Shown here: piece by piece, positions 1-64,000 of the stretch
Layout of the letters: every line of letters begins with the position of its first letter
How positions within the stretch are numbered: the first letter of the stretch is position 1
Source of the DNA: a virus
Length of the DNA stretch: 64,000 bases
Virus record (IMG/VR): IMGVR_UViG_3300032322_002561
Location: 1 to 64,000 of that record
Strand: one strand, 5' to 3'
Notes under the pieces: generated by a model
The model's database searches: none
What the model was told of the DNA's origin: nothing
What the model saw: the letters and a program-made list of their open reading frames with translations, nothing else
Position numbers and translations under genes: made by a program

Positions 1-359
1 TCTAATACACGTCTTGAGAATTGTTCGCGAGCTTCTATGTAACTACATTCAGCCTTGGACCTACAGTAGTATAATATTTCGCGAGTGAAGTTGCCTGCGC
101 CTAAGCGTTCTACGTCTTGGTTTAGTTCTGTGTTGCTGCCGTAGTATGTCTGCCAGTCTGATTCGATTTTGCCACGTATTCGTTTGCGTTTCTTGTTGCC
201 ATTCTTGAGTTTTACTGTCTTGTATGTTGTTCTACTAAATTTTGCTAGTTTTTTTCCAATATACTTCCTGCCGGTCAAGTTATTTGTGATCAAATAAACA
301 AAACCAACACAATCTTCGGGCAGGGTATCAACTGTTTTGCTTTCGAATAGCCATGACAT
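1..359 (-). CDS. GIY-YIG family endonuclease (Seg-like), 3' end cut by window edge
   Basis: I translated this minus-strand gene directly. It starts MSWLFESKTVDTLPED and runs open through base 1, so only about 119 residues are visible and the C-terminus is missing. Residues 19-36 carry the GIY-YIG signature in the form GFVYLITNNLTGRKYIGKK, followed by a Lys/Arg-rich stretch, a DWQTYYGS segment and a helix containing AECSYIEAREQ, which supplies the usual conserved Glu context. This is the nuclease domain of phage Seg-type homing endonucleases, which make double-strand breaks that favour spread of their own gene. Such genes are common freestanding elements in T4-like phages. It follows the radical SAM gene upstream by 12 bases on the same strand. 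Because the C-terminal DNA-binding part lies outside the window, target type and integrity cannot be judged. Confidence 0.8.
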   Translation of the reverse strand, partial: MSWLFESKTVDTLPEDCVGFVYLITNNLTGRKYIGKKLAKFSRTTYKTVKLKNGNKKRKRIRGKIESDWQTYYGSNTELNQDVERLGAGNFTREILYYCRSKAECSYIEAREQFSRRVL

Positions 360-371
360 TTGTATTCATAG

Positions 372-1472
372 TTAGTTGGTTTCCCAGCCCACTGCGTAAT
401 TTTCGTCTACTACCTTGCTTGAACATTTTTGTCTACACTCTACCCAGGTCTTGTCGCTGTTGCGAAATCCTTGACTGCACAGATTCCAAAGTGGATCGGC
501 AATGATTTCCTCAAAACTGCGATTATTCAAATTCATTTTGTCACGGTGTTGAGCAAAAAAACTATGCTCCCAGGCAATGGTTTTGTTTCCTTCGCTGAGA
601 GTATGATATGGAAAACTCAACCAACTGCAGGGGAAAACCACGCCTTCGGCATTGACATATATGCCGCGGTTGCCAATTTCACATAAGGGAATTATGGGCG
701 ACTCGGCATATTTGTGCGATATTTCTATGTATTTTTGTCGATTGTGTGTTAGATATTCTAAGATGTTTTGTGTACGCCCGCTTAGATTCACAGTGTGTCG
801 CTCATATCTATGACTGGCACTAATCCACTCAGACCTTGGTTGCAGGCTATCTTGCGCACCGCCATAGCCGCCATATTTGTTGCCAAACTTGGTGCTTTTG
901 GTAATTTGTAATCCGTCCATGCCCAGGGCCTGTGCCTGCGCAGTGATGCGAGCTATGTGATCCTGATTGAAACTGAACATTATCATGGCCCAGTTCATGA
1001 ACACTGCCTTGTTGACTTGTCGCACAGTGGTAATGCCAGTCATGATACTGTCAAAATCGCTATTGACTCTGTAAAGATTGTTGGTGGCATTGTCGTAGCC
1101 ATCAATGCTGAAATTTATGGTATCCCGATCATTCAGCACCGAGGCCAATTCAGCCCACCACTCGGCCTTTTTGTAACTGCCATTGGTTATGGTAAAGATA
1201 TGAATTTTGGGATTAATAGACTTGATGTACCTACAGATGTCTATGTATTCTTTGCAGTAGATGGGATCGCCCACGTCACCACACATGGTGACTCGACGCA
1301 CTTCGGTCTGTAACCGCTCGGGTGTAAAAAATTTTTTCACAAAATCCAAGGTCATATTTTTGTTCAACCAAGGAGTATCCGGGTGTTCAGTTCTTGGACA
1401 CCGCGGACACCGTACTGCACAGACCGCACTGGGTTCCAGATGCCAGTGATAAAATTGCCAGTTTATAGCCAT
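372..1472 (-). CDS. Radical SAM protein with C-terminal SPASM-like Cys cluster
   Basis: A 366-aa radical SAM enzyme. The CX3CX2C motif (C18, C22, C25, in AVCAVRCPRCPR) that binds the catalytic [4Fe-4S] cluster lies unusually close to the N-terminus. A TMCGDVGDP segment sits where GGEP normally lies, and FTITNGSY and NFSIDGYD mark later strands of the barrel. The C-terminal third has LCEIGNRGIYVNAEGVVFPCSW and then LCSQG and ECRQKC, a spacing like SPASM auxiliary-cluster domains, which many peptide- or sugar-modifying radical SAM enzymes carry. It overlaps the upstream SDR gene by 10 bases and is presumably co-translated with it. Substrate is unknown. Family assignment is firm; the SPASM call is moderate. 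Confidence 0.85.
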   Translation of the reverse strand: MAINWQFYHWHLEPSAVCAVRCPRCPRTEHPDTPWLNKNMTLDFVKKFFTPERLQTEVRRVTMCGDVGDPIYCKEYIDICRYIKSINPKIHIFTITNGSYKKAEWWAELASVLNDRDTINFSIDGYDNATNNLYRVNSDFDSIMTGITTVRQVNKAVFMNWAMIMFSFNQDHIARITAQAQALGMDGLQITKSTKFGNKYGGYGGAQDSLQPRSEWISASHRYERHTVNLSGRTQNILEYLTHNRQKYIEISHKYAESPIIPLCEIGNRGIYVNAEGVVFPCSWLSFPYHTLSEGNKTIAWEHSFFAQHRDKMNLNNRSFEEIIADPLWNLCSQGFRNSDKTWVECRQKCSSKVVDENYAVGWETN

Positions 1473-1981
1473 AAATCAACTCGTTTAATGGTATAATCCG
1501 CACTGAGTTGCACAATCTTTTCGGCCACTTCTGTTGTGGATAATTTTGGTACATTGTGATGAGCAATCATGTCAGTGTCTATGGGTCCTGGATTAAACAT
1601 CTTTATGTCACACTTTGCTGTTGGCCACATGCCATCACACATGCCTTGCAGTATCTGTTTGTGTGTGCGATAGTGCCAGTATTCGCGGTCTTTGTTGATT
1701 TCTATACGTGGTTGTGTGATAGCTTTGCTGCCAATGTTTACAATGCATTTTGTCTGGTCCTGTTGCCAGCAATCAAAAAAATATTCTAACACTGCACACT
1801 GACCCCAACCATCATAGGCACAATTATACACACGATCAAAATCCTTGAACTCATAGCCCCACTGCGCAACGGCAAGTATGTTGTGACCGGTTGATCTCGA
1901 CACACAAACCACATGGTCCAATGCGTGAACATGGGACAAAGCCTGCGCTAACCCTTTTGTGCCAGTGATCAAAATCTTCAT
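1463..1981 (-). CDS. Short-chain dehydrogenase/reductase-like protein
   Basis: A 172-aa Rossmann-type protein. It begins MKILITGTKGLAQAL, a TGxxxGxG-like dinucleotide-binding loop in reduced form. It later has NIGSKA in the position of the catalytic Ser strand, a Y-x3-K-like YRTHK and the NPGPIDTDM segment typical of SDR proteins after the active site. At 172 residues it is well short of the usual 230-260 aa, so it is a compact or reduced member. Its start overlaps the stop of the upstream radical SAM gene by one base (TGATG), and its end overlaps the next radical SAM gene, which implies translational coupling. It probably carries out an NAD(P)-dependent oxidation or reduction in the same pathway as the two radical SAM enzymes; that link is inference from context. 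Confidence 0.7.
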   Translation of the reverse strand: MKILITGTKGLAQALSHVHALDHVVCVSRSTGHNILAVAQWGYEFKDFDRVYNCAYDGWGQCAVLEYFFDCWQQDQTKCIVNIGSKAITQPRIEINKDREYWHYRTHKQILQGMCDGMWPTAKCDIKMFNPGPIDTDMIAHHNVPKLSTTEVAEKIVQLSADYTIKRVDLWL

Positions 1982-3498
1982 CAGTGGTCACCTAACTCTT
2001 CTATTTTTTCACGCGGTGCAGTTTTATTATAGTAGGTATTGCAGATTATTTTCAGTATTTCTAATTCTTCGCGAGCACGAGTAATTGGGTAACCCAACTT
2101 GGCACTGTGCTCTTGAACCTCTAGTCGACGTCGTATGCGCTCTTTGAAAGTAAGTTCAGGATTGTTGAGATTGATCCAGTTACGCCCATAAATCCAATCT
2201 TGGTCATGACCTTCTACAGCCATGATTTTTAAATCTGGCCATTCAGGCACAATGTTCAATTTATCCTGTTGTAACTCCAGTCTACTACCATGATCGAGAC
2301 TGCCGGTGTAGCCCCATCTAATGACCATAATGGTACCAGCCAGCATGTACACCTGATAACGCTCTAGAAATTCCAGCATTTCTTTGTGATCTGCTAGAGT
2401 TTCTGTGGGATAACCAATAAACATCAAAAACACATTGTTTATACCATACTTGGCACACATGCGTATGTGATGATCAAGGTCTTCGTTGTCAAATTCTTTA
2501 CCCATGGCTTCTCTTATTCGCCAACTAGCATGCTCAACACCACATACCAAAACACCAGCGCCGGATTGTGCCATTTTGTCATAGAATCTTTCAGGCATGT
2601 CCTTGCGTTTTCTTATGTTGAATTGACTCAGCCAACTGGGCTTGAATTCGTTATCTTGTTGTTTTAATTCAATCAAACTGTCCAGCAAATTTTCAAATTC
2701 TGGCAAAACTCCGTTAATGACTGAGTCAGTAAATTGTATTACCTGCACATTGTGTGATTGATATTGAGTGTATATTTCCTTGGCTACATCAGATCCACGT
2801 CGGTATCGATACTTGGGCCAACGATGTGGTACATCACAAAATTTGCATTTCCTTACGCATCCTCTGCTGGCTGTGACATAGATGCCCGGATCTCTATGAT
2901 AGATATAGTGTTCAGGTTCAATTTGATCGTACACCGGGTACGGGATAGCGTCAAGATCTGCAATTTGTTCAGTGGGTTCCCAATCTATGCCGGGTCCCGC
3001 TGTCACGCCTTTCAAAAAATGATCAAACACCACTTCGCCGTCACCCGACAACACATGATCAATCAATTGCTTGTTGTAAAGATGCCTGCCAAAAGTGACA
3101 TCGCCATAAGGTGTGGTCAAACCCTGCCCACCACTGACTACTGCGACATCAATCAAAGGTCGCAGTCGTGTGATAAGGATCTCGGCAAATCTTGTGCTGA
3201 ATTTGCTGAATACACTGAGACAAATCAAATCATGTTTGGCGTCTACAATACGATTGATCTGTTGGGATAGCCAGATATCAAAAGATTCTGGCAACATTTG
3301 GTCTTGATCAACTCGCCACTTGCGTTCGCACAGCAACCAGTCGTGTTGATTTAGAGCATGATACAGCGCCAAGTTAAAATCATAAATTTTGTAATTTACT
3401 GAATTTTGTTTCATGACACCGGCCAAGGCCGCTGCGGCTGCAGGAGGTCTTTCAAGCTCTTGACTGGGGCACACTATAAAAGCTACATTTTTATACAT
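1981..3498 (-). CDS. Radical SAM protein with B12-binding-like N-terminal domain
   Basis: A 505-aa protein with the layout of cobalamin-type radical SAM enzymes. An N-terminal Rossmann-like half (residues 1 to about 165) has NVAFIVCPSQELERPP, LICLSVFSKFS, VVSGGQG and SGDGEVVF, the landmarks seen in such proteins. The core CX3CX2C is at C214, C218, C221 within TASRGCVRKCKFCDVP. Later segments include FTDSVINGV and GVEHASWRIREAMGKEF, the strand region that contacts SAM. I do not see the DxHxxG cobalamin-ligand motif, so B12 may be bound without a His ligand or not at all. It starts inside the end of the 199-aa neighbour (8-base overlap). Reaction unknown; related families methylate unactivated carbons or rearrange rings. 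Confidence 0.85.
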   Translation of the reverse strand: MYKNVAFIVCPSQELERPPAAAAALAGVMKQNSVNYKIYDFNLALYHALNQHDWLLCERKWRVDQDQMLPESFDIWLSQQINRIVDAKHDLICLSVFSKFSTRFAEILITRLRPLIDVAVVSGGQGLTTPYGDVTFGRHLYNKQLIDHVLSGDGEVVFDHFLKGVTAGPGIDWEPTEQIADLDAIPYPVYDQIEPEHYIYHRDPGIYVTASRGCVRKCKFCDVPHRWPKYRYRRGSDVAKEIYTQYQSHNVQVIQFTDSVINGVLPEFENLLDSLIELKQQDNEFKPSWLSQFNIRKRKDMPERFYDKMAQSGAGVLVCGVEHASWRIREAMGKEFDNEDLDHHIRMCAKYGINNVFLMFIGYPTETLADHKEMLEFLERYQVYMLAGTIMVIRWGYTGSLDHGSRLELQQDKLNIVPEWPDLKIMAVEGHDQDWIYGRNWINLNNPELTFKERIRRRLEVQEHSAKLGYPITRAREELEILKIICNTYYNKTAPREKIEELGDH

Positions 3499-4090
3499 TG
3501 ATTATTTGTTTTATTTCGTCTATTAGGTCTTGATGACTGTCCAAACTGCCTATGTAGGCTTCGTCTCGATAGTCATCTTTGCCCTGATGTGTTTTTACAT
3601 GCACGAAGCGTCGCTGTTGCCGGTACCACCACCAAAAGTTTTTCTTAGAAGGCAGTGTGGCAAAATAAAAATTTCCTGGAAAATGCCAGATCAACTGACT
3701 TTGAAGTTGTGTGGGTGCATTGGGTTGCTGCTGTATAAAACCTGGAAAATAGTCAGGTCTATAGTGCCCTTCGGACAGCATCCACGAACTCATCAGGATA
3801 TCGTTGACGTGCATTGTAGTTATCTCAAGACTTTGATCTGACGTGATATGGCCGTTGTTATCAACCACAGTGTGGTGTTGACTTTTGTTGTAGTAGTGAA
3901 TTATAAGTTGATTTTGTTCCTGTGCAAGATCTAGAGTGAATCTGCACCGCGGATTGGTATTGGTTATTTTTTGATCCAATACAAGTTGATCATTTTCATA
4001 TATTTTTATCGCCGGCCACTCTACGCTGAATTGGGGACAAAAAGTCAAGCACACTTCAAGTGGACTGTCTATATTGACATGTTTGATCAT
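3491..4090 (-). CDS. Uncharacterised protein, beta-rich, Trp/His-containing
   Basis: A 199-aa protein I do not recognise. The first 80 residues look like a beta-sandwich (alternating hydrophobic strands such as LEVCLTFCPQF, AIKIYENDQLVL and QLIIHYYNKS). A middle part has MSSWMLSEGHYRPDYFPGF, and an aromatic stretch NFWWWYRQQRRFVHVKTHQ leads to an acidic helical end. No signal peptide or membrane segment is visible. Its start overlaps the stop of gp46 by four bases (ATGA), so it is translated from the same message. The N-terminal sandwich followed by aromatic residues would suit a carbohydrate- or protein-binding role, but this is speculation. Confidence 0.6.
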   Translation of the reverse strand: MIKHVNIDSPLEVCLTFCPQFSVEWPAIKIYENDQLVLDQKITNTNPRCRFTLDLAQEQNQLIIHYYNKSQHHTVVDNNGHITSDQSLEITTMHVNDILMSSWMLSEGHYRPDYFPGFIQQQPNAPTQLQSQLIWHFPGNFYFATLPSKKNFWWWYRQQRRFVHVKTHQGKDDYRDEAYIGSLDSHQDLIDEIKQIINV

Positions 4091-5850
4091 GATATATCAA
4101 TGTCAGTATTGTAACTGGTAAAACCGCCTTCTTTGATGACCTTGAGTATGTTTTCTACACGACCACTTAACTCGTCTCGGTGGCTGACCAGCCAAATTGA
4201 TTTGTGCCGTTCGCGACTCATGTGTTTGAGCAAGGCCAAGCTATTCTCTACACCCTGTGTGTCCAAGCCCGAGTCAATCATTTCGTCTATGAACAACACA
4301 TTGATGGGCTGGTACAAACTTTCAAACACATCGCGGAAAGCCCACGACATAGAAAGAATCAACCTGTTGCGTTCGCCACGACTTAAATTGTCAAAATCCA
4401 GTTCACGTCCTAGCTCTTCAATGCTGACAGTGAGATCGTTTTGGAACACCACAGTGTGCGGCAGGCCAATACGATCCAAGTAATGCGTGAGTCTGGCATT
4501 GAGATAACTCAGGTTCTGTTCAATGATCTTCTTGCGCACAAAGCTATCTTTGCTGGTCAACAGTTTGAGCAAAAACTCTTGATGTTCCTGTAATTTTGTG
4601 AGTTCATTGAGCGTGTCATAGCTCACAGTCTGCAGGGCCTGCCCTTGCATGTCCGCTATCTGCTCACCATAAGGATCTGTTTCGGCCTGCTTGTCTGTCA
4701 ACTGGTTTTCCAAGACCGCTAAACTGCTACGATGATGTATGGCATCCTCTTCCTTGTCATAGAACATAGACGGTGGTTTACCTAACGTGCCCAAGGAGGC
4801 GTGGGCAGTCTCAAGTTCTGAAAGGAGCTGTGCATGTTCCTGGCACGCTTCTCGCGCTCTTGCCAGATCAGTCTGTTTACCTTCCAAGACCTGTTGGTGC
4901 TTACTGTCGTGGAAAGCCTGCCCGCAGGTGTGACATGTGTGACTTTCAAGAGTCGCAATCTCCTTGCCAAGCTTCTCAATGCTTTTGTTCTCGCGATCTT
5001 TATCAAGCTTCGTGCGGGAGATCTGTCCAGCCAGGTCGTTAAGATCCTTGCGCTTCTGATCCCATACTTTGTGTGCCTTGTGGGCCTTGACCTCGGCTTC
5101 AATGTCGATCTTCTTGAGCTCTTCGAGCGCGGTCGTGAGTTTTTCAATCTCTTCTTCATGTTTGGTGGTCCATAGTTGTTGCCGCCTACGCAAGGCTTCG
5201 ATCTGTTCTTCTATGCGCTTGTTGGCTTCTTGCACAGCACGTATGCGGAATTCTTCTTGCTGTATGCTTTCTTTGGTCAGTCTGTTTTGTTCTTTGATGG
5301 CATCTGCACGCTCACTGAGCAAGGTTATGCCTAGCAGTTGTTCAATGATGGTTCTTTGATCATTGGCTTTGAGGCTCAAGAAAGGCTCAGTATACGTGTT
5401 CAAGGCCAAGATGTGTTTGAACATGTCATGACTGAGACCCAGAACATGTTCGATGGCATCCTGTGTTTCACGACTGTCGCCCTGTGCTTCATCGGTAATG
5501 GCTTGTTCTTCATTGTTGACATAGAACTTGAGGACGTTGGGTTTACGACCACGCTCGATCTTATATTCCTTGCCGGCCACCAAAAAATCCAAACTGACCA
5601 ACATGTTCTTGCCGTTGGTCTTGTTGACCAGATTGTCTTTGCGAATGTTGCTGAGAGCCTGACCGTACAAGGCATAGCTGAGAGCGTTGATGATTGTGGT
5701 CTTGCCTGTGCCGTTTCTGCTACCGTCGCCACCCAGGTCCAGATTTTCTCCTAGGACCAAGGTTAGATCTCTACGATCAAAGTCTACGGCCTGGGTGTTG
5801 TTGCCCACACTCATGAAGTTTTTAACTGTAAGATTTTTTATCTGTATCAT
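4087..5850 (-). CDS. 46: gp46-like recombination endonuclease subunit (SbcC/Rad50 family)
   Basis: A 587-aa SMC-type ATPase. With gp47 it forms the complex that resects DNA ends for recombination-dependent replication and host DNA degradation. Residues 34-51 hold the Walker A loop in the extended form GENLDLGGDGSRNGTGKT. Long coiled-coil arms flank a zinc hook CHTCG near residues 304-308. The signature LSRGERNRLILSMSW (around 490) and the Walker B INVLFIDEMIDSGLD (around 520) follow, then a VSHRDEL switch. Length is close to T4 gp46 (560 aa). Unlike most T4-like phages, it is separated from gp47 by two glycosyltransferase-like half genes. No clear Shine-Dalgarno sequence precedes the ATG. Confidence 0.95.
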   Translation of the reverse strand: MIQIKNLTVKNFMSVGNNTQAVDFDRRDLTLVLGENLDLGGDGSRNGTGKTTIINALSYALYGQALSNIRKDNLVNKTNGKNMLVSLDFLVAGKEYKIERGRKPNVLKFYVNNEEQAITDEAQGDSRETQDAIEHVLGLSHDMFKHILALNTYTEPFLSLKANDQRTIIEQLLGITLLSERADAIKEQNRLTKESIQQEEFRIRAVQEANKRIEEQIEALRRRQQLWTTKHEEEIEKLTTALEELKKIDIEAEVKAHKAHKVWDQKRKDLNDLAGQISRTKLDKDRENKSIEKLGKEIATLESHTCHTCGQAFHDSKHQQVLEGKQTDLARAREACQEHAQLLSELETAHASLGTLGKPPSMFYDKEEDAIHHRSSLAVLENQLTDKQAETDPYGEQIADMQGQALQTVSYDTLNELTKLQEHQEFLLKLLTSKDSFVRKKIIEQNLSYLNARLTHYLDRIGLPHTVVFQNDLTVSIEELGRELDFDNLSRGERNRLILSMSWAFRDVFESLYQPINVLFIDEMIDSGLDTQGVENSLALLKHMSRERHKSIWLVSHRDELSGRVENILKVIKEGGFTSYNTDIDIS

Positions 5851-5857
5851 TAGTTAT

Positions 5858-5886
5858 AATATAACAAAAACAGCCAACAAAGTCAA
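5858..5886 (-). promoter_or_regulatory. Possible sigma70-type promoter upstream of gp46
   Basis: On the minus strand, TTGACT at 5886-5881 is followed after 17 bases by TATATT at 5863-5858, a fair match to a host sigma70 promoter. The -35 box overlaps the stop of the preceding gene. The predicted start of transcription falls almost on the gp46 ATG, so the message would be nearly leaderless. This weakens the call. Confidence 0.35.
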
Positions 5887-6413
5887 TTACTGAGTTTTTC
5901 TGACAGCAAAGCCAGCTCTCTACGTTTGAGATCAATCAAATTATGGTAGTTGTGTTCTAGTCGGTTCTGATTCAAACGCATATATTGTTGTATCTCCACC
6001 AGTGGAAGACTACAAAAATCTCTGATGGTTTTAGATACTGCCAAAAATCTTGATTCGCTATCGACAATAGAATCGTAGGTTTCGTCGATGAGATCTGACC
6101 AAGTCTCAAACCCTTTGCGTTTTAAAAGATCCAAGGTGTTTGGGGCACCCACTATAATAAACATACGTTTGCAGGATATTGGACGCAGGGTTTTTTCGCT
6201 GATATAAGGGTACGGATAGTCAAACACAGTCTCAACCACAATATCAAGTGCAATGTATTGATAAAAATTGGCCTGGAATCTGGTTTGATTAGCTTGACCA
6301 GCCACAATGTGAGAAGAAATAGATTGCTTGGGAGGAGTACAATCAATCGATGATCCGTAAACAAACTTATCGTTGCACCTAGAGTCTGACGGAGAAACAG
6401 TGATGATGTACAT
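5883..6413 (-). CDS. C-terminal half of a split glycosyltransferase-like (TEK-motif) protein
   Basis: A 176-aa product that matches only the C-terminal half of the 350-400-aa TEK-motif family present five more times in this window. Residues about 55-115 carry the family core: VVETVFDYPYPYISEKTLRP, then MFIIVGAPNTLDLLKRKGFETW and LIDETYD. The E....EK pattern resembles the donor-binding region of GT10 fucosyltransferases and related GT-B enzymes. The ATG overlaps the stop of the upstream half by one base (TAATG), so the two halves are translationally coupled and could assemble as a two-chain enzyme. A recent frameshift in a once single gene is the alternative. Glycosyltransferase function is inference from motif similarity. 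Confidence 0.65.
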   Translation of the reverse strand: MYIITVSPSDSRCNDKFVYGSSIDCTPPKQSISSHIVAGQANQTRFQANFYQYIALDIVVETVFDYPYPYISEKTLRPISCKRMFIIVGAPNTLDLLKRKGFETWSDLIDETYDSIVDSESRFLAVSKTIRDFCSLPLVEIQQYMRLNQNRLEHNYHNLIDLKRRELALLSEKLSN

Positions 6414-6955
6414 TATATTTTAATGGTCATTGCTATATGCGTGGTAATCAAATCTTTGACAGCATTATATACAGCATAGCGATGGCTACGACGCGATCCT
6501 GCCATCATGCATATTGCATGCGTGTCAATGCTGTCAATATTGACTTCCACGCTGTTATATTCTTTAGAACTGTAGTTGCCTGGATTGATAAAAGTTTCTA
6601 TCACTGTGGGCCGATCATTTGGGTGTGATCGACTTAATAACTGATCTATTTCTTGACCTATGCCAAAGTGATTGGTGTAGAATAACATAGTGTATAGCGG
6701 AAGATTCAAAGAACACCATACAGTAAAAAGATTATTGAGATTTATACCATGACCATGCCAGTAAAAATCAGTATCAAACTGCACTATTACATATCTGTCA
6801 TTGGAGGCATAGTGTTCTTTTTTTGTAGCGGACAATCGCGAAATTAGCGATTCAATTTTACCACAGTCAAAACTTTTAGTTCCAATAATGTCTATTAAGT
6901 TGTAATGTTTTTCTAGTACTTTTTTAAAATCTTTATCCAGCAACGGTTCAACCAT
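6413..6955 (-). CDS. N-terminal half of a split glycosyltransferase-like protein
   Basis: A 180-aa protein with no obvious family on its own. Its last third (HAICMMAGSRRSHRYAVYNA) lines up with the FLMLNGRLRPHRKALIDALR segment in the middle of the 370-aa TEK protein encoded at 47473-48585, and its length equals the N-terminal half of that protein. Together with the downstream 176-aa product it makes a full-length equivalent of about 356 aa. The stop TAA shares one base with the next ATG. It begins one base after the end of gp47, so the pair is inserted between the two recombination nuclease genes. Functional assignment depends on the paralogue comparison. Confidence 0.6.
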   Translation of the reverse strand: MVEPLLDKDFKKVLEKHYNLIDIIGTKSFDCGKIESLISRLSATKKEHYASNDRYVIVQFDTDFYWHGHGINLNNLFTVWCSLNLPLYTMLFYTNHFGIGQEIDQLLSRSHPNDRPTVIETFINPGNYSSKEYNSVEVNIDSIDTHAICMMAGSRRSHRYAVYNAVKDLITTHIAMTIKI

Positions 6956-6956
6956 G

Positions 6957-7970
6957 TCACAATCCCTGATATATTTTTAACAAAAGTTTTGGATCGTAGA
7001 ATTCACTTTCAATATTGGTGAGCTGATCAGTAACAATTTGATCCACACTTTCAAATTTTACTTCGCCTGGGGCCATGTCAGTATCTACATCGGTCTTTTT
7101 TACAGGAATTAGGGCCATTTCTCTCAATGCATAATCTTTGATAAAAGTGTCTTTGATAAAACCGGCTTCTTCGTAGCTGATATCAATGTCCAGTTGCACA
7201 CGTACATGCATGTTAGGTGCCAGCAAGGTGGGCGCATTGTCAATAACTTCACTAAGTTTGAGCACACGATACAGGGGTTGGCCTGGCCACGCATGATATT
7301 CAGGAGCACCGCCCCATTCCAGGATCATCATGCCACGTGCGGCATCGCCTGCATCAGCATAGTTGTGTGGGAAACAGTTGCCTATATAGTGGATGTTCTT
7401 TTTCTGCTGACGCAAGTGGAAATGTCCTGAAAACACCTTGTCGAACTGACCAAAGTGATCCATTTGAATCTCTCCATGATCGGGCATTTCCACCATGGCG
7501 TTCATCTTGAAATGCGGCAGTTCAAAGTGCCCAAACATGTACTGACCTCGGAGTTTGGGTATGCGTTTGTGATCATCTCCGACCAGCCATGGAGCAATTA
7601 CCACATCACCATCTTGGAACCAGTCATTGACGATCTGGATGTTGGGTATGTGTCGCGCCCACTCTGTGCTGTAGATATCACGTTTGTCACGATAGTACAA
7701 GTCGTGATTGCCCGGAATAAAGTAAAAGCGATCAAAAGCCGCACTCAATTTCTCCAAACTACGCAGACTGTACTGCAAGGTCTGCATGTTGATTGCGGCA
7801 CGCTGGTGGCTCCAGTCTCCTAGGAACATGCCGGTTTCACACCCATTTGCTTTTGCAGTGGCAATAAACCAATCAATAAAATCACTACAATCTTGATTGT
7901 GTTGTAGGCTGTTTGACTTTAGGCCAAAGTGTATGTCCGTGCAGACTGCTACTTTTTTAAATAAACTCAT
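6957..7970 (-). CDS. 47: gp47-like recombination endonuclease subunit (SbcD/Mre11 family)
   Basis: A 337-aa metallophosphoesterase, the nuclease partner of gp46 in end resection and recombination-dependent replication. All Mre11-type metal-binding motifs are visible: TDIHFG (D12, H14), GDWSH (D52), GNHDLYY (N88, H89), GHFELPH (H148) and GHFHLRQ (H183, H185). Length matches T4 gp47 (339 aa). It starts 12 bases after the stop of gp55, and a 14-base palindrome lies across that junction. Co-transcription with gp46 is likely although two glycosyltransferase-like half genes lie between them. Confidence 0.95.
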   Translation of the reverse strand: MSLFKKVAVCTDIHFGLKSNSLQHNQDCSDFIDWFIATAKANGCETGMFLGDWSHQRAAINMQTLQYSLRSLEKLSAAFDRFYFIPGNHDLYYRDKRDIYSTEWARHIPNIQIVNDWFQDGDVVIAPWLVGDDHKRIPKLRGQYMFGHFELPHFKMNAMVEMPDHGEIQMDHFGQFDKVFSGHFHLRQQKKNIHYIGNCFPHNYADAGDAARGMMILEWGGAPEYHAWPGQPLYRVLKLSEVIDNAPTLLAPNMHVRVQLDIDISYEEAGFIKDTFIKDYALREMALIPVKKTDVDTDMAPGEVKFESVDQIVTDQLTNIESEFYDPKLLLKIYQGL

Positions 7971-7973
7971 TGA

Positions 7974-7987
7974 ACTAGTATACTAGT
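7974..7987. repeat. 14-base perfect palindrome between gp55 and gp47
   Basis: The sequence ACTAGTATACTAGT is a perfect palindrome. It covers the gp55 stop codon and ends three bases before the gp47 start codon. It could form a small hairpin in the message near the gp47 start or serve as a protein site; chance is also possible. Confidence 0.5.
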
Positions 7988-8891
7988 CTTCAGATATAAT
8001 CACAACCTCACTGGCAATCATGTTTGGATTTTTCTTGCCTGAGTTTTGACGTGTCCATGACGGATTGAGTCCGTTCATTTCTAAAATGTCATCGCGAATG
8101 TTTTGATTTTTCTTTTCCAGATTCAAGATCCTGGTAAAGCTGTTGGTAATGGCCGCGGTGTAGTAGGCAAAAGGATTTTGACTCTTGCTCTCATCAAACT
8201 GTAGACCAATCTGGCTGAGCTGTAGGAGTGCTTGTCCACGCATTTCCTCGTTGTAGGTATAGCCACGCCAGTTGCTACGTGTGGCATAGCGTTCACATAG
8301 TTTCATGAACATCATGGCCAGCTTGCGTGTCATTTGTCCGTGTTCGCGACAAAATTCTCCGTGCTCAAGATCGCCCCGCCAATGACTCTTGCCCACTAGA
8401 AATGGCTGTTTGTTTTCGTCTAGGCGATAGTGATAGAACGGGGGAAAGTTGAGTCGCACATGAGTGGGATCCAAGATTGGTTCATCCACAATGTCGTCTA
8501 GGCTTGCATCCATGGGATCATCGAGTTCAAGAATGTCTTCAATTTTCTTTTTCTTGGTCTGTGTCTTGGGCACTTTCTTGGGTGCCATGGGTATGTGTTC
8601 CCAGCAGGTTACTCGAAACACTAGATCAGTGTTGGGGATTTTTTTTGGGTCAATCACTGTGCCAGTTTCACGCTTGATGCGATCTGCGCGATTTCTACGT
8701 GCTTCGGCTATGGTTCTTTGATTGATCTTTTCCACTGTGGGCAGGATGATGTCATACTGATGATCAAGCACAGAGTCTCGATATGTGCAATATGTGTTTT
8801 TACTCAAGTGTATTTCTTTTAAAATATCTCGATTGTTGAGATAATTTACTTTGGGTGATGTTTTTGGAATCGCTACAGGTGGTGTTACCAT
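7983..8891 (-). CDS. 55: gp55-like sigma factor for late transcription
   Basis: A 302-aa protein whose C-terminal third resembles T4 gp55, the sigma factor that directs host RNA polymerase to TATAAATA late promoters together with the sliding clamp. The matching part runs from about residue 200 to 275: YNEEMRGQALLQLSQIGLQF, NPFAYYTAAITNSFTRILN and EKKNQNIRDDILEMNG, an arrangement like sigma region 2. T4 gp55 has only 185 aa. Here the N-terminus is longer, with a basic PKKVPKTQTKKKK stretch followed by a very acidic segment. The start is supported by AGGAG nine bases upstream. It is first in the minus-strand operon and is preceded by a good sigma70 promoter, so it is likely expressed early. Confidence 0.8.
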   Translation of the reverse strand: MVTPPVAIPKTSPKVNYLNNRDILKEIHLSKNTYCTYRDSVLDHQYDIILPTVEKINQRTIAEARRNRADRIKRETGTVIDPKKIPNTDLVFRVTCWEHIPMAPKKVPKTQTKKKKIEDILELDDPMDASLDDIVDEPILDPTHVRLNFPPFYHYRLDENKQPFLVGKSHWRGDLEHGEFCREHGQMTRKLAMMFMKLCERYATRSNWRGYTYNEEMRGQALLQLSQIGLQFDESKSQNPFAYYTAAITNSFTRILNLEKKNQNIRDDILEMNGLNPSWTRQNSGKKNPNMIASEVVIISED

Positions 8892-8916
8892 CTAAAATTT
8901 CTCCTAGCAAGTATTT

Positions 8917-8944
8917 ATTGTAGCACAAAAACGACACTTGTCAA
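8917..8944 (-). promoter_or_regulatory. Host sigma70-type promoter of the gp55-gp47-gp46 operon
   Basis: On the minus strand, a perfect TTGACA (8944-8939) is followed by a 16-base spacer and TACAAT (8922-8917). The predicted start site gives a leader of about 20 bases that contains the AGGAG ribosome site of gp55. The -10 box runs into AATAAATA, which by itself resembles a late promoter, so early and late signals overlap here. Confidence 0.7.
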
Positions 8945-8974
8945 CCGTTCTTAAACTACGTGGTTAAAAAAATG

Positions 8975-8982
8975 GTTAAATA
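8975..8982 (+). promoter_or_regulatory. Late-promoter-like motif upstream of the tube-cap gene
   Basis: GTTAAATA matches the T4 late consensus TATAAATA at six of eight positions and lies 18 bases before the ATG. AAGGA at 8989-8993 is a well-placed ribosome site (7-base spacing). As the first gene of the structural block, a late promoter is expected here. Confidence 0.5.
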
Positions 8983-9000
8983 CACTACAAGGACCACGAC

Positions 9001-10230
9001 ATGGCAACAACATTTTTTCCTGAAGATCAAGATCCAGACCTGGACCCTGAACTGCCGCAACCAGAGCAAGAGCAGTTTGTGGAAGAATTCACGCCTGAGC
9101 CCTTGACTGTCCCCCCAGGAGCCGATCCTGATGAAGAATTTGTAGAAAGTTTTGAGCCACTTAATCAAGAGTTGCCCGAGGATCAATTTGTTGAGCGTGA
9201 TGGGCTTTTTGTGTTGGCATCCGAAGCAGAACCAGTGCCCGACGAGGATGGATTTATAGAAACCCCGGGTGGCTTGAGAGTACTGAAAGAGGATCTGGAT
9301 GCCGAGCAGGACGAAGCTGTATTCCGTCAACAACAGGAAGACCAAGGAGTACCACAAGCCCTGAATGTTGACAGCGAAGAAAGCCTCAATCAGCTTAATA
9401 TTCAGGCCAAGGTCAAACAAGCGCAAGACCAAGCCACAATACAGCAAAGATACAATCAGACCACTCAGGGCGATTGGCGTGTACGCATACGTTTGGCACC
9501 AGGCGCCAATTATCTCTACAATGACACCACCAATGCTCTGCTGGCTCCATTGCGTGCCAGTAATGGTGTTATATTTCCTTATACGCCCACAATAAGCACC
9601 AGTTTCAATGCCAACTATGACAAGTATGATTTGACACACAGCAATTATCGTGGCTACTTTTACAAAAACAGCAACGTGGGCGACATACAAATCATTGGAG
9701 AATTCACAGCTCAGGACACTGCCGAAGCCGAATATCTCTTGGCCACAATTGTGTTTTTTAGATCAGTCACCAAGATGTTCTACGGCAAAGACACTTTTCG
9801 TGGAGCACCTCCGCCCTTGGTAGAACTGTCGGGAATGGGCCAATATCAGTTCAACAATCATCCTTGCCTGTTGGCCAGCTTCAATTACAGCCTGCCCAAA
9901 GATGTTGATTACATTAGAGTCACGCCCAACAATCAAGGCATAAATCTAAGCCCCAGACGCAATCAAGTCAGTAGCAGTCCTGGTAGCACCATACAAAGCG
10001 TGTTGCGCAGATTGGAAACAATTGGTGTTCCGAGGGGCGCAGTTGGACAACCCGGCGACCTGGGTGTGGTGACCAGCACAGTAAATGGTACTGGACAAAG
10101 TACCTACGTGCCTACCAAGATGGAAATTCAAATTACCTTGTTGCCAGTTCAGACTCGCCAACAAGTCAGTCAACAATTCAGTGTCAAGAATTTTGCCAAT
10201 GGTAACTTACTCAAGGGAGGATTCTGGTAA
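9001..10230 (+). CDS. Baseplate tail-tube cap/initiator protein (gp48/gp54-like)
   Basis: A 409-aa structural protein. The first 150 residues or so are very acidic and Gln-rich and look disordered. From about residue 155 there is an ordered beta-rich domain, GDWRVRIRLAPGANYLY through IIGEFTAQDTAEAEYLLATI, FFRSVTKMFYG, PPPLVELSGMGQYQFNNHP and FNYSLPKDVDYIRV. This pattern fits the tube-like fold of the T4 baseplate proteins gp48 and gp54, which cap the hub and start tail-tube growth. Position before gp53, the hub and gp5 supports this. I cannot decide between gp48 and gp54. Part of the N-terminal acidic sequence (EPLTVPPGADPDEEF) recurs in the hub protein two genes on. Confidence 0.65.
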   Translation: MATTFFPEDQDPDLDPELPQPEQEQFVEEFTPEPLTVPPGADPDEEFVESFEPLNQELPEDQFVERDGLFVLASEAEPVPDEDGFIETPGGLRVLKEDLDAEQDEAVFRQQQEDQGVPQALNVDSEESLNQLNIQAKVKQAQDQATIQQRYNQTTQGDWRVRIRLAPGANYLYNDTTNALLAPLRASNGVIFPYTPTISTSFNANYDKYDLTHSNYRGYFYKNSNVGDIQIIGEFTAQDTAEAEYLLATIVFFRSVTKMFYGKDTFRGAPPPLVELSGMGQYQFNNHPCLLASFNYSLPKDVDYIRVTPNNQGINLSPRRNQVSSSPGSTIQSVLRRLETIGVPRGAVGQPGDLGVVTSTVNGTGQSTYVPTKMEIQITLLPVQTRQQVSQQFSVKNFANGNLLKGGFW

Positions 10231-10529
10231 TGGCCAACTATGACGCAACCAGTCCCTATTATCTAACTCAGTACAGTCAGTTCTTTTTGGATGTCATGAT
10301 CAATCGACCAATTCCGCAGGAAAGTGATGACTTGCAACTGACCATTAATCTTACCTATCAGTATAGACCCGATCTTCTGGCCTATGACTTGTATGGTACA
10401 GGGTCTTTATGGTGGGTGTTTTATCAACGCAATCCCAATACTTTGACCAAACCTCCCTTAGACTTCAAGGCTGGCACCAAAATATATCTTCCAAAAGAAT
10501 CTACTCTGAAATCAACTCTGGGCTACTAA
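10230..10529 (+). CDS. 53: Short gp53-like baseplate wedge protein
   Basis: A 99-aa protein with the hallmark of gp53, LLAYDLYGTGSLWWVFYQRNP, comparable to ANAIYGNPQLYWVLLMCN in T4 gp53, followed by a LysM-like ending FKAGTKIYLPKES. In T4, gp53 (196 aa) clamps neighbouring baseplate wedges around the hub. This version keeps little more than that core and is about half the usual length. The ATG overlaps the stop of the previous gene by one base (TAATG), and the next gene starts three bases after its stop. Confidence 0.8.
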   Translation: MANYDATSPYYLTQYSQFFLDVMINRPIPQESDDLQLTINLTYQYRPDLLAYDLYGTGSLWWVFYQRNPNTLTKPPLDFKAGTKIYLPKESTLKSTLGY

Positions 10530-10532
10530 GGC

Positions 10533-13520
10533 ATGGCAGATCCAATCATTCCAGACACGCTATCAGACGGCGACGGCGATCTTGGACTAGATCCAGAAAC
10601 CATCACTCTTGAACAGAGTCAAGGTGTAAACGAATACGAATCTGAACTACAAGGCGAATTGTTGCAGGAACCGTTGCAGTTGCCGCCCGGTGCTGAACCC
10701 GATGAAGTCACAGCTCTAGATGAAAGTGATGGTCCCATACTGCTCAACGAGCAAGCTCCCAATCTTACCACATCAGCCGGCGCTGGAGCCAATGATGACA
10801 ATCAGGGACTTGGTGCCTCCTTGGGATTTTTTAACAACAATGGCTCGCCCAGCAGATCAGGCTCAACCGGAGCCACGGGCAAAATTACACCACAACCCAA
10901 TGTGTTGGATCGTTTTGCCACTTATACCTATACAGCCAGCGTGTATCTCATGAGTCCAGAGCAGTTGGACATATACACAAAAACTGGCAAGCGTTCGGTG
11001 CAAGGCTATAATCTTTTGTTTCAAAGTGGTGGAGCACCCAACAACATTGGTGGAGCCCAAGGAGCTCTCAGTGCTGAAGGGTTAGCAGCCAGTCTGGGGC
11101 TTGAAGGAGCCACTAGTCCAAGCACACCCACATCACAGCAGACAGATTCAGGACGCAATCCTTTTTTTCCCTTGGACTATTACATAGACTCTATTACCTT
11201 GAACAACAGTCTGTTTGGTCGCAGCACCAATGCCGCTCACAGCACTGTGGACATGAAATTTACTGTGGTTGAACCCAATGGCATTACCCTAATTGACAAC
11301 ATGTATCGTGCTGTGCAGGATATTGCACCACGCACAGCCGCTGGTAGTATAAACTATGCTGCTGCAGTGTATCTCATGGTGATAAGATTTTACGGACAAG
11401 ATCTCAACGGTGTTGTACAACGTGTGGGTGCGGCCGATCCAGGCACTGGTCTCAGTGATCCCAACGCTGTGGTAGAAAAATTTATTCCCTTCAAAATTAA
11501 AGAAATAAAATTCAGTGTCAGCAACAAGTTGGTTACCTATGATTTTGAAACAGCTCCAATTGGTCAAATGATTGGAGCCGGCACACGTCGCGGCACAATA
11601 CCGGCCGATATTGAACTCAGTGCCACCACGGTGGGGAAAATGCTTACTGGTGATGTTGAATACAGTTCAGCCACCAGCAGTTCCAATGCTCCAGGAGCCA
11701 GCACCACAGCAGCCAATACCACACCCACAGATGGACGTGCCAGCTCCACACAGCCAAACAATGAAACTCCAGAATCACCACCCAAGGCCAACAATGCACC
11801 CAATACCAAACGCACAATCAAGCAAGGCCTCATGGCGGCCATGAACGAATTTCAAAAAGAACTAGTCAAGAAAAAAATTTACGATGTGGCCGATGAATAC
11901 ATCTTGGAATTTGCCAACGGGGCTGAAGCCATACGCGATGGTAAAATTTCTAAGCCCGACAAGAAAGTCAACAAAAGTGCCACGCCCATGAGCGAAGCAC
12001 CCAGCCAAAACAGTCAAACTGCCAGCCCTGACAAAAGTGCCATGGATGTAACTGCACGCAACTGGGGTGTCACAGCCGGCATGCAACTGGTACAAGTGAT
12101 TGATTTAATCATACGCAACAGCAGTTACATCACTGACCAGGCCTTAGTCACCATTGACGAAGATTCTGGCAAGCCAGTGCCCAATCCCAAGGCTGGCACA
12201 CGCGGCATGAAGTGGTACAACATACTCATGGAAACCACACAGTTGGACTATGACAAAAAACGCAACGACTTTGCCTATAGAATCAAGTACATCATAGTGC
12301 CTTATACCTTGACCGACTTTGACAGTCCCTATTTCCCCATTGGCAATTTTAGAGGCCTGCACAAACGCTATCCCTATTGGTTCACCGGTGAAAACACACA
12401 GGTCTTGGACTATCAGGCTTCGTTCAACAAACTTTATGTGCTCACTGTGTCAGGACCACCTGGTAGCACCGGCTTGGAAAATGTACGCAAAAAGTACACC
12501 TCCAGCATGCGAGACATTGCCTATTATCAGTATCAAGCACGCAGTACAGAATCGGCTCAGGGAGCCGAGGGCAAGGCCAACGAACTGGCAGCGTCGGCGG
12601 CCGAGTACTTGTATAATCCCAGCGACAATGGCAATGCCAAGATAAGAATCATAGGCGATCCAGCCTGGATACAACAGGGCAGTGTGGCCAATTCTATTGA
12701 TCCCAAATCACTCAAATACGGACCATTTTTACCGGATGGTACCATCAATTTTGATGTCAATGACATAATGTTCGAAATCGCCTGGCAAAAACCGCAAGAC
12801 TATGATCTAGCATCTGGCATAGCCGATCCCTACAAGGCCACCAGTCGCACATTTGGCGATCGAACACCCATACAAAGCGTGGTATATCGTGCCAAGAGTG
12901 TGGTCAGCGAATTCAAGCAAGGTCGTTTTGAAACCACGTTGGAAGGCACCTTGTATCAGTATCCAGTGCCCAGCGGAGCAAACAAGGCTTCGACCGCCAG
13001 CAATCCTGTGCCTAATACTTCAATAAATTCTGCCGACCTGGTCAATGATGGCAGCGATGGTGAATCTAACTCCTCTGGCTTGAGTTCAGAGCTGGTGCGT
13101 GAACCCTTGGATGAACAAACTGGCAACACTGGCGATAGAATCAGCGGAGACCAATTCCAAGGCGAGGAAGAACTAGTGCAACTGGGCTATAATGATTTCA
13201 GTCAAAGTGCTGAATACGAAAATTATGGTGGCCCTGGGCTTGTAGCCGAGCCCGATCTTGCCAGTATTGATCCAGGAACTGGATCGGGAGAATTTGTGGC
13301 AGACTCGCCCACCAGTGCTGACACAGCCTCACCTGCCGAACCCGATGCCGAAGTAGAAAGCAACGGTGTTATTGTGGGCACAGGAACCGGACAAGCTATT
13401 CCGGTCAGTGGTAGATTAAGCGCGGCTCAGCGTGCGGAGATAAATCAAAACACACTGGGTTTTGATATAGAACTCAATCCAGTACCGGTAAATCCACAAA
13501 TCATTGCAAGAGATTGGTAA
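10533..13520 (+). CDS. Large baseplate hub protein
   Basis: A 995-aa structural protein between gp53 and the gp5 spike gene, where the hub (T4 gp27 role) is expected. The first 120 residues are acidic and low in complexity and contain EPLQLPPGAEPDE, shared with the tube-cap protein. Ordered segments follow, among them FFPLDYYIDSITLNNSLFG, STVDMKFTVVEPNGITLIDN, YAAAVYLMVIRFYGQDL and IPFKIKEIKFSVSNKLVTY. A Ser/Thr/Pro/Asn linker (about 370-430) separates this from a second ordered part with TQLDYDKKRNDFAYRIKYII and FDVNDIMFEIAWQKPQDYDL. The C-terminal 160 residues are again acidic and disordered-looking. I infer the hub role from position and build; the sequence itself is not clearly gp27. Confidence 0.65.
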   Translation: MADPIIPDTLSDGDGDLGLDPETITLEQSQGVNEYESELQGELLQEPLQLPPGAEPDEVTALDESDGPILLNEQAPNLTTSAGAGANDDNQGLGASLGFFNNNGSPSRSGSTGATGKITPQPNVLDRFATYTYTASVYLMSPEQLDIYTKTGKRSVQGYNLLFQSGGAPNNIGGAQGALSAEGLAASLGLEGATSPSTPTSQQTDSGRNPFFPLDYYIDSITLNNSLFGRSTNAAHSTVDMKFTVVEPNGITLIDNMYRAVQDIAPRTAAGSINYAAAVYLMVIRFYGQDLNGVVQRVGAADPGTGLSDPNAVVEKFIPFKIKEIKFSVSNKLVTYDFETAPIGQMIGAGTRRGTIPADIELSATTVGKMLTGDVEYSSATSSSNAPGASTTAANTTPTDGRASSTQPNNETPESPPKANNAPNTKRTIKQGLMAAMNEFQKELVKKKIYDVADEYILEFANGAEAIRDGKISKPDKKVNKSATPMSEAPSQNSQTASPDKSAMDVTARNWGVTAGMQLVQVIDLIIRNSSYITDQALVTIDEDSGKPVPNPKAGTRGMKWYNILMETTQLDYDKKRNDFAYRIKYIIVPYTLTDFDSPYFPIGNFRGLHKRYPYWFTGENTQVLDYQASFNKLYVLTVSGPPGSTGLENVRKKYTSSMRDIAYYQYQARSTESAQGAEGKANELAASAAEYLYNPSDNGNAKIRIIGDPAWIQQGSVANSIDPKSLKYGPFLPDGTINFDVNDIMFEIAWQKPQDYDLASGIADPYKATSRTFGDRTPIQSVVYRAKSVVSEFKQGRFETTLEGTLYQYPVPSGANKASTASNPVPNTSINSADLVNDGSDGESNSSGLSSELVREPLDEQTGNTGDRISGDQFQGEEELVQLGYNDFSQSAEYENYGGPGLVAEPDLASIDPGTGSGEFVADSPTSADTASPAEPDAEVESNGVIVGTGTGQAIPVSGRLSAAQRAEINQNTLGFDIELNPVPVNPQIIARDW

Positions 13521-13523
13521 CAC

Positions 13524-15023
13524 ATGGCAGAAGAGATACAACGCAGTCGCGGTAGACCTGGAAATTATCGACAAGATCGCGGTGGCACACCAGCCGAATA
13601 TGGTCCCTATCTGGGCATTGTAAAAAACAACGTGGACCCAACTCGGTCAGGACGTTTACAGGTTTACATTGAAGCCTTTGGAGATGGCGGCGAAAAAGAC
13701 GACAACAAGTGGACCACAGTCAGTTATTTGCCGCCGTTTTATGGAGCCACACCCCCGGGCGGCAGCGCACGCGAAGGCACTGGCGGATATCCAGGCAATC
13801 AAAACAGCTATGGCATGTGGTTTACCCCTCCCGATGTGGGAGTAACTGTGGTTTGTATATTTGTCAATGGTGATCGCAGTCAGGGCTATTACATAGGTGC
13901 TGTACCAGAAAACGGCATCAACCACATGGTGCCAGCTATAGGTGCCGAAGCCAAGTACATTCCGGGCAATGCCAATCAGAAAACATATTTTGCTAATGCA
14001 CCCTTGATGCCAGTTACAGAAATCAACAACAACAACATCAAGATTGATAACAACGCAAGATTTTTTGATCAACCCAAACCCATACAAAGTGTGGTAGCTG
14101 CCAGTTTTTTCCAACAAGGTGTGGCCAAAGATATCGAGCGCGGCCCCATACGCAGTAGCAGTCAACGTGAAAGTCCCAGTGCTGTGTTTGGCATCAGTAC
14201 TCCGGGCATTCCCATTTATCAAGGCGGACTAACACCCAAGGACGCCAGACAAAAACTCAATTCAGGCACAGTCAAGCCCAACGACATCAACGTGATTGGT
14301 CGCATGGGTGGGCATACATTTGTCATGGACGATGGCGACATCGATGGCAACAATCAACTGTTTAGATTGCGCACAGCCAAAGGTCATCAGATCATGATGA
14401 ATGACACAGGAAATTTTTTACAAATCATGCATGCCAACGGACAAACCTGGATTGAACTAGGTGTGGAAGGCACTGTGGATGTATTCAGTACCAACAGCGT
14501 GAACATACGCACTCAAGGCGATCTCAATTTGCATGCCGATCAAGACATCAACATGTATGCCGGGCGTGACATAAAAATGAAAAGCGCAGCCAGTACCACA
14601 ATAGAATCTGCAGTGAACTTGTCTATGATTGCGCAGGCTTCGGTAGCCATATACAGCAAGGCCACAGTGGCAGTCAAGGCCGATGGTAGCTTGGCCTTGC
14701 AAAGCGAAGGCGGAAGCTGGAATGGAGGTGGAAGTTTGGCATTCACTGGCGGCGGAATTGATTTAAATGGACCAGCAGCGGCTTCTGTGGTGGCGCCAAC
14801 TCCCATACAAAAAACCACGCTGGATGACACAACATTTAATACCAGCACAGGTTGGCAGGTAGAAGCCGCAGCCTTGGAAAGCATTGTGTCTAGAGCACCC
14901 ACACATGAGCCCTATCCCTATCACAACAAGGGTGTCGATGCACGAGTAACATTTGAGGAAGGATCTGCACCACCGCCAGCCAGTGAACCTGTGCCGTCTG
15001 GTGTGGAGATACAGGCGCTATGA
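13524..15023 (+). CDS. 5: gp5-like baseplate hub spike, without lysozyme domain
   Basis: A 499-aa central spike protein. Residues about 26-140 form the OB-fold of gp5/VgrG proteins: EYGPYLGIVKNNVDPTRSGR, then WTTVSYLPPFYGATPP, WFTPPDVGVTVVCIFVNGD and GYYIGAVPENGINHMVP. The C-terminal half has the repeating beta-helix pattern of membrane-piercing spikes, such as IMMNDTGNFLQIMHANGQTW, VNIRTQGDLNLHADQDINM and YAGRDIKMKSAASTTI. T4 gp5 carries a lysozyme domain between the two; there is none here, as in many marine T4-like phages, so peptidoglycan cleavage must come from another protein. The gene begins three bases after the hub gene and overlaps the next by four bases. Confidence 0.85.
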   Translation: MAEEIQRSRGRPGNYRQDRGGTPAEYGPYLGIVKNNVDPTRSGRLQVYIEAFGDGGEKDDNKWTTVSYLPPFYGATPPGGSAREGTGGYPGNQNSYGMWFTPPDVGVTVVCIFVNGDRSQGYYIGAVPENGINHMVPAIGAEAKYIPGNANQKTYFANAPLMPVTEINNNNIKIDNNARFFDQPKPIQSVVAASFFQQGVAKDIERGPIRSSSQRESPSAVFGISTPGIPIYQGGLTPKDARQKLNSGTVKPNDINVIGRMGGHTFVMDDGDIDGNNQLFRLRTAKGHQIMMNDTGNFLQIMHANGQTWIELGVEGTVDVFSTNSVNIRTQGDLNLHADQDINMYAGRDIKMKSAASTTIESAVNLSMIAQASVAIYSKATVAVKADGSLALQSEGGSWNGGGSLAFTGGGIDLNGPAAASVVAPTPIQKTTLDDTTFNTSTGWQVEAAALESIVSRAPTHEPYPYHNKGVDARVTFEEGSAPPPASEPVPSGVEIQAL

Positions 15024-16168
15024 GTCAATACACATTTATTGATCCAGACACCGGCAGAGAATTCACGGTCAAGGGCGGTTCAGGTCTTACAGAAGCACAG
15101 GCCTTTGACATTTACAATCAACAACGTGACACTGGTGCGCTGGTAAATCTCAAACCCGGGGACATACTCAGTGCCGCCAGTCAAGTTTCTGCGGGATTCG
15201 CAGGGGCCTTGTCGCAAGTGGCACAGGGCTTGGCCGGTATTGCAGGAAGTGCCACTGGAGCCCTGGGCGGCGCCATAAACAAAGTCAAACAAACAGCCAC
15301 TGGTCTTATTTCAGCACCAACCTTGAGCAATGGACTAACCGGTGCGTTGGGTACAGCTCGCAGTGTGGCCAGTCAGGCCTTGTCTGGGATAGCCACGGCT
15401 GCCAAGTCTTTGCCAGTCACAAATGGTATCACAGTGGCCAACTACGCCAAGCAGGCCACAGCCTTGATGCCAATCAAGGGCGTTGTGTCCAATATTACAG
15501 CATTGTCGTCACTGCCGGTAACAGGACTCACCAACAACAATGTTACTGCCACCTTGGCACAGGCGCAAAAGCTTACTGGACAATCATCCTCGGCAATTTC
15601 AAACTCCCTGGGTGTAGGCAAATATGGTCTTAGTTGCACACAACTAGAACTAGCAGGGGTGGTCAAACCAGGCACCTATAGCAAGTACTTGGCATCAGGC
15701 ACTGGCAATCTTACATCGGTGTTAAACAGTCCGGCTGTGTGGACTGGTAAAAATGGCATCAAAAATGTGGATAATCTTTTGAGTTCCACAGTGAGTCAAG
15801 ACAAAATACAACAAACGCTCATGACCAATGGTCTACAGAGTGTGGCACAATTGGGCATTCCGGTGAGTCAGTTAAATCCACAACAGTTGGCAGGCACTGC
15901 TCTTAATGCGGCCAAATCTGCTGCGGACACAGTGTCCTGGGCCACCGGTGCCCTGGGCGGTTCAGCTAAGACAGAATATGATACCACTGCTAGAGATGCG
16001 GCTTATGCCGTGGATTTCAGTGAGGAAAAAATTGACACTGCCATGAGTGATCAAGAAGTTCCTCCTGCAGCCACACAAACAGTAGATCGTAACACACTTG
16101 ATGCCGCGGTGAATCGTATCATAGGTAACAAGAAAATCCCCACAGTTGATTATACCAGTGATGCCTGA
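15020..16168 (+). CDS. Ala/Gly/Ser/Thr-rich baseplate-associated protein
   Basis: A 382-aa protein whose start overlaps the gp5 stop (ATGA). After a short ordered start (YTFIDPDTGREFTVKGGSGL) comes a long stretch rich in Ala, Gly, Ser and Thr. A more ordered segment near residues 190-290 includes LGVGKYGLSCTQLELAGVVK, SPAVWTGKNGIKNVDNLLSS and QQTLMTNGLQSVAQLGIP. Similar proteins sit beside gp5 in other marine T4-like phages in my recollection, with no firm function. KYGLSCTQLELAGVVKPGTY recalls small substrate-binding or peptidoglycan-associated domains, so a link to the missing gp5 lysozyme is possible but unproven. Confidence 0.6.
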   Translation: MSQYTFIDPDTGREFTVKGGSGLTEAQAFDIYNQQRDTGALVNLKPGDILSAASQVSAGFAGALSQVAQGLAGIAGSATGALGGAINKVKQTATGLISAPTLSNGLTGALGTARSVASQALSGIATAAKSLPVTNGITVANYAKQATALMPIKGVVSNITALSSLPVTGLTNNNVTATLAQAQKLTGQSSSAISNSLGVGKYGLSCTQLELAGVVKPGTYSKYLASGTGNLTSVLNSPAVWTGKNGIKNVDNLLSSTVSQDKIQQTLMTNGLQSVAQLGIPVSQLNPQQLAGTALNAAKSAADTVSWATGALGGSAKTEYDTTARDAAYAVDFSEEKIDTAMSDQEVPPAATQTVDRNTLDAAVNRIIGNKKIPTVDYTSDA

Positions 16169-16170
16169 TC

Positions 16171-16178
16171 TATAAATA
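16171..16178 (+). promoter_or_regulatory. Consensus late promoter TATAAATA before gp25
   Basis: A perfect match to the T4 late-promoter consensus. It ends only five bases before the gp25 ATG, so with T4-like spacing transcription would begin at the start codon itself. No Shine-Dalgarno sequence is visible upstream, so this transcript would be leaderless. Read-through from upstream could also supply the gene. Confidence 0.7.
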
Positions 16179-16183
16179 TTGAC

Positions 16184-16558
16184 ATGACCACATTTATTGG
16201 ATTCAACACCATTGGACAACGCAAAAAATTCACCCTAGTGGATTTTCCCTTAATTCAACGCGATTTGCTCAATGCTTTTAACATACGTCAAGGCGAGTTG
16301 CCTGGTAGACCAGCCTATGGAACTGTGATGTGGGACTTTATTTTTGAAAATCAAATTGAAGAACTACAACGCAACGTTGAGATTGAAGTACAACGAGTGG
16401 CCGGCGGCGATCCTAGGATCCAAGTCAGCAACGTACAGGTATTCCCACAAGAAAACGGTTTGTTGATACAGTTACAAATCACTATTTTACCCACCACTAA
16501 CGCAGAAATTCTCAGCATATTTTTTGATCTGCAACAACGTCGTGCCAGCTACATCTAA
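16184..16558 (+). CDS. 25: gp25-like baseplate wedge protein
   Basis: A 124-aa member of the GPW/gp25 family, close to the length of T4 gp25 (132 aa). Visible landmarks are the N-terminal FIGFNTIGQRKKFTLVDFPL, the middle GELPGRPAYGTVMWDFIFEN and the C-terminal strand pair VQVFPQENGLLIQLQITILP. In contractile tails this protein forms part of the wedge core and primes sheath polymerisation. The stop codon lies in the left arm of a 9-base inverted repeat. A perfect late-promoter motif is immediately upstream. Confidence 0.88.
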   Translation: MTTFIGFNTIGQRKKFTLVDFPLIQRDLLNAFNIRQGELPGRPAYGTVMWDFIFENQIEELQRNVEIEVQRVAGGDPRIQVSNVQVFPQENGLLIQLQITILPTTNAEILSIFFDLQQRRASYI

Positions 16559-16576
16559 AACTCTGCCGTTTTAGAT
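16553..16576 (+). terminator. Inverted repeat at the end of gp25 (weak terminator or mRNA hairpin)
   Basis: ATCTAAAAC and GTTTTAGAT form a perfect 9-base stem around a 6-base loop and include the gp25 stop codon. There is no run of T after it, and the stem is AT-rich, so efficient termination is doubtful. A late-promoter motif begins three bases downstream. Confidence 0.4.
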
Positions 16577-16579
16577 CTC

Positions 16580-16587
16580 AATAAATA
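16580..16587 (+). promoter_or_regulatory. Late-promoter-like motif upstream of gp6
   Basis: AATAAATA differs from the late consensus TATAAATA only in the first base and is followed by CTG. It lies 21 bases before the gp6 ATG, leaving room for a short leader. Confidence 0.55.
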
Positions 16588-16608
16588 CTGTCAACAAGGC
16601 TGGTATAC

Positions 16609-19600
16609 ATGGCAAAAACCACAAGACAAACTGCAATATTTGGCGTAGAGGACTGGAAGCAGATCTATCAAACCTATCGTGAGGCTGATTTCCAGAGTTA
16701 TGATTTTGAAACTCTGCGCAAGAGCTTTATTGATTATCTGCGCCTGTACTATCCTGAAACTTTCAATGATTATATTGAAAGCAGCGAGTTTATTGCCCTG
16801 CTAGATGTGATTGCATTTATGGGTCAAAGTCTGGCCTTTCGCACCGACCTAAACACACGTGAAAATTATCTAGACACCGCCGAACGCAGGGATTCGGTCA
16901 CACGTTTGGCCAACTTGATCAGCTATACTGCCAAACGCAACACAGCCGCTTCAGGATTCTTAAAAGTGTTTAGTGTGCAGACCACAGAAAATGTGATAGA
17001 CTACACCGGCACCAATCTCAGCAATGTCACAGTGGATTGGGCAGATCCCACTAATCCAGACTGGCAGGAGCAATTTACCACAATTATCAATGCGGCCTTG
17101 GTAGACAGTCAAAAAATTGGTCGCCCTGCTAATCGTCAAACCATTCTGGGTGTGCGAACCGACGAATACAGCATTAATCTTGTGCCTGGGTTTTTGCCAG
17201 TGATTCCCTATAATGCCACCATAGATGGCATTGCCATGCCTTTTGAAGCTGTAACTTCAACATCGGTAGATCGTGACTACATTTATGAACCTTCTCCAGT
17301 GGCCAGTTCGGTGTTTAATGTGCTGTACAAAAATGATCAACTGGGATTTGACAGTGCTAATACTGGCTATTTCTTTTATTTCAAACAGGGCACACTACAA
17401 AACCAAGACTTCAATCTCAGCGAGCGCATAGCCAATCGAACTGTGAACATCAACATAGAAGGCATCAACAACGAAGATCGTTGGCTGTTTCAACTAGACA
17501 ACGTGGGCAATATTTCGCGTGAGTGGACCTATGTGGAAAATATCTATTCTGCAGCCGTGGAACAAACGGCCGGTCTAAGACCCATTTACTCTACCACAAG
17601 TCGTGCCAACGATCAAATCACCATGGTATTTGGCGATGGTGTTTTCAGTGAAATTCCTGTGGGCATATTCCGCGCCTATGTGCGTGCTTCAAACGGCTTG
17701 CAGTATATTATCAACCCAGAAGAAATGCAAAACGTTGTGTTGCCTATAAGTTATATCAGTCGGTCTGGCAATCTAGAAACCATTACCTTTACTTGCGGCA
17801 TCACAAGACCTGTCAGCAATGCACAAAGTCGAGAACCCATTGCAGAAATCAAGCAACGTGCACCAGCTAGATACTACACACAGAATCGCATGGTCAACGG
17901 TGAAGACTATAATTTGTTTCCGTTTACCTTGTACAACAGCATCATAAAGAGCAAGGCTGTGAATCGTGCCAGCATTGGCACCAGCAGATATCTTGACCTA
18001 GTGGACAATACCGGCAAGTACAGTTCAACCAACAGTTTTGGCAGCGATGGCGGATTATGGAATCAAGACATACTGCCCACAATCTTGTTTTCTTGGACCA
18101 ATCGCAATGAAATTGCCGATGTAATCACCAATCAAATTCAGCCCAAGATCTTGGAAAGCACCATGAAGCAATTTTATTATGCAAACTTCCCAAGGCAATT
18201 GGTCAACAAATTTGATTTTGTATGCCAATCTACCACAGCTACCTTGAACACAATCACAACCAGTAGCACAGAATTTTTTGCTTTGGCTGCTAAAGGACAA
18301 ATTGTGGCAGGCTCGCCCATAGTGTTTACAGACACCTTGGGTGGACTCACTGCTGGGTTGCCATATTTTGTACGCACCATCAATGCTACAAATTCAACTT
18401 TTACAGTCAGCACGGCTCCCAATGGACAAAACAGTATTTTGACCACGGCCACGGGTGCCATGAATGCCACAGTGACCTTGACCACAGGCGGCACAAACTG
18501 GAATCAAAGCACTACATTGGCAAACGAAACCACAGGGTTTTTTAGAAATGCCGCACTAGAACCAGTGTCGGTGGGTGAATCCAATTCCACTGTGGTAAAA
18601 TATGCTGTGGTTGGCAGCCTTATAAGATTTACGCCACCCACAGGCTACTACTTTGATGTCAACAATAGATTGCAACTGGGAGTGCCAACTAGAGCCGGAG
18701 AAAGTTTGGAAATTTGGGCCAGCCCCATACGCATCATAGGCGATGGCGATGGCGATGGTCTGGGCAATTTGTCTGATGGAAGTGGACCAGTGATCTTGAA
18801 CAATTTTGTGCCAACTGGTGCTATCATGGACATTGTTATTCCAGTGTTTGCCACAGATCTTCCACTGAGTATTCAAACACAAATGACCGAACAATTTTTG
18901 TTGTTTAGAAATTTTGGTCTTGGCTACGACAACGACGGTTCAATAACCGGAGTACCATACTCGTGGTACTTGATAACATCTACCAATCTTGATGTAGATG
19001 CCACCTGGAGCGAACAGTATGCTGGCAATACCACTGGAGCCAATTTAGATGCAAGTTGGCTGATTCAATTTGTAGTGGTAAATCAAAATTATACCATAAC
19101 CTTTCGTGGACTCAGCTACAGCTTTGGCAGTGTGCTACAAACACGCTTCTTTTTCTATGATGGACAACAAATATATGACAGTCGCACCGGTACAGTGATC
19201 AAGGACTATATCAATGTGCTGGCTGTAAATACTCGGCCAGACTCTGCCTTGCCCTTGAGTGGCGATATCATAATGAACATAACTGGTCAGCCAGTTGAAA
19301 GTGATGGCTATGTTGATGACTTCCAGGTTCAAGTGGGATTCAGAGACAGCGACAATGATGGCATTCCTGACAATCCAGATTTCTTTGATGAGATTGTGGC
19401 GGCCAATATTAACTCCAATCAAAAATATGTGTTTTTTCAACAGACCGTGGATTTTGATAACTTACAACGTTATCTCTTGGTAGAACCTGGAGTAGTCAAC
19501 AGTGATTATGCCACGCTGGATGATATTGAAGCAGAAAAATTCAAATGGAGTCCGGGTCAGGTATTTTATGCATATACCGAAAATACATTCTATCGACTCA

Positions 19601-20304
19601 GTAGAGAAGTCACAGGCAATTTGATCTTGACCGAAGTCACAGGATGGCTGGCTCGTGTTGGACGACAAAGTTTGTACTATCAGTATCGACACAATTCGCC
19701 CTTGACTAATCGTATTGATCCAGGCACCACCAACATCATTGACCTTTACGTGGTCACACAGGAATACTACACAGCCTATCAGAACTGGTTGCGTGATACT
19801 ACCAATACCATACTGGAACCCGAACAACCCAGCATAGATGATCTTAACACAGCTTATCAAAATCTCAACGACTACAAGATGCTGAGTGACAACGTGGTCC
19901 TTAACTCTGTAACATTTAAACCCCTGTTTGGCGCCAAGGCCGAGGCCACACTGCGTGCCACCGTCAAGGTGATTCGTGCGCAAGGATCAACTGCCAGCAC
20001 CAGTGAAATAAAAAGTTCTGTAGTGGCACAAATGAACAGCTATTTCAGCATAGATAAATGGAATTTTGGAGATACATTTTACTTTTCAGAACTGGCAGCT
20101 TTTCTGCATAGACAATTGGGTAGCATTGTAAGCAGTGTGGTTCTAGTACCTCTGGATCCTGAAAAATCCTTTGGCGACTTGTATGAAATACGCAGTCAGC
20201 CCAATGAAATTTTTGCCAATGCTGCTACAGTCGACAACATTGACGTGATTGAAGCTTTGACCAGCACCAATCTACGCACAGCCCCAGGTAGTGGAGTGAT
20301 TTAA
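16609..20304 (+). CDS. 6: gp6-like baseplate wedge protein, enlarged
   Basis: A 1231-aa version of gp6, the protein that joins wedges into the inner baseplate ring. The N-terminus is typical: DWKQIYQTYREADFQSYDFE, then SSEFIALLDVIAFMGQSLAF and NTRENYLDTAERRDSVTRLA. T4 gp6 has 660 aa; the extra length comes from insertions. One insertion (about residues 535-625) is a module that recurs in the giant downstream protein. Two Asp-rich loops look like calcium sites: GDGDGDG at 711-717 and DSDNDGIPDNPD at 914-925, the latter matching a thrombospondin type 3 repeat. The C-terminal domain (SVTFKPLFGAKAEATLRATV onward) again resembles gp6. The stop shares one base with the next ATG. Confidence 0.85.
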   Translation: MAKTTRQTAIFGVEDWKQIYQTYREADFQSYDFETLRKSFIDYLRLYYPETFNDYIESSEFIALLDVIAFMGQSLAFRTDLNTRENYLDTAERRDSVTRLANLISYTAKRNTAASGFLKVFSVQTTENVIDYTGTNLSNVTVDWADPTNPDWQEQFTTIINAALVDSQKIGRPANRQTILGVRTDEYSINLVPGFLPVIPYNATIDGIAMPFEAVTSTSVDRDYIYEPSPVASSVFNVLYKNDQLGFDSANTGYFFYFKQGTLQNQDFNLSERIANRTVNINIEGINNEDRWLFQLDNVGNISREWTYVENIYSAAVEQTAGLRPIYSTTSRANDQITMVFGDGVFSEIPVGIFRAYVRASNGLQYIINPEEMQNVVLPISYISRSGNLETITFTCGITRPVSNAQSREPIAEIKQRAPARYYTQNRMVNGEDYNLFPFTLYNSIIKSKAVNRASIGTSRYLDLVDNTGKYSSTNSFGSDGGLWNQDILPTILFSWTNRNEIADVITNQIQPKILESTMKQFYYANFPRQLVNKFDFVCQSTTATLNTITTSSTEFFALAAKGQIVAGSPIVFTDTLGGLTAGLPYFVRTINATNSTFTVSTAPNGQNSILTTATGAMNATVTLTTGGTNWNQSTTLANETTGFFRNAALEPVSVGESNSTVVKYAVVGSLIRFTPPTGYYFDVNNRLQLGVPTRAGESLEIWASPIRIIGDGDGDGLGNLSDGSGPVILNNFVPTGAIMDIVIPVFATDLPLSIQTQMTEQFLLFRNFGLGYDNDGSITGVPYSWYLITSTNLDVDATWSEQYAGNTTGANLDASWLIQFVVVNQNYTITFRGLSYSFGSVLQTRFFFYDGQQIYDSRTGTVIKDYINVLAVNTRPDSALPLSGDIIMNITGQPVESDGYVDDFQVQVGFRDSDNDGIPDNPDFFDEIVAANINSNQKYVFFQQTVDFDNLQRYLLVEPGVVNSDYATLDDIEAEKFKWSPGQVFYAYTENTFYRLSREVTGNLILTEVTGWLARVGRQSLYYQYRHNSPLTNRIDPGTTNIIDLYVVTQEYYTAYQNWLRDTTNTILEPEQPSIDDLNTAYQNLNDYKMLSDNVVLNSVTFKPLFGAKAEATLRATVKVIRAQGSTASTSEIKSSVVAQMNSYFSIDKWNFGDTFYFSELAAFLHRQLGSIVSSVVLVPLDPEKSFGDLYEIRSQPNEIFANAATVDNIDVIEALTSTNLRTAPGSGVI

Positions 20305-23300
20305 TGGCACGCACACGGTCAGTAGATTTTTTACCAGAAATATTTAGAACCGAAGCCAACAAACAATTTTTGTCGGCTACATTGGACAATCTCATTCAAG
20401 AACCCAAGTTCAAAAAGACTCAGGGGTTCATTGGACGCACTGTGGGACCTGGTGTCAACCCCAATGACAAATACGTGGTTGAACTTGATAAAACCAGAGC
20501 TGACTATCAGCTTGAACCGGGTGTAGTCAGTCTTAGACCCGACACCAACGAAATACAAGAAGTAATAACCTATCCTGGCATGGCCGATGCCATATCATTT
20601 CAAGGTGGTCAGGGAAATCGTGCCGATCGCCTGTACGAGAGTGATTACTATACTTGGGATCCGTTTGTAGACTTTGACAGTTTTGTAAACTACAGCCAGT
20701 ATTATTGGGTGCCCAACGGACCAGACGCAGTTGATGTGTCGGCCACGGGTGTTCCCATTACCAACAGTATCACAGTCACACGTGAAAATGGCGTGTACAC
20801 ATTCAGCGGAGTAGTAGGCGACAATCCAACTCTGGAACTAGTGCGTGGCGGAAATTACACCTTCAACGTGGCACAAAACGACAAAGAAACTGTGAACTAT
20901 CGTGTGACCAACAAAGGCAACAGCAGTTACACAATTGATTATCAAGACAATCCTTCCTTGACCTTGGTGCGTGGTAACACCTATGTGTTCAATCTAACTC
21001 TGCAGGGAATTTTTCCGTTTTGGATCAAGACACAGCCGGTGTTGGGCTTGGCCAATGCCTTTAATACTGGAGTCAGTCGAAATGGTAGTACCATAGGTTT
21101 AATTACCTTTACAGTACCACAAGACGCCCCCGACACTCTGTACTATATTGCAGAAAATCAAATCAACATGCAGGGCGTGCTCAACATTGTAGACGGCATA
21201 CCAGGCACAGGGCCAGGCTTTTGGATTCAGACCAGTCCTGGTGTTACGGGGCAAGTCCCCACAGCACCAAATATTTCCAGCAGAGATGTGTTTGGAGTCA
21301 TTAACAACGGTGAGGATCTTGGCACAGTAACGTTTAATGTACCCCTCAAAACAGCACAACAATACTACTATGATCTTCCAGATTTTGGCACACCTGTAGA
21401 TCTTGTGACAGATTTGAAATTTGATCAGATCAATAATCAACGCTTGGATGTGTTTCTGGCCGAATATGGCGGCATTGACGGTGTCAGTGCTTTGGCCAAT
21501 AGAACCTTGATTTTCACCAACCCATTGACTGATGCTGTTGACGGTGGCTGGCAACGCACAACAAGATTTGACCCTTTAGGTCAGGATGTTGCCAACAATG
21601 GTTTGTTGGGCAGTTTTGATTCCACTCTGTACAGTCAAACTTCAGAGATACCTGTAGATCAACGTTATCAACTGTATCAAATTACCTTGGATATCAGCAA
21701 CGGATATGCTTATATGCAGTTGAATCGCATTGCCGATATTCCTGTATTGAACAAATTTACTATAAGATACGGCGATGTGTACAGCAGTACTAACTGGCTC
21801 AAAGACAGCAGCGGAAGATTTCAACAGATACCGTTGCTGACTGCTGTGAATGATATTCTATACTATCAAGACGGTAATGACCCTGAAATTTTTGGCGAAA
21901 TAAAGCTGATAGATGTAGAGGGAAGAACCACGCTTGACATCAACGATATCATTGGTAAAAAGAATTATACCAGCCCCAACGGTGTAGTATTCACCAATGG
22001 ATTAAAGGTAGTTTTTCGTGGTCTAGTTGAGCCTCCCAACTATAGCTCGGGCAGTGTAGTATTTGAATGTTCGGCCACGGCTGATGAAATCAATGCTATA
22101 ACCACAACCAACACAGACATACTGTATGTGGGTCAGGAAGTTTCGTTCCAGGCACCCACACTGGGCGGTCTTGTAGCTGGACAAACCTACTATGTGCAAA
22201 GCATTGTAAATCAGTTTCAGTTCACTGTGAGTGACATGATCGGTGCTGGTGCTGTGGCCTTGTCCACAGCCACAGGGCTCATGACAGCGGTCAGTGTGAA
22301 TTATCGTGAATATTATGTAGCCGGTGTTGGCACTGAAATAAATTTGATTCCGGTCACAGAACTTAATCTATATGAACCCTATGTGACTGATGCCAACGAC
22401 AGCACCGTGATTCGGGAACCCGCAACACCCGACTATATCACTATAGATCGAAACAGCATGAGCCGCAATCCCTGGAGTAGAAGCAATCGCTGGTTCCATG
22501 TAGATGTGATCAATGCCACGGCTGCCTACAACAACACTGTGCCAATACTGGACAACAATCGTAGAGCCAAACGTCCAATTTTGCAATTTAGACCCAACAT
22601 CAGACTGTTTAACATGGCACCTGAGTGTGTGGAACCAGTGGATATCATAGATTTTGTAGTGGCCGATGCATTTGGTACTGTGCAAGGCAGCACCGGATAT
22701 ACCGTAGACGGATATGAATTGGTCAATGGTAGTCGCATTATTTTTGCAGCAGACACCGATGCCGAAGTGCGCAACAAAATTTGGTTGGTAGAATTTATCA
22801 TACCCAACAGCGCCACCCTGATCACGGCAGATAATTTGTCGCCTGGGTTGGTGTACACAATTATATCGTTAGGCAACACCGATTGGAACGCAGTGGCTGG
22901 CACCACTGGAATCAGCTATGCTGTTGGCAACATTATCACTGTGGCAGAAGTTGGAACTGGTACTGGTCTGGCTGAATTTAATCAGCCTGTGATTAATTTG
23001 ACATTGGCTCCAGATGGTGTTGTTGCGCCAGATCGTGCCACACATACCATGAATGGTGAAACTGGACAAGGCATTTCATATTGGTATGATGGGGTTGAGT
23101 GGATAGTGGCTCAACAAAAACTTGGTGTCAATCAGGCACCCTTGTTCAATGTGTACGACGCGGATGGAGTCAGCTTCAGTGATCAAATAAAATATCCGTC
23201 CAGCGATTTTGTAGGTAGCAAACTGTTCAGCTATGCACCTGGTGAAACCGGTATTCTTGATCCTGTGTTGCAGATTCCGCTCAAGTATCTTACTCTTGAA

Positions 23301-26300
23301 AACGTGGGCGATATTGTGTTTGATAACAATCTCTACAAGGACACATTTGTTTACACACGTGAAAATGTTAGTGTGACTCTAGACATCAGTTCAGGATCTG
23401 CTAGAGAATACAATGTGTCCATGGGCGTGTCTAGCACAAACGGCATAAACAGTACAACGAGCACGACATCTGTCTCAACTTTGACTGCTACCGGTACTGA
23501 AGAGTTTGCACGTCTTATAGGTTGGCAAAATGCAGTGACTACCAGCAAGACCTACCAGCAGTTTAAATTTATCTATGACGGAACCACGCTCAAACTGGAT
23601 GTGGTTGTGCTTGATCAATTTGCCAGCGCGGTTCCTGTAATAAAAATTTATGTTGGCAGTCAGTTCCAAGACCCCAGCACGTACATCTATGCTACCAACA
23701 CTGACAGCACCACAATTACACTCAACAAAGAGTATGTGCTAGGCGATATTGTTGAAGTCTTGGTGTTGAGTGATCAGGTCAGCAAGGTTGCATTCTATCA
23801 AGTACCCTTGAATTTGGAAAACAATCCGCTGAACATAAACAGTCAAAGTTTTAGTCTGGGCACCATAAGACAGCACTATCAAAGCATCTGTGAAAATTTA
23901 CCAGATATTTCAGGCGCAATTTCTGGGGCCAATAATACCAGAGACTTGGGTGACATTGGACCGTATGGTTTGATTATTTTGCAACAGAGTGCACCGTTGA
24001 CGTTGGCTGGATATTTCTTGCGCAGTGAAAAATACAATATTTTTAATTCTCTAACTTATAACAGCCGAGAGTATATCAAATACAAAAATCAATTGTTGGA
24101 ATCAGTGACCCAACAACAAATTAATTTTCAAACAGCAGGAGAAATATTAGATGCAGCCATAGCTGACATCACCGCTGGTCGAGTAGAAACACAGTCGTTT
24201 TACTGGAGTGACATGTTGCCGTCGGGTGCTGTGTATATTCAAAACACATACACGGTGTCGTTTGTTACTACCAATGTATTTGACACCGTGCAGGTATACA
24301 ACTTTGCTTCAGCCAACTATCTGGGACTCAGTGTGTATGTGAATGACGTGCTTATTACTCGTGGCATGGACTACGTAGTGGCCACTGACGGACCACGTTT
24401 GACTATTATCAAAATGTTAGAAATTGGTGACACAGTGACTATACGTGAATACAGTTCCACTTATGGCACATTCTGTCCCAATACTCCTACCAAAATGGGA
24501 CTGTATCCGGCTTATCTGCCAGAAATAACCACACAACGCACTACCACAGGTGAACAAACTGTCTTGATTGGTCATGATGGTAGTGTCACAAAAACTTTTG
24601 GTGACATACGTGATCAAGTATTGTTGGAGTTTGAAACTCGAATCTACAACAACATCAAACTGGATGGCAACCCTTGTCCCTTGTTAGCAACCAACGTACT
24701 ACCTGGACAGTTCCGTGTCACCGGTTACAGCACAGATGAAATCAACAATATTTTGAACACAGAATTTTTGAGCTTTGTGGCCACTAACAAACTAAACTAT
24801 CGCGAACAAGATTATAATGCCAACAATGAATTCAGCTACAATTATAGTGGTGCTCAAGGCCGACTCGACAACAAAAATTTGCTAGGGGCCTGGCGTGGTA
24901 TCTACAGATACTATTATGACACGCAACAACCAGAATCTACGCCTTGGCAAATGCTGGGCTTCAGTGAAAAACCTGTCTGGTGGGACGTGACTTATGGCAC
25001 TGTACCCTACACCAGTGAAAACTTTGTGTTATGGGATGACTTAGAAGCTGGCTTGGTGCGTGATCCAGCTGGTGCTTATATTTTGCCTGAATACGCACGC
25101 CCAGGCCTAAGCGAAGTCATACCCACTGGTGATGAAGGACAATTATTGAGCCCATTCAACAGCGTGGTAGGCACTTTTGATCAAAATCAATTCCGCAAGA
25201 GTTGGAGCCTAGGAGATGGATCTCCAGTGGAAGCTTCGTGGTGGAACAGTTCTAGTTATCCATTTGCAGTCATGCGCTTGTTGGCTCTTACAAGACCGGC
25301 CAAGTTTTTTGCCTTGTTTGCTGATAGAGATTTATATCGTTACAACACAGAGTTTGATCAGTTCTTGTACAATAACCGCTATAGATTGGATGCCAACGGC
25401 GTTGAAGTTTACGGCGACGGTATCAGCAAGGCCAGTTATATCAATTGGATAGTTGACTACAATCGACAAAGCGGTTTAAACAGCACGGAATTATTAACCA
25501 ATGACTTGGCCAATCTTGATGTGAGGTTGTGCTACAGAATGGCCAGCTTCTCAGACAAGAAATTCATAAAGCTATTCACTGAAAAATCCAGTCCAGAGTC
25601 TACCAATACCAGTTTCCTGATTCCAGACGAAAGCTATGCCTTGCTGTTGTACAAAAATCAACCATTTGATCGAGCCAGTTACAGTTCAGTGCTGATACAA
25701 CAAGTTCCGGGCGGATATGCAGTGTTTGGCTACAGCACCTATCAGCCCTATTTTAACATCTTGCAAAGCCAGGCCACTGGAAAACTACGAACCATTAGCA
25801 CAGCTGGAGTCAGTGTGCGAGTTCCTACCTTCTACACCAGTCGTGTTGCACAGATACCATATGGTTATGTGTTCACTGACATCACAGCAGTCAGTGACTT
25901 TTTGTTGAGTTATGGCAAGTATCTTGAAGGGCAAGGACTTAGCTTTACCAACACTGCCAATGGTTATCAGCTGGACTGGAATCAAATGGTAACTGAATTC
26001 CTGTACTGGAGTCAACAGGGTTGGGAAGACAATTGTCTTATTGCTATCAATCCCTTGGCACTCAAGCTCAGTGTCAGTAAACCCTTTGCCGTGGTTGACG
26101 ATATACAGGCACAGACTTCAGAAAATATTTTATTGGATCAAAACCGCAAAGAGTTACCTACTCGCAATCTCAATATTGTGCGCATGGGCAATGAATTCAC
26201 AGTGGAGCCAGCCAATGATCAAACCCTAAGTTTTATAGATCTAAAATATACCAGCTACGAACACATGATTGTGCTAGACAATGTGTCAGTATTTGGTGAT

Positions 26301-29300
26301 TTGATCTACAATCCCCCTACCGGAGCCAGGCAAAGTCGTCTTAATCTTGTAGCTGTGACCACTACCGAGTGGAACGGCAGTGTGGATGCTCAAGGCTTCA
26401 TAATAAATCAGGACAATGTGGAGCCCTGGAGCGGTCATAGAACCTATGCCAAGGGCGAAATTGTCAAGTACAAAGACAACTATTGGTCAGCTGCTACAAT
26501 TGTTCAGCCCAGTGAAGTTTTTGATTTTAATGACTGGTTGCAGAGCGATTACACACAGATTGAACTTGGACTTTTACCCAACCTTGCCAACAAAGCCGAT
26601 CAATTGGTCAATTCCTACAACATTAACACAGCCAATCTTGAACGCGATACGGATCTATTAAGCTATGGATTGATTGGATTCCGACCAAGGCAGTACCTGG
26701 CCGCAATTAATCTTGACGATGTAAGCCAGGTCAACGTTTATCGACAGTTCTTGGGCACCAAAGGCACGCTGTTGTCAGCTGAATTATTCAAACAGGTCAA
26801 TCTAGGCAAAGAGTTAGCCGAATATGAAATTTTTGAAAATTGGGCAGTGCAACGAGCTGTGTACGGTGCCAATGCCAATCGCAGCTATTTTGAATTACGG
26901 TTAAATCGAGCTTTGCTCAACGCCAGTCCCAGTCTGGTGCAAGTTGTGGCATCTCAACAAACCAGTGAAGCTGATCAGTCCATACAAGTGGGCGATATTT
27001 GGCGTCAAAGTTACAAAATCAACAGCCCGGACATATTGCCTACCACGGTAGCTGTACCCGCAGACACTGCCTTGCCCACAGCTGGCTATGTGAATCTTGA
27101 CGATGTTGATATCACAGTGTTTGACATCAGTGACAGTGCCAGCCTTGAAGCCAATCTAAACGAAATTGGTGTTGGTACCAGTATCTGGGTAGCCAAGGTC
27201 AACAATTACGACTGGGACATATATCGTGCCGAAGCTGTACCGGGCACTATAAGTCACGTATGCGATAATCTTGACGGTACCAGTCGTGTGATTTTTACTC
27301 TGCAACATGGTATCACAGTTGGACAACAGGTTATTATAAGATTTTTTGACAGTGAAGTTGATGGAGTTTACACAGTTCTAAGTGTCAGTAATCTCAATAC
27401 CATCAACATAGCATTTAGGTTTACAGGCAGTAGAACCGTGGTGAATGGTATCGGCTTGGCCTTTACACTGCAAACCATGAGAGTTGCACAGGCCAGTGAT
27501 GTGATTGACCTGCCTTATGCCAATCAAATTGCAGATGGAACCACAACCTGGGTCGACGACGATGGCAACGGTCGTTGGGTAGTTTTGCAAAAACAAAACG
27601 TATTCACACCGGTTAGTGAGCTTTCACCACAGATACTGGATGCAGAAGAAAATTACGGAGTGGTGGTAAAACAAGCAATTGACAAATTTGCTGCATTTGT
27701 TGGCAGTCCACGTTATGGTTTTGGCACAGGTACTCAAACGGGTGCTGTTTACACCTATGTAAACAACTTTGGCACTGCTTATCAACCTATTAGTCCTGTG
27801 GAAAGTGGTGATGCCATAATCACTCTTGCTACTACGGGTGTTAGAAATCTTGGAGCCAGCATCGCAGTGGGTAGTCAGGCCTGGCTAGCAGCCGGTGCTC
27901 CAGGTAGTCTGGGCGGTGCTGGCCAAACCAACAGTGGGTATGTCACTGTGATTTATCGAGATTACAACACATATCAGGCAGGTGACAATCCCTATGTGGT
28001 ATGGCAATTACTGACCACACCTGGTAACATCAACACTGATCAAGGTCGTTTTGGTGCTGGCATAACCATGTGTGCCAACGAAAACTGGTTGTATGTGGCA
28101 GAGCCAGATGTAAATCGTGTTTATGCTTACAACCGCATAAATTACCAATATCAGTTTTTGTCGGCCTTGGGTGACGGCATCACCACAAGCTATGACATTA
28201 GCAACAACATACAAATTGACGAAGCCACACAGATTCAAGTCACAGTGAATGGTGTGTTACAGGTATTAAACGTGAACTACACAGTGAATATTTCATTTAC
28301 CACTGTGACCTTTACCACAGTCCCCAGCGCAGGTTCTGCTGTGCTAATTGCAAGACCATTCTTGTTACAGCTGGATTACGCTCAGTATTACAGCTTGACT
28401 GCCACTGGAGCGACAACTGGTACAGGTGCCTTGTTTTCAATCAATCGCATACGTGGCACCGTAGAAGTTGGTATTCAAGCCGGCGGTTCAGGTTATACCA
28501 ATGGTGAGACACTGACTATACCAGCCACCAGTTTTGGAGGAGGATCTTCGCCAGCCAACGATGTTACCTTTGTTATAACTGTGGTAGCTGGCAAAATTGT
28601 TCAGCTGACCGGTGTTTCCTATACTCCGCCTGCCTTGCAGAGCACATTTAGTTTGAATGAACTTTTCTTCACTGCTACCACCTTAAACAGTTTTACAGTG
28701 TTGGTAAATGATGTGATACAAAGGCCACACATTGACTACACCTTCAATGCTGGCACGCAGGATTTATCATTCCTTGTAAATCCAGGTGCCGGAGCAATTA
28801 TAAAAGTTCGTGCTGACAGTTATTTTAACTACGTGGGAGAAATCCCCACAGCTGGACTTGGTTTGCAACCTGGAGATGATTTTGGCGCCGCATTGAGTTG
28901 CACCACAGATGGTAGACAAGTCATGATTGGTGCTCCCAACTGCACCGTTGATGGCGAAGTTGAAGCCGGTTGTGTATATGTGTTTGACAGAAATGTTCAA
29001 CATTTTATCTACACACCGAGCTCCACACCTACCTTTGTGCTGGCTGGTTCAGGATTGACGCCGCTGGCTGTGAGTGTGAATGGTCAGTATTTGATTGATG
29101 AAGCCACTACAATTGTAGGCAATCCAGGCACGTACAGTGTCAGCGGTAGCACAGTGACTATCAATCAAACACTGAATGTGGGTGACAGTATTGAAATAGA
29201 AACAGACCAGTTTCGTCTATTGCAACGAATCACACAGGAACAGCCTGCACAGTACAGCAACTTTGGACAAGCAGTTGATCTATGCTCGTATAATTGCAGT

Positions 29301-32300
29301 CTTTATGTTGGAGCTCCAAACAGTAGTCTACAGGTCATTAAAGGTGGCGTGGTTGAGCGCGAAATAAATCAAGCACGTGTTTATGGTATTATAACCTCCA
29401 CAGTGTCCAATCCCACGCTTACAGCTGGTGATACCCTGCGGGTCAACAATGTTGATGTGATTATACCATCTGCCCCAAACAACAATATTGTGGGCTTGGC
29501 CAGTGCTATTAATTCTACCGCTCCAAATGCCACAGCCACAGTTACCTCAGCTGGATATCTGACCATATCTGTGACCAATATTGATGCGGCTGTGCCCGGA
29601 AACTTGTTGCAAGTGGCACCAGGCAGTGTGGGTTCAGCTTGGGCGGCCTTGGGCTTTGATATATTCAGTTACACACAAACCATATTAAGTCCCTACGCAG
29701 TTGATTTTGCTGGGTTTGGAACCAGCATTAGCTTGGACGAAACAGCAACAACCTTGATAGTAGGTGCTCCACAAGGCACCATGTATCTCATCACAATTTT
29801 TGATGATGGTACCACAGATTTTGATGCCAATGCCACAACCTTCTTTACAACCATATTGCAAAGCGGTGCGGTGTATACTTACAACTTGTTGAATTCTGCC
29901 AACAGCAGTGCCAGCAATCCTGACAAGTTTGTGTTTGGTGAACAAATCAGTATCACTGATGTGGCCTATCTTGATCAGCTGGGAGCGTCAGTGGACTACT
30001 TGAGTGGCAGTCTTTGGTTGGGTGCGCCCGGCAGTGATGTGGGCGACAGCAGCACCAGTAACTATGGAAAAGTGTTTGTTTGGCAAAATGCTGAACGACA
30101 AATGACCTGGATTCCAAAATACATTCAACAACCCACTGTGGATGTAAGACTGTTGAATTCAATATTTCTGTATGATAGAATAACATCTTCAACCACGGAG
30201 TTCTTGGATTTCTTCAATCCCTTGCAAGGAAAAATTCTTGGCGCTGCCCGACAAAATATTGACTATATTGGTGCCGTTGATCCAGCATTTTACAACGTGG
30301 GTCCACAAAATATTCTTGGGACCACATGGGCCGCCAATCACGTGGGAGAAATTTGGTGGGATATCAGCACGGTGAGATTTATTGATCCCAATCAGGATTC
30401 CATTGTGTATGCATCAAGACGTTGGGGACAAATTTTTCCTGGCAGCACAGTTGACATCTATCAGTGGATCGTGAGCACGGTTCCGCCAGCTGAATATGCT
30501 GGCCCTGGAACTCCAGCCAGTCTTGTAAGCTATACTATTAACACAGTGCTCAGTGATGATGGCTCATTCAACACGCAGTATTTTTACTGGGTACGCGGAT
30601 TACCCACAGTGGCCACACAAAAAGGCAAGACACTCAGTACCAACAGTATCAGCAACTATATTGCTGATCCACGTTCTACGGGCATAGCCTATCTTGCACC
30701 CATAAACTCCAGCACTTTTGCATTGTACAACTGTGAGAATCTTATAGAAGCACAGGACACTATTCTCAACATTGAGTTTGATCAACAACTCAACAACGAC
30801 AATGTACACGTTGAATATGAGCTGGTGGCGCAGGACAAATCCAACAGTTTCTTGAGTGACAATCTGTATAGAAAACTGCAGGACAGTTTCTGTGGTGTTG
30901 ACAGCTTTGGAAATCTAGTTCCAGATCCTACCTTGAGTCCTGCAGAACGGTACGGAGTACAATTTAGACCCAGACAAAGCATGTTTGTCAACAGATTTGT
31001 TGCACTCAAGAACTATATCACTCGAGTGAATTCAATTCTGCGTCAGTATCCTGTGAGTGAAAATAGAGTTTTGTCATTGTTGAACAGCAAAGAGCCACTG
31101 CCAGGAGTCAACAGTGGCCTCTACAATGCCAGTGTACCCACCAGAGAAATACTAGATTTCCAAAACATCTATGCCGTGCCACTGGGCTACAAGTATCTTG
31201 TGGTCAGCGATGATACCAATCGCGGTTTATGGACCATATATCAGGTCAGCCCCAATCCCACGATCTTGGACAGTTTCACCAGCACAGGATCTTTCATAAG
31301 CGGCAATACTCTCAACATTGGAGTATTGACTTCTGGAACCATTACCGTGGGTCAACTTGTGACTGGCATTGGAGTTGAAAGTGGCATTATTATTGTCAGC
31401 AACATTAATGGTGGCAGCTCAAGTGGATCAGTTTGGGTTATAAGCAAAATAACCAATGTGCCCACAACCAATATCAATGGTGCCGCACCACGTGAATTGA
31501 TACTGTTCAGGGTACAAAACTTCAACACACCTGATTACTGGAGTTATATTGATTGGTATTTGCCCGGTTACAACAGCAGTATCAAGCCCGTGGCCGAAGT
31601 CAATAACTTTTCTGAATTGACTACCTTGAATGTACCTATAGGTAGCAGTGTGCAGGTTAAAGCCAATGCACAAGGCAAATTTGAAATTTACCTACGCACC
31701 GATGTGGGTTACGAGCGTGTGGCCCTGCAGGATGGAACCATAGAAATTTCTGCTGAAATTTATGACTATGCATTGGGACGTTTTGGTTTTGACCTTGAAG
31801 TGTTTGACGCACAATATTTTGATCAAGAACCCGTGATTGAAACAAGAAAAATAATTCAGGCTATTAATGAAGAATTATTTGTTGGTGATCTAGAAATAGA
31901 AAGAAATCGAGCTTTGGTGTTGATGTTCAACTATGTGTTGAGTGAATTTTCAGCACCTGAGTGGTTGGTCAAAACCAGCCTGATTGATGTGGCGCACAAA
32001 ATTCGCGAACTGTTACCGTTCCAAAATTTCAGTCCAGACAATCAAGAATTTGTAGTGGACTATATTCAAGAAGTAAAGCCTTACCATGTGCAAGTTCGTG
32101 AATTCAATTTGCAATACTTTGGCAGTGATACCTTTCTAGGGGATCTTGTAGATTTTGATTTGCCAGCCTACTATGACACTACATTGCCAGTACCACAATT
32201 TGTGAGTCCTGTGTTGACTCCTTACGCCATAGCCACCAATGATGTAAGCAATGTATTAAGCAATGTTCCGCCCACCAGTCAGTTATGGGAAACTTGGCCT

Positions 32301-35300
32301 TATAATCAGTGGTTTGCCAACTACCTTTTGACCCTGACATCAGTGCGAGTGGCACGCCAGGGTTCTGGATACACCACTGTACCACAGATTACATTTGAGG
32401 GCGGTGGCGCAACTACACAAGCCACTGGAGTGGCTGTGATAAACAGCGTGGGTCAGGTTGTAGCCATCAATGTGACCAACCCCGGCAGCGGCTATAGATC
32501 AAGACCCACAGTCAATATCACAGGTGGTAATGGCTCCGGTGCAGAAGCCTACGCTGTGCTTGACAATCCCTTGGTTCGCGAATTCAAAACTACAATAAGA
32601 TATGATCGAGTCCAATATCAAACCAGCGTGCAAACCTGGAACAGCGAATCAACCTATTTAAATGGAACACTGGTTCGTTATGACAATCAAGTTTGGTCAG
32701 CCAGCAACATCGACGGCAGTTCTGCAGTGACCGGACCCACGTTTGATCTTGAAAACTGGACCCTGGTAGATGCAGCCACATATCAATATCCAGGATCTGG
32801 AGCAAACACTGGTCTAACCGGTGTAGATCGCACAGCAGGTTTGTATGTGCCTGGATTTAACAATCCTGGTCTAGACCTCCCACTCTTGGTTGACGGTATT
32901 GATTATCCAGGAGTACAGGTCTGGGGTGATTATTTCACTGGTACAGAGCAACTTGATGCCATATATCAAAGCAGTTTTAGTGATGTGTTTTTGGGTACCA
33001 GACCATCAGATATCAATATAGATGGTGGACAATTTGTAGGACCCTACGAAGGGCATGCTCCAGAAGAATTGGTTAATGGCAGTGAATATGACACGCTGGA
33101 TTTGAGAGTTTATACAAGGCCCGGCAGTGACTGGCAACTAGACGGTCATGGATTCCAGATAAAAAATATCAACTATATCTATCGTCCTGTCACCAGCAGT
33201 AGTCTTAGCTATGCTGGCCAGGTTGAACACCCTGTGGAACTTGTGGTCAGTAATCAAACCACAGGTAAAGTTTACAATTTTGGTGTGGATTATTTTATCA
33301 ACTATGCCACACAAAGAGTGGAAATTGTGGCTGGCAAGGCCTCCACGGGCGACATCATCAACATCAGTGTGTATGAACTAGGTGGCGGCGCTCAACTTTA
33401 TAGAGTAAATTACGTTGGTGATGAAATTCCTGAAGGCGAGTTTTTTGTTCCGGTGAGCAGTGCTGAAATACTGACTATAGCGGTGTTTGTCAACGGTGAT
33501 ATTTCACCAATTCCAAGCTGGGAGCCCTACATAGATGTGCCAGCCTGGGACATCCTTGAAGCCTATCCAGTCAACAGCATTGTTGAGGACTCAGGCACAT
33601 ATTACCAGGCCATTGACACTGTGCCAGCAGGTACCAGCATAGCTGATCAAGATTACTGGGTAGTCTACGTTCCAACCTTGTTGAGCAAGGTCACCATGCC
33701 AAATCCTCCGCTGTCTGTTGAAGGTGTTTCTGTAGTAGTGTTTGGCTATAACTATGTGGCAGCAAATCAACTCATTCGTGGACGTCAATACACTATTAGT
33801 AGCGTGGGCAACACCGAGTGGACCACGCTTGGAGCTGTCAACGATAATGTGGGCACCACATTTATAAGAAATAACATTGATCTAGGATCTTATGGTACTG
33901 GAGTGGCCACCACCAACTTTACCTGGAGTGTGCCAGTCACTCAGCAGGCCACTGTGACACCGGCCGTGATCAACATTGGTGGTGTACAACTTGTCAATGA
34001 AATGACTGGTACCAATCCTGCCAATATTATTGTCAATGTGAATGGAATCAGACTTATTCCTCCCGCTGGTATTGAGTGGATTGGCGACGGAAGCAGTGTG
34101 AGTTTTGGTTTGCCACAACGTCTGGGCGCCAGTTTCCAGCAGAGCACTATTAATGCTACGCAAGACATTCAGGTCTGGATTGATGCCATACCGCAAAGTC
34201 AGGCCGCAGGCGATTACTCGGTGACTAACTGGGATGGCAGCAACACTCCAGGTCGACAAGTGGTGTTTGCTATCCCCCCAGTACCTGGCGCAAGAATTTT
34301 AATTTCTGTCAGTACTTTGGCTGACTACAAGGTAATCACCAACAATATTGGTCCATTCCTGGCCTTGAACATAGCACCAACACTGGGCGATTTGATCAGC
34401 ATCACCAGCTGGAATGATACCAGCCAACAAAATTTGTTGACTCAAGTGTTTGTAGGACCCATTGTGTTAGGCACAATTATTGAAGAACCTTTTGACAGCG
34501 GAGACTTTGATGCTGGCCTAATCACAGGCGGACCAGGCACATTTGACTACAGCGTGGGTGCCAGTGTGGCAACCAATCAACTGTATCTTGAAGGCACAGA
34601 CATCACTGGCACCAGATTGTGGGTGACCTTGAATGGTGAACGTCTGTTTGAAGGTCAAGATTTTGTGATCACCAACAACGAAATAGTGTTGGCTCAAGGC
34701 GCCATAGCACTCAGCGATGTCTTGGCAGTAACACAATTTACTAACAGTGTGGTACCTGAAAGCTGTGCTTTCCGTGTGTTCCAAGACATGCGTGGCACAC
34801 AAGCCACATATAGAATAACTTTGGCAACCACCACGGTGTTGACTCAGGATCTTGCTGCAGATGACGACGTCATCTATGTTGAAAATGCAAGACTTTTAAC
34901 AGAGCCCAATCTAGTTGAGGGACGTCTCGGTATCATCACCATCAATGGTGAAAGAATCATGTATCGAGTGCGTGACATTGCCAACAACACCTTGAGTGAG
35001 CTACGTCGTGGCACAGCAGGCACAGCCGCAGCTCCGCATCAAGCTGGAGTAGATGTCTATGACCTGGGCCGCGGAAATATCCTGGCACCACAATATCAGG
35101 ATTTTGTTGAAAAAGATTCCACGTACGGGGATGGCAGTACCACAGTATTTGATGCGCCAAGTTTGACCACGTTTGATTTTGGCGATAGCTCTAGTATATT
35201 TGTTGAAAGTATTGAAGTCTATGTGGGCGGAACACGTCAATACACGCTGGGACCCAATCGTTTTGGTGACATTATTCCATGCCAATATCCCTATACCGTA

Positions 35301-35501
35301 GTAGATGTAAATCCTGTGACCATTGAATTTTATACCGATAGTGATCCAATTGAACCAGTGTTGCCACCACCACCCGGTGTAGAAATTACAATTTTACAAC
35401 GTAAAGGGCTGGGCTGGTACGGCCCCGGCGTAGAGGAAACCACTGGAAGAGCCCTGCAAGAAACCAACACTGCGCAAGCAAGGTTTTTGACTGATAGATA
35501 A
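20304..35501 (+). CDS. Giant gp7-like baseplate wedge protein, 5065 aa, multidomain
   Basis: This one gene takes up almost a quarter of the window. It directly follows gp6, where gp7 is expected. The start (RSVDFLPEIFRTEANKQFLS, then QEPKFKKTQGFIGRTVGPGV) resembles what I remember of gp7-type proteins of marine T4-like phages; T4 gp7 has 1032 aa. Large added parts include a module shared with gp6 (about residues 586-668), repeated VNG...DY beta modules, seven FG-GAP-like blades (about 2460-3265), GSGY-type glycine-rich repeats (near 2730, 4020 and 4060), three carbohydrate-binding-like modules (near 2045, 4105 and 4415) and two YTIxSxGNTxW modules. It is presumably a baseplate component with surface-exposed, possibly glycan-binding domains. 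The gp7 label is moderate; a structural role is near certain. Confidence 0.7.
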   Translation: MARTRSVDFLPEIFRTEANKQFLSATLDNLIQEPKFKKTQGFIGRTVGPGVNPNDKYVVELDKTRADYQLEPGVVSLRPDTNEIQEVITYPGMADAISFQGGQGNRADRLYESDYYTWDPFVDFDSFVNYSQYYWVPNGPDAVDVSATGVPITNSITVTRENGVYTFSGVVGDNPTLELVRGGNYTFNVAQNDKETVNYRVTNKGNSSYTIDYQDNPSLTLVRGNTYVFNLTLQGIFPFWIKTQPVLGLANAFNTGVSRNGSTIGLITFTVPQDAPDTLYYIAENQINMQGVLNIVDGIPGTGPGFWIQTSPGVTGQVPTAPNISSRDVFGVINNGEDLGTVTFNVPLKTAQQYYYDLPDFGTPVDLVTDLKFDQINNQRLDVFLAEYGGIDGVSALANRTLIFTNPLTDAVDGGWQRTTRFDPLGQDVANNGLLGSFDSTLYSQTSEIPVDQRYQLYQITLDISNGYAYMQLNRIADIPVLNKFTIRYGDVYSSTNWLKDSSGRFQQIPLLTAVNDILYYQDGNDPEIFGEIKLIDVEGRTTLDINDIIGKKNYTSPNGVVFTNGLKVVFRGLVEPPNYSSGSVVFECSATADEINAITTTNTDILYVGQEVSFQAPTLGGLVAGQTYYVQSIVNQFQFTVSDMIGAGAVALSTATGLMTAVSVNYREYYVAGVGTEINLIPVTELNLYEPYVTDANDSTVIREPATPDYITIDRNSMSRNPWSRSNRWFHVDVINATAAYNNTVPILDNNRRAKRPILQFRPNIRLFNMAPECVEPVDIIDFVVADAFGTVQGSTGYTVDGYELVNGSRIIFAADTDAEVRNKIWLVEFIIPNSATLITADNLSPGLVYTIISLGNTDWNAVAGTTGISYAVGNIITVAEVGTGTGLAEFNQPVINLTLAPDGVVAPDRATHTMNGETGQGISYWYDGVEWIVAQQKLGVNQAPLFNVYDADGVSFSDQIKYPSSDFVGSKLFSYAPGETGILDPVLQIPLKYLTLENVGDIVFDNNLYKDTFVYTRENVSVTLDISSGSAREYNVSMGVSSTNGINSTTSTTSVSTLTATGTEEFARLIGWQNAVTTSKTYQQFKFIYDGTTLKLDVVVLDQFASAVPVIKIYVGSQFQDPSTYIYATNTDSTTITLNKEYVLGDIVEVLVLSDQVSKVAFYQVPLNLENNPLNINSQSFSLGTIRQHYQSICENLPDISGAISGANNTRDLGDIGPYGLIILQQSAPLTLAGYFLRSEKYNIFNSLTYNSREYIKYKNQLLESVTQQQINFQTAGEILDAAIADITAGRVETQSFYWSDMLPSGAVYIQNTYTVSFVTTNVFDTVQVYNFASANYLGLSVYVNDVLITRGMDYVVATDGPRLTIIKMLEIGDTVTIREYSSTYGTFCPNTPTKMGLYPAYLPEITTQRTTTGEQTVLIGHDGSVTKTFGDIRDQVLLEFETRIYNNIKLDGNPCPLLATNVLPGQFRVTGYSTDEINNILNTEFLSFVATNKLNYREQDYNANNEFSYNYSGAQGRLDNKNLLGAWRGIYRYYYDTQQPESTPWQMLGFSEKPVWWDVTYGTVPYTSENFVLWDDLEAGLVRDPAGAYILPEYARPGLSEVIPTGDEGQLLSPFNSVVGTFDQNQFRKSWSLGDGSPVEASWWNSSSYPFAVMRLLALTRPAKFFALFADRDLYRYNTEFDQFLYNNRYRLDANGVEVYGDGISKASYINWIVDYNRQSGLNSTELLTNDLANLDVRLCYRMASFSDKKFIKLFTEKSSPESTNTSFLIPDESYALLLYKNQPFDRASYSSVLIQQVPGGYAVFGYSTYQPYFNILQSQATGKLRTISTAGVSVRVPTFYTSRVAQIPYGYVFTDITAVSDFLLSYGKYLEGQGLSFTNTANGYQLDWNQMVTEFLYWSQQGWEDNCLIAINPLALKLSVSKPFAVVDDIQAQTSENILLDQNRKELPTRNLNIVRMGNEFTVEPANDQTLSFIDLKYTSYEHMIVLDNVSVFGDLIYNPPTGARQSRLNLVAVTTTEWNGSVDAQGFIINQDNVEPWSGHRTYAKGEIVKYKDNYWSAATIVQPSEVFDFNDWLQSDYTQIELGLLPNLANKADQLVNSYNINTANLERDTDLLSYGLIGFRPRQYLAAINLDDVSQVNVYRQFLGTKGTLLSAELFKQVNLGKELAEYEIFENWAVQRAVYGANANRSYFELRLNRALLNASPSLVQVVASQQTSEADQSIQVGDIWRQSYKINSPDILPTTVAVPADTALPTAGYVNLDDVDITVFDISDSASLEANLNEIGVGTSIWVAKVNNYDWDIYRAEAVPGTISHVCDNLDGTSRVIFTLQHGITVGQQVIIRFFDSEVDGVYTVLSVSNLNTINIAFRFTGSRTVVNGIGLAFTLQTMRVAQASDVIDLPYANQIADGTTTWVDDDGNGRWVVLQKQNVFTPVSELSPQILDAEENYGVVVKQAIDKFAAFVGSPRYGFGTGTQTGAVYTYVNNFGTAYQPISPVESGDAIITLATTGVRNLGASIAVGSQAWLAAGAPGSLGGAGQTNSGYVTVIYRDYNTYQAGDNPYVVWQLLTTPGNINTDQGRFGAGITMCANENWLYVAEPDVNRVYAYNRINYQYQFLSALGDGITTSYDISNNIQIDEATQIQVTVNGVLQVLNVNYTVNISFTTVTFTTVPSAGSAVLIARPFLLQLDYAQYYSLTATGATTGTGALFSINRIRGTVEVGIQAGGSGYTNGETLTIPATSFGGGSSPANDVTFVITVVAGKIVQLTGVSYTPPALQSTFSLNELFFTATTLNSFTVLVNDVIQRPHIDYTFNAGTQDLSFLVNPGAGAIIKVRADSYFNYVGEIPTAGLGLQPGDDFGAALSCTTDGRQVMIGAPNCTVDGEVEAGCVYVFDRNVQHFIYTPSSTPTFVLAGSGLTPLAVSVNGQYLIDEATTIVGNPGTYSVSGSTVTINQTLNVGDSIEIETDQFRLLQRITQEQPAQYSNFGQAVDLCSYNCSLYVGAPNSSLQVIKGGVVEREINQARVYGIITSTVSNPTLTAGDTLRVNNVDVIIPSAPNNNIVGLASAINSTAPNATATVTSAGYLTISVTNIDAAVPGNLLQVAPGSVGSAWAALGFDIFSYTQTILSPYAVDFAGFGTSISLDETATTLIVGAPQGTMYLITIFDDGTTDFDANATTFFTTILQSGAVYTYNLLNSANSSASNPDKFVFGEQISITDVAYLDQLGASVDYLSGSLWLGAPGSDVGDSSTSNYGKVFVWQNAERQMTWIPKYIQQPTVDVRLLNSIFLYDRITSSTTEFLDFFNPLQGKILGAARQNIDYIGAVDPAFYNVGPQNILGTTWAANHVGEIWWDISTVRFIDPNQDSIVYASRRWGQIFPGSTVDIYQWIVSTVPPAEYAGPGTPASLVSYTINTVLSDDGSFNTQYFYWVRGLPTVATQKGKTLSTNSISNYIADPRSTGIAYLAPINSSTFALYNCENLIEAQDTILNIEFDQQLNNDNVHVEYELVAQDKSNSFLSDNLYRKLQDSFCGVDSFGNLVPDPTLSPAERYGVQFRPRQSMFVNRFVALKNYITRVNSILRQYPVSENRVLSLLNSKEPLPGVNSGLYNASVPTREILDFQNIYAVPLGYKYLVVSDDTNRGLWTIYQVSPNPTILDSFTSTGSFISGNTLNIGVLTSGTITVGQLVTGIGVESGIIIVSNINGGSSSGSVWVISKITNVPTTNINGAAPRELILFRVQNFNTPDYWSYIDWYLPGYNSSIKPVAEVNNFSELTTLNVPIGSSVQVKANAQGKFEIYLRTDVGYERVALQDGTIEISAEIYDYALGRFGFDLEVFDAQYFDQEPVIETRKIIQAINEELFVGDLEIERNRALVLMFNYVLSEFSAPEWLVKTSLIDVAHKIRELLPFQNFSPDNQEFVVDYIQEVKPYHVQVREFNLQYFGSDTFLGDLVDFDLPAYYDTTLPVPQFVSPVLTPYAIATNDVSNVLSNVPPTSQLWETWPYNQWFANYLLTLTSVRVARQGSGYTTVPQITFEGGGATTQATGVAVINSVGQVVAINVTNPGSGYRSRPTVNITGGNGSGAEAYAVLDNPLVREFKTTIRYDRVQYQTSVQTWNSESTYLNGTLVRYDNQVWSASNIDGSSAVTGPTFDLENWTLVDAATYQYPGSGANTGLTGVDRTAGLYVPGFNNPGLDLPLLVDGIDYPGVQVWGDYFTGTEQLDAIYQSSFSDVFLGTRPSDINIDGGQFVGPYEGHAPEELVNGSEYDTLDLRVYTRPGSDWQLDGHGFQIKNINYIYRPVTSSSLSYAGQVEHPVELVVSNQTTGKVYNFGVDYFINYATQRVEIVAGKASTGDIINISVYELGGGAQLYRVNYVGDEIPEGEFFVPVSSAEILTIAVFVNGDISPIPSWEPYIDVPAWDILEAYPVNSIVEDSGTYYQAIDTVPAGTSIADQDYWVVYVPTLLSKVTMPNPPLSVEGVSVVVFGYNYVAANQLIRGRQYTISSVGNTEWTTLGAVNDNVGTTFIRNNIDLGSYGTGVATTNFTWSVPVTQQATVTPAVINIGGVQLVNEMTGTNPANIIVNVNGIRLIPPAGIEWIGDGSSVSFGLPQRLGASFQQSTINATQDIQVWIDAIPQSQAAGDYSVTNWDGSNTPGRQVVFAIPPVPGARILISVSTLADYKVITNNIGPFLALNIAPTLGDLISITSWNDTSQQNLLTQVFVGPIVLGTIIEEPFDSGDFDAGLITGGPGTFDYSVGASVATNQLYLEGTDITGTRLWVTLNGERLFEGQDFVITNNEIVLAQGAIALSDVLAVTQFTNSVVPESCAFRVFQDMRGTQATYRITLATTTVLTQDLAADDDVIYVENARLLTEPNLVEGRLGIITINGERIMYRVRDIANNTLSELRRGTAGTAAAPHQAGVDVYDLGRGNILAPQYQDFVEKDSTYGDGSTTVFDAPSLTTFDFGDSSSIFVESIEVYVGGTRQYTLGPNRFGDIIPCQYPYTVVDVNPVTIEFYTDSDPIEPVLPPPPGVEITILQRKGLGWYGPGVEETTGRALQETNTAQARFLTDR
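27685..30090 (+). other. Seven FG-GAP-like blades within the giant protein (putative beta-propeller)
   Basis: Seven segments with the pattern FG/LG-x(3)-...-L-x-V-G-A-P-...-G-x-V-Y-x-Y occur in order. Examples are LGASIAVGSQAWLAAGAPGS, FGAGITMCANENWLYVAEPD, FGAALSCTTDGRQVMIGAPN, FGQAVDLCSYNCSLYVGAPN, FGTSISLDETATTLIVGAP and LGASVDYLSGSLWLGAPGSD, each with a following VYxY/VFxW strand in most cases. The first unit is FAAFVGSPRYGFGTGTQTGA. Seven such units would close a propeller like that of integrin alpha chains. Other beta modules are inserted between some blades. Confidence 0.6.
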
Positions 35502-35505
35502 CACG

Positions 35506-35513
35506 GATAAATA
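35506..35513 (+). promoter_or_regulatory. Late-promoter-like motif upstream of the 51-aa gene
   Basis: GATAAATA differs from TATAAATA in the first base. It lies in the 19-base gap after the giant gene and ends seven bases before the next ATG, so transcription from it would give little or no leader. Confidence 0.5.
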
Positions 35514-35520
35514 ATACACC

Positions 35521-35676
35521 ATGTCGAATACAGTACCAAATAAACCAAATTCAGTGCCCAGCACAAACACCAATAAAACCCGTCGTCCCAATGAAGCCGG
35601 TGCATTTCATGTGCAAGCACATGTGAAAATTTTTGATCCTGCTACCAAGACAGTTTACGTGGAGAAACGAGCATGA
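35521..35676 (+). CDS. Small structural-block protein, 51 aa
   Basis: I translated this short gene by hand. It encodes MSNTVPNKPNSVPSTNTNKT, then RRPNEAGAFHVQAHVKIFDP and ATKTVYVEKRA. The N-terminal 25 residues are Pro/Asn/Thr-rich and probably disordered. The C-terminal part VKIFDPATKTVYVEKRA matches VKIHDPVTGEVLVDKKNAI at the start of the next protein, so the two seem related by duplication. Its TGA overlaps the next ATG by four bases. A late-promoter-like motif lies directly upstream. The reading frame, coupling and similarity support a real gene despite its size. Function unknown, presumably virion-associated. Confidence 0.7.
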   Translation: MSNTVPNKPNSVPSTNTNKTRRPNEAGAFHVQAHVKIFDPATKTVYVEKRA

Positions 35677-36278
35677 TTCAGCCAGGATTTGCACGCATTG
35701 AGGGATTCGTAAAAATACATGATCCTGTCACAGGCGAAGTCCTGGTAGACAAAAAGAATGCCATTCACTACGAAAATATTTCTATCGCTCTAGCTCAAAC
35801 TCTTAGTGATAGAAATCTTGGGTACATCTACAGCATGGCCTTTGGCAACGGTGGCAGCAGTGTGGATCCCACAGGAGTTATCACATATCTGCCGCCCAAT
35901 ACTACGGGACAAAATGCCGACTTGTACAACGAAACCTACAGCAAAGTAGTCAACGACAATTCGGCATCAAATACCGATCCTGAAAACAACAAAATGACAG
36001 TGTTGCACACCCCGGGCACAGTCTATACTGATATTTTAGTGACCTGTTTGTTGGATTATGGTGAGCCACCAGAACAACAGGCATTTGACAACAGCACCAA
36101 TTTCAACGGGGAATTTGTGTTTGATGAACTTGGGCTCAAATCATGGAACGGCGCCGTGGATAATTTGCGCTTGATCACCCATGTTATTTTTCACCCGGTT
36201 CAGAAGAGTTTGAATAGGCAGATACAAATTGATTACACTTTGCGCATTCAAACCCTGAGCAACATAAACGCTGTATAA
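35673..36278 (+). CDS. Virion structural protein, baseplate region
   Basis: A 201-aa protein between the gp7-like gene and the fibre genes, where T4 has gp8 and fibre-attachment genes. It begins MIQPGFARIEGFVKIHDPVT and has beta-rich segments GYIYSMAFGNGGSSVDP, VLHTPGTVYTDILVTCLLD, GEFVFDELGLKSW and NRQIQIDYTLRIQTLS. I see no clear match to T4 gp8 (334 aa). The middle segment FGNGGSSVDPTGVITYLPP recalls structural proteins seen in other tailed phages. It overlaps the 51-aa gene upstream and shares an N-terminal motif with it. A wedge or adaptor role is likely from position only. Confidence 0.6.
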   Translation: MIQPGFARIEGFVKIHDPVTGEVLVDKKNAIHYENISIALAQTLSDRNLGYIYSMAFGNGGSSVDPTGVITYLPPNTTGQNADLYNETYSKVVNDNSASNTDPENNKMTVLHTPGTVYTDILVTCLLDYGEPPEQQAFDNSTNFNGEFVFDELGLKSWNGAVDNLRLITHVIFHPVQKSLNRQIQIDYTLRIQTLSNINAV

Positions 36279-36281
36279 ATA
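36274..36281 (+). promoter_or_regulatory. Consensus late promoter TATAAATA before the fibre gene
   Basis: A perfect match to the late consensus, overlapping the stop codon of the preceding gene and lying 26 bases before the next ATG. A nearby TATAAT at 36285-36290 has no suitable -35 box and is not called separately. Confidence 0.65.
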
Positions 36282-36307
36282 TGGTATAATAGGAACAGGT
36301 AACTGAC

Positions 36308-38107
36308 ATGGCATATACAATTACACTAACTGATGGCACCTTGTTTGCCACAGTCGCAGACGGTACTGTTAATCAGACCGCTGGATTTTCAAGCACTGCA
36401 CCACTTACTCTTATCGGTAAAAACTACGCAGGTTACGGTGATTTCTTAGATGAAAACTTTATTCGCTTGCTTGAAAACGGCAGCAATACCACAGCCCCGC
36501 CCTCTCCACTAACTGGGCAACTTTGGTGGGACAAAGCCAACAATCTTTTAAAGGTCTACAACGGCGCCACTTTCAAAACCATATCTGCAGCCACAGCTAG
36601 TTCCACAGCACCTGCCTCCAATGTGGTTGGTGATCTATGGTATGACACAGTAAATCAACAGTTGAAAGTATGGACTGGTAGTGCCTTTTTAGTCATTGGT
36701 CCTGCATATTCAGCTGGGCAAGGTACTTCGGGCGCTATCCCTGAAACCATTACTGACTCTGTAGGTGCCACCAAGTTTATTACCAGTTTATATGTCAATA
36801 ACAATCGTGTTGGTATTGTGTATGACACTAGTTCGTTTGTACCTCAGGCCAGTCTACAATCTACCTTCCCCACAATTTTTCCTGGTATCACACTGACCAC
36901 CACAAACAGTGCTCAGTTTGCAGGCACCGCCAACAATGCTACCTATCTCAACAGTTTGACCTCCAGTCAGTTCATGCGCAGTGATACCAACACCAGTACC
37001 ACTGGTGTGTTGCGTGTGCTCAATAATTCAGGCATGTTTGTGGGTGCAGGTAATGCTACCAATATCACACAAAGCGGCAACGATGGTCTTATTAGCGGTA
37101 CAATCAGCACAGGTAATGTTATAATTCAAGCCAACGTGGGCGGAGTGCCATATGTTGTGGCTACAGCTCAGGGTGCCAGCGGTAACCTGGCCATTGGTAA
37201 CGCAGCCACAGTGGGCACCACACTCAGTGTAGGCGGCAACATTACTGGCGGCAATTTGGTCACAGCAGGAGTCATCACAGCCACAGCCAATATCACTGGT
37301 GGAAATATTTTGACAGCGGCTCTAGTGCAAGGCGGAAATGTCAGCGCAGTTGCCAACGTACAGGGCGGCAATCTACGCACCTCGGGCATAATCAGTGCTA
37401 CTGGCACAATTACTTCGGCAGCAAATATTTCTGGTCAATTCTTTATAGGTAACGGTAGCCAACTTACTGGTTTAAGTGCTGCGGTTAGTGTACAAAAGAT
37501 ATCCAGCGGCACTTCAGAAGTCAACATTGGTGTACCTAACGGCAATGCCAATGTATCAATCGCAGGTACCTCCAACGTGGCAGTGTTTACCACAACTGGT
37601 GCTATCCTAACTGGCTTGAGTGTGCCCAGCATTGACAAAACAGGTACCAACGCCGTGGGTAATATTGGATCAGTCAGCAACTACTTTAACCGCATATTTG
37701 CCACAGCAACTACAGCACTCTACGCTGACGTGGCCGAGCGATTTGAAGCAGATGAAATTCTTGAAGCCGGTACTGTGGTTGAACTGGGCGGCGCTAAAGA
37801 AATTACTCGTGCTCAACAGGAATTAAGTGAGAATGTGTTTGGAGTCATAAGTACACGTGCAGCTTATTTGATGAATGGTGGTGCTGGCAATGACCATACA
37901 CATCCCCCAGTGGCAATGACAGGACGTGTACCAGTACAAGTTATTGGTACTGTACGCAAAGGCGATCGTTTGGTCTCAGCTGGCAATGGAATAGCCAGAA
38001 GTGCCAAGATTGGTGAAGCCACTGCATTCAATGTGATTGGCAGAGCATTAGTGGACAAGCACACGCCAGATCTTGGAACACTAGAAGCCATTGTCACAAT
38101 AAAATAA
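36308..38107 (+). CDS. Tail fibre-like structural protein
   Basis: A 599-aa protein. The first 130 residues carry two copies of a motif common in marine phage fibres, GQLWWDKANNLLKVYNGATF and GDLWYDTVNQQLKVWTGSAF. The middle is a Gly/Thr/Asn-rich repeat region with GGNITGGNLVTAGVITATAN-type units that should form an elongated beta-structured shaft. The C-terminus from about residue 475 (LYADVAERFEADEILEAGTV, then FGVISTRAAYLMNGGAG and GDRLVSAGNGIARSA) is a globular domain found at the end of many fibre proteins and sometimes linked to self-cleavage. It most likely acts in host recognition or as a short fibre. A late promoter lies upstream. Confidence 0.75.
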   Translation: MAYTITLTDGTLFATVADGTVNQTAGFSSTAPLTLIGKNYAGYGDFLDENFIRLLENGSNTTAPPSPLTGQLWWDKANNLLKVYNGATFKTISAATASSTAPASNVVGDLWYDTVNQQLKVWTGSAFLVIGPAYSAGQGTSGAIPETITDSVGATKFITSLYVNNNRVGIVYDTSSFVPQASLQSTFPTIFPGITLTTTNSAQFAGTANNATYLNSLTSSQFMRSDTNTSTTGVLRVLNNSGMFVGAGNATNITQSGNDGLISGTISTGNVIIQANVGGVPYVVATAQGASGNLAIGNAATVGTTLSVGGNITGGNLVTAGVITATANITGGNILTAALVQGGNVSAVANVQGGNLRTSGIISATGTITSAANISGQFFIGNGSQLTGLSAAVSVQKISSGTSEVNIGVPNGNANVSIAGTSNVAVFTTTGAILTGLSVPSIDKTGTNAVGNIGSVSNYFNRIFATATTALYADVAERFEADEILEAGTVVELGGAKEITRAQQELSENVFGVISTRAAYLMNGGAGNDHTHPPVAMTGRVPVQVIGTVRKGDRLVSAGNGIARSAKIGEATAFNVIGRALVDKHTPDLGTLEAIVTIK

Positions 38108-38119
38108 AAGGAAACTAGA

Positions 38120-39088
38120 ATGACGTATGTAGCTGGTGGTTTGATTCAAGCCACAGATTATAATGGGTTTGTAAGTACCACTGCAGGGGCAAACGTCAAC
38201 GCCACATGGAGTACCGGAGTAAGCGATGCTGGATACGGTCAATCGGCATTGGCCACAGTGTCTGCTGCCACCACAGTAACTGCCACACAGTGGGCCAGCC
38301 TGGTCAATACTATTACCTCTATGGCCAATCATCAAGGTACTGTTCCAAGTGCATCAAGAACTGCACCAGTGACTGGCAATCTAATACAAATTTTTGCTGG
38401 TATAAACACAGACCTTACCAATTTGTACAGTAATCGTGGAAACGCAATTGCATCTGGAGCACAGTTCACAGGCTGGACCGGCACAAATTCTAAAACCACT
38501 ACCACCACTGGTGCAACCTGGACCATTACCTTTACCAATACCATTACATTTGCCAGTGTTGATGCTGCCAGATATTTTTGGAACGCTGGTGGCCTTGTCA
38601 AAATTGACGTAAGCAAAACAGCCACTGGACAAACTGGTGATCCTGAGTGGAATGATCTTGCCAATACTTTGTGTGGTGATATCTGGATTTCAGGTCGTAT
38701 TGCTGGTGGTGCACAAACCATTGGTGGTGTAATTTATACCGGAGTGACCAAGATTGGTGGCACAGGCACTCCAGCAACTTTGGCAACCACATCTGGTTGG
38801 TATAATTTGACCACAACAGATACCATAATTTACAAACAGTTTGCTGACACGGCACCCTATACCAGCAACTTTATTCAACATTCGGCTCGCACAGCCGGTT
38901 CAGGAACTCAGCTTATTATCACTACATTATGGTCAGCCAGCGACGGAGATCCAATTTCGGGCGGCACTGCCAGCTCGGGTGCAACTCCTGGTACAGCACC
39001 CACTACAATTGTAACTTACTACCCGCCTAGCACCACTTACCTGACTCAAACCTGGGGAATCCCTGCAGTAGCAGCCACCACGGTTTAA
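38120..39088 (+). CDS. Fibre-associated or virion surface protein, Thr/Gly-rich
   Basis: A 322-aa protein that follows the fibre gene by 12 bases, with AAGGAA as a good ribosome site. Composition is rich in Thr, Ser, Gly and Ala. A helical N-terminal half (ATQWASLVNTITSMANHQG) precedes a beta-rich C-terminal half with FASVDAARYFWNAGGLVKID, WYNLTTTDTIIYKQFADTA and SGTQLIITTLWSASDGD. Proteins with FWNAGG-type segments occur beside fibre genes in other marine myoviruses in my recollection. Probably a fibre tip, adhesin or structural decoration protein; no catalytic motif is visible. It is the last gene of the structural block. Confidence 0.6.
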   Translation: MTYVAGGLIQATDYNGFVSTTAGANVNATWSTGVSDAGYGQSALATVSAATTVTATQWASLVNTITSMANHQGTVPSASRTAPVTGNLIQIFAGINTDLTNLYSNRGNAIASGAQFTGWTGTNSKTTTTTGATWTITFTNTITFASVDAARYFWNAGGLVKIDVSKTATGQTGDPEWNDLANTLCGDIWISGRIAGGAQTIGGVIYTGVTKIGGTGTPATLATTSGWYNLTTTDTIIYKQFADTAPYTSNFIQHSARTAGSGTQLIITTLWSASDGDPISGGTASSGATPGTAPTTIVTYYPPSTTYLTQTWGIPAVAATTV

Positions 39089-39107
39089 TCAAAACAGCCG
39101 TAAATTC

Positions 39108-39136
39108 TTTACTTTTACAGCAGTATCTTGTATAAT
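39108..39136 (+). promoter_or_regulatory. Sigma70-type promoter at the head of the accessory island
   Basis: TTTACT (39108-39113), a 17-base spacer and a perfect TATAAT (39131-39136) lie in the 54-base gap after the structural genes, six bases before the next ATG. This points to expression by unmodified host polymerase for the genes that follow, separate from the late block. Confidence 0.55.
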
Positions 39137-39142
39137 CAGAAG

Positions 39143-39448
39143 ATGAATACCAACGACTTGATAAATCACGCCCGTGCTAGATTTGACCATGAAGTGGCAC
39201 GACGTGTGTTAAAGGAAAAGTACGAAGCCAAAATGTTGTTTGCCCATTGTGGTGGAATGTTCCGGGCTGGTCCAGAATTGATCAACATCTTAAATTGTTG
39301 TACTTGTAACAAGGCTGTGATTTTAGATTTATATGAAACTCCGGTGAGTGTGGATGTTCTTGAACTTAAAAAGTTGGCCGAGCAACGCTGGCAAGAACAA
39401 ATGACTGCCTGGCAAATCGAATTTGAGGAAACATCAAAAAAAAGATGA
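39143..39448 (+). CDS. Small conserved phage protein, Cys-containing
   Basis: A 101-aa protein. I chose the ATG giving MNTNDLINHARARFDHEVAR because upstream sequence in this frame only offers a TTG inside the promoter. A helical, charged N-terminus is followed by FAHCGGMFRAGPELINILN and CCTCNKAVILDLYETPV, then a helical end. It resembles a small family seen in other marine T4-like phages with a GGxFxAxPELI motif. I know of no function. C36, C52, C53 and C55 could bind a metal, although there are only four. Its stop overlaps the next ATG by four bases, which ties it to the glycosyltransferase-like genes. Confidence 0.65.
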   Translation: MNTNDLINHARARFDHEVARRVLKEKYEAKMLFAHCGGMFRAGPELINILNCCTCNKAVILDLYETPVSVDVLELKKLAEQRWQEQMTAWQIEFEETSKKR

Positions 39449-40248
39449 CCACGGGTGCATTGATATTTGCCTTCAACAATGAAAAAATTGATTATGTAAG
39501 TTTGGCTGCTTGGAACGCAAAAAACATACAACGCCATCTGGGCATTGGCACAGCAGTTGTTACCGATGCAGACACTGTTCCTGATGCGTTTGAACATGTG
39601 ATCAAAATTGATCCTGATATGACAAACACCGAGTCAAGATATTTTGAAGATATCAAAACTTCGGTAACCTGGCATAATCGCAATCGCATGGACGCATTTG
39701 AGGTGTCGCCATGGCAAAAAACTATTTTGCTAGATGCTGATTATGTGGTGGCCAGCAACAGTCTATTGCCAACACTGGAATGCAAGCAGGATTTTTTGTG
39801 CTACAAGGATGCATATGATGTTTCGCACGTGACTGATTTTAGTGGCCTCAACTCCTTTGGTTCCATGTGTTTGCCCATGTGGTGGGCCACGGTAGTTGTG
39901 TTTGAGAGGTCACGCAAAGCAAAAATGATATTTGACTGTATGAAAATGATTAAACAACATTGGTCACACTATAGAAATCTGTACGGCATACAAAAAAAGA
40001 CCTACCGAAATGACTTTGCCTTGAGCATAGCCCTGGGCATAGTAAGTGGACAAACCTGGCGGGCAGAATCGTTGTCAGGTAGCATGGCCTCAGTCATGCC
40101 TGAACATGAATTAACACAGCTGGATACGGATCACTATCAAATACGGTATCAGAATCGTGATAACCAACCGCGCACAATATCTTGGAAAAACATGGACTTT
40201 CATGCCATGGGCAAAAGCCACCTGGAGGCCATAATTGCGTCCCATTGA
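39445..40248 (+). CDS. GT-A-like glycosyltransferase
   Basis: A 267-aa protein with the layout of small GT-A (GT8-like) enzymes. Residues 1-90 form a nucleotide-binding half with a KTILLDADYVV strand; DAD is in the position of the DxD motif that binds the sugar-nucleotide metal. Later segments GSMCLPMWWATVVVFERSRK and RNDFALSIALGIVSG resemble acceptor-side parts of this fold, and a late His (DFHAMGKSH) could be a metal ligand. It starts on the ATGA of the preceding gene, and its end overlaps the next gene, a probable paralogue, by 14 bases. Sugar donor and acceptor cannot be read from the sequence. Confidence 0.65.
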   Translation: MTTGALIFAFNNEKIDYVSLAAWNAKNIQRHLGIGTAVVTDADTVPDAFEHVIKIDPDMTNTESRYFEDIKTSVTWHNRNRMDAFEVSPWQKTILLDADYVVASNSLLPTLECKQDFLCYKDAYDVSHVTDFSGLNSFGSMCLPMWWATVVVFERSRKAKMIFDCMKMIKQHWSHYRNLYGIQKKTYRNDFALSIALGIVSGQTWRAESLSGSMASVMPEHELTQLDTDHYQIRYQNRDNQPRTISWKNMDFHAMGKSHLEAIIASH

Positions 40249-40987
40249 AGAACAAGGCTACCTTGTGGTGGCCACACAACATTATGTTCACAACGCTGTA
40301 AAATTGATAGAAAGCTTTAGGCAACAACATGCCACGGCGCGAGTGTGTCTGCTGACTGACCAAGCTCTTGAGCACAAACTTTTTGATCATGTTAGAATCA
40401 TAGACAATCCCAATCTTGAAAATGCCTGGGCCAATGACTGGCAAGTATTTCGAAAATCTCCATTTAGAGAAACCATCAAACTTGAAGCTGACATGTTGAT
40501 AGCATCACCTATTGATCACTGGTGGTCTTTGTTTAGACATCGTGATGTTGTTATCAGCACCGGTTGCCGTAACTGGCACGGTGAACTCAGCACAGCTAGA
40601 CAATATCGTAAAACTTTTGATGCCAATTGTTTGCCTGATGTCTATAATGCCATCACCTACTGGCGTTTGAGTCAAACAGCCAAGGAATTTTTTGATTGTG
40701 TTCGTGACATATTTGAAAACTGGGAACATTATAAAAAGCTGATTAAATTTCCTGAGTCAGTGCCCAGTACCGATTTGGTTTATGCCATGGCGGCGGTAAT
40801 TGTAGGGCAAGACAAAGTTACCATGCCCTTTACAACATACCCACAGGTGGTGCACATGAAGTCGCATCATGCTGGCACACAAGGCAGGGATTGGACCAAA
40901 GAATTGGTATGGGAAATGGATCCATTGCGCATAAACACTGTGGCACAGTGGGGAGCCTTTCACTATCATGTCAAGGATTGGATATGA
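40235..40987 (+). CDS. GT-A-like glycosyltransferase, paralogue of the preceding gene, TTG start
   Basis: A 250-aa protein resembling its upstream neighbour. GYLVVATQHYVHNAVKLIES is the first strand-helix unit. ETIKLEADMLIASPIDHWW holds the DxD-like position as EAD, and STDLVYAMAAVIVGQDK and HMKSHHAGTQG follow as in the neighbour. I see no ATG in a suitable place; TTG with GGAGG six bases upstream is the best start and lies inside the preceding gene. It overlaps the next gene by four bases (ATGA). Likely a sugar transferase acting with its paralogue, but EAD in place of DxD leaves metal use uncertain. Confidence 0.6.
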   Translation: MRPIEEQGYLVVATQHYVHNAVKLIESFRQQHATARVCLLTDQALEHKLFDHVRIIDNPNLENAWANDWQVFRKSPFRETIKLEADMLIASPIDHWWSLFRHRDVVISTGCRNWHGELSTARQYRKTFDANCLPDVYNAITYWRLSQTAKEFFDCVRDIFENWEHYKKLIKFPESVPSTDLVYAMAAVIVGQDKVTMPFTTYPQVVHMKSHHAGTQGRDWTKELVWEMDPLRINTVAQWGAFHYHVKDWI

Positions 40988-41325
40988 ATCTTGAAGAATT
41001 AGTAGATATTTTAACCAACACCCCAAAACCGCAACCGGTATTTTATCGTCTTTATCATGACGACCATGGCAATGCCTTGTTTTACAGTATGCAAGATGTG
41101 CCGGGCAAATATATTGAAATTGATCGCGATACCTATGCAAAAAACAGCATGCGGGTGAGAGTAGTCAATGGAGAATTACAAGAAGTGGCCTGGCGAACGG
41201 TCACTAAACTTGTGCCAAGCACTAGTGGTACCGCCTGTCACAAAACCAATGTGGCCGTGGTAGTTGATACAGATACCAACATAAAATGGAGTATGAAATG
41301 CACAGAGTTGATGTCGCAGACTTAG
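40984..41325 (+). CDS. Small uncharacterised protein
   Basis: A 113-aa protein starting MNLEELVDILTNTPKPQPVF. I chose the ATG that overlaps the previous stop, because the longer upstream frame would run 93 bases back into that gene. It has beta-strand-like segments VFYRLYHDDHGNALFYSMQD and GKYIEIDRDTY, and a short C-terminal beta end. VNGELQEVAWRTVTKLVPS recalls small conserved proteins of T4-like phages, but I cannot name a family. It is placed between glycosyltransferase-like genes and overlaps the next one. Confidence 0.6.
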   Translation: MNLEELVDILTNTPKPQPVFYRLYHDDHGNALFYSMQDVPGKYIEIDRDTYAKNSMRVRVVNGELQEVAWRTVTKLVPSTSGTACHKTNVAVVVDTDTNIKWSMKCTELMSQT

Positions 41326-42224
41326 ACTGTATATTTTTAACATATGATGAACCAAATCGCGAGGAAAATTGGGTCAAAATTAAGAACATGGTACCATGGG
41401 CCCAGCGTGTGGATGGTGTTAAAGGGTCTGACGCCGCTCACAAAGCCGCCGGCGAAGCAAGTAGTACCGAGCGTTTTATTCTTATTGATGGCGACAACAT
41501 TCCAGATTCTGCGTTCTTCAATCTCACACTAGAATTCCCCACAGCAGAATACGAGCAGGCAGTGTTTCGTTGGCGTGCAAGAAATCATATCAACGGACTC
41601 ATGTACGGCAACGGTGGTTTGAGTTCGTGGACTCGTACCTTTGTCAAGAATATGCGCACACACGAAGCCACTGACGGGCGCAGTGAAACCGAAGTTGAAT
41701 TTTGTTTTGATCCCCTGTATTGGCCCATGTATAACTGTTATTCAACCACGTATCCCAATGGTTCGGCATTTCAGGCCTGGCGTGCAGGATTTCGTGAAGG
41801 TGTCAAGATGTGCCTGAACAAAGGTGCTCGTCCCACCGTGGACGAATTCCGTGAACGAGTACATCATAGAAATCTTGATCACCTGACCATATGGCACAAC
41901 GTAGGTGCTGATGTTGACTACGGATTATGGGCCATGGCTGGTGCCAGGCAGGGCACTTACATGACCATGTTGACCGGCTGGGATCATCGTGAGGTTCAAG
42001 ATTTTGATAAACTTGCTGAGTTATGGAAAACTGTGGCCAACACTGATCCACGCTTGCTGGCCAATCGCGTGGGGCCTGATCTTGGCGGCGAGTTAGATTT
42101 GCCAATGAGCATGCTAGATGTTGATCAAAGCAAGTTCTTCAAACATCACTATCGAAGTAATTGGCACAATATGTCGGTCATGACTAGAGAAATTGATGTA
42201 ATAAGACAGCAGGAAGGTTGGTAA
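41298..42224 (+). CDS. Glycosyltransferase-like protein with DGD motif
   Basis: A 308-aa protein. I prefer the second ATG (MHRVDVADLDCIFLTYDEPN) because GGAG lies six bases before it; the earlier ATG twelve bases upstream has no ribosome site. FILIDGDNIPDSAF carries a DGD motif after a Rossmann-like half, as in GT-A enzymes. NGLMYGNGGLSSWTR and SAFQAWRAGFREGVKM follow. The C-terminal domain of the 998-aa repeat protein in this window matches its general plan (IVFIDNGEPNAESNY, then SAWMAWRTAFREVIKL), so the two share a domain. Function is inferred from the DxD motif and neighbours. Confidence 0.6.
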   Translation: MHRVDVADLDCIFLTYDEPNREENWVKIKNMVPWAQRVDGVKGSDAAHKAAGEASSTERFILIDGDNIPDSAFFNLTLEFPTAEYEQAVFRWRARNHINGLMYGNGGLSSWTRTFVKNMRTHEATDGRSETEVEFCFDPLYWPMYNCYSTTYPNGSAFQAWRAGFREGVKMCLNKGARPTVDEFRERVHHRNLDHLTIWHNVGADVDYGLWAMAGARQGTYMTMLTGWDHREVQDFDKLAELWKTVANTDPRLLANRVGPDLGGELDLPMSMLDVDQSKFFKHHYRSNWHNMSVMTREIDVIRQQEGW

Positions 42225-42233
42225 AACAGTATC

Positions 42234-43178
42234 ATGCCCGAGCAAAATTATCTTGAACTCAAGTTAGAAAATGATTTATTACTGGAAACCTCAGAGTTTG
42301 TGAAGTTTTGTGTGGCTCATCAACAACAACATATTGTGCTACGGGTCAACAACGAAGCTCACTGTTTAACTTATTGTGGCGTGTATGATATTCTTGATCA
42401 GTTTGATTTTGCTTCTGTAACCATAATAACTGCCAATGCCTTGGAACAGCATCCGCAATACAAAATTGAAAAAAAAGTATGGACGCACTGGCTTCAAAAT
42501 ATTAAAACATTTGATTTTAATTATGATTATGCCTGGAATGAACAGAAACTGTTTGGGTGTTTTTATGGTAGACCCAGTGCGCCAAGACTGGGTATTGCCA
42601 CACACTTGGCTCAGCATCATTCCAGCCGATCACTTATACGCACCAAATTTGATTTTGAACGAGAAGAATCTCGAAAACTTTTTGATTTGCAAAGACTGTT
42701 TGCCTGGCAACCAGAAATTATAAATCATTTACATTTGCTGAACAATCAACAATATATTGGTGATCAATACTATGATCGCGGTCACTACGATCAAGCCAAC
42801 ACTCTCAGTCACATGTATAAACATTTTTTGATTGACATTGTAGCGGAACCAGTTTGCGAAGGGCAAAGTTTTTACCCCACTGAAAAAGTTGTACGAGCCA
42901 TGTTGTGTAAGCGGCCATTTATTGTCATGGCATCACAAAATTATTTGGAATACTTGCGTCAAATGGGGTTTCATACATTTTTTGAATTTTGGAATGAAGA
43001 ATACGATGCTTATGATGCCAAGAATCGCTACATGAAAATACTAGATCTGATAGATCATTTGGCCAAAAAAACACATGCTGAAATGGTAGATCTTTATTAT
43101 GCAATGACCTTTCAGCTAGAGCATAATTATAAGTTGATTGTCAGTCAATCTTATACCACAAAAATTTTACCAATATAA
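42234..43178 (+). CDS. TEK-motif glycosyltransferase-like protein
   Basis: A 314-aa member of the family found repeatedly in this window. The C-terminal core reads LIDIVAEPVCEGQSFYPTEK, then VVRAMLCKRPFIVMASQNYL, then YLRQMGFHTFFEFWNEEYD. E....TEK with a following PF and a hydrophobic strand resembles the donor site of GT10 fucosyltransferases. The N-terminal half (FVKFCVAHQQQHIVLRVNN, VTIITANALEQHP, FGCFYGRPSAPRLGIATHL) closely resembles the protein encoded at 45053-46102, its nearest relative here. It is followed after one base by the nucleotide-sugar dehydratase gene, which supports work on activated sugars. Confidence 0.6.
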   Translation: MPEQNYLELKLENDLLLETSEFVKFCVAHQQQHIVLRVNNEAHCLTYCGVYDILDQFDFASVTIITANALEQHPQYKIEKKVWTHWLQNIKTFDFNYDYAWNEQKLFGCFYGRPSAPRLGIATHLAQHHSSRSLIRTKFDFEREESRKLFDLQRLFAWQPEIINHLHLLNNQQYIGDQYYDRGHYDQANTLSHMYKHFLIDIVAEPVCEGQSFYPTEKVVRAMLCKRPFIVMASQNYLEYLRQMGFHTFFEFWNEEYDAYDAKNRYMKILDLIDHLAKKTHAEMVDLYYAMTFQLEHNYKLIVSQSYTTKILPI

Positions 43179-43179
43179 C

Positions 43180-44208
43180 ATGTCCAAACAAGTATTGATC
43201 ACAGGCGGTGCTGGTTTCATTGCACATCACATGATTGAGCATATCATACAGACCACGACCTGGAACGTGATTTGCCTGGATCGTCTTGATTTCAGCGGAA
43301 ATTTAAATCGTCTGCACGAGATATTAGCAAAATTTTTGCCGCAAGATCAAAGTCGAGTCAAGATTGTGTATCATGATCTCAAAGCTGAAATTAATTCTAT
43401 GATTGCGGCCGATATCGGGCAGGTAGACTATGTGTTGCATCTTGCGGCCAGTAGTCATGTTGATCGTAGCATATCAAGACCCATGGATTTTGTCATGGAC
43501 AACGTGGTTGGTACTGTGAATTTGTTGCAGTGGGCCAGAACACAAAACAATTTAGAAAAATTCATGTATTTCAGCACGGATGAAATTTTTGGTCCTGCAC
43601 CTGCTGGTGTGGCCTACAAAGAACGAGATAGGTACAACTCTACAAATCCTTATTCAGCCAGCAAGGCTGCTGGCGAGGAAATGTGTGTGGCTTTTGAAAA
43701 CACCTATGGCCTACCCATAGTGATCACACATACCATGAATGTGTTTGGTGAGCGGCAACATCCAGAAAAATTTATTCCACTGTGTGTGCGCAAGGTCCTG
43801 GCTGGTGAAACCATCAAGATTCACAGCAACAAGGACCGCACACAAGCTGGTAGCAGACACTACATTCATGCCAAGGATGTGGCTGCAGGTGCCATGTTTA
43901 TTTTAAATGTCAGCCCTGACAATGTAGTTAAAGATTACGGCGGAGCTCGGTGTCCCAAATTTAATTTGGTAGGTGCTGAAGAAATTGATAATCTTGCTCT
44001 GGCTCAATTGGTGGCGCAGTCTGTGGGGAAACCTTTGCATTATGAACTTGTGGATTTTCACAGCAGTCGCCCAGGGCATGATCTTAGATATGCACTCAAC
44101 GGTGATTTCATGGCTTCCCTGGGCTGGAAGCCAACAATCAAACTGTCGGATCGCATTCAGCAAGTGGTAGCATGGACCCTGCAAAATCCGCAATGGATAC
44201 AATCATGA
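43180..44208 (+). CDS. NAD-dependent nucleotide-sugar epimerase/dehydratase (dTDP-glucose 4,6-dehydratase-like)
   Basis: A 342-aa extended SDR enzyme. I start at MSKQVLITGGAGFIAHHM rather than at an ATG 42 bases upstream because the NAD loop TGGAGFI normally begins a few residues from the N-terminus. HLAASSHVDRSI is typical of dTDP-glucose 4,6-dehydratases. STDEIFG (T133, D134, E135) has the Asp-Glu pair used for dehydration in RmlB, and Y158 and K162 in YSASK form the YxxxK motif. THTMNVFGERQHPEKFIP and GSRHYIHAKDVAAG complete the pattern. It likely makes a 4-keto-6-deoxy sugar nucleotide, which the DegT-type aminotransferase at the right end could aminate. Confidence 0.85.
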   Translation: MSKQVLITGGAGFIAHHMIEHIIQTTTWNVICLDRLDFSGNLNRLHEILAKFLPQDQSRVKIVYHDLKAEINSMIAADIGQVDYVLHLAASSHVDRSISRPMDFVMDNVVGTVNLLQWARTQNNLEKFMYFSTDEIFGPAPAGVAYKERDRYNSTNPYSASKAAGEEMCVAFENTYGLPIVITHTMNVFGERQHPEKFIPLCVRKVLAGETIKIHSNKDRTQAGSRHYIHAKDVAAGAMFILNVSPDNVVKDYGGARCPKFNLVGAEEIDNLALAQLVAQSVGKPLHYELVDFHSSRPGHDLRYALNGDFMASLGWKPTIKLSDRIQQVVAWTLQNPQWIQS

Positions 44209-45056
44209 CCAAGCCTGTGTTACCTTTTGTGGAAATCATGGCCACACAGGCCTGCAATATCAGTTGTACAGGTTGTACAAATTACAGTGATCTCAATCAC
44301 AAAGGATGGTTGTCCTGGGAACAAGCTCGAGCACAAATTACGCCATGGCTACAACGAGTCGACATTCCTGATTTTGGTATTCTTGGTGGAGAACCTTTGT
44401 TGAATCCTGAAATACGCGACTGGATCCGTGGCATAAGAGAACTCATGCCCAAGGCACAGATAAGATTTACCACAAATGGGTTATTGTTAGACAAGAATCT
44501 TGATATCGTTGATTTAGCAGCAGAAGTGGGAAACATTGTTTTTAAAATTGGAGTACACACAGACAGTTTAGCCATTGAACAAACAATTGATTATATTTTA
44601 AATAGATTTGATTGGCAACCAGTGACCGAGTTTGGTATCAATCGGTTACTCACTAAAAACAAATTTAGATTTCAAATAAATCGGCCAACTACTTTTTGGA
44701 AAAGTTTTCGAGGTGACTATACAAACATGCAACCTCACAACAGTAATCCAGCCGAGGCTTTTTCAATTTGTTGCCAGAAGACTTGTCCATTACTATATCA
44801 AGGAAAAATATACAAATGCAGCACCAGTGGTTTACTGTTAGATGTGTTAGAAAAATTTGGGCACCAAGACAACACCGAGTGGCTTCCGTTTATTAGCCAA
44901 GGATTACAGCCAGATTGCACAGATCAACAATTACAAGAATTTTTGAATAATTTTGGACGTCCACACAAGATCTGTGGCCAATGTCCAACACAAAAAGATC
45001 TGGGCAGTAAAATAGTGCATCTACAAAACGTGCATACCAAAAAAATCAAATCATGA
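44205..45056 (+). CDS. Radical SAM protein, short, with C-terminal Cys pairs
   Basis: A 283-aa enzyme. I choose the ATG that overlaps the previous stop (MTKPVLPFVEIMATQACNIS). C17, C21 and C24 form the CX3CX2C cluster site; GGEP is at residues 61-64. The barrel is short and ends with FSICCQKTCPLLYQGKIYK, CSTSG and later KICGQCP, a set of Cys that suggests an auxiliary iron-sulphur cluster of reduced SPASM or twitch type. Unlike the five radical SAM genes further on, it has no N-terminal cluster domain. It lies between the dehydratase and a TEK protein with overlaps on both sides, so it most likely modifies a sugar-type intermediate, though a peptide substrate cannot be excluded. Confidence 0.85.
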   Translation: MTKPVLPFVEIMATQACNISCTGCTNYSDLNHKGWLSWEQARAQITPWLQRVDIPDFGILGGEPLLNPEIRDWIRGIRELMPKAQIRFTTNGLLLDKNLDIVDLAAEVGNIVFKIGVHTDSLAIEQTIDYILNRFDWQPVTEFGINRLLTKNKFRFQINRPTTFWKSFRGDYTNMQPHNSNPAEAFSICCQKTCPLLYQGKIYKCSTSGLLLDVLEKFGHQDNTEWLPFISQGLQPDCTDQQLQEFLNNFGRPHKICGQCPTQKDLGSKIVHLQNVHTKKIKS

Positions 45057-46102
45057 ACACGTGCTTGCCAATATCTGTACAAACACAAGATCGAAAAATT
45101 TATCGTAAAGATAGATTAGTTGCGGCCTTTTTTCAAGCACGAGAACAGAATAAAAATTTAGAAATAGATTTTTACCCTGAGGGTAGTTGTGCCACGTCAT
45201 TGCGATTGTATGAAATTTTGGATGAACTTTGTGAAAAATACAATTTTGATAAATCACGAATCACAATCAAAACTGCCAATCTTTTAGAACAACATGATCA
45301 CTACCGTATAGTTTGTGTTCCTAGTTACTGGTATGAGATTCGGGAAATCCAGGCCTGGGTGACCAAGAATTCCATAGATACTGGAATTATGCCCACGCGG
45401 CATTTTGGTTGCTTTGTGAGTAGAAGTACCTGGTCCAGACTATGGGTTTCCACGTATCTTAACAAACATCACGCAGATAAAACTTTGCAAACTTATCACT
45501 ATGATCGTACCAGACAAAACTACAATGGCAACGGCTATGTGGGTCTTGATGATCTTTTTCAGTTTGGTTGCAATATCATACCTGACTGTGCAAATTTTTT
45601 GACCACGTGTCCTAGAACCATTGATCTTGATTTTTTAAAAACGTATAAAAATGCAAAATCGTTATTTCAGCACGGCGACAGTTACTATCCAATTCAAGTA
45701 CCTGCCAACATGAATTTGCTGAACTACTATCATGACATATTTGTAGACATTGTTACAGAACCAAATGTCATGGGCACAAACTTTTTAGTCACTGAAAAAC
45801 TTTGGAGATGCATTGTGGCCAGGAGACCTTTTATTGTGCTTGGTACTGCAAACTATTTGCATAATTTGAGAAAGTTGGGATTTGACACTTTTTATCAGTA
45901 CTGGGACGAGAGTTATGATGGACAAATTGGACAAACCAGAATTGGTCATATGCTAGAAGTTATTGACAGGTTGGCGACTTGGGATACTGAACAATGCAGT
46001 CAGACACTCAACCGCATGCAACCCATACTTGATCATAATTTACAAGTTTTTAAATCGCTTGATTACAACAAACTTGCCAAGGTATTTGACATCAATGACT
46101 GA
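45053..46102 (+). CDS. TEK-motif glycosyltransferase-like protein
   Basis: A 349-aa paralogue of the protein encoded at 42234-43178. Shared segments include RITIKTANLLEQHDHYR, HFGCFVSRSTWSRLWVSTYL, then FVDIVTEPNVMGTNFLVTEK, LWRCIVARRPFIVLGTANYL and NLRKLGFDTFYQYWDESYD. VTEKLW followed by a PF strand is the closest match in the window to the GT10 fucosyltransferase signature. The start is on the ATGA of the radical SAM gene before it, and the end overlaps the next gene by 8 bases. Confidence 0.65.
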   Translation: MNTCLPISVQTQDRKIYRKDRLVAAFFQAREQNKNLEIDFYPEGSCATSLRLYEILDELCEKYNFDKSRITIKTANLLEQHDHYRIVCVPSYWYEIREIQAWVTKNSIDTGIMPTRHFGCFVSRSTWSRLWVSTYLNKHHADKTLQTYHYDRTRQNYNGNGYVGLDDLFQFGCNIIPDCANFLTTCPRTIDLDFLKTYKNAKSLFQHGDSYYPIQVPANMNLLNYYHDIFVDIVTEPNVMGTNFLVTEKLWRCIVARRPFIVLGTANYLHNLRKLGFDTFYQYWDESYDGQIGQTRIGHMLEVIDRLATWDTEQCSQTLNRMQPILDHNLQVFKSLDYNKLAKVFDIND

Positions 46103-47489
46103 TAAATCAGATTTTTACTCAGCCGCCGAACACATGCGTGATGTGCTAGGCAAAGGCATGTGCCTGGCCAAGTGGAAACAGGTAAGCCTGCACTTGCCTA
46201 CCGGACTCAATAATTCATGTTATCACCCACCTTTGCATGAAATACCAGCTGATTTGTTGACTTCCAATCCCAGTGCCTTGCACAACACTCCTTACAAAAA
46301 ACAGCAAAGACAGATCATGCTACGTCAAGAACGTCCGCAAGAATGCAGTTATTGTTGGGCCATGGAAGACAACGGCAAACTCAGTGACAGACATTATAGA
46401 AGTGGTGAGCCTTGGGCTGCCAAAGATTTTGATACGATCATAAATTCCACAGGAGATGAAGATGTTTTACCTAGTTATGTTGAAGTCAATTTTAATCATG
46501 CTTGTAATCTTAAATGTAGTTACTGTAGTCCACAATTCAGTTCAACCTGGCAGCAAGAAGTGGATCAGCTTGGCGCTTATCCTACTAGCACTCAACACAA
46601 TGATCCTGATTATTTTAGGGGTCGCCGTAAGCCTATTCCTGTTCGCGAACATAATCCATACGTAGAAGCCTTTTGGCAGTGGTGGCCTACTTTGTATCCA
46701 GAGTTAGAACATTTTAGAATGACTGGTGGTGAGCCGCTCATGGACCGGAATACCTATCGTGTGTTTGATTATGTGCTAGAGAATCCTAGCAAAAAATTGC
46801 ATCTAAATGTGACCAGTAATTTCACTGTGGAAGAAAATTTGTGGAAAAAATACAAAGACTATGTGCGAAGGCTGTGTGACACTGATGATGTCAAACTGGA
46901 ACACTTCATGCAGTATGTCAGTCTTGATGCCTGGGGCGCACAGGCCGAATACATCAGACACGGTCTAGATTTTGAATTGTTGTGGGATCGAGTCAATCAA
47001 TACCTGGAAGAAATACCTTATAGAAACAGTTTGACATTTATAGTGACCATGAACAATTTGAGTGTAACCACACTGGCAAATTTGTTTGCTGGCATCCTTG
47101 GGTTAAGACAAACCTACAGCAAAACCTATCAACGTGTATGGTTTGACACACCAGTATTGCGTCAACCAGAGTGGCAAAGTCTACAGATTCTACCTGAAAG
47201 TTATGCTGAAAAATTAGAACACTTGTGGGCCTGGATGATTCGACAAACAGAACGTCCTGAAGATCCATTTCACGGTTTCAAGGATTATGAAATTGCCCGG
47301 CTGGATCGAGACATAGCCTGGATGCGTAGTGGTCAGAACCTGGACCCTGCAGTATTACAGTCCAGAAAAGCTGACTTTTACAGATTTTTCAACGAACATG
47401 ATCGCAGGCGCGGCACTGACTTTTTGAAGACTTTTCCTGACATGGCCTCTTGGTGGAAGGAGTGCGAATATCATGCTAGGCAATCATAA
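46095..47489 (+). CDS. Radical SAM protein with N-terminal twitch/SPASM-like domain (1 of 5)
   Basis: A 464-aa enzyme. I chose the ATG giving MTDKSDFYSAAEHMRDVLGK because the frame upstream overlaps the preceding gene by over 130 bases. An N-terminal cluster domain has C23 (GMCLAKW), C42 (NNSCYHPP) and the pair C84/C87 (ECSYCW), like a twitch or SPASM domain placed before the barrel. The catalytic CX3CX2C is C137, C141, C144 (ACNLKCSYC), and TGGEPLMDRN follows. It is most similar to the gene two positions on (SCHHPP, ECSYC/CEYC versions). The family is known as twitch-domain radical SAM proteins and substrates are unknown. Confidence 0.85.
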   Translation: MTDKSDFYSAAEHMRDVLGKGMCLAKWKQVSLHLPTGLNNSCYHPPLHEIPADLLTSNPSALHNTPYKKQQRQIMLRQERPQECSYCWAMEDNGKLSDRHYRSGEPWAAKDFDTIINSTGDEDVLPSYVEVNFNHACNLKCSYCSPQFSSTWQQEVDQLGAYPTSTQHNDPDYFRGRRKPIPVREHNPYVEAFWQWWPTLYPELEHFRMTGGEPLMDRNTYRVFDYVLENPSKKLHLNVTSNFTVEENLWKKYKDYVRRLCDTDDVKLEHFMQYVSLDAWGAQAEYIRHGLDFELLWDRVNQYLEEIPYRNSLTFIVTMNNLSVTTLANLFAGILGLRQTYSKTYQRVWFDTPVLRQPEWQSLQILPESYAEKLEHLWAWMIRQTERPEDPFHGFKDYEIARLDRDIAWMRSGQNLDPAVLQSRKADFYRFFNEHDRRRGTDFLKTFPDMASWWKECEYHARQS

Positions 47490-48585
47490 AGTGGTTGTTG
47501 ACGAGTGGGCTGAAGTCTGGGACCTACTACGGCCTTATGCAGATGCAAGTTTTTGGCGTTGGGAAGACGTACCGCTTGATCCAGATACCATATATGTTGT
47601 GGGACGAGTGGTACTCAAACAAAATTGGATCAGTATTACTGAGTGGGCAAAGCGTCATCCTGGTAAGATAATTTTTAGTAATCCAGCCGAAGGTAGTCAA
47701 ACCATACTGTTACAGTTACAACGCATGCGCATTGTTGATTTGGTAAAAAATGGTTCGATAGGTTTGTTGACTTCAGGAGATCTTGAACCAGGCTGGAAAT
47801 ATTGTCAAACCGACTGTTACTTTTCCAATATTGTAGAATATTTAGAAAACATAGATGCCCACACATATTCAAGTCAGGTTAGAGAAAAAATTCAAAAACC
47901 TTATAATTTTTTGATGCTGAATGGTCGACTACGGCCACATCGTAAGGCCTTGATCGACGCACTGCGTGAAAAAAATTTATTGGATCGGGCCCTATGGACC
48001 AATCTTGGCAGCAGAGTTGAAATGGAGTTTACCAGTCAACTGCAAACCAACAAATTAGAATCCATAAGATTGTTGCCGCCCGAATACGAAATTGAGCGTG
48101 CAAGGCCCAATCTAACTGCCAGCATGTACACTGACGGTGGATTTGTCAAACACCAATTATTCAATAATACCTGGGGCGATGCCATTGTAAATCCACAGGC
48201 CTATATTGACACCTATTTTAGTCTAGTTACGGAAACCATATTTGATTATCCTTACACTTTTAGAACAGAAAAAATTTGGAAACCCATGATCATGCAACAC
48301 CCCTTTGTGGTGGCGGCCAACACAGGTTATTATCGAGATTTGCGAAAAGCTGGGTTCCGTACTTTTGATCATTTAATTGATGAAAGTTTTGATCAAATTG
48401 ACAACAGTGCCGACAGAATTTCGCGTATAATACAAGTTGTTGATGCAATAATTTCTAATGGTGCAGATGAATTCTTAAAAGCCAGTGAAGATGTATGTAA
48501 ATATAACTATCTGCACCTGCGCGAACACAATCAACGTGAGCGTGATCAATTGCCTATGAAATTAACCCAGTATATCAATGAATGA
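47473..48585 (+). CDS. TEK-motif glycosyltransferase-like protein
   Basis: A 370-aa protein whose start overlaps the previous radical SAM gene and whose end overlaps the next. Its middle NFLMLNGRLRPHRKALIDAL and its C-terminal core YFSLVTETIFDYPYTFRTEK, IWKPMIMQHPFVVAANTGYY and DLRKAGFRTFDHLIDESFD define the family most clearly. This full-length protein is the best template for recognising the split pair inserted between gp47 and gp46: ETIFDYPYTF matches ETVFDYPYPY there. The N-terminal half (YVVGRVVLKQNWISITEWAK, KIIFSNPAEGSQTILLQLQ) looks Rossmann-like. Sugar transfer is inferred. Confidence 0.6.
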   Translation: MLGNHKVVVDEWAEVWDLLRPYADASFWRWEDVPLDPDTIYVVGRVVLKQNWISITEWAKRHPGKIIFSNPAEGSQTILLQLQRMRIVDLVKNGSIGLLTSGDLEPGWKYCQTDCYFSNIVEYLENIDAHTYSSQVREKIQKPYNFLMLNGRLRPHRKALIDALREKNLLDRALWTNLGSRVEMEFTSQLQTNKLESIRLLPPEYEIERARPNLTASMYTDGGFVKHQLFNNTWGDAIVNPQAYIDTYFSLVTETIFDYPYTFRTEKIWKPMIMQHPFVVAANTGYYRDLRKAGFRTFDHLIDESFDQIDNSADRISRIIQVVDAIISNGADEFLKASEDVCKYNYLHLREHNQRERDQLPMKLTQYINE

Positions 48586-49918
48586 TTTAGAATTTCGTCG
48601 TCAAGTATTGGACACTAAAAGTGCCAGCTTTTGTGCGGCCAAATGGTACAATGCCACCATATGGTTGGGCTCAGGTCAGACCACTAGTTGCCATCATCCA
48701 CCAGCACACACTATTGGAGAAGAGTTTCGAATCAACCCGCGGGCAATTCATAACACTGCTCAAAAAAAAGAAGATCGTCGCATGATGTTGGCTGGTGAAA
48801 GACCACCTGGATGCGAGTACTGCTGGAAGATCGAAGACATGGGCGTGGATGCTGTGAGTGATCGTGTGTACAAAAGCAAAATTTATCCTATCGAGGCCCT
48901 GGATCAAGCATTTGGCACACCGGTCGAAGCCGACGTGAATCTTCGCACGCTGGAAATTGCTTTCGATCGCACTTGTCAATTTGCCTGCTCGTACTGTAAT
49001 CCAGCGTTCAGTAGCACCTGGGTCAAGGACATCAAGAACAACGGAGCCTATGAAAATTTAATCAGCGACGGGCGCAATCATTTTACACACGAACACGACA
49101 GTGCTCAACTCTATCGCTTTGGCGAAACCAATCCCTATGTTGAAGCCTTTTTTGCCTGGTGGGAAACAGACCTGCATCGTACTTTGCAAGAATTAAGAAT
49201 CACTGGCGGTGAACCAACCATGAGTGGCGAGCTATGGAAGTTGATTGATTGGTTCAAAGACAATCAAGGCAAGAGCCAAACACGCTTGGCCATCAACTCA
49301 AATCTGGGCATGGATCGTCTCCGGTTGTTGGACTTTATCAAACGTGTGGAAGGTATTCCGCACCTGGAAATTTACACCAGCATGGAAGCCACTGATGCTC
49401 AAGCCGAATACATCAGAGATGGTCTGGATTACGATCTATGGATGCACAATGTACAAGAATTGTTGGAACACGATGACATACGTGCTGTGCATTGTATGTG
49501 TACTATCAACGCCCTGTGCCTGGACAGCCTACCAGATCTGCTGGATCAATTGATGCGACTCAAACAGGTTTATACCCGTGAGCGTGTGAACTTTACATTG
49601 AACATATTGAGATTCCCCAGCTTCCAGAGTGCCCTGGTCCTGCCAGATGCCATACGTACACAGTACAGACACAATCTTGAAACCTGGTTGAAACTCAATC
49701 AAGCCAATCCCTTGTTGCACGAGCATGAAATCAATCACATGCAGAGATTGATCGACTATCTTGATGTGGTCAAGACCCCGCACAGTGACACATTTGAAAT
49801 GCCAAAACTGCACAACGATTTTAAAAAATTCTATCAACAATATGATCAACGACGCAACAAAAACTTTGTTGATACTTTTCCTAACCTAGCCGATTGGTTC
49901 AATGACATACCAGTATAA
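48578..49918 (+). CDS. Radical SAM protein with N-terminal twitch/SPASM-like domain (2 of 5)
   Basis: A 446-aa paralogue of the protein encoded at 46095-47489. N-terminal cluster Cys are C19 (SFCAAKWYN), C38 (TSCHHPPAH) and C79/C82 (GCEYCWKIED). The catalytic site is C133, C137, C140 (TCQFACSYC), with ITGGEPTMSG following, and YTSMEATDAQAEYIRDGLDY marks the same barrel strand as SLDAWGAQAEYIRHGLDF in the paralogue. Both end with the motif of Arg, Asp and Phe residues near FKKFYQQYDQRRNKNFVDTF. It overlaps the TEK gene before it by 8 bases and the next radical SAM gene by 17 bases. Confidence 0.85.
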   Translation: MNDLEFRRQVLDTKSASFCAAKWYNATIWLGSGQTTSCHHPPAHTIGEEFRINPRAIHNTAQKKEDRRMMLAGERPPGCEYCWKIEDMGVDAVSDRVYKSKIYPIEALDQAFGTPVEADVNLRTLEIAFDRTCQFACSYCNPAFSSTWVKDIKNNGAYENLISDGRNHFTHEHDSAQLYRFGETNPYVEAFFAWWETDLHRTLQELRITGGEPTMSGELWKLIDWFKDNQGKSQTRLAINSNLGMDRLRLLDFIKRVEGIPHLEIYTSMEATDAQAEYIRDGLDYDLWMHNVQELLEHDDIRAVHCMCTINALCLDSLPDLLDQLMRLKQVYTRERVNFTLNILRFPSFQSALVLPDAIRTQYRHNLETWLKLNQANPLLHEHEINHMQRLIDYLDVVKTPHSDTFEMPKLHNDFKKFYQQYDQRRNKNFVDTFPNLADWFNDIPV

Positions 49919-51161
49919 CAGTGCAGACCTAGTCAAGCCGGTAGAGCTGACTGAACGTGAAGAATTTTTACTAAAAGATAGTAAAACATTCTGCATCTAT
50001 CCTTGGATACACTTGCATGCCTATCCCACAGGTGAAGCCTATCCTTGTTGCCATGCTGAAATGAAACCCGGGGTTGTAGGAAACTGTCGCGAAAAAACCC
50101 TGGCAGAGATATGGGTTGACGAACCCATGCAACGACTACGCAAAGACATGCTGACAGAAACACCCAACCCGGCATGCACAAGATGTTATGAACAAGAACA
50201 AGCCGGATTCTTCAGTGGCAGAAAAAGTGCCAACAAGCATCACGGACACCATATCAAGAAGTTGGAATCAAATCCATTTGAGATGACCTACTGGGACATA
50301 CGATTCAGTAACTTGTGCAATCTCAGTTGTCGTAGTTGCGGGCATATTTTCAGTAGTAGTTGGTACCAAGATCAAGCTGTGCTGGCTGGCCCTGAATGGA
50401 AGAGCAACAATAAGCCTTTGAACTATGCTGGACGTACCGAAACCGACATCTGGGAACAATTGATTCCGCATCTTGATCATGTGGAACAGATTTACTTTGC
50501 CGGTGGCGAACCGCTCATGATGGAAGAGCATTACAACATTCTTGAGGAACTAGAACGCCGTGGCAGGTTTGATGTGCGTTTGATTTACAACACCAACTTC
50601 ACACACGTCAAGCTCAAAGATCGCTGGGTGTTTGATTATTGGAAAAAGTTTAAATCAGTGGCAGTGGGTGCCAGCTTGGATGCCATGGGTCTGCGTGCCG
50701 AATACATTAGGAAAGGCACAGTATGGAAGACGGTTGAAAACAATCGACGCCAGATGCTGTTGGAATGTCCACATGTGGACTTTTATATCAGCCCCACCCT
50801 CAGTATATTAAATGCCTGGCACCTGCCCGATTTCCATCGTGACTGGAGCGAAAAAGGTCTGATCAGACCACAGGATCTCAACGTGAACATACTGCAAGAC
50901 CCGGCCTACTATCGCATAGATATCGCACCTACGGAATACAAACAGAAGTTGCGTAAAAAGTTTGAAGAACATCTGGCATGGTTACAATCACAAGACATGT
51001 TGAATCGTGCCAGCGTGGGATTTGAAAGTGCCATAAACTTCTTGATGAACACTGACAACACTGCACTGATACCCAAGTTTTGGGACAAGACCAATCAACT
51101 TGATAGCATACGCAATGAAAATCTATTGCGAGTCATTCCTGAACTTGAGGCTCTTAAATGA
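49902..51161 (+). CDS. Radical SAM protein with N-terminal SPASM-like domain (3 of 5)
   Basis: A 419-aa enzyme. The N-terminus has the clearest SPASM-type pattern in the set: TFCIYPWIHLHAYPTGEAYP, then CC at 49-50, GNCREKTLAEIWVDEPMQRL and CTRC at 92-95. The catalytic cluster is C139, C143, C146 (LCNLSCRSC), with FAGGEPLMMEEHYN following. SLDAMGLRAEYIRKGTVW is the strand also seen in the other copies. Canonical SPASM proteins carry this domain after the barrel, here it is before. The gene overlaps its neighbours at both ends, so the five copies are translated as one block. Confidence 0.87.
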   Translation: MTYQYNSADLVKPVELTEREEFLLKDSKTFCIYPWIHLHAYPTGEAYPCCHAEMKPGVVGNCREKTLAEIWVDEPMQRLRKDMLTETPNPACTRCYEQEQAGFFSGRKSANKHHGHHIKKLESNPFEMTYWDIRFSNLCNLSCRSCGHIFSSSWYQDQAVLAGPEWKSNNKPLNYAGRTETDIWEQLIPHLDHVEQIYFAGGEPLMMEEHYNILEELERRGRFDVRLIYNTNFTHVKLKDRWVFDYWKKFKSVAVGASLDAMGLRAEYIRKGTVWKTVENNRRQMLLECPHVDFYISPTLSILNAWHLPDFHRDWSEKGLIRPQDLNVNILQDPAYYRIDIAPTEYKQKLRKKFEEHLAWLQSQDMLNRASVGFESAINFLMNTDNTALIPKFWDKTNQLDSIRNENLLRVIPELEALK

Positions 51162-52378
51162 ACTTGCCACACGATCAATTTTGTGTATTACCTTGGATCA
51201 GCTTAGAAGCCAGTCCCATTGGCACTGTGAGACCTTGTTGTTTAGCTGACGACGAAATTGTAGATGAACAAGGCGAAAAATTCAATTTGTCTTCAGCCAA
51301 CTTTGGAAGCATACAATCTAGTCGTCACATGACACAGCTCAGACAAGATTTCTTGTCGGGTAAAAAACCACAAACTTGTAGAAAGTGTTGGAACGAAGAA
51401 CGTGCTGGTCGTACCAGCAAACGCATGCACACTCTTGACAGACTCAAACATATTTTGCCCGATCAGGAGTGGACGCAGGATGCCAAACCCTTGATGTTCT
51501 TGGATCTCAAATTGGGCAATATCTGTAATTTGAAATGTAGAATTTGTGGCTCCTGGAGCTCCAGTCAATTTGCCACAGAAGAATTGGCTGACATGCCTTT
51601 GGAAACCGACAAAAAAACTACCTTTCCCTATCAAATGTTGCGTGCGGGATCATGGCCCAGAGACAACAAACAATTTTGGCAACAAATTGACCAGCACCTA
51701 CACGATATTAGGTACATTGAATTCACTGGTGGTGAACCATTCATGATTCAAGAACACTTTGACATGTTGCAAGGCATAGTAGATCGCGGCATTGCGCATC
51801 AAGTGGAAATACACTACAACACCAATGGCACTCAATGGCCCGAACAGGCCGAACAAATATGGCAACATTTTCGCACAGTGGAAATTGCATTCAGCATCGA
51901 TGACATTGGTGAAAGATTTGAATATCAACGTAGCAACGCTGTCTGGACTGAAGTATGTGCGAATCTTGAAAAATTCAACAAGTTAAAACAGCGACATTCA
52001 AATATTGTGCTACAAATTTGTACCACAGTGAATGTTTTCAACATACGGTATCTTGATCAAGTGGCTGCTTGGATTGACTCTCATAAAGAAAATTTTAACT
52101 TTGTGTACTGGAATATCATGCATGATGCCTGGTATTTCAGTATTTCTACCTTGCCAGACACAGTGAAAAAATCCTTGACAGAATACTTGACGTCTGTTGC
52201 GATACCAGAACAGTACAAATCAGAAATTCAAGGCATAATTGAATTTATGAATCGTGGTGCTTCCACAGATGGATTCATGTTAAAATTAAAAATAAAAGAT
52301 CTAGATCGCAAGCGCGGTCAAAATCTTGCTCTAGTAGAGCCAGAGTTTGCTCAATTGATTGACTATGCCGGCCCCTAA
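51158..52378 (+). CDS. Radical SAM protein with N-terminal SPASM-like domain (4 of 5)
   Basis: A 406-aa paralogue. Cluster Cys of the N-terminal domain are C9 (FCVLPWISLEASPIG), C27/C28 (RPCC) and C74/C77 (TCRKCW). The catalytic site is C123, C127, C130 (ICNLKCRIC), with FTGGEPFMIQEHFDML following and AFSIDDIGERFEYQRSNAVW as the later barrel strand. It is the copy that departs most in this last segment, since SLDA or SLDG of the others is replaced by SIDD. Start is on the ATGA of the previous gene; the end overlaps the next by 14 bases. Confidence 0.87.
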   Translation: MNLPHDQFCVLPWISLEASPIGTVRPCCLADDEIVDEQGEKFNLSSANFGSIQSSRHMTQLRQDFLSGKKPQTCRKCWNEERAGRTSKRMHTLDRLKHILPDQEWTQDAKPLMFLDLKLGNICNLKCRICGSWSSSQFATEELADMPLETDKKTTFPYQMLRAGSWPRDNKQFWQQIDQHLHDIRYIEFTGGEPFMIQEHFDMLQGIVDRGIAHQVEIHYNTNGTQWPEQAEQIWQHFRTVEIAFSIDDIGERFEYQRSNAVWTEVCANLEKFNKLKQRHSNIVLQICTTVNVFNIRYLDQVAAWIDSHKENFNFVYWNIMHDAWYFSISTLPDTVKKSLTEYLTSVAIPEQYKSEIQGIIEFMNRGASTDGFMLKLKIKDLDRKRGQNLALVEPEFAQLIDYAGP

Positions 52379-53672
52379 GCAAAGACCTGAAACCCTGTGC
52401 ATGGCTCCGTGGACGCATACCTATCTTAGTCCACAGACCGAACGGCGCATGTGTTGTGCCAGCCGAGAACCTGCGCAAAACTTTGAGCAGTACATAGACA
52501 CGTCCTCAGGCACAGGCGAATATAGTCCCGTGGCTCTTGATGAACACTGGAATAGTGAACACATGAGAAGTGTGCGACTGCGTATGATGCGTGGGGAAAC
52601 CCTGCCCGAATGTGAAGTATGCAACAACAAGTTATTGAACACTGATGTATATCGAGACTATTTCAATAGACTGTTCGAGCACAAGTATGAGGAATGCATG
52701 CGTGCTACGGATCGCTATGGATTTACCAAGGTGCGCCCTGTGAGCTGGGATTATAGATTCAGTAACCTATGTAATTTTAAATGCAGAATGTGTGGAGACA
52801 TGTTGAGCTCTAGCTGGGAAACTGAACAGCGTCAACATGACATGATTGACTGGTCAGATAAAAAAAATACCTGGATGCGTCCTGAGGTTCGTGAACGTAT
52901 TTCACTCTATCAAGACACGCAAATTGAACATGAATTTGCACTGGCTGTGGAACAACATCGAGTAGAAGAAGTGTATTGGGTCGGTGGTGAGCCACTCATG
53001 TATGAACAGCACTGGCGTTATATGCGTCGTATCATCGAACTAGGCGATGGTCCTCGAGTGTATGCCAGATACAACACAAATCTCAGCAGGATAGACTACA
53101 AAGGAACAAATCTTTACACAGACATTTTGGCACACATACGTGATTGGCAGATATGTGCCAGTCTGGATGGGACTGGAGCCACCGGTGAATACATTAGAAC
53201 AGGCTTAAACTCTGAATCCTGGTTGGCAAATTTTGTGCAAGGTCGTCGGCTGGCCTCTCATCGCAGGCAAATGCGTATAGACTTTACTTTGACTTTGCCA
53301 GGACTTTTCCAAGTCGAGAACATAAACAGTCTTGCACAAAGTCTAGATGTAGATGTTCTAGCCAAGGTTGTTTTCAGTTTTACACCAGACATTATCATGA
53401 GTCCTTTGGCCTTGCCTAGACAGTTATTAGACGATACAGTAGACCGTTTGGCGGATCGTATACCAGCCGGTGCCTTGAAGGATGTGTTGTTACAGCTCAA
53501 ACAGCGACCTACATTTGCGGAACAATGGCCCACTGAGTGGCAGGCTGGACTTGCAAAAGGCAAGCGTCGTGTGTTAAAATTAGAACAAATACGTGGTGAT
53601 ACCTATACCATGGCAGATATACTCAGACCCAATCAGGAAATATATGACTGGTACCAAGCAATCGCTACTTGA
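52365..53672 (+). CDS. Radical SAM protein with N-terminal SPASM-like domain (5 of 5)
   Basis: A 435-aa paralogue starting MPAPKQRPETLCMAPWTHTY. N-terminal cluster Cys are C12, C30/C31 (RRMCC) and C83/C86 (ECEVC). The catalytic site is C136, C140, C143 (LCNFKCRMC), and VGGEPLMYEQHW follows. ASLDGTGATGEYIRTGLNSE is the later barrel strand. The segment between CC and CxxC is longer than in copies 3 and 4. It ends 29 bases inside the next gene. The five neighbours share their order of motifs but are well diverged, which suggests different steps or substrates and not simple redundancy. Confidence 0.87.
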   Translation: MPAPKQRPETLCMAPWTHTYLSPQTERRMCCASREPAQNFEQYIDTSSGTGEYSPVALDEHWNSEHMRSVRLRMMRGETLPECEVCNNKLLNTDVYRDYFNRLFEHKYEECMRATDRYGFTKVRPVSWDYRFSNLCNFKCRMCGDMLSSSWETEQRQHDMIDWSDKKNTWMRPEVRERISLYQDTQIEHEFALAVEQHRVEEVYWVGGEPLMYEQHWRYMRRIIELGDGPRVYARYNTNLSRIDYKGTNLYTDILAHIRDWQICASLDGTGATGEYIRTGLNSESWLANFVQGRRLASHRRQMRIDFTLTLPGLFQVENINSLAQSLDVDVLAKVVFSFTPDIIMSPLALPRQLLDDTVDRLADRIPAGALKDVLLQLKQRPTFAEQWPTEWQAGLAKGKRRVLKLEQIRGDTYTMADILRPNQEIYDWYQAIAT

Positions 53673-54699
53673 TGTTGTAGAAATAGATCTAGGTACCGCA
53701 GAAGATCGTTTGCGTGTGTATGCCAACATCTATGACAACAGTCTCAGTCGCAAATGGCTAGCGGCCTTGAATGATTTGCTGATCAATCAATACCACCTGG
53801 AAAAGAACTACTGTTTTTTTGGATTTGCCGATGGTCCCAGGAACGGACCTTATCTGTTAGAACAAATCAATAACAGTATACAAGCTATTAACAAGTCCGG
53901 TATAGGCTATCACATTGACGATTATTTTGATATGGCCAACAGTGTGGATGAGTCAGACGATGTTGATCACAATCATTTCAATCAACTACACAGATACTTT
54001 GAAGACTTGCAAGGCGGCAGTGGCCACATCAGTGATTACTACTGGCAAGCTGACAACGCCACACGTTGGCATATTAGACAACTGAACTTGTTGTGCCATG
54101 AATTTGAAAGTTGGCAACTGAGCTGGCGGAAAAAACACACGGCACCGATGTGGCAACGACCCAGCCAACTCATGTGCTGGCTGAGTGCGCCACGTTTTGT
54201 TTTAGATGAAGCGGATTACGAACTGTTTGGCATAGAAACAATAAATCGTAGCCTGGGCGGAGTATATGTAGGCGTCAACAAAGCAGTTGGCAAACATCAC
54301 TGGGAAGTGTTTCAGGATGAAGGCCGCGACAGCAGGATAGGCGAGCTGACTACTACCAGCCTTAAAGCTCAAACTGAAGCCGCTGGAGACTTTGACATAG
54401 AGTGGGCCAACAATCCAGGCACATTTCCTTGGCAGATAAAACAACTAAAAGAGTTTCGCGAATGGCTAACGGTCAATGGCTTTGATCCCGAAGATCGTAG
54501 CTTGACCATTGGACATCCGCAGGTGGGACAAGTGGATTTAATCCGCAGTTTTGGCTCGGAAGATTATCAAGAGATTTGGGCGCAGTTAAATACTCATTTA
54601 AATGTGCATGCTATTCGCACCAGCACTGCACGTGCCACTTATGAATATTTGTGGTCTGACCCAGACTACATGCAACAACAACTGAGGAACATGAAATGA
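53644..54699 (+). CDS. Uncharacterised protein following the radical SAM array
   Basis: A 351-aa protein I do not recognise. I start at MTGTKQSLLDVVEIDLGTAE; an upstream ATG is possible but would deepen the overlap with the radical SAM gene to 80 bases. Notable segments are DRLRVYANIYDNSLSRKWL, GIGYHIDDYFDMANSVDESD, FNQLHRYFEDLQGGSGHISD and FESWQLSWRKKHTAPMWQRP. Asp/Glu- and His-rich loops (DESDDVDHNHFNQLH) could bind metal. No membrane segment or signal peptide is visible. The fixed position after five radical SAM genes suggests a partner or substrate protein of that array, but this is inference from context only. Confidence 0.6.
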   Translation: MTGTKQSLLDVVEIDLGTAEDRLRVYANIYDNSLSRKWLAALNDLLINQYHLEKNYCFFGFADGPRNGPYLLEQINNSIQAINKSGIGYHIDDYFDMANSVDESDDVDHNHFNQLHRYFEDLQGGSGHISDYYWQADNATRWHIRQLNLLCHEFESWQLSWRKKHTAPMWQRPSQLMCWLSAPRFVLDEADYELFGIETINRSLGGVYVGVNKAVGKHHWEVFQDEGRDSRIGELTTTSLKAQTEAAGDFDIEWANNPGTFPWQIKQLKEFREWLTVNGFDPEDRSLTIGHPQVGQVDLIRSFGSEDYQEIWAQLNTHLNVHAIRTSTARATYEYLWSDPDYMQQQLRNMK

Positions 54700-54797
54700 A
54701 ATGGATTCGTAATCTCATCGAACGTATACGTCTTGAAATACGCTATAGAAAAAAACTAAAAGAACTACGCAAACGCGATCCGTTCATTTATAAATGA
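54696..54797 (+). CDS. Small basic protein, 33 aa
   Basis: I translated this gene by hand: MKWIRNLIERIRLEIRYRKK, then LKELRKRDPFIYK. It overlaps the previous stop and the next start by four bases each (ATGA), which is strong support for a real gene. It is very rich in Arg and Lys and should form one long amphipathic helix. I recall near-identical short proteins ending in KRDPFIYK from other aquatic T4-like phages, so it is likely conserved. Function unknown. Confidence 0.7.
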   Translation: MKWIRNLIERIRLEIRYRKKLKELRKRDPFIYK

Positions 54798-54952
54798 TCA
54801 CTCCTTGTGTAAACATCTGTATCATGACCAATGGCGTGTGCGAAGGGTGTGGTCGCACCATTGATGAAATTGCAGAGTGGACCTTGTATACCGATCAAGA
54901 GCGGCTGACAATCATGCAAAGACTAGGACATGAGCAACATACTGGGAATTAG
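54794..54952 (+). CDS. DUF1289-family small Cys protein
   Basis: A 52-aa protein, MITPCVNICIMTNGVCEGCG, then RTIDEIAEWTLYTDQERLTI, then MQRLGHEQHTGN. It matches the bacterial DUF1289 family (PCxxxCxxxx..CxGCxRTxxEIxxWxxxxxxE), with four Cys (C5, C9, C16, C19) that should form a metal site. Function of the family is not established in my knowledge; bacterial members are often found near iron-sulphur or redox genes, which would suit a cluster full of radical SAM enzymes. It overlaps the gene before it by four bases and the carbamoyltransferase after it by 23 bases. Confidence 0.8.
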   Translation: MITPCVNICIMTNGVCEGCGRTIDEIAEWTLYTDQERLTIMQRLGHEQHTGN

Positions 54953-56384
54953 TGCTGGATTTCATGATGCTGCTGTTACAGTAATTGATCGCCATGGCGA
55001 CATACTGTTTGCTGCACACAGTGAGCGTTTTAGCAAGAAAAAAAATGATGCCAATCTGCATCCTAATCTCATGATGGACGCTATGCATTACGGTGATATC
55101 AATCACATTGCGTACTATGAACGTCCCTGGCTAAAACAATTACGTAGACTACGAAGTGGCGAAGGCATACAGTGGGATCAACTCACTGTCAAACAAATAT
55201 TAACAAAACAACTGGGGTCAGCTGTGTGGCCTCAAATAAGCACTCACAATCATCACCTGTGCCATGCGGCTGCAGGTTTTCAAACCAGCCCATATGATCG
55301 TGCCACATGTGTGGTCATAGATGCCATTGGCGAATTTGACACAGTTTCAATCTGGGGAGCAGAATATGATAGTAAAAATCAAGCAAAGTATAAGAAACTT
55401 TGGAGCCAGAGTTACCCGAGGAGCATCGGGCTCTTTTATAGTGCAATTACTCAGCGAGTTGGCCTACACCCGCTAGATGAGGAATACATCACCATGGGCA
55501 TGTCCGCTTGGGGTCAGCCACGATATGTAGCGGAATGTCGCGCCCTGTTGGCGGATAACCTGCACATAGGCATAGACCCCAACTGGTTGCCTGACGCAGT
55601 CAATGAAGACATAGCTGCATCAGCACAGATTTTAACAGAAGAATTGATATATACGATTATACGTCGTGCTAAGGATTTTGATTGGAGCACCAATCTGGTG
55701 TACCAAGGCGGCGTGGCTTTGAACTGTCTTGCTAATAGAAAACTCGGTGAATATTTTGAAAACATTTGGATCATGCCTGCTCCTGGCGATAGTGGCAATA
55801 GTCTTGGCGCTGCCGCATTGGCCCACGGAAAACGTTTACGCTGGAGGCATGCGTTTCTTGGCCACGAAATCCCAGGAGAATATCCTGTTGGCGCCGTCGT
55901 TGATCATCTACTATCAAATCAGATCGCTGGAGTTGCTAGTGGACGAGCCGAGTTTGGACCTCGAGCCCTGGGAAACCGAAGCCTCCTCGCCGACCCCCGA
56001 GGAATACATATAAAGGATCAAGTCAATGCGATCAAACGCCGCCAAAAGTTTAGACCATTTGCGCCAGTTATCCTCTCAGAGCATGTGGATGAATTTTTTG
56101 ATATGCCCCGGGGTTGGAGTAGCAGTCCTTATATGCAGTCAATCGCAACTTGTCGCCGTCCTGACTTATTTCCTGCTATCTGTCATGTGGACAACACTAG
56201 CCGAGTACAGACTGTTGCGGCTGACGGCTCAGGCATTAGACGTCTCTTAGAGGCCTGGTATGCACGCACAGGCTGTCCCATGTTGCTGAACACCAGCTTG
56301 AACATACGCGGTGAACCCATGGTCAATGATCGTCGAGATGCAGATAGATTCGAACAACTATACGGTGTGAAAGTTTTTAGTTAA
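54930..56384 (+). CDS. NodU/TobZ-family carbamoyltransferase
   Basis: A 484-aa enzyme of the family that transfers a carbamoyl group from carbamoyl phosphate, through carbamoyl-adenylate, to a hydroxyl on a sugar. It starts ILGISAGFHDAAVTVIDRHG, the ASKHA-type first strand. The metal and adenylate site is HNHHLCHAAAGF around residue 110; DAIGEFDTVSIWG follows. The C-terminal domain has GVASGRAEFGPRALGNRSLL (near 332) and NTSLNIRGEPMV near the end, both family hallmarks. It is shorter than NodU or TobZ (about 560-570 aa) but no key part seems missing. NodU and TobZ act on sugars, which fits the cluster. Its stop TAA overlaps the stop of the convergent gene on TTAA. Confidence 0.9.
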   Translation: MSNILGISAGFHDAAVTVIDRHGDILFAAHSERFSKKKNDANLHPNLMMDAMHYGDINHIAYYERPWLKQLRRLRSGEGIQWDQLTVKQILTKQLGSAVWPQISTHNHHLCHAAAGFQTSPYDRATCVVIDAIGEFDTVSIWGAEYDSKNQAKYKKLWSQSYPRSIGLFYSAITQRVGLHPLDEEYITMGMSAWGQPRYVAECRALLADNLHIGIDPNWLPDAVNEDIAASAQILTEELIYTIIRRAKDFDWSTNLVYQGGVALNCLANRKLGEYFENIWIMPAPGDSGNSLGAAALAHGKRLRWRHAFLGHEIPGEYPVGAVVDHLLSNQIAGVASGRAEFGPRALGNRSLLADPRGIHIKDQVNAIKRRQKFRPFAPVILSEHVDEFFDMPRGWSSSPYMQSIATCRRPDLFPAICHVDNTSRVQTVAADGSGIRRLLEAWYARTGCPMLLNTSLNIRGEPMVNDRRDADRFEQLYGVKVFS

Positions 56385-57406
56385 AGATAAGTTTCAAGAC
56401 CGCCACGTCTGCGTAAATCCTGAGTGCAACAACTTATGCCACCATCCCAAAAATAACTGTGACGCAGTTCTGAAATAATAGGGTTGATTCGGTGACGTTT
56501 GCAGTAATCAAATACTTCGCGATTGTAGGCACTGAATATCACATTTTCTTCATCTAGCACAAGACAGTTGACATCAAACACCGTTTCAGCCACAAAGCCA
56601 GTCCACTTGTTCAAATAGGTGTCTACAAATTGAGTGAACTCAGGTGTGGGAGTTTGTCCTTGCACATACCAGGCCCCAGGATTTGATTCGTATTTGAACT
56701 TGCCTACCTCCATGGCGGCCCAAATTGAACTATCCCAGATTTTACATATATCCCAGCCAGGAAAATCTCTGGCAAGATCAAGATTAACATCGTGCTTGCT
56801 GCTCAACAACACGCCTGGCTTGAGAATAGCAAACACGGCATCGCCGTGACCATCTGTGACAGCTTCGTGTATTCTATACTCTGGCCCCAGCACATTGTCC
56901 ACAATCCAGCGTGTTTGTTCTGGCTTCAAGAAATCACTGTTGTCAAAAAACACATCACGGCCCACACGCACAATACACGAAGCCGACGCACCATTCAAGA
57001 TACAATCTGGATCCCAAGCACTGCGATGTGGGTTAACCACCGATTCTGAAAACTTGGTGCAGACCTTGTCCAGTTCTGGCACTGCCAACACACGCAACAA
57101 ACGATCACCTAGAGTAATTTGCCAATCTCTGGGAGTCAAGGGCGGTAGTGGAGCTCCCCCGCCTTCGGTTTGAAACCACACAAATTCATCTTTGTTAGGC
57201 AGTTCAGGTCTGTGAACCAGGGCACCATACTGTTCAATTGTACGTTGCAGATTGTCAAGATCTTCCTGGGTTTCAGCCAGGATCTGTTGTAGTTGACAGC
57301 GTACCTGAGCATTGTCAATGAAATCAAAGTAATCGGGCGTGTAAGCACGACCCACAATGACTTCTTCAAGTGGTTGCCACGAGGTGTATGAATTAACTTT
57401 GGCCAT
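56381..57406 (-). CDS. Amidinotransferase-like enzyme (guanidino-group transferase superfamily)
   Basis: A 341-aa protein with the build of glycine/inosamine amidinotransferases (GATM/StrB type). It begins KVNSYTSWQPLEEVIVGRA, the usual N-terminal strand. TDGHGDAVFAILKPGVLLSS (near residue 185) holds the catalytic His with its Asp partner. The C-terminus LRHSYFWDGGISCCTQDLRR carries the nucleophilic Cys (C326 or C327) in the expected GGxxCxTxDLRR context. Such enzymes move an amidino group from arginine to an amine, giving a guanidino compound; deiminases share the fold. It is co-directional with the two TEK genes before it (14-base overlap). The substrate is unknown; an amino sugar made by the neighbouring enzymes is one possibility. 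Confidence 0.85.
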   Translation of the reverse strand: MAKVNSYTSWQPLEEVIVGRAYTPDYFDFIDNAQVRCQLQQILAETQEDLDNLQRTIEQYGALVHRPELPNKDEFVWFQTEGGGAPLPPLTPRDWQITLGDRLLRVLAVPELDKVCTKFSESVVNPHRSAWDPDCILNGASASCIVRVGRDVFFDNSDFLKPEQTRWIVDNVLGPEYRIHEAVTDGHGDAVFAILKPGVLLSSKHDVNLDLARDFPGWDICKIWDSSIWAAMEVGKFKYESNPGAWYVQGQTPTPEFTQFVDTYLNKWTGFVAETVFDVNCLVLDEENVIFSAYNREVFDYCKRHRINPIISELRHSYFWDGGISCCTQDLRRRGGLETYL

Positions 57407-58589
57407 GGATTTTTTGATGCAAGTTATTTAAACGATCTAATTTTGATGTTGCAAATAGTCGTTGATTGTGATCAAGATCCGCCTGGCACTGTTTGTATAG
57501 ACTATCTAGACCCTGACTATGCGCCTGTTTGATAGCTTCGCACAATTTGATCCATCTATGAGTGTGATTGGGTTCTAGATCATATGTGTTATCTAACACA
57601 TCGTCAAACACTCGATATCCTAGATCACGCAATTGTTGTAGACTGCCAGCACCGCCAGCAACAAAAAACAACTGACCATGTTTGATGGGTTTAAATGTTT
57701 TTTCCGTGATAAAAGCACCGCCGCTTTGATCTACATCAAATTGACTTTCTAACACAATGTTGCAATAGCTGTCAACATGGTATTTGAATACGGTAATTCC
57801 ATGATCATTGCGTTGATCCTGCGTGAGATCGTCGCTGAAGTAGGGTGTTTGTGATACAAACTTCTCCAGTGACCAACGCAATTGTGAAATACTGTCAATC
57901 TCCAGCGGGTTGTCGCAGGTGCTGTCTTGATCAGTGGGTTTTTCGCAGTAACTCCAGTAACTGTTTTCCAACAAATTGTTTTTTTTCAAATCAGCCATGA
58001 TTGTGGCTCGCCACCATTTGTGCAGTCTAGACAGCACTGTGAAATCTTTCGAACGTGGTCGTGTGTGTATGGGCAAAGGTGCTTCACGGTTACGAGCATG
58101 ATACCAAAGTTCAAAATCTACAAAATACACAAAATTTTCTAGATTCTCGGCTGCGCTGTTGCTGCTCACAAACACATAACAATTTTTAGGTAGTGCATGT
58201 TGTTGCACCAAGCTGTCAAGTCTTGATTTTATGCGTTGCGGGTTGTCGCCCTCATGATACAAAAATAACACACGCAGTTGATGTTGTTTGAGTCGGTTGC
58301 GCACAGCAGACCCCATGAGTTCAAAATAGTCAATTTCAAAATCAAAAAATCCTATACCAATGGGATAAAAAGTATTTTCTGGCAGTGATGATTGCAGTTC
58401 ATGAATATTGATTTTGGCTCCATGTACTTGACAATATTCTTCCAGGCGCAAGGGAATGGTGTAGGGCCAGTGTTGTCCAAATTCTCTCCAGCTTTGAGTA
58501 TACGGCCGGCCCTGATGTCGAGCTAGAGCTGGATATATTTTGCCCTTGATGGTTCTGTCTGCTACAAAATTAAATTCTAAATTCATCAA
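57393..58589 (-). CDS. TEK-motif glycosyltransferase-like protein
   Basis: A 398-aa family member. The core reads CNIVLESQFDVDQSGGAFIT then EKTFKPIKHGQLFFVAGGAG, LQQLRDLGYRVFDDVLDNTYD. The LF in place of PF and the longer loop before TEK set it apart from the others. The N-terminal half has RVLFLYHEGDNPQRIKSRL and CYVFVSSNSAAENLENFVY, which look like a Rossmann-type domain, and a middle SKDFTVLSRLHKWWRATIMA that parallels the RPHRKAL segment of the 370-aa paralogue. It overlaps its neighbours by 20 and 14 bases. Confidence 0.6.
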   Translation of the reverse strand: MMNLEFNFVADRTIKGKIYPALARHQGRPYTQSWREFGQHWPYTIPLRLEEYCQVHGAKINIHELQSSLPENTFYPIGIGFFDFEIDYFELMGSAVRNRLKQHQLRVLFLYHEGDNPQRIKSRLDSLVQQHALPKNCYVFVSSNSAAENLENFVYFVDFELWYHARNREAPLPIHTRPRSKDFTVLSRLHKWWRATIMADLKKNNLLENSYWSYCEKPTDQDSTCDNPLEIDSISQLRWSLEKFVSQTPYFSDDLTQDQRNDHGITVFKYHVDSYCNIVLESQFDVDQSGGAFITEKTFKPIKHGQLFFVAGGAGSLQQLRDLGYRVFDDVLDNTYDLEPNHTHRWIKLCEAIKQAHSQGLDSLYKQCQADLDHNQRLFATSKLDRLNNLHQKIHGQS

Positions 58590-59667
58590 ACATTCCTAAA
58601 AGTTCGGTCCAAAGCCGTTGACTAAATCCACCGTTGTAAAAATGATCAAAGTTATGCTCTACCACGGGCAAGCATCTGCGGTGTATTTCTTGACGCTCTT
58701 GCTGGCTCAAATTGTCAAGGTCTTTAAGTAATTTTACAATCTTTTCCATGCGCAGTCTATCATCGATTTCTTCATCATAGCTTTCATCAAATATGTCACC
58801 AAAGGTTTGGAATCCATATTCACGCATGTATGCCAAACTGCCTGCTGGTGCTACCAACACAAAAGGCATTTCTAGAGCAATGGCCTTGAAAGTTTTTTCT
58901 GTGATATGCAAACGGCGTCCAAAATATACAGTTTCTGTGGCCACGTATATCAAACTGTCAGCAGACTCTTCAAAATTGGTAAGCCAACAGCTGGCCATGT
59001 GTTGTGTGTCCTCGCCGCTGAACAATCTTGGCAATGTGGCTGCGGCAAACACTTGCTCAATGTCGGGATATATGTTATTATACTTAGAAGCAACTTGTGC
59101 TATATCAATGTTTTCGTACACACATGTTCTTGGAGCACTGATATGATTGTGCGCTAGATCATGTTTGAACACGTTATAAAGAAACAATACTCTATGATCA
59201 CGCTTGCCACCTACTATGCGATTGGGACTGATAAAAGTACGACTGGGTCGACGATTGCGAGCTCGAGCGATCAGAAAGGTTTTATCGTATCCACGGAACC
59301 AGTCCTGACTGGCCCAGCCGTGGAAAAAGTAGTAATGTGGAGTCCAGCCATACTGTTTGCACATAGCATCCACAAATTCTCCGCGTTCACTGACCACAAT
59401 GTGTCCAGGTGGTGTGTTTGGATATAAAATATCTCGATTACGTCTTTTTACATCTTGAAACAGGGGTTCGTGTAGATCCAGCCACACTGGTTCTTGATCA
59501 TGCATGTAAACATAGTCGGTTTCTATGATGTCATCCCTACCAAGATTAAATAAATGATCCTTGTCAGTGTGCCCAAACGGGTCACAAAAAAACAATCTTG
59601 TGCCTGGTCTGTGTTGTGCAAACCAAGGCCAAAATGTATGGTTGTAAATTTCATCAATTCTAATCAT
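58570..59667 (-). CDS. TEK-motif glycosyltransferase-like protein
   Basis: A 365-aa family member. The core is LIYVATETVYFGRRLHITEK, TFKAIALEMPFVLVAPAGSL and YMREYGFQTFGDIFDESYD. The N-terminal half has GTRLFFCDPFGHTDKDHLFN, VYMHDQEPVWLDLHEPLFQ and GHIVVSERGEFVDAMC; HDQEP is a notable acidic motif. HRVLFLYNVFKHDLAHNH is the middle strand. It starts at 59667 on a CATG that also holds the start of the plus-strand repeat protein, so its ribosome site lies inside the other gene. It leads a three-gene minus-strand unit with the next TEK gene and the amidinotransferase. Confidence 0.6.
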   Translation of the reverse strand: MIRIDEIYNHTFWPWFAQHRPGTRLFFCDPFGHTDKDHLFNLGRDDIIETDYVYMHDQEPVWLDLHEPLFQDVKRRNRDILYPNTPPGHIVVSERGEFVDAMCKQYGWTPHYYFFHGWASQDWFRGYDKTFLIARARNRRPSRTFISPNRIVGGKRDHRVLFLYNVFKHDLAHNHISAPRTCVYENIDIAQVASKYNNIYPDIEQVFAAATLPRLFSGEDTQHMASCWLTNFEESADSLIYVATETVYFGRRLHITEKTFKAIALEMPFVLVAPAGSLAYMREYGFQTFGDIFDESYDEEIDDRLRMEKIVKLLKDLDNLSQQERQEIHRRCLPVVEHNFDHFYNGGFSQRLWTELLGMFDEFRI

Positions 59668-62662
59668 GTTTGACGTATTTTATATTGGGACTAAACCAAA
59701 TTTGTTTGCGCATGAGAAACCGTGTCGTGATATCACGCATGCACAGGAATTAAGTGGCACACGTTTTTGTTGGGTAGTGGATTATTTAACCGACTACACA
59801 GGCTTTGATTTTTTATGGGAACCCCCGCCCTGGCAGGCAGATTTTACACATGTTTGGCCCAGTCAGTGGGATCAGTACCATGCGGCATATTTGATTCCAA
59901 AACATGCCACAAGTCTTGATTATCACGCACACACCCAAACTCTTTGGCCCAAAAAGTTTCTAGACAATTATCAAACATTGGTGCCTTGTCAGTTTGATTA
60001 TTCATGGGTGCCACACCCGTGGGAACCACCATACATTTATGTGTTTGGTAATCAACACTATGCCAGCACCATCATGCCCACGGTGGAATATTATACACCA
60101 GGTGCCACAGAACGAAAGTTTGTTGATGACATAGCGGCTAGACTGTTGCCCTGTCGTGATAATTGGGAAATTCTTGAACCCATAGACCAAGAATCCTGGG
60201 ACTGGTCTTGGAGACCCGATCCAGGAGAACCTGCCTATATCTATGTGTTTGGCAATCAATGGAATCCGCCTGAATTCAAAGCCAGCGTGCGTTATGTTGT
60301 GCCCGGTGCCACACAAGTCAAATACATGGATCAGCGTACACGTCGACTACCACAGCCCGAACTGTTCCGTCACAATTTGCCTGTAGCAAAATTTGACTAC
60401 TCATGGGAACCCAATCCGTTTGATCCGCCCATGACCTATGTGTTTGGAAATCAATGGAATCCAGCAGTGCTAGAGCCCACGATAGTTTACAGCACTGGCG
60501 GCACAGAAATCAAGTATGTGGATGACATTGTGGCCACGATAGCCCAGGAAATGACATCATGGACTCTGTTAGACGATATAGAAACATTTGATTACAGTTG
60601 GAGACCCAATCCCACAGATCCGCCTTATATCTATGTGTTTGGAAATCAGTGGCTGACTCCTGAGCAACGTCCGGCTTTGCGTTATGCTGTGCCTGGAGCC
60701 ACTGAAATCAAATACATGCACGAACCTCGTGCTAGACGTGTAGGCAATCCTGAACTGTTTGTGCAATTGTATCCTTGTAACTTTGACTGGTCATGGGAAC
60801 CTGACCCTGGAAGCCCGCCTTATATCTACGTGTTCGGCAATCAATACTACCCCGCTGAAGTCATGCCCACAGTAGAATATCATGCGCCAGGTGCCACCGA
60901 GCGGAAATACATGGACGTGCCCGCACAGCTATTGCCGGATGACACATCGGCCTGGAAACTGTTGCATACCTGTGAATGGGACAAAACCTGGCGTCCAGAA
61001 CCAGGAAGTCCGGCCTACATTTATGTGTTTGGTAATCAGTGGTGGCCAGCAGAAAAAATGCCCACAGTAGAATATCACATGCAGGGTGCCACGGAACGCA
61101 AGTACATGACAGCGCCTGTGGCTCAACTACCTGTAGACATGACACAGTGGCATGTGCCCGAGGGCGTAGACGTGCGTGACATGGATTTTTCTTGGGTGCC
61201 CGATCCTGGTGAACCGCCTTACATATATCAGTTCGCTACACAACATCAAAAAACTGGTGGACCACAATACCGTGTGCCAGGCGCTGTTGAAGTCAAATAC
61301 TTGGATATGATGCGTGCCACAGTCACTAAAGAAGCTGTGCCCATATTTGAAATTGATCACTTGGATGGCAATGCCGGGCAGATTCCCAATACGGTGCGCC
61401 GCGTGCGTTACTTTGACAACTATCGAGACACCTTGATTCGCTTGGCTAAAAACCTCAAAGGCGAATACGAACATATATGGGTGTGCAGTAGCGTTTGTGA
61501 TTACACAGACTTTGACTTTAGTTGGCATCCAGAAATCTGGCAAAGCACCATGTTACATGTGTTTGCGTCAGACGGGGAAAAGTTTGGTGACACATTTTAC
61601 ATGCATGTGCCTACCTTTGCTGAACGTGCTGAGAAAAAAGAGTTGTTAGAATGGTACAGTGTAAACTATGTGTCACGTCGGAACGTGCCACGCAGGCCCT
61701 TGCCGATGATACAACACAATCATGACACACATGTCGAAGCAGTCAAAACCATGACATGGTCTGGGCCTTTGGCAGTGTTTGCCACAGAACCTGTAGAGCG
61801 AATTCCTCCTGTGCCACTATGGCGAGAAAAGACTAAAACGGTTGTGCCACTGAGTAAGGGTGCTAGTCAAGTCATAGTGCCCAAGGTGGCAGTGCCCTAT
61901 ATCAAAACTCAGTTGTATGATTATCCCTACATAGACAAGACACAACGACATCTTTGCAAAGAACAACCCTTGGACATAGTCTTCATTGACAACGGCGAAC
62001 CCAATGCTGAATCTAATTATCAGCACCTGGTGGAAGTGGCCAGCCTGACTTGGCGCAATCGTATACACCGCAGTACAGGAGTCACAGGCCGTGTGGCCGC
62101 ATATCATGCCGCAGCTGAACTAAGTAGCACACCTTGGTTTTTTGCTGTGTTTGCCAAGTTGCGTGTTGATAAAGATTTTGATTGGTTATGGCAACCAGAC
62201 CGTATGCAGGAACCCAAGCACTATATCTTCCATGCGTTTAATCCTGTGAATGGCTTGGAGTATGGGCACCAGGCCATGATTGCCTACAACAAACGATTGG
62301 TCCTGGCCAACCCAGGCACAGGACTTGACTTTACCTTGGATTCAGCACACGAAGTAGTGCCTATACTATCAGGTACGGCCCACTATACAGATTCGGCTTG
62401 GATGGCCTGGCGCACTGCGTTCCGCGAAGTAATCAAACTGCGTCACAGTTTGCCCAATGTAGAAAACGAATACAGATTAAACAAGTGGCTACAAGAAAAC
62501 AACGACAATGATCGTGCGATGTACAGTCATTTGGGTGCGCAGGATGCTGTGGAGTATTACGAATCTGTTAAAGGGGATGAAACAGAACTACGCAAGAGCT
62601 ATGACTGGGCCTGGTTGGCCAGTTATGCTTTGATCAAACGCAATCTAACAGCGAGTCAATAA
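59666..62662 (+). CDS. Tandem-repeat protein with glycosyltransferase-like C-terminus
   Basis: A 998-aa protein. After a diverged first unit (GFDFLWEPPPWQADFTHVWP) come seven tandem repeats, each about 65-68 residues, with core FDWSWEPDPGSPPYIYVFGN followed by Q(W/Y) and PGATERKYMD. An eighth, diverged unit (FDFSWHPEIWQSTMLHVFAS) lies near residue 615. The C-terminal 230 residues (DIVFIDNGEPNAESNYQHL, STPWFFAVFAKLRVDKDFDW, then SAWMAWRTAFREVIKL) share a plan with the protein encoded at 41298-42224, but the DxD motif is replaced by a FAKLRV strand. No signal peptide or membrane segment is seen. Similar proteins occur in other marine phages in my recollection. It overlaps its convergent neighbour by 29 bases. 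Confidence 0.8.
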   Translation: MFDVFYIGTKPNLFAHEKPCRDITHAQELSGTRFCWVVDYLTDYTGFDFLWEPPPWQADFTHVWPSQWDQYHAAYLIPKHATSLDYHAHTQTLWPKKFLDNYQTLVPCQFDYSWVPHPWEPPYIYVFGNQHYASTIMPTVEYYTPGATERKFVDDIAARLLPCRDNWEILEPIDQESWDWSWRPDPGEPAYIYVFGNQWNPPEFKASVRYVVPGATQVKYMDQRTRRLPQPELFRHNLPVAKFDYSWEPNPFDPPMTYVFGNQWNPAVLEPTIVYSTGGTEIKYVDDIVATIAQEMTSWTLLDDIETFDYSWRPNPTDPPYIYVFGNQWLTPEQRPALRYAVPGATEIKYMHEPRARRVGNPELFVQLYPCNFDWSWEPDPGSPPYIYVFGNQYYPAEVMPTVEYHAPGATERKYMDVPAQLLPDDTSAWKLLHTCEWDKTWRPEPGSPAYIYVFGNQWWPAEKMPTVEYHMQGATERKYMTAPVAQLPVDMTQWHVPEGVDVRDMDFSWVPDPGEPPYIYQFATQHQKTGGPQYRVPGAVEVKYLDMMRATVTKEAVPIFEIDHLDGNAGQIPNTVRRVRYFDNYRDTLIRLAKNLKGEYEHIWVCSSVCDYTDFDFSWHPEIWQSTMLHVFASDGEKFGDTFYMHVPTFAERAEKKELLEWYSVNYVSRRNVPRRPLPMIQHNHDTHVEAVKTMTWSGPLAVFATEPVERIPPVPLWREKTKTVVPLSKGASQVIVPKVAVPYIKTQLYDYPYIDKTQRHLCKEQPLDIVFIDNGEPNAESNYQHLVEVASLTWRNRIHRSTGVTGRVAAYHAAAELSSTPWFFAVFAKLRVDKDFDWLWQPDRMQEPKHYIFHAFNPVNGLEYGHQAMIAYNKRLVLANPGTGLDFTLDSAHEVVPILSGTAHYTDSAWMAWRTAFREVIKLRHSLPNVENEYRLNKWLQENNDNDRAMYSHLGAQDAVEYYESVKGDETELRKSYDWAWLASYALIKRNLTASQ
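59993..61376 (+). repeat. Seven tandem coding repeats of 195-204 bases
   Basis: Units begin at 59993, 60197, 60392, 60587, 60782, 60977 and 61181, giving lengths of 204, 195, 195, 195, 195 and 204 bases for the first six. Each codes for FDxSWxPxPxxPxYIYVFGN followed by a GAT-x-x-KYM segment. Units 2 and 4 share RY-x-VPGAT with a later RR and PELF, while units 1, 3, 5 and 6 share a VEY/IVY type with a later Trp, so the array alternates between two subtypes. Confidence 0.85.
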
Positions 62663-63710
62663 CATACTCAACTTCTAGATCTGTCAGTTCAGGATAGATA
62701 GGCAAACACAGGGTTCTGCGACTCAAGGCCGACGCAACACTGAGTACATCGGGTCCTGGAAATTCATCGTAAGCTGGTAGCTCATGCAAGGGTTCCCAAG
62801 ACAAAATCTTGGTTTCAATTCTGCGTATTTCAAGATTGCGTTGTAGGATATCACGCTTGTCTACATCAATCACAAACTTGTTGACAGCATGAGTTCTATG
62901 ATTGGTCTCGTCTATGAGACTGCGTGCTCGAGTACCACGCAAGCGTTCCAGCCAATACCCTGCAATTTTACTACGTCTGCGTTGCCAGTCATCTAAGTAC
63001 CGGGTTTTGACCATGAGTTGGGCACAGTCAACTTCACTCATTCTTGAATTGGTGCCAATCATTTGATGATTTGGTTTACCATTGTTGCGCCAACTTCGTG
63101 CAAAATCCAACATATTAATATCATCAGTAACTATGGCACCACCGTTGCCGTAACTGTTGAAATTTTTCATAGGGTCAAAACTTATGGCTGTTACATTGCC
63201 CACACGTCTACATGCATCACTGAGCCAGTGCTGAGCACCATCTTCAATTATGATAGCATTGTTGTTCAAGTATTCGTGTTTGTTGATGCTTTGCCCATAC
63301 AAGCCCACGGCCACTGTGGCCTGTACACTTTGTTCACGATCAATTTTCTTATGATCCATTTGACCGTAGGCATCGGTATCTACTATGGTCACAGTCCAGC
63401 CAGCACGTTGAAAGGCATTTATAGTGGCCACATAAGTCATGGCCGGTATCAACACACGCGGTGGCCTAGGCATGTAACCTTGAGTGGCATAATATTCGGC
63501 AATGATTTCCAAGGCTTGTGTGCCCGAATGACAGGTTACAGCATATTTGGTACCGTTCTTTTTGGCTAGCCAATTTTCTAATTCGGCTGTGTAGTTGCCG
63601 TCCATGAGTCGACCACTGCGTAAAACTTCATCAGTGGCATCTAGTATTTCTGTTCTGAGATTGTTATACTGTTTTTTGATTCCAGTAAACGGAATTTGCA
63701 AGCCATTCAT
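62634..63710 (-). CDS. DegT/DnrJ/StrS-type PLP-dependent sugar aminotransferase
   Basis: A 358-aa enzyme counted from MNGLQIPFTGIKKQYNNLRT; an ATG 27 bases further upstream (MSNKDFKYI extension) is also possible. The family usually begins with IPF followed by the first helix, so I prefer the shorter form. Landmarks are CHSGTQALEIIAEYYA (PLP phosphate site), PAMTYVATINAFQRAG, IIEDGAQHWLSDA (the Asp that pairs with the PLP ring) and SFDPMKNFNSYGNGGAIVTD with the Schiff-base Lys. Such enzymes aminate keto-sugar nucleotides. The product of the dehydratase at 43180-44208 or of the epimerase-type gene next to it could be its substrate. Confidence 0.9.
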   Translation of the reverse strand: MNGLQIPFTGIKKQYNNLRTEILDATDEVLRSGRLMDGNYTAELENWLAKKNGTKYAVTCHSGTQALEIIAEYYATQGYMPRPPRVLIPAMTYVATINAFQRAGWTVTIVDTDAYGQMDHKKIDREQSVQATVAVGLYGQSINKHEYLNNNAIIIEDGAQHWLSDACRRVGNVTAISFDPMKNFNSYGNGGAIVTDDINMLDFARSWRNNGKPNHQMIGTNSRMSEVDCAQLMVKTRYLDDWQRRRSKIAGYWLERLRGTRARSLIDETNHRTHAVNKFVIDVDKRDILQRNLEIRRIETKILSWEPLHELPAYDEFPGPDVLSVASALSRRTLCLPIYPELTDLEVEYVIDSLLDCV

Positions 63711-64000
63711 GATATATTTGAAATCCTTGTTCGACATCTACCTGTGGATCATATCCAAAATCTCGCTGTGCTGCTTCTATATTTAACGCACCGCGGCTGG
63801 GGAAATCCGCATCTTTGTCGTGAATTTCAATGCGCCCGCGACCTATCAACTCAACTATTTTTTGTGCGGCTTGTAAAAGTGTAACACTGTGACTCTTGGT
63901 GATGTTGTATGTTTTGTTTACTGCGTTTAAACTCAGTGCGGCACCCATTATGCCACGAGCGGCATCATCTACATAGGTAAAGTCCAAGGTTTCAGAAGCA
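63664..64000 (-). CDS. NAD-dependent sugar epimerase/dehydratase, C-terminal part (runs off window)
   Basis: The frame is open to the window edge, so only the last 112 residues are seen. ASETLDFTYVDDAARGIMGA has the typical (R/D)xFxYVDDxARG motif of extended SDR sugar enzymes (UDP-glucose 4-epimerase or GDP-mannose dehydratase type). TYNITKSHSVTLLQAAQKIV and RGALNIEAAQRDFGYDPQVD follow, again typical of the C-terminal substrate domain. An apparent start codon within the window would remove most of the protein and is not used. Its end overlaps the aminotransferase start by about 47 bases, so the two act from one message. The catalytic YxxxK lies outside the window. Confidence 0.85.
   Translation of the reverse strand, partial: ASETLDFTYVDDAARGIMGAALSLNAVNKTYNITKSHSVTLLQAAQKIVELIGRGRIEIHDKDADFPSRGALNIEAAQRDFGYDPQVDVEQGFQIYHEWLANSVYWNQKTV

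Follow-up and report, generated by a model that had tools for sequence, protein, structure and literature searches.

Beta-propellers on phage tails and in receptor-binding proteins are known from phi11, PRD1 and phiKZ gp131 (PMC6115969), and a propeller has been predicted in a structural protein of a gut phage (PMC10607447). FG-GAP proteins of tailed phages are also already contained in databases. A full-text literature search on FG-GAP, phage and baseplate, with most subscription journals outside its scope, found no paper, and a search on FG-GAP, phage and tail gave none that looked relevant by title and abstract. An earlier sequence-only reading of the DNA analyzed here had stated that it knew of no T4-like baseplate protein described with such a domain; the empty literature search agrees with this statement, while the existence of phage tail propellers and of tailed-phage FG-GAP proteins narrows it. 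Because phage propellers are already known, the finding reported here is that of a known fold in a new, traceable place. The stretch of DNA that was analyzed (the window) comprises bases 1-64000 of the 236,309-base record of an uncultured virus. In a giant protein of its baseplate gene block, residues about 2432-3272 are predicted, with a probability of about 0.85, to fold into a closed beta-propeller with seven blades, of the FG-GAP (integrin alpha-head) type and carried in one piece within a single scaffold loop.

The 5,065-aa baseplate-region protein that contains the propeller (20304..35501, + strand) is encoded directly 3' of the gene for a gp6-like baseplate wedge subunit (16609..20304, +; phrog_10646, E=2e-275, and phrog_219, E=5e-24). 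Upstream lie genes for a gp25-like baseplate wedge protein (16184..16558, +; phrog_43, E=3e-8, and phrog_975, E=6e-9) and a baseplate hub/tail lysozyme-like protein (13524..15023, +; phrog_13211, E=7e-43), giving the order hub/lysozyme-like protein, one unassigned ORF, gp25-like protein, gp6-like protein and 5,065-aa ORF. The order in phage PA5oct is identical (hub lysozyme, two wedge proteins, 3,857-aa virion protein), and in phage 121Q gp6 is followed by a 3,323-aa protein. Profile comparison matched the 5,065-aa ORF to phrog_10938, 'virion structural protein' (E=2e-215), and the deposited annotation of its PA5oct homologue bears the mark ESI-MS/MS. In following gp6 within the baseplate block, the ORF takes the place that gene 7 has in T4. 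Sequence homology to T4 gp7 was sought both with one sequence and with a set of six relatives, but was dropped as unsupported, the hhalign probability being below 1% in every comparison. The description of the baseplate as T4-like holds for gene order and for the gp6-like neighbor. Elsewhere in the same protein, residues 157-298 (20772-21197), a cupredoxin-like module by eye, resemble cyanophage connectors and the end of phrog_677 (E=3e-16), a connector family of the gp9 type. Gly-rich GxGY repeats at residues about 4010-4088 (32331-32567) match stretches in several phage tail families, and also the repeats with which Atu_ph07 and Phosso occupy their slot region. Downstream of the tail genes, a radical SAM/SPASM protein and a carbamoyltransferase (51158-52378 and 54930-56384) are found among mostly unassigned ORFs.

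The slot occupied by the propeller is bordered by two scaffold anchors, one just before it (starting WVDDDGNGRWVVLQKQ, residues 2402-2438, 27507..27617) and one after it (residues 3273-3420, 30120..30563, including DPLQGKILGAARQNIDYI), both on the + strand. Between them, also on the + strand, lie blade 1 (residues 2446-2496, 27639..27791), blade 2 (2506-2562, 27819..27989), which is the poorest match to the other blades, blade 3 (2574-2616, 28023..28151), blade 4 (2852-2904, 28857..29015), blade 5 (2976-3032, 29229..29399), with a near-invariant C-x3-C (CSYNC), blade 6 (3124-3199, 29673..29900), with an FD...TxFD loop common to compact propellers (described below), and blade 7 (3214-3272, 29943..30119). 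The blade pattern across 27639-30119 is FG...(V/I)GxP...VYxY, although blade 1 starts with YG rather than FG. A strict version of the pattern, [FL]G...x(G/A)xP, occurs 5 times, whereas shuffling these residues 2,000 times gave a mean of 0.07 and a maximum of 3. Blade-versus-blade profile comparison with 63 homologues gave a median score of 28.2, against a column-shuffled null with a mean of 9.9 and a 95th percentile of 13.7; 20 of the 21 blade pairs scored above that percentile, as expected of seven tandem homologous blades. The seven FG-GAP-like blades proposed from the letters of the DNA are therefore borne out by mutual similarity, motif excess and predicted fold. The residue range originally assigned to them, 2440-3280, is correct; the start given in nucleotides, 27685, is out of frame.

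Three inserts, again on the + strand, separate the middle blades. Insert I (residues 2617-2851, 28152..28856; 235 aa) follows blade 3 and consists of two 'VNG/DYTV' modules around a Gly-rich module. Its length varies from 147 to 256 aa among relatives, in three of which Pfam Phage_T7_tail (PF03906) scores over its cut-off. Insert II (residues 2905-2975, 29016..29228; 71 aa) follows blade 4 and is a single 'VNGQYLI' module, the last strand of which is predicted to rejoin the blade. Insert III (residues 3033-3123, 29400..29672; 91 aa), after blade 5, is an alpha/beta module that is not of the VNG type and shows weak similarity to Flagellin_IN in one relative. The 'VNG' modules that had been noticed between blades 3 and 5 are real and correspond to the inserts after blades 3 and 4, with another kind of module following blade 5.

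Searches with the window's own protein gave no Pfam FG-GAP match at E<=1 or E<=10; in the window's own genome there was none over the cut-off of PF14312 (FG-GAP_2) and none to the classic FG-GAP family (PF01839), and the window segment, searched directly by sequence against Pfam and the PDB, returned nothing useful. The signal emerges only with relatives: all 10 window-type homologues scanned exceeded the curated PF14312 cut-off of 23 bits, with scores of 34-67 bits. An AlphaFold2 model of window residues 2440-3285, made with 63 homologues, reached a pLDDT of 89.2 and a pTM of 0.89; because it begins at residue 2440, most of the putative closing strand of blade 7 lies outside it. Foldseek comparison of this model with the PDB placed many integrin alpha chains among the best matches (E about 1e-7 to 1e-5), for example the integrin alpha head 4wjk (E=4.5e-7, probability 1.00), and WD-repeat and SF3b proteins were also among them. 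Viral models matched by the window model include giant-virus FG-GAP proteins (Harvfovirus, TMt 0.71) and, from an uncultured Caudovirales phage, an 'FG-GAP repeat' protein. The inserts, which at about 400 aa make up almost half of the chain, disturb the superposition and keep the TM-scores by query low (0.1-0.3); an insert-free version of the domain was therefore sought among relatives.

Because tblastn of the propeller against 50,697 phage records gave no match, the scaffold was used as the query instead. A PA5oct stretch around the far edge of the slot found 57 distant loci, and in every one of them the slot contains one or more blades that can be detected. In one large group of these loci the slot domain is compact, with about 490 aa, seven blades by eye and no inserts. 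The model of a compact homologue (pLDDT 71.6, which is modest; pTM 0.82) has 7 x 4 strands, provided that the first strand closes blade 7, and the end of the pre-slot anchor (about residues 2433-2441) matches the strand that opens this propeller. Strands fall into seven groups in both the window model and the compact model. The latter aligned to integrin alpha-5 heads, the TM-score reaching 0.57 by query and, by target, 0.62. Since it also matches other seven-bladed propellers, including those of WD-repeat proteins, the term 'integrin-like' rests on the FG-GAP sequence signal and the fold together. PF14312 matches 29 of 29 compact homologues at E<=0.01, and a compact profile reaches integrin alpha-4 by sequence alone (E=1.5e-5). 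Comparison of the compact and window propeller profiles gave a probability of 98.8%, with the last two blades in register and the earlier part shifted; such register shifts can occur with repeats. In the window's genome the window copy is the only match to the compact profile (E=1e-16). Pieces 70-77% identical to the compact propeller are also held by bacterial MAGs (Porticoccaceae, Betaproteobacteria and Ca. Pelagibacter) and are probably phage contigs binned with bacteria.

A flank-joined profile, made of residues 2402-2438 and 3270-3420, crosses the junction unbroken in PA5oct, Phosso, Atu_ph07 and SCTP-2, i.e., the site is empty in four lineages, and only its second flank aligns in 121Q and Vibrio phage 2.275. 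Blades were found in none of the six proteins of these phages. Sequence comparison thus presents the propeller as one clean insertion into a shared scaffold. A scaffold tree (804 columns, 83 sequences) contains one edge, with support of 0.998, that splits 77 carriers from the six non-carriers. This tree is unrooted and its limited sample consists of six cultured lineages and IMG/VR loci picked by similarity; the split is compatible with a single gain or, viewed in the opposite direction, with a single loss. The propeller is common to a clade of uncultured phages, and the window's branch adds modules after blades 3, 4 and 5.

The cultured phages offer some observations of their own. SCTP-2 has a LamG-like stretch by eye before or in the slot region, which matched no Pfam family. 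The Sinorhizobium phage Phosso has two adjacent giant ORFs (48338-68978, - strand) of 3,162 and 3,692 aa, which are possibly strings of several propellers; they hold most of that phage's 55 FG-GAP_2 matches, with more in two smaller ORFs at 92-94 kb. In Atu_ph07, FG-GAP_2 matches occur in gp320, a 393-aa protein that is annotated 'hemagglutinin' and encoded beside tail sheath genes; it also resembles the window propeller model (TMt 0.62).

Structure prediction, Foldseek and profile searches support the earlier proposal of an FG-GAP propeller that has seven blades, is of integrin type and bears decorations on its loops. The repeats could instead be a beta-rich linker or open array of strands, with no closed toroid, since the array is interrupted by inserts of 71-235 aa and ring closure is judged from the predicted fold. 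However, the window segment gave a high-confidence model, the compact homologue has four-stranded blades and a strand that probably closes the ring, the alignment to integrin heads spans about 500-540 columns, and the domain enters the scaffold at one point where its two ends lie side by side, all of which make an open array very improbable. The ends of a propeller meet, such that a scaffold loop can bear one undisturbed. Because its two ends lie together, the propeller could sit on the scaffold loop as a rigid knob, presumably exposed on the baseplate, and its faces might act as a platform that holds another tail component. On present sequence comparisons, docking of this kind is the most likely job, although we would put it at slightly less than an even chance. 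The alternative of a bulky structural spacer without a ligand, in a much enlarged wedge protein, draws on the unrelated material that relatives have in the same region (121Q, PA5oct and Atu_ph07, with about 130, 330 and 1,500 aa, respectively), fillings which imply that the fold as such is dispensable for a working baseplate. Retention of the domain in every sampled clade member, and the presence of motifs whose residues hardly vary (DGRQ, DRxV and CxxxC among them), argue against a spacer and leave it improbable.

The main rival to docking is a host-binding domain, in which the upper face or the inserted modules would bind a cell-surface glycan or protein receptor, comparable to the binding by integrin heads and by other phage propellers. 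This is a serious possibility, if a doubtful one: the propellers of phi11 gp45, PRD1 P2 and phiKZ gp131C occur in receptor-binding or peripheral tail proteins (PMC6115969), conservation is lowest in insert I (41% identity, with gaps in 21% of columns), and blades 1 or 2 are enlarged by 50-120 aa in some relatives. Against it, the blades and inserts II and III are about equally conserved across divergent phages, with mean pairwise identities of 50-62% versus 67% for the flanking scaffold, and, unlike a host-range accessory, the domain is retained by all clade members sampled. Furthermore, the canonical DxDxDGxxD calcium loop was not found in the window and has one match each in only 2 of 63 sequences. 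With blade conservation close to that of the scaffold, and with this loop missing, docking appears at least as likely as receptor or glycan binding. Moderate conservation combined with retention throughout the sampled clade speaks more for a conserved partner (such as a further component of the tail) or for a generic surface than for a fast-changing receptor tip. Given that all sampled uncultured relatives have the propeller and the six cultured lineages tested are without it, this phage group may use it as a part of its own for docking or attachment. A more far-reaching version, by which the propeller was gained once and became the defining host-contact organ of a large clade of uncultured marine and freshwater jumbo-type myophages, forming baseplate-rim knobs whose inserted modules set binding, seems unlikely.

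An integrin-head fold on a baseplate protein of T4 gene order, with a single traceable insertion point, is a character common to a broad group of uncultured phages and may serve as a marker for the carrier clade. The compact domain, at its reduced size, is a defined unit suited to expression and partner tests. The locus also illustrates how giant baseplate proteins can grow, with a common scaffold whose loops accept whole domains.

Among known systems, T4 gp7 has the same post-gp6 slot in gene order, but the sole alignment to it is a short KGT motif (E about 0.1), a similarity that is not significant. Judged by eye from its sequence, gp7 might itself contain a propeller in the stretch that separates the FN3-like domain from the helical one, a region in which a Pfam search gave no match. 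The phrog_10938-type proteins PA5oct gp355, 121Q 582, Atu_ph07 gp180 and SCTP-2 140 have the scaffold in common with the window protein, and the first two also share its location after gp6, whereas their slots are without a propeller. phiKZ gp131C and phi11 gp45 are likewise beta-propellers in phage tail proteins (PMC6115969), although they belong to other proteins. The FG-GAP_2 repeat proteins of bacteria and viruses (PF14312) include, by the Pfam cut-off, same-slot relatives of the window; unlike these proteins, the window sequence alone goes undetected, and its domain lies inside a giant baseplate-region protein. The integrin alpha-subunit head shares seven blades and the FG-GAP motif with the window propeller, which differs in being a phage protein with no known partner chain, in its lack of the canonical calcium loop, and in the large modules that it carries between blades 3-4, 4-5 and 5-6.

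Follow-up and report, generated by a model that had tools for sequence, protein, structure and literature searches.

Gene content of the locus

The window, the whole stretch of 64,000 nucleotides of viral DNA that we analysed, belongs to a partial contig of 236 kb, and its sugar genes run on past the window end. Two structural genes, the longer of which has PHROG virion structural matches, are followed directly by an island of genes for sugar, carbamoyl, amidino and radical SAM chemistry (Table 1). Between 39,128 and 54,699 the genes overlap or nearly touch, much like a single operon, with 15 successive junctions that are either overlaps of 4–40 nt or gaps of at most 9 nt. Nothing in the GC composition points to the island as recently acquired foreign DNA, and the T4 late promoter motif TATAAATA has two sites in the window, which equals the chance expectation.

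Every enzyme type named in an earlier note on this DNA is present where that note had placed it, and for the dehydratase, the DegT aminotransferase, the epimerase end, the carbamoyltransferase and the amidinotransferase the assignment is borne out by family or profile matches. X368, REP998, the partial state of the contig and the sugar genes beyond the window are absent from that note.

Table 1. Features of the island and of the structural genes preceding it.
Feature	Position	Strand	Remarks
Two tail/virion structural ORFs	36308..39088	+	599 and 322 aa; directly 5' of island
GT-A-like protein 1	39445..40248	+	267 aa; DxD-like motif
GT-A-like protein 2	40235..40987	+	250 aa; phrog_1903 (E 1.6e-9), function not assigned
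GT-A-like protein 3 (GTA3 family)	41286..42224	+	312 aa; sequence conservation
TEK-type protein 1	42234..43178	+	T-E-K motif; TEKa profile
RmlB-like NDP-sugar 4,6-dehydratase	43138..44208, start probably 43180	+	PF16363 1e-49; TIGR01181 244 bits
Radical SAM without N-terminal twitch (RS0)	44172..45056	+	PF04055 9.5e-13; NF033640 only 34 bits
TEK-type protein 2	45053..46102	+	T-E-K motif; TEKa profile
N-twitch radical SAM 1	45963..47489, start probably 46095	+	NF033640 321 bits
TEK-type protein 3	47473..48585	+	T-E-K motif; TEKa profile
N-twitch radical SAM 2	48578..49918	+	NF033640 305 bits
N-twitch radical SAM 3	49902..51161	+	NF033640 393 bits
N-twitch radical SAM 4	51158..52378	+	NF033640 334 bits
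N-twitch radical SAM 5	52359..53672	+	NF033640 280 bits
X368	53593..54699, start probably 53644	+	always 5' of carbamoyltransferase
NodU/TobZ-type carbamoyltransferase	54930..56384	+	PF16861 1.6e-47; PF02543 3.4e-36; phrog_1601 1.3e-91
AGAT-family amidinotransferase	56381..57406	-	Asp254 replaced by Ser141; optional member
TEK-type protein 4	57393..58589	-	conserved partner of amidinotransferase
TEK-type protein 5	58570..59667	-	GT-B-like model
REP998	59666..62662	+	seven 195-204 nt repeats (W.PDP..PPYIYVFGNQ) and C-terminal domain
DegT/StrS aminotransferase	62634..63737	-	PF01041 6.1e-55
NDP-sugar epimerase/dehydratase, 3' end	63664..64000	-	complete ORF contig 63664-64650, 328 aa

Enzymes of the island

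The dehydratase has the family and catalytic motifs (GGAGFI, TDE, YSASK), and its TIGR01181 score lies below the 365-bit equivalog cut-off for dTDP-glucose 4,6-dehydratase. The DegT protein scores 187 bits on PF01041 against a cut-off of 19.8, conserves its PLP lysine (the K in DPMKN) and has glutamine:scyllo-inositol transaminase as its nearest PDB match. In the carbamoyltransferase the Carbam_trans_N and Carbam_trans_C domains and the HDAA, HHxxHAA and GPRALG motifs are all present. The AF2 model of X368, the gene before it, has a pLDDT of 86; it matched no PDB fold, and its relatives in BFVD are solely phage proteins without assigned function.

All six radical SAM proteins reported by the earlier note carry the CxxxCxxC motif. 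Five are members of the NCBIfam family N_Twi_rSAM (NF033640), which combines an N-terminal cysteine cluster with CxxxCxxC and has a curated cut-off of 170 bits; these score 280–393 bits, whereas RS0 falls below the cut-off. When the N-twitch profile was compared to solved structures, the best match was the radical SAM protein 8vpo, followed by a weak match to the peptide maturase SkfB (E 7.5e-5) and then by cytosylglucuronate decarboxylase, a sugar-nucleotide enzyme. Our literature search on twitch radical SAM proteins in phages found no relevant paper.

The amidinotransferase shows full-length profile homology to HsvA, AGAT, StrB1 and SxtG (E 1.5e-47 to 1.7e-42). Its residues C326, H187 and D189, corresponding to AGAT Cys407, His303 and Asp305, are conserved in 81 orthologues, but the catalytic Asp254 of AGAT (FDAAD motif) is replaced by a serine that is invariant within the clade. 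StrB1 scored 43.9 bits against 54.6 for AGAT in phmmer, and 153.7 against 165.9 for HsvA with the profile. The protein is therefore no nearer to the StrB inosamine-phosphate amidinotransferase than to AGAT, SxtG or HsvA.

The evidence for glycosyltransferases is of a different kind, as no such protein of the island matches a curated glycosyltransferase family. For the three GT-A-like ORFs, the DxD-like motifs described earlier are there, but a family match is lacking: none hits a Pfam glycosyltransferase family, and the single good match is that of 40,235–40,987 to phrog_1903. Homologues of GT-A-like protein 1 head the cassette in sister lineages, and GTA3 is conserved beside the radical SAM array in L223, L224, L225, L228 and L229. 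Each of the five TEK-type proteins has the T-E-K motif from which they were named. The confident model of TEK5 had almost exclusively GT-B glycosyltransferases as top PDB matches, all weak (best E 3e-3, TM 0.33); sequence profiles of TEK5 and X368 found nothing significant in the PDB. REP998, whose relatives range from 600 to 1222 aa, looks like an enzyme, since its C-terminal domain resembles GTA3 in sequence.

A conserved cassette in related phages

Megablast found no close relatives among isolated phages. In tblastn searches, X368, GTA3 and TEK5 had no relatives there, and the amidinotransferase, carbamoyltransferase and radical SAM proteins had only remote ones. Among the related phages, 23 of the 28 long records encode a T4-like capsid, and by their baseplate the nearest isolated jumbo phages are GAP32, CBB and PA5oct.

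Giant phages with this compact gene set beside their tail genes number in the hundreds, all of them uncultured. Most of 80 related loci show an identical gene order, and this recurrence makes the cassette more than a chance assembly. Three to four radical SAM genes are followed by X368, the carbamoyltransferase, an insert of amidinotransferase, TEK4 and TEK5, then REP998, the aminotransferase and the epimerase. X368 immediately precedes the carbamoyltransferase in all 57 long loci; together with the three to four radical SAM genes and REP998 these are the obligate members. The amidinotransferase is an optional insert, found in 39 of the 57 and absent from 18, and adjoins a slot for exchangeable cargo. 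This cargo includes an FkbM methyltransferase (in about 17 loci), a Gfo/Idh protein, a PIG-L deacetylase and a cytidylyltransferase-like protein, all typical of sugar tailoring. The cassette is under strong purifying selection (pN/pS 0.17–0.37, with pS saturated), and active-site blocks are kept across about 64–81 orthologues.

These results strongly support the proposal of the earlier note that the genes belong together as a biosynthetic set. Synteny, the operon-like arrangement, purifying selection and mostly retained active-site residues agree, and a co-occurrence search in related phages finds the families together in fixed order. The note had named random occurrence of the genes and loss of key active-site residues as evidence against its view; given the fixed recurrent order and the selection, neither is what we see, except for the change of Asp254 to Ser in the amidinotransferase.

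What the island may make

We lean towards reading the island as a modular locus for the biosynthesis and tailoring of a glycan, placed beside the tail genes. Gene content, synteny, obligate and optional members, selection and conserved motifs are observed; which sugar is made, in what sequence the enzymes act, where the product goes and what it does for the phage we infer, the sugar from the enzyme families. The 4,6-dehydratase, epimerase and DegT aminotransferase would yield an activated amino-deoxy sugar, which the battery of GT-A- and GT-B-like proteins (three GT-A-like, five TEK-type, REP998) would assemble or attach. The carbamoyltransferase, acting obligately and jointly with X368, may O-carbamoylate this sugar. 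The N-twitch radical SAM enzymes could contribute C–H chemistry, for example a dehydrogenation, an epimerisation or a deoxygenation, like the twitch enzymes that act in aminoglycoside biosynthesis (BtrN, MoaA-type). In loci that have it, the amidinotransferase module might add a guanidino-type decoration, and the neighbouring slot might supply exchangeable modifiers, among them enzymes for halogenation and FkbM methylation. Because the island comes straight after the tail genes, we suspect tail or virion proteins or the host envelope as target, and a glycan there could change adsorption or superinfection. We counted against the glycan reading the missing Asp254, the lack of curated glycosyltransferase matches, the chance-level number of late promoter motifs and the fact that radical SAM neighbours elsewhere are partly protein-type modifiers.

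The same neighbours lead to an unlikely, though tangible, alternative, in which the N-twitch/SPASM radical SAM proteins, together with the carbamoyltransferase, the amidinotransferase and halogenases, would act on amino-acid side chains in a phage protein (the REP998 repeats or a tail protein), to which the glycosyltransferases would add sugars. The sister cassette L225 has tryptophan halogenases and an AMP ligase near its radical SAM genes, Asp/Arg hydroxylases lie beside amidinotransferase and radical SAM genes in Bdellovibrionia, the seven repeats of REP998 are rich in Trp and Tyr, and 8vpo and SkfB are the best solved relatives of the radical SAM profile. However, the SkfB match is weak and is followed by a sugar-nucleotide enzyme, we identified no small ORF that looks like a precursor, REP998 is enzyme-like with its GTA3-resembling end, and the sugar-nucleotide genes with the FkbM, PIG-L and Gfo/Idh cargo suit a glycan better. 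The variable cargo and the 18 loci lacking the amidinotransferase would also fit unrelated auxiliary genes that piled up in a hypervariable stretch and share no product. We consider this very unlikely; fixed core order and orientation, the invariable pairing of X368 with the carbamoyltransferase and the strong selection contradict it, and synteny largely refutes it.

DNA, a frequent substrate of phage glycosyltransferases, had been named among the possible attachment sites of the sugar, and the carbamoyltransferase has the same Pfam pair as a published 5hmC enzyme (PMC8670742). That carbamoyltransferase and glycosyltransferases act on 5-hydroxymethylpyrimidines of the phage DNA is nevertheless highly improbable, because neither the contig nor eight relatives of 251–364 kb contain a member of the ThyA/dCMP-hydroxymethylase family, the partner expected of such a system. 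In addition, the locus lies with tail rather than replication genes, and carbamoyltransferases flanked by, for example, group 1 glycosyltransferase genes have been reported for unmodified contigs (PMC8670742). QueC is absent from this contig, with weak partial matches in three relatives.

Scarcely credible, finally, is a diffusible aminoglycoside-like molecule made during infection against competitors. The island does assemble the families of aminoglycoside pathways (StrB, StrS/StsC, StrE/RmlB, TobZ, twitch radical SAM), and the analogy drawn by the earlier note stands, but at family level only, in view of the nearest PDB match of the DegT protein, the scores and lost Asp254 of the amidinotransferase, and the 244 of 365 bits of the dehydratase. 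The island further differs in its replaced catalytic Asp, its many glycosyltransferase-like proteins and its phage context; in the cassette as scanned we recognised no gene for resistance or export, and nothing specific favours such a molecule.

It is possible, though doubtful, that the product belongs to a phage glycan (or glycopeptide) class not known before: a carbamoylated sugar chain, in some phages also guanidinylated or halogenated, on which a series of distinct radical SAM enzymes acts. X368 would then be a new enzyme or carrier fold working with the carbamoyltransferase, and the Asp-less amidinotransferase would use a new donor or acceptor. Should the product be a new glycan, its enzymes would add to the tools for modifying carbohydrates and help to understand surface changes by giant phages. 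With obligate and optional genes told apart across many giant phages, what had been a loosely described 'auxiliary gene' region becomes a defined pathway whose genes can be tested one at a time.

Relation to known systems

The earlier note knew single members but not the whole set. This holds for the exact set, but not for comparable modules: radical SAM, amidinotransferase and glycosyltransferase genes near phage tail genes have been noticed since 2010 without explanation. The Campylobacter phages CP220 and CPt10 have an interchangeable module of five radical SAM, amidinotransferase and GT-A genes near baseplate genes (PMC2853527). There, five radical SAM, a glycine amidinotransferase-like and two NDP-sugar transferase-like genes form one block, similar to the island in these gene types, and the block is swapped between phages. 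In contrast, the CP220 radical SAM proteins reach only 16–24 bits on the N-twitch profile of the island, its amidinotransferase scores only 37 bits on ours and retains the DAA motif, and none of 15 CP220 proteins tested matched the carbamoyltransferase, X368, REP998 or the TEK proteins.

Pelagimyophages, as published in 2020, carry many glycosyltransferase genes and radical SAM cassettes beside tail fibres, in a hypervariable host recognition cluster, shared with cyanomyophages, that is proposed to alter the host O-chain (PMC7029224). By description the island fits this cluster, as it adjoins tail genes and has glycosyltransferases and radical SAM cassettes; yet the cluster is described as variable, whereas the island keeps a fixed core order and includes carbamoyl and amidino chemistry.

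A search for literature on cassettes of halogenase plus glycosyltransferase genes found no relevant paper. In cyanophage S-SCSM2R, an amidinotransferase homologous to ours (31% identity in the alignment) sits with the CMP-KDO genes KdsA and KdsB and a glycosyltransferase, in a stretch where no homologue of the radical SAM or carbamoyltransferase genes of the cassette was found. In the isolated Vibrio phage K566, genes for N-twitch radical SAM proteins adjoin genes that, on inspection of the sequence, resemble those of glycosyltransferases.

Conservation and layout of the cassette

A protein search with the amidinotransferase found relatives encoded on 133 viral stretches. Within 10 kb of the amidinotransferase in the best 80 loci (81–100% identity, contigs up to 364 kb), some of which are near-duplicates and many interrupted by contig ends, we found orthologues of TEK5 (75 of 80), the carbamoyltransferase (73), TEK4, X368 and radical SAM 5 (69 each), radical SAM 4 (68) and the DegT aminotransferase (64). 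Gene order is near-invariant: epimerase, DegT, the repeat protein REP998, TEK5 and TEK4 (both with a T-E-K motif), amidinotransferase, cargo, carbamoyltransferase, X368, radical SAM array. Synteny was labelled with HMMs derived from the cassette's own genes; as a consequence, matches to generic families (DegT, dehydratase) are too frequent in genomes that are unrelated.

Among 21 relatives, pairwise identity averaged 92% for the capsid protein, 67–72% for radical SAM 4, radical SAM 5 and the carbamoyltransferase, 55–59% for DegT, X368 and TEK5, and 85% for the amidinotransferase, a value partly due to selection, as similarity to this protein was the criterion for picking the 80 loci. The scanned cassette genes have pN/pS of 0.17–0.37 with saturated synonymous sites, indicating purifying selection.

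The window covers the first 64,000 bases of an IMG/VR virus record of 236,309 bases. Upstream of the island lie T4-like baseplate and virion genes. The baseplate wedge shares 41% identity with that of Cronobacter phage GAP32 and also resembles those of other jumbo phages such as CBB and PA5oct. The carbamoyltransferase gene is preceded by a 230-nt gap.

Features in the window (W), in the whole record (C) and in sister-phage record L225
Feature	Sequence	Positions	Strand	Remarks
Two more radical SAM proteins	W	375-1472 and 1984-3498	-	Outside 39143-64000; adjoin SbcC/SbcD-like genes
Tail region	W	20304-35501		One ORF of 5065 aa, unusual length
Operon-like run	W	39,128-56,384	single	
Tightly packed part	W	39,128-54,699		15 junctions, each 4-40 nt overlap or <=9 nt spacing
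GT-A-like ORFs	W	39445-40248, 40235-40987, 41286-42224
X368	W	53593-54699	+	
REP998	W	59666-62662	+	Seven repeats, each ~65 aa
ThyX-like ORF	C	64901-65566		
Further envelope or sugar-type genes	C	75833-79664		Past window; hexapeptide transferase, PstS-like protein (from sequence), group 1 glycosyltransferase, calcineurin-like phosphoesterase
Three more amidinotransferase-profile matches	C	84733-85827, 108874-109920, 217396-218313		113, 29, 22 bits
Second locus	C	103-114 kb		B12 radical SAM proteins, sugar dehydratase, GTP cyclohydrolase I
Cargo slot, L225	L225	2754-5245	-	Tandem pair of tryptophan halogenase-family proteins (PF04820, E ~1e-91), AMP-binding ligase

Enzyme families and active sites

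Family searches bear out the six radical SAM proteins of the earlier note, five of which match NCBIfam N_Twi_rSAM (280–393 bits; cut-off 170), and agree with its NodU/TobZ carbamoyltransferase and DegT aminotransferase; the proposed dehydratase is RmlB-like, and the epimerase end belongs to a complete epimerase once sequence past the window is included. The three GT-A-like ORFs are putative glycosyltransferases, named for the DxD-like motifs that they carry. The TEK5 model is GT-B-like (pLDDT 84.5), with weak PDB matches. Intact in the window proteins are the radical SAM and N-terminal Cys clusters, the dehydratase TDE and YxxxK, the DegT lysine and the carbamoyltransferase motifs, the last two also being conserved in relatives.

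The amidinotransferase-like enzyme had no match in Pfam or NCBIfam, and comparison with solved structures clearly places it in the AGAT family. Its Cys326, His187 and Asp189 correspond to AGAT Cys407, His303 and Asp305 and are all conserved. Asp254 (FDAAD) of AGAT is a catalytic residue; its position is occupied by Ser141, invariant across the clade, and retains Asp in the CP220 and Deltaproteobacterium homologues. By homology, the protein is thus an AGAT-family member with an altered catalytic residue, and its donor and acceptor cannot be taken for granted.

Obligate and exchangeable parts

Searches with X368 found at least 539 relatives. Among the best 80 loci, 57 had sufficient downstream sequence, and in all 57 the carbamoyltransferase follows X368; 39 of them also contain the amidinotransferase, and the 18 that lack it mostly retain REP998 and usually TEK4/TEK5. 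In record L223 the amidinotransferase-TEK4-TEK5 block is wholly absent and the remaining cassette contiguous. Genes in the slot that separates the amidinotransferase from the carbamoyltransferase are exchangeable, and in about 17 loci they include a member of an FkbM methyltransferase family; other positions of the cassette have yielded a PIG-L deacetylase, methyltransferases, a cytidylyltransferase-like protein and a Gfo/Idh oxidoreductase. Radical SAM copy number varies, and the capsid relative L224 has more than 10 tandem N-twitch paralogues with GT-A-like genes at the head. Among 13 partial records of close capsid relatives, 11 contain N-twitch radical SAM genes and three the amidinotransferase.

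The X368 model is confident (pLDDT 86, pTM 0.84) and had no match in PDB; its relatives in BFVD are all phage proteins of unknown function, among them one from Agrobacterium phage Atu_ph07. Together with the strict carbamoyltransferase link, this makes X368 the cassette's most interesting unknown. REP998 (repeat W.PDP..PPYIYVFGNQ....PTVEY..PGATE.KYM) has homologues of 600–1222 aa among relatives, so its repeat number probably varies between phages.

Similar gene sets outside the lineage

No isolate with the cassette was found in the phage collection. On a single 8-kb contig, the marine single-cell virus AG-345-D19 combines genes for an amidinotransferase, an N-twitch radical SAM protein and a carbamoyltransferase (51%). 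A related amidinotransferase adjoins KdsA, KdsB and a glycosyltransferase in Cyanophage S-SCSM2R, and two Bdellovibrionia genomes have a homologue (166 bits) within an N-twitch radical SAM array, adjoined by Asp/Arg hydroxylases in the one inspected. In the isolated Vibrio phage K566, N-twitch radical SAM genes alternate with genes whose products resemble glycosyltransferases on inspection of the sequence. In Campylobacter phages CP220/CPt10 five radical SAM genes, an amidinotransferase-like gene and two NDP-sugar transferase-like genes form an independent, exchangeable block. The association is therefore recurrent in unrelated phages and some bacteria. MAGs of Bdellovibrionia, which are predatory bacteria (L236, L243, L238, L291), have chromosomal arrays rich in N-twitch radical SAM genes, accompanied by Asp/Arg beta-hydroxylases and by an amidinotransferase homologue.

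Product and target

Our reading of the cassette is based throughout on sequence or predicted structure, from records several of which are fragments and some near-duplicates. Sugar-nucleotide enzymes, several glycosyltransferase-like proteins and tailoring cargo adjoin tail genes, and this combination points to a glycan destined for the virion or the host envelope, comparable to the proposal for pelagimyophage host-recognition clusters (PMC7029224). Modification of protein by the radical SAM and halogenase proteins is possible. Hydroxymethylated DNA is an unlikely substrate of the carbamoyltransferase, since no ThyA-family enzyme was found in the phage's own contig or in eight relatives of 251–364 kb.
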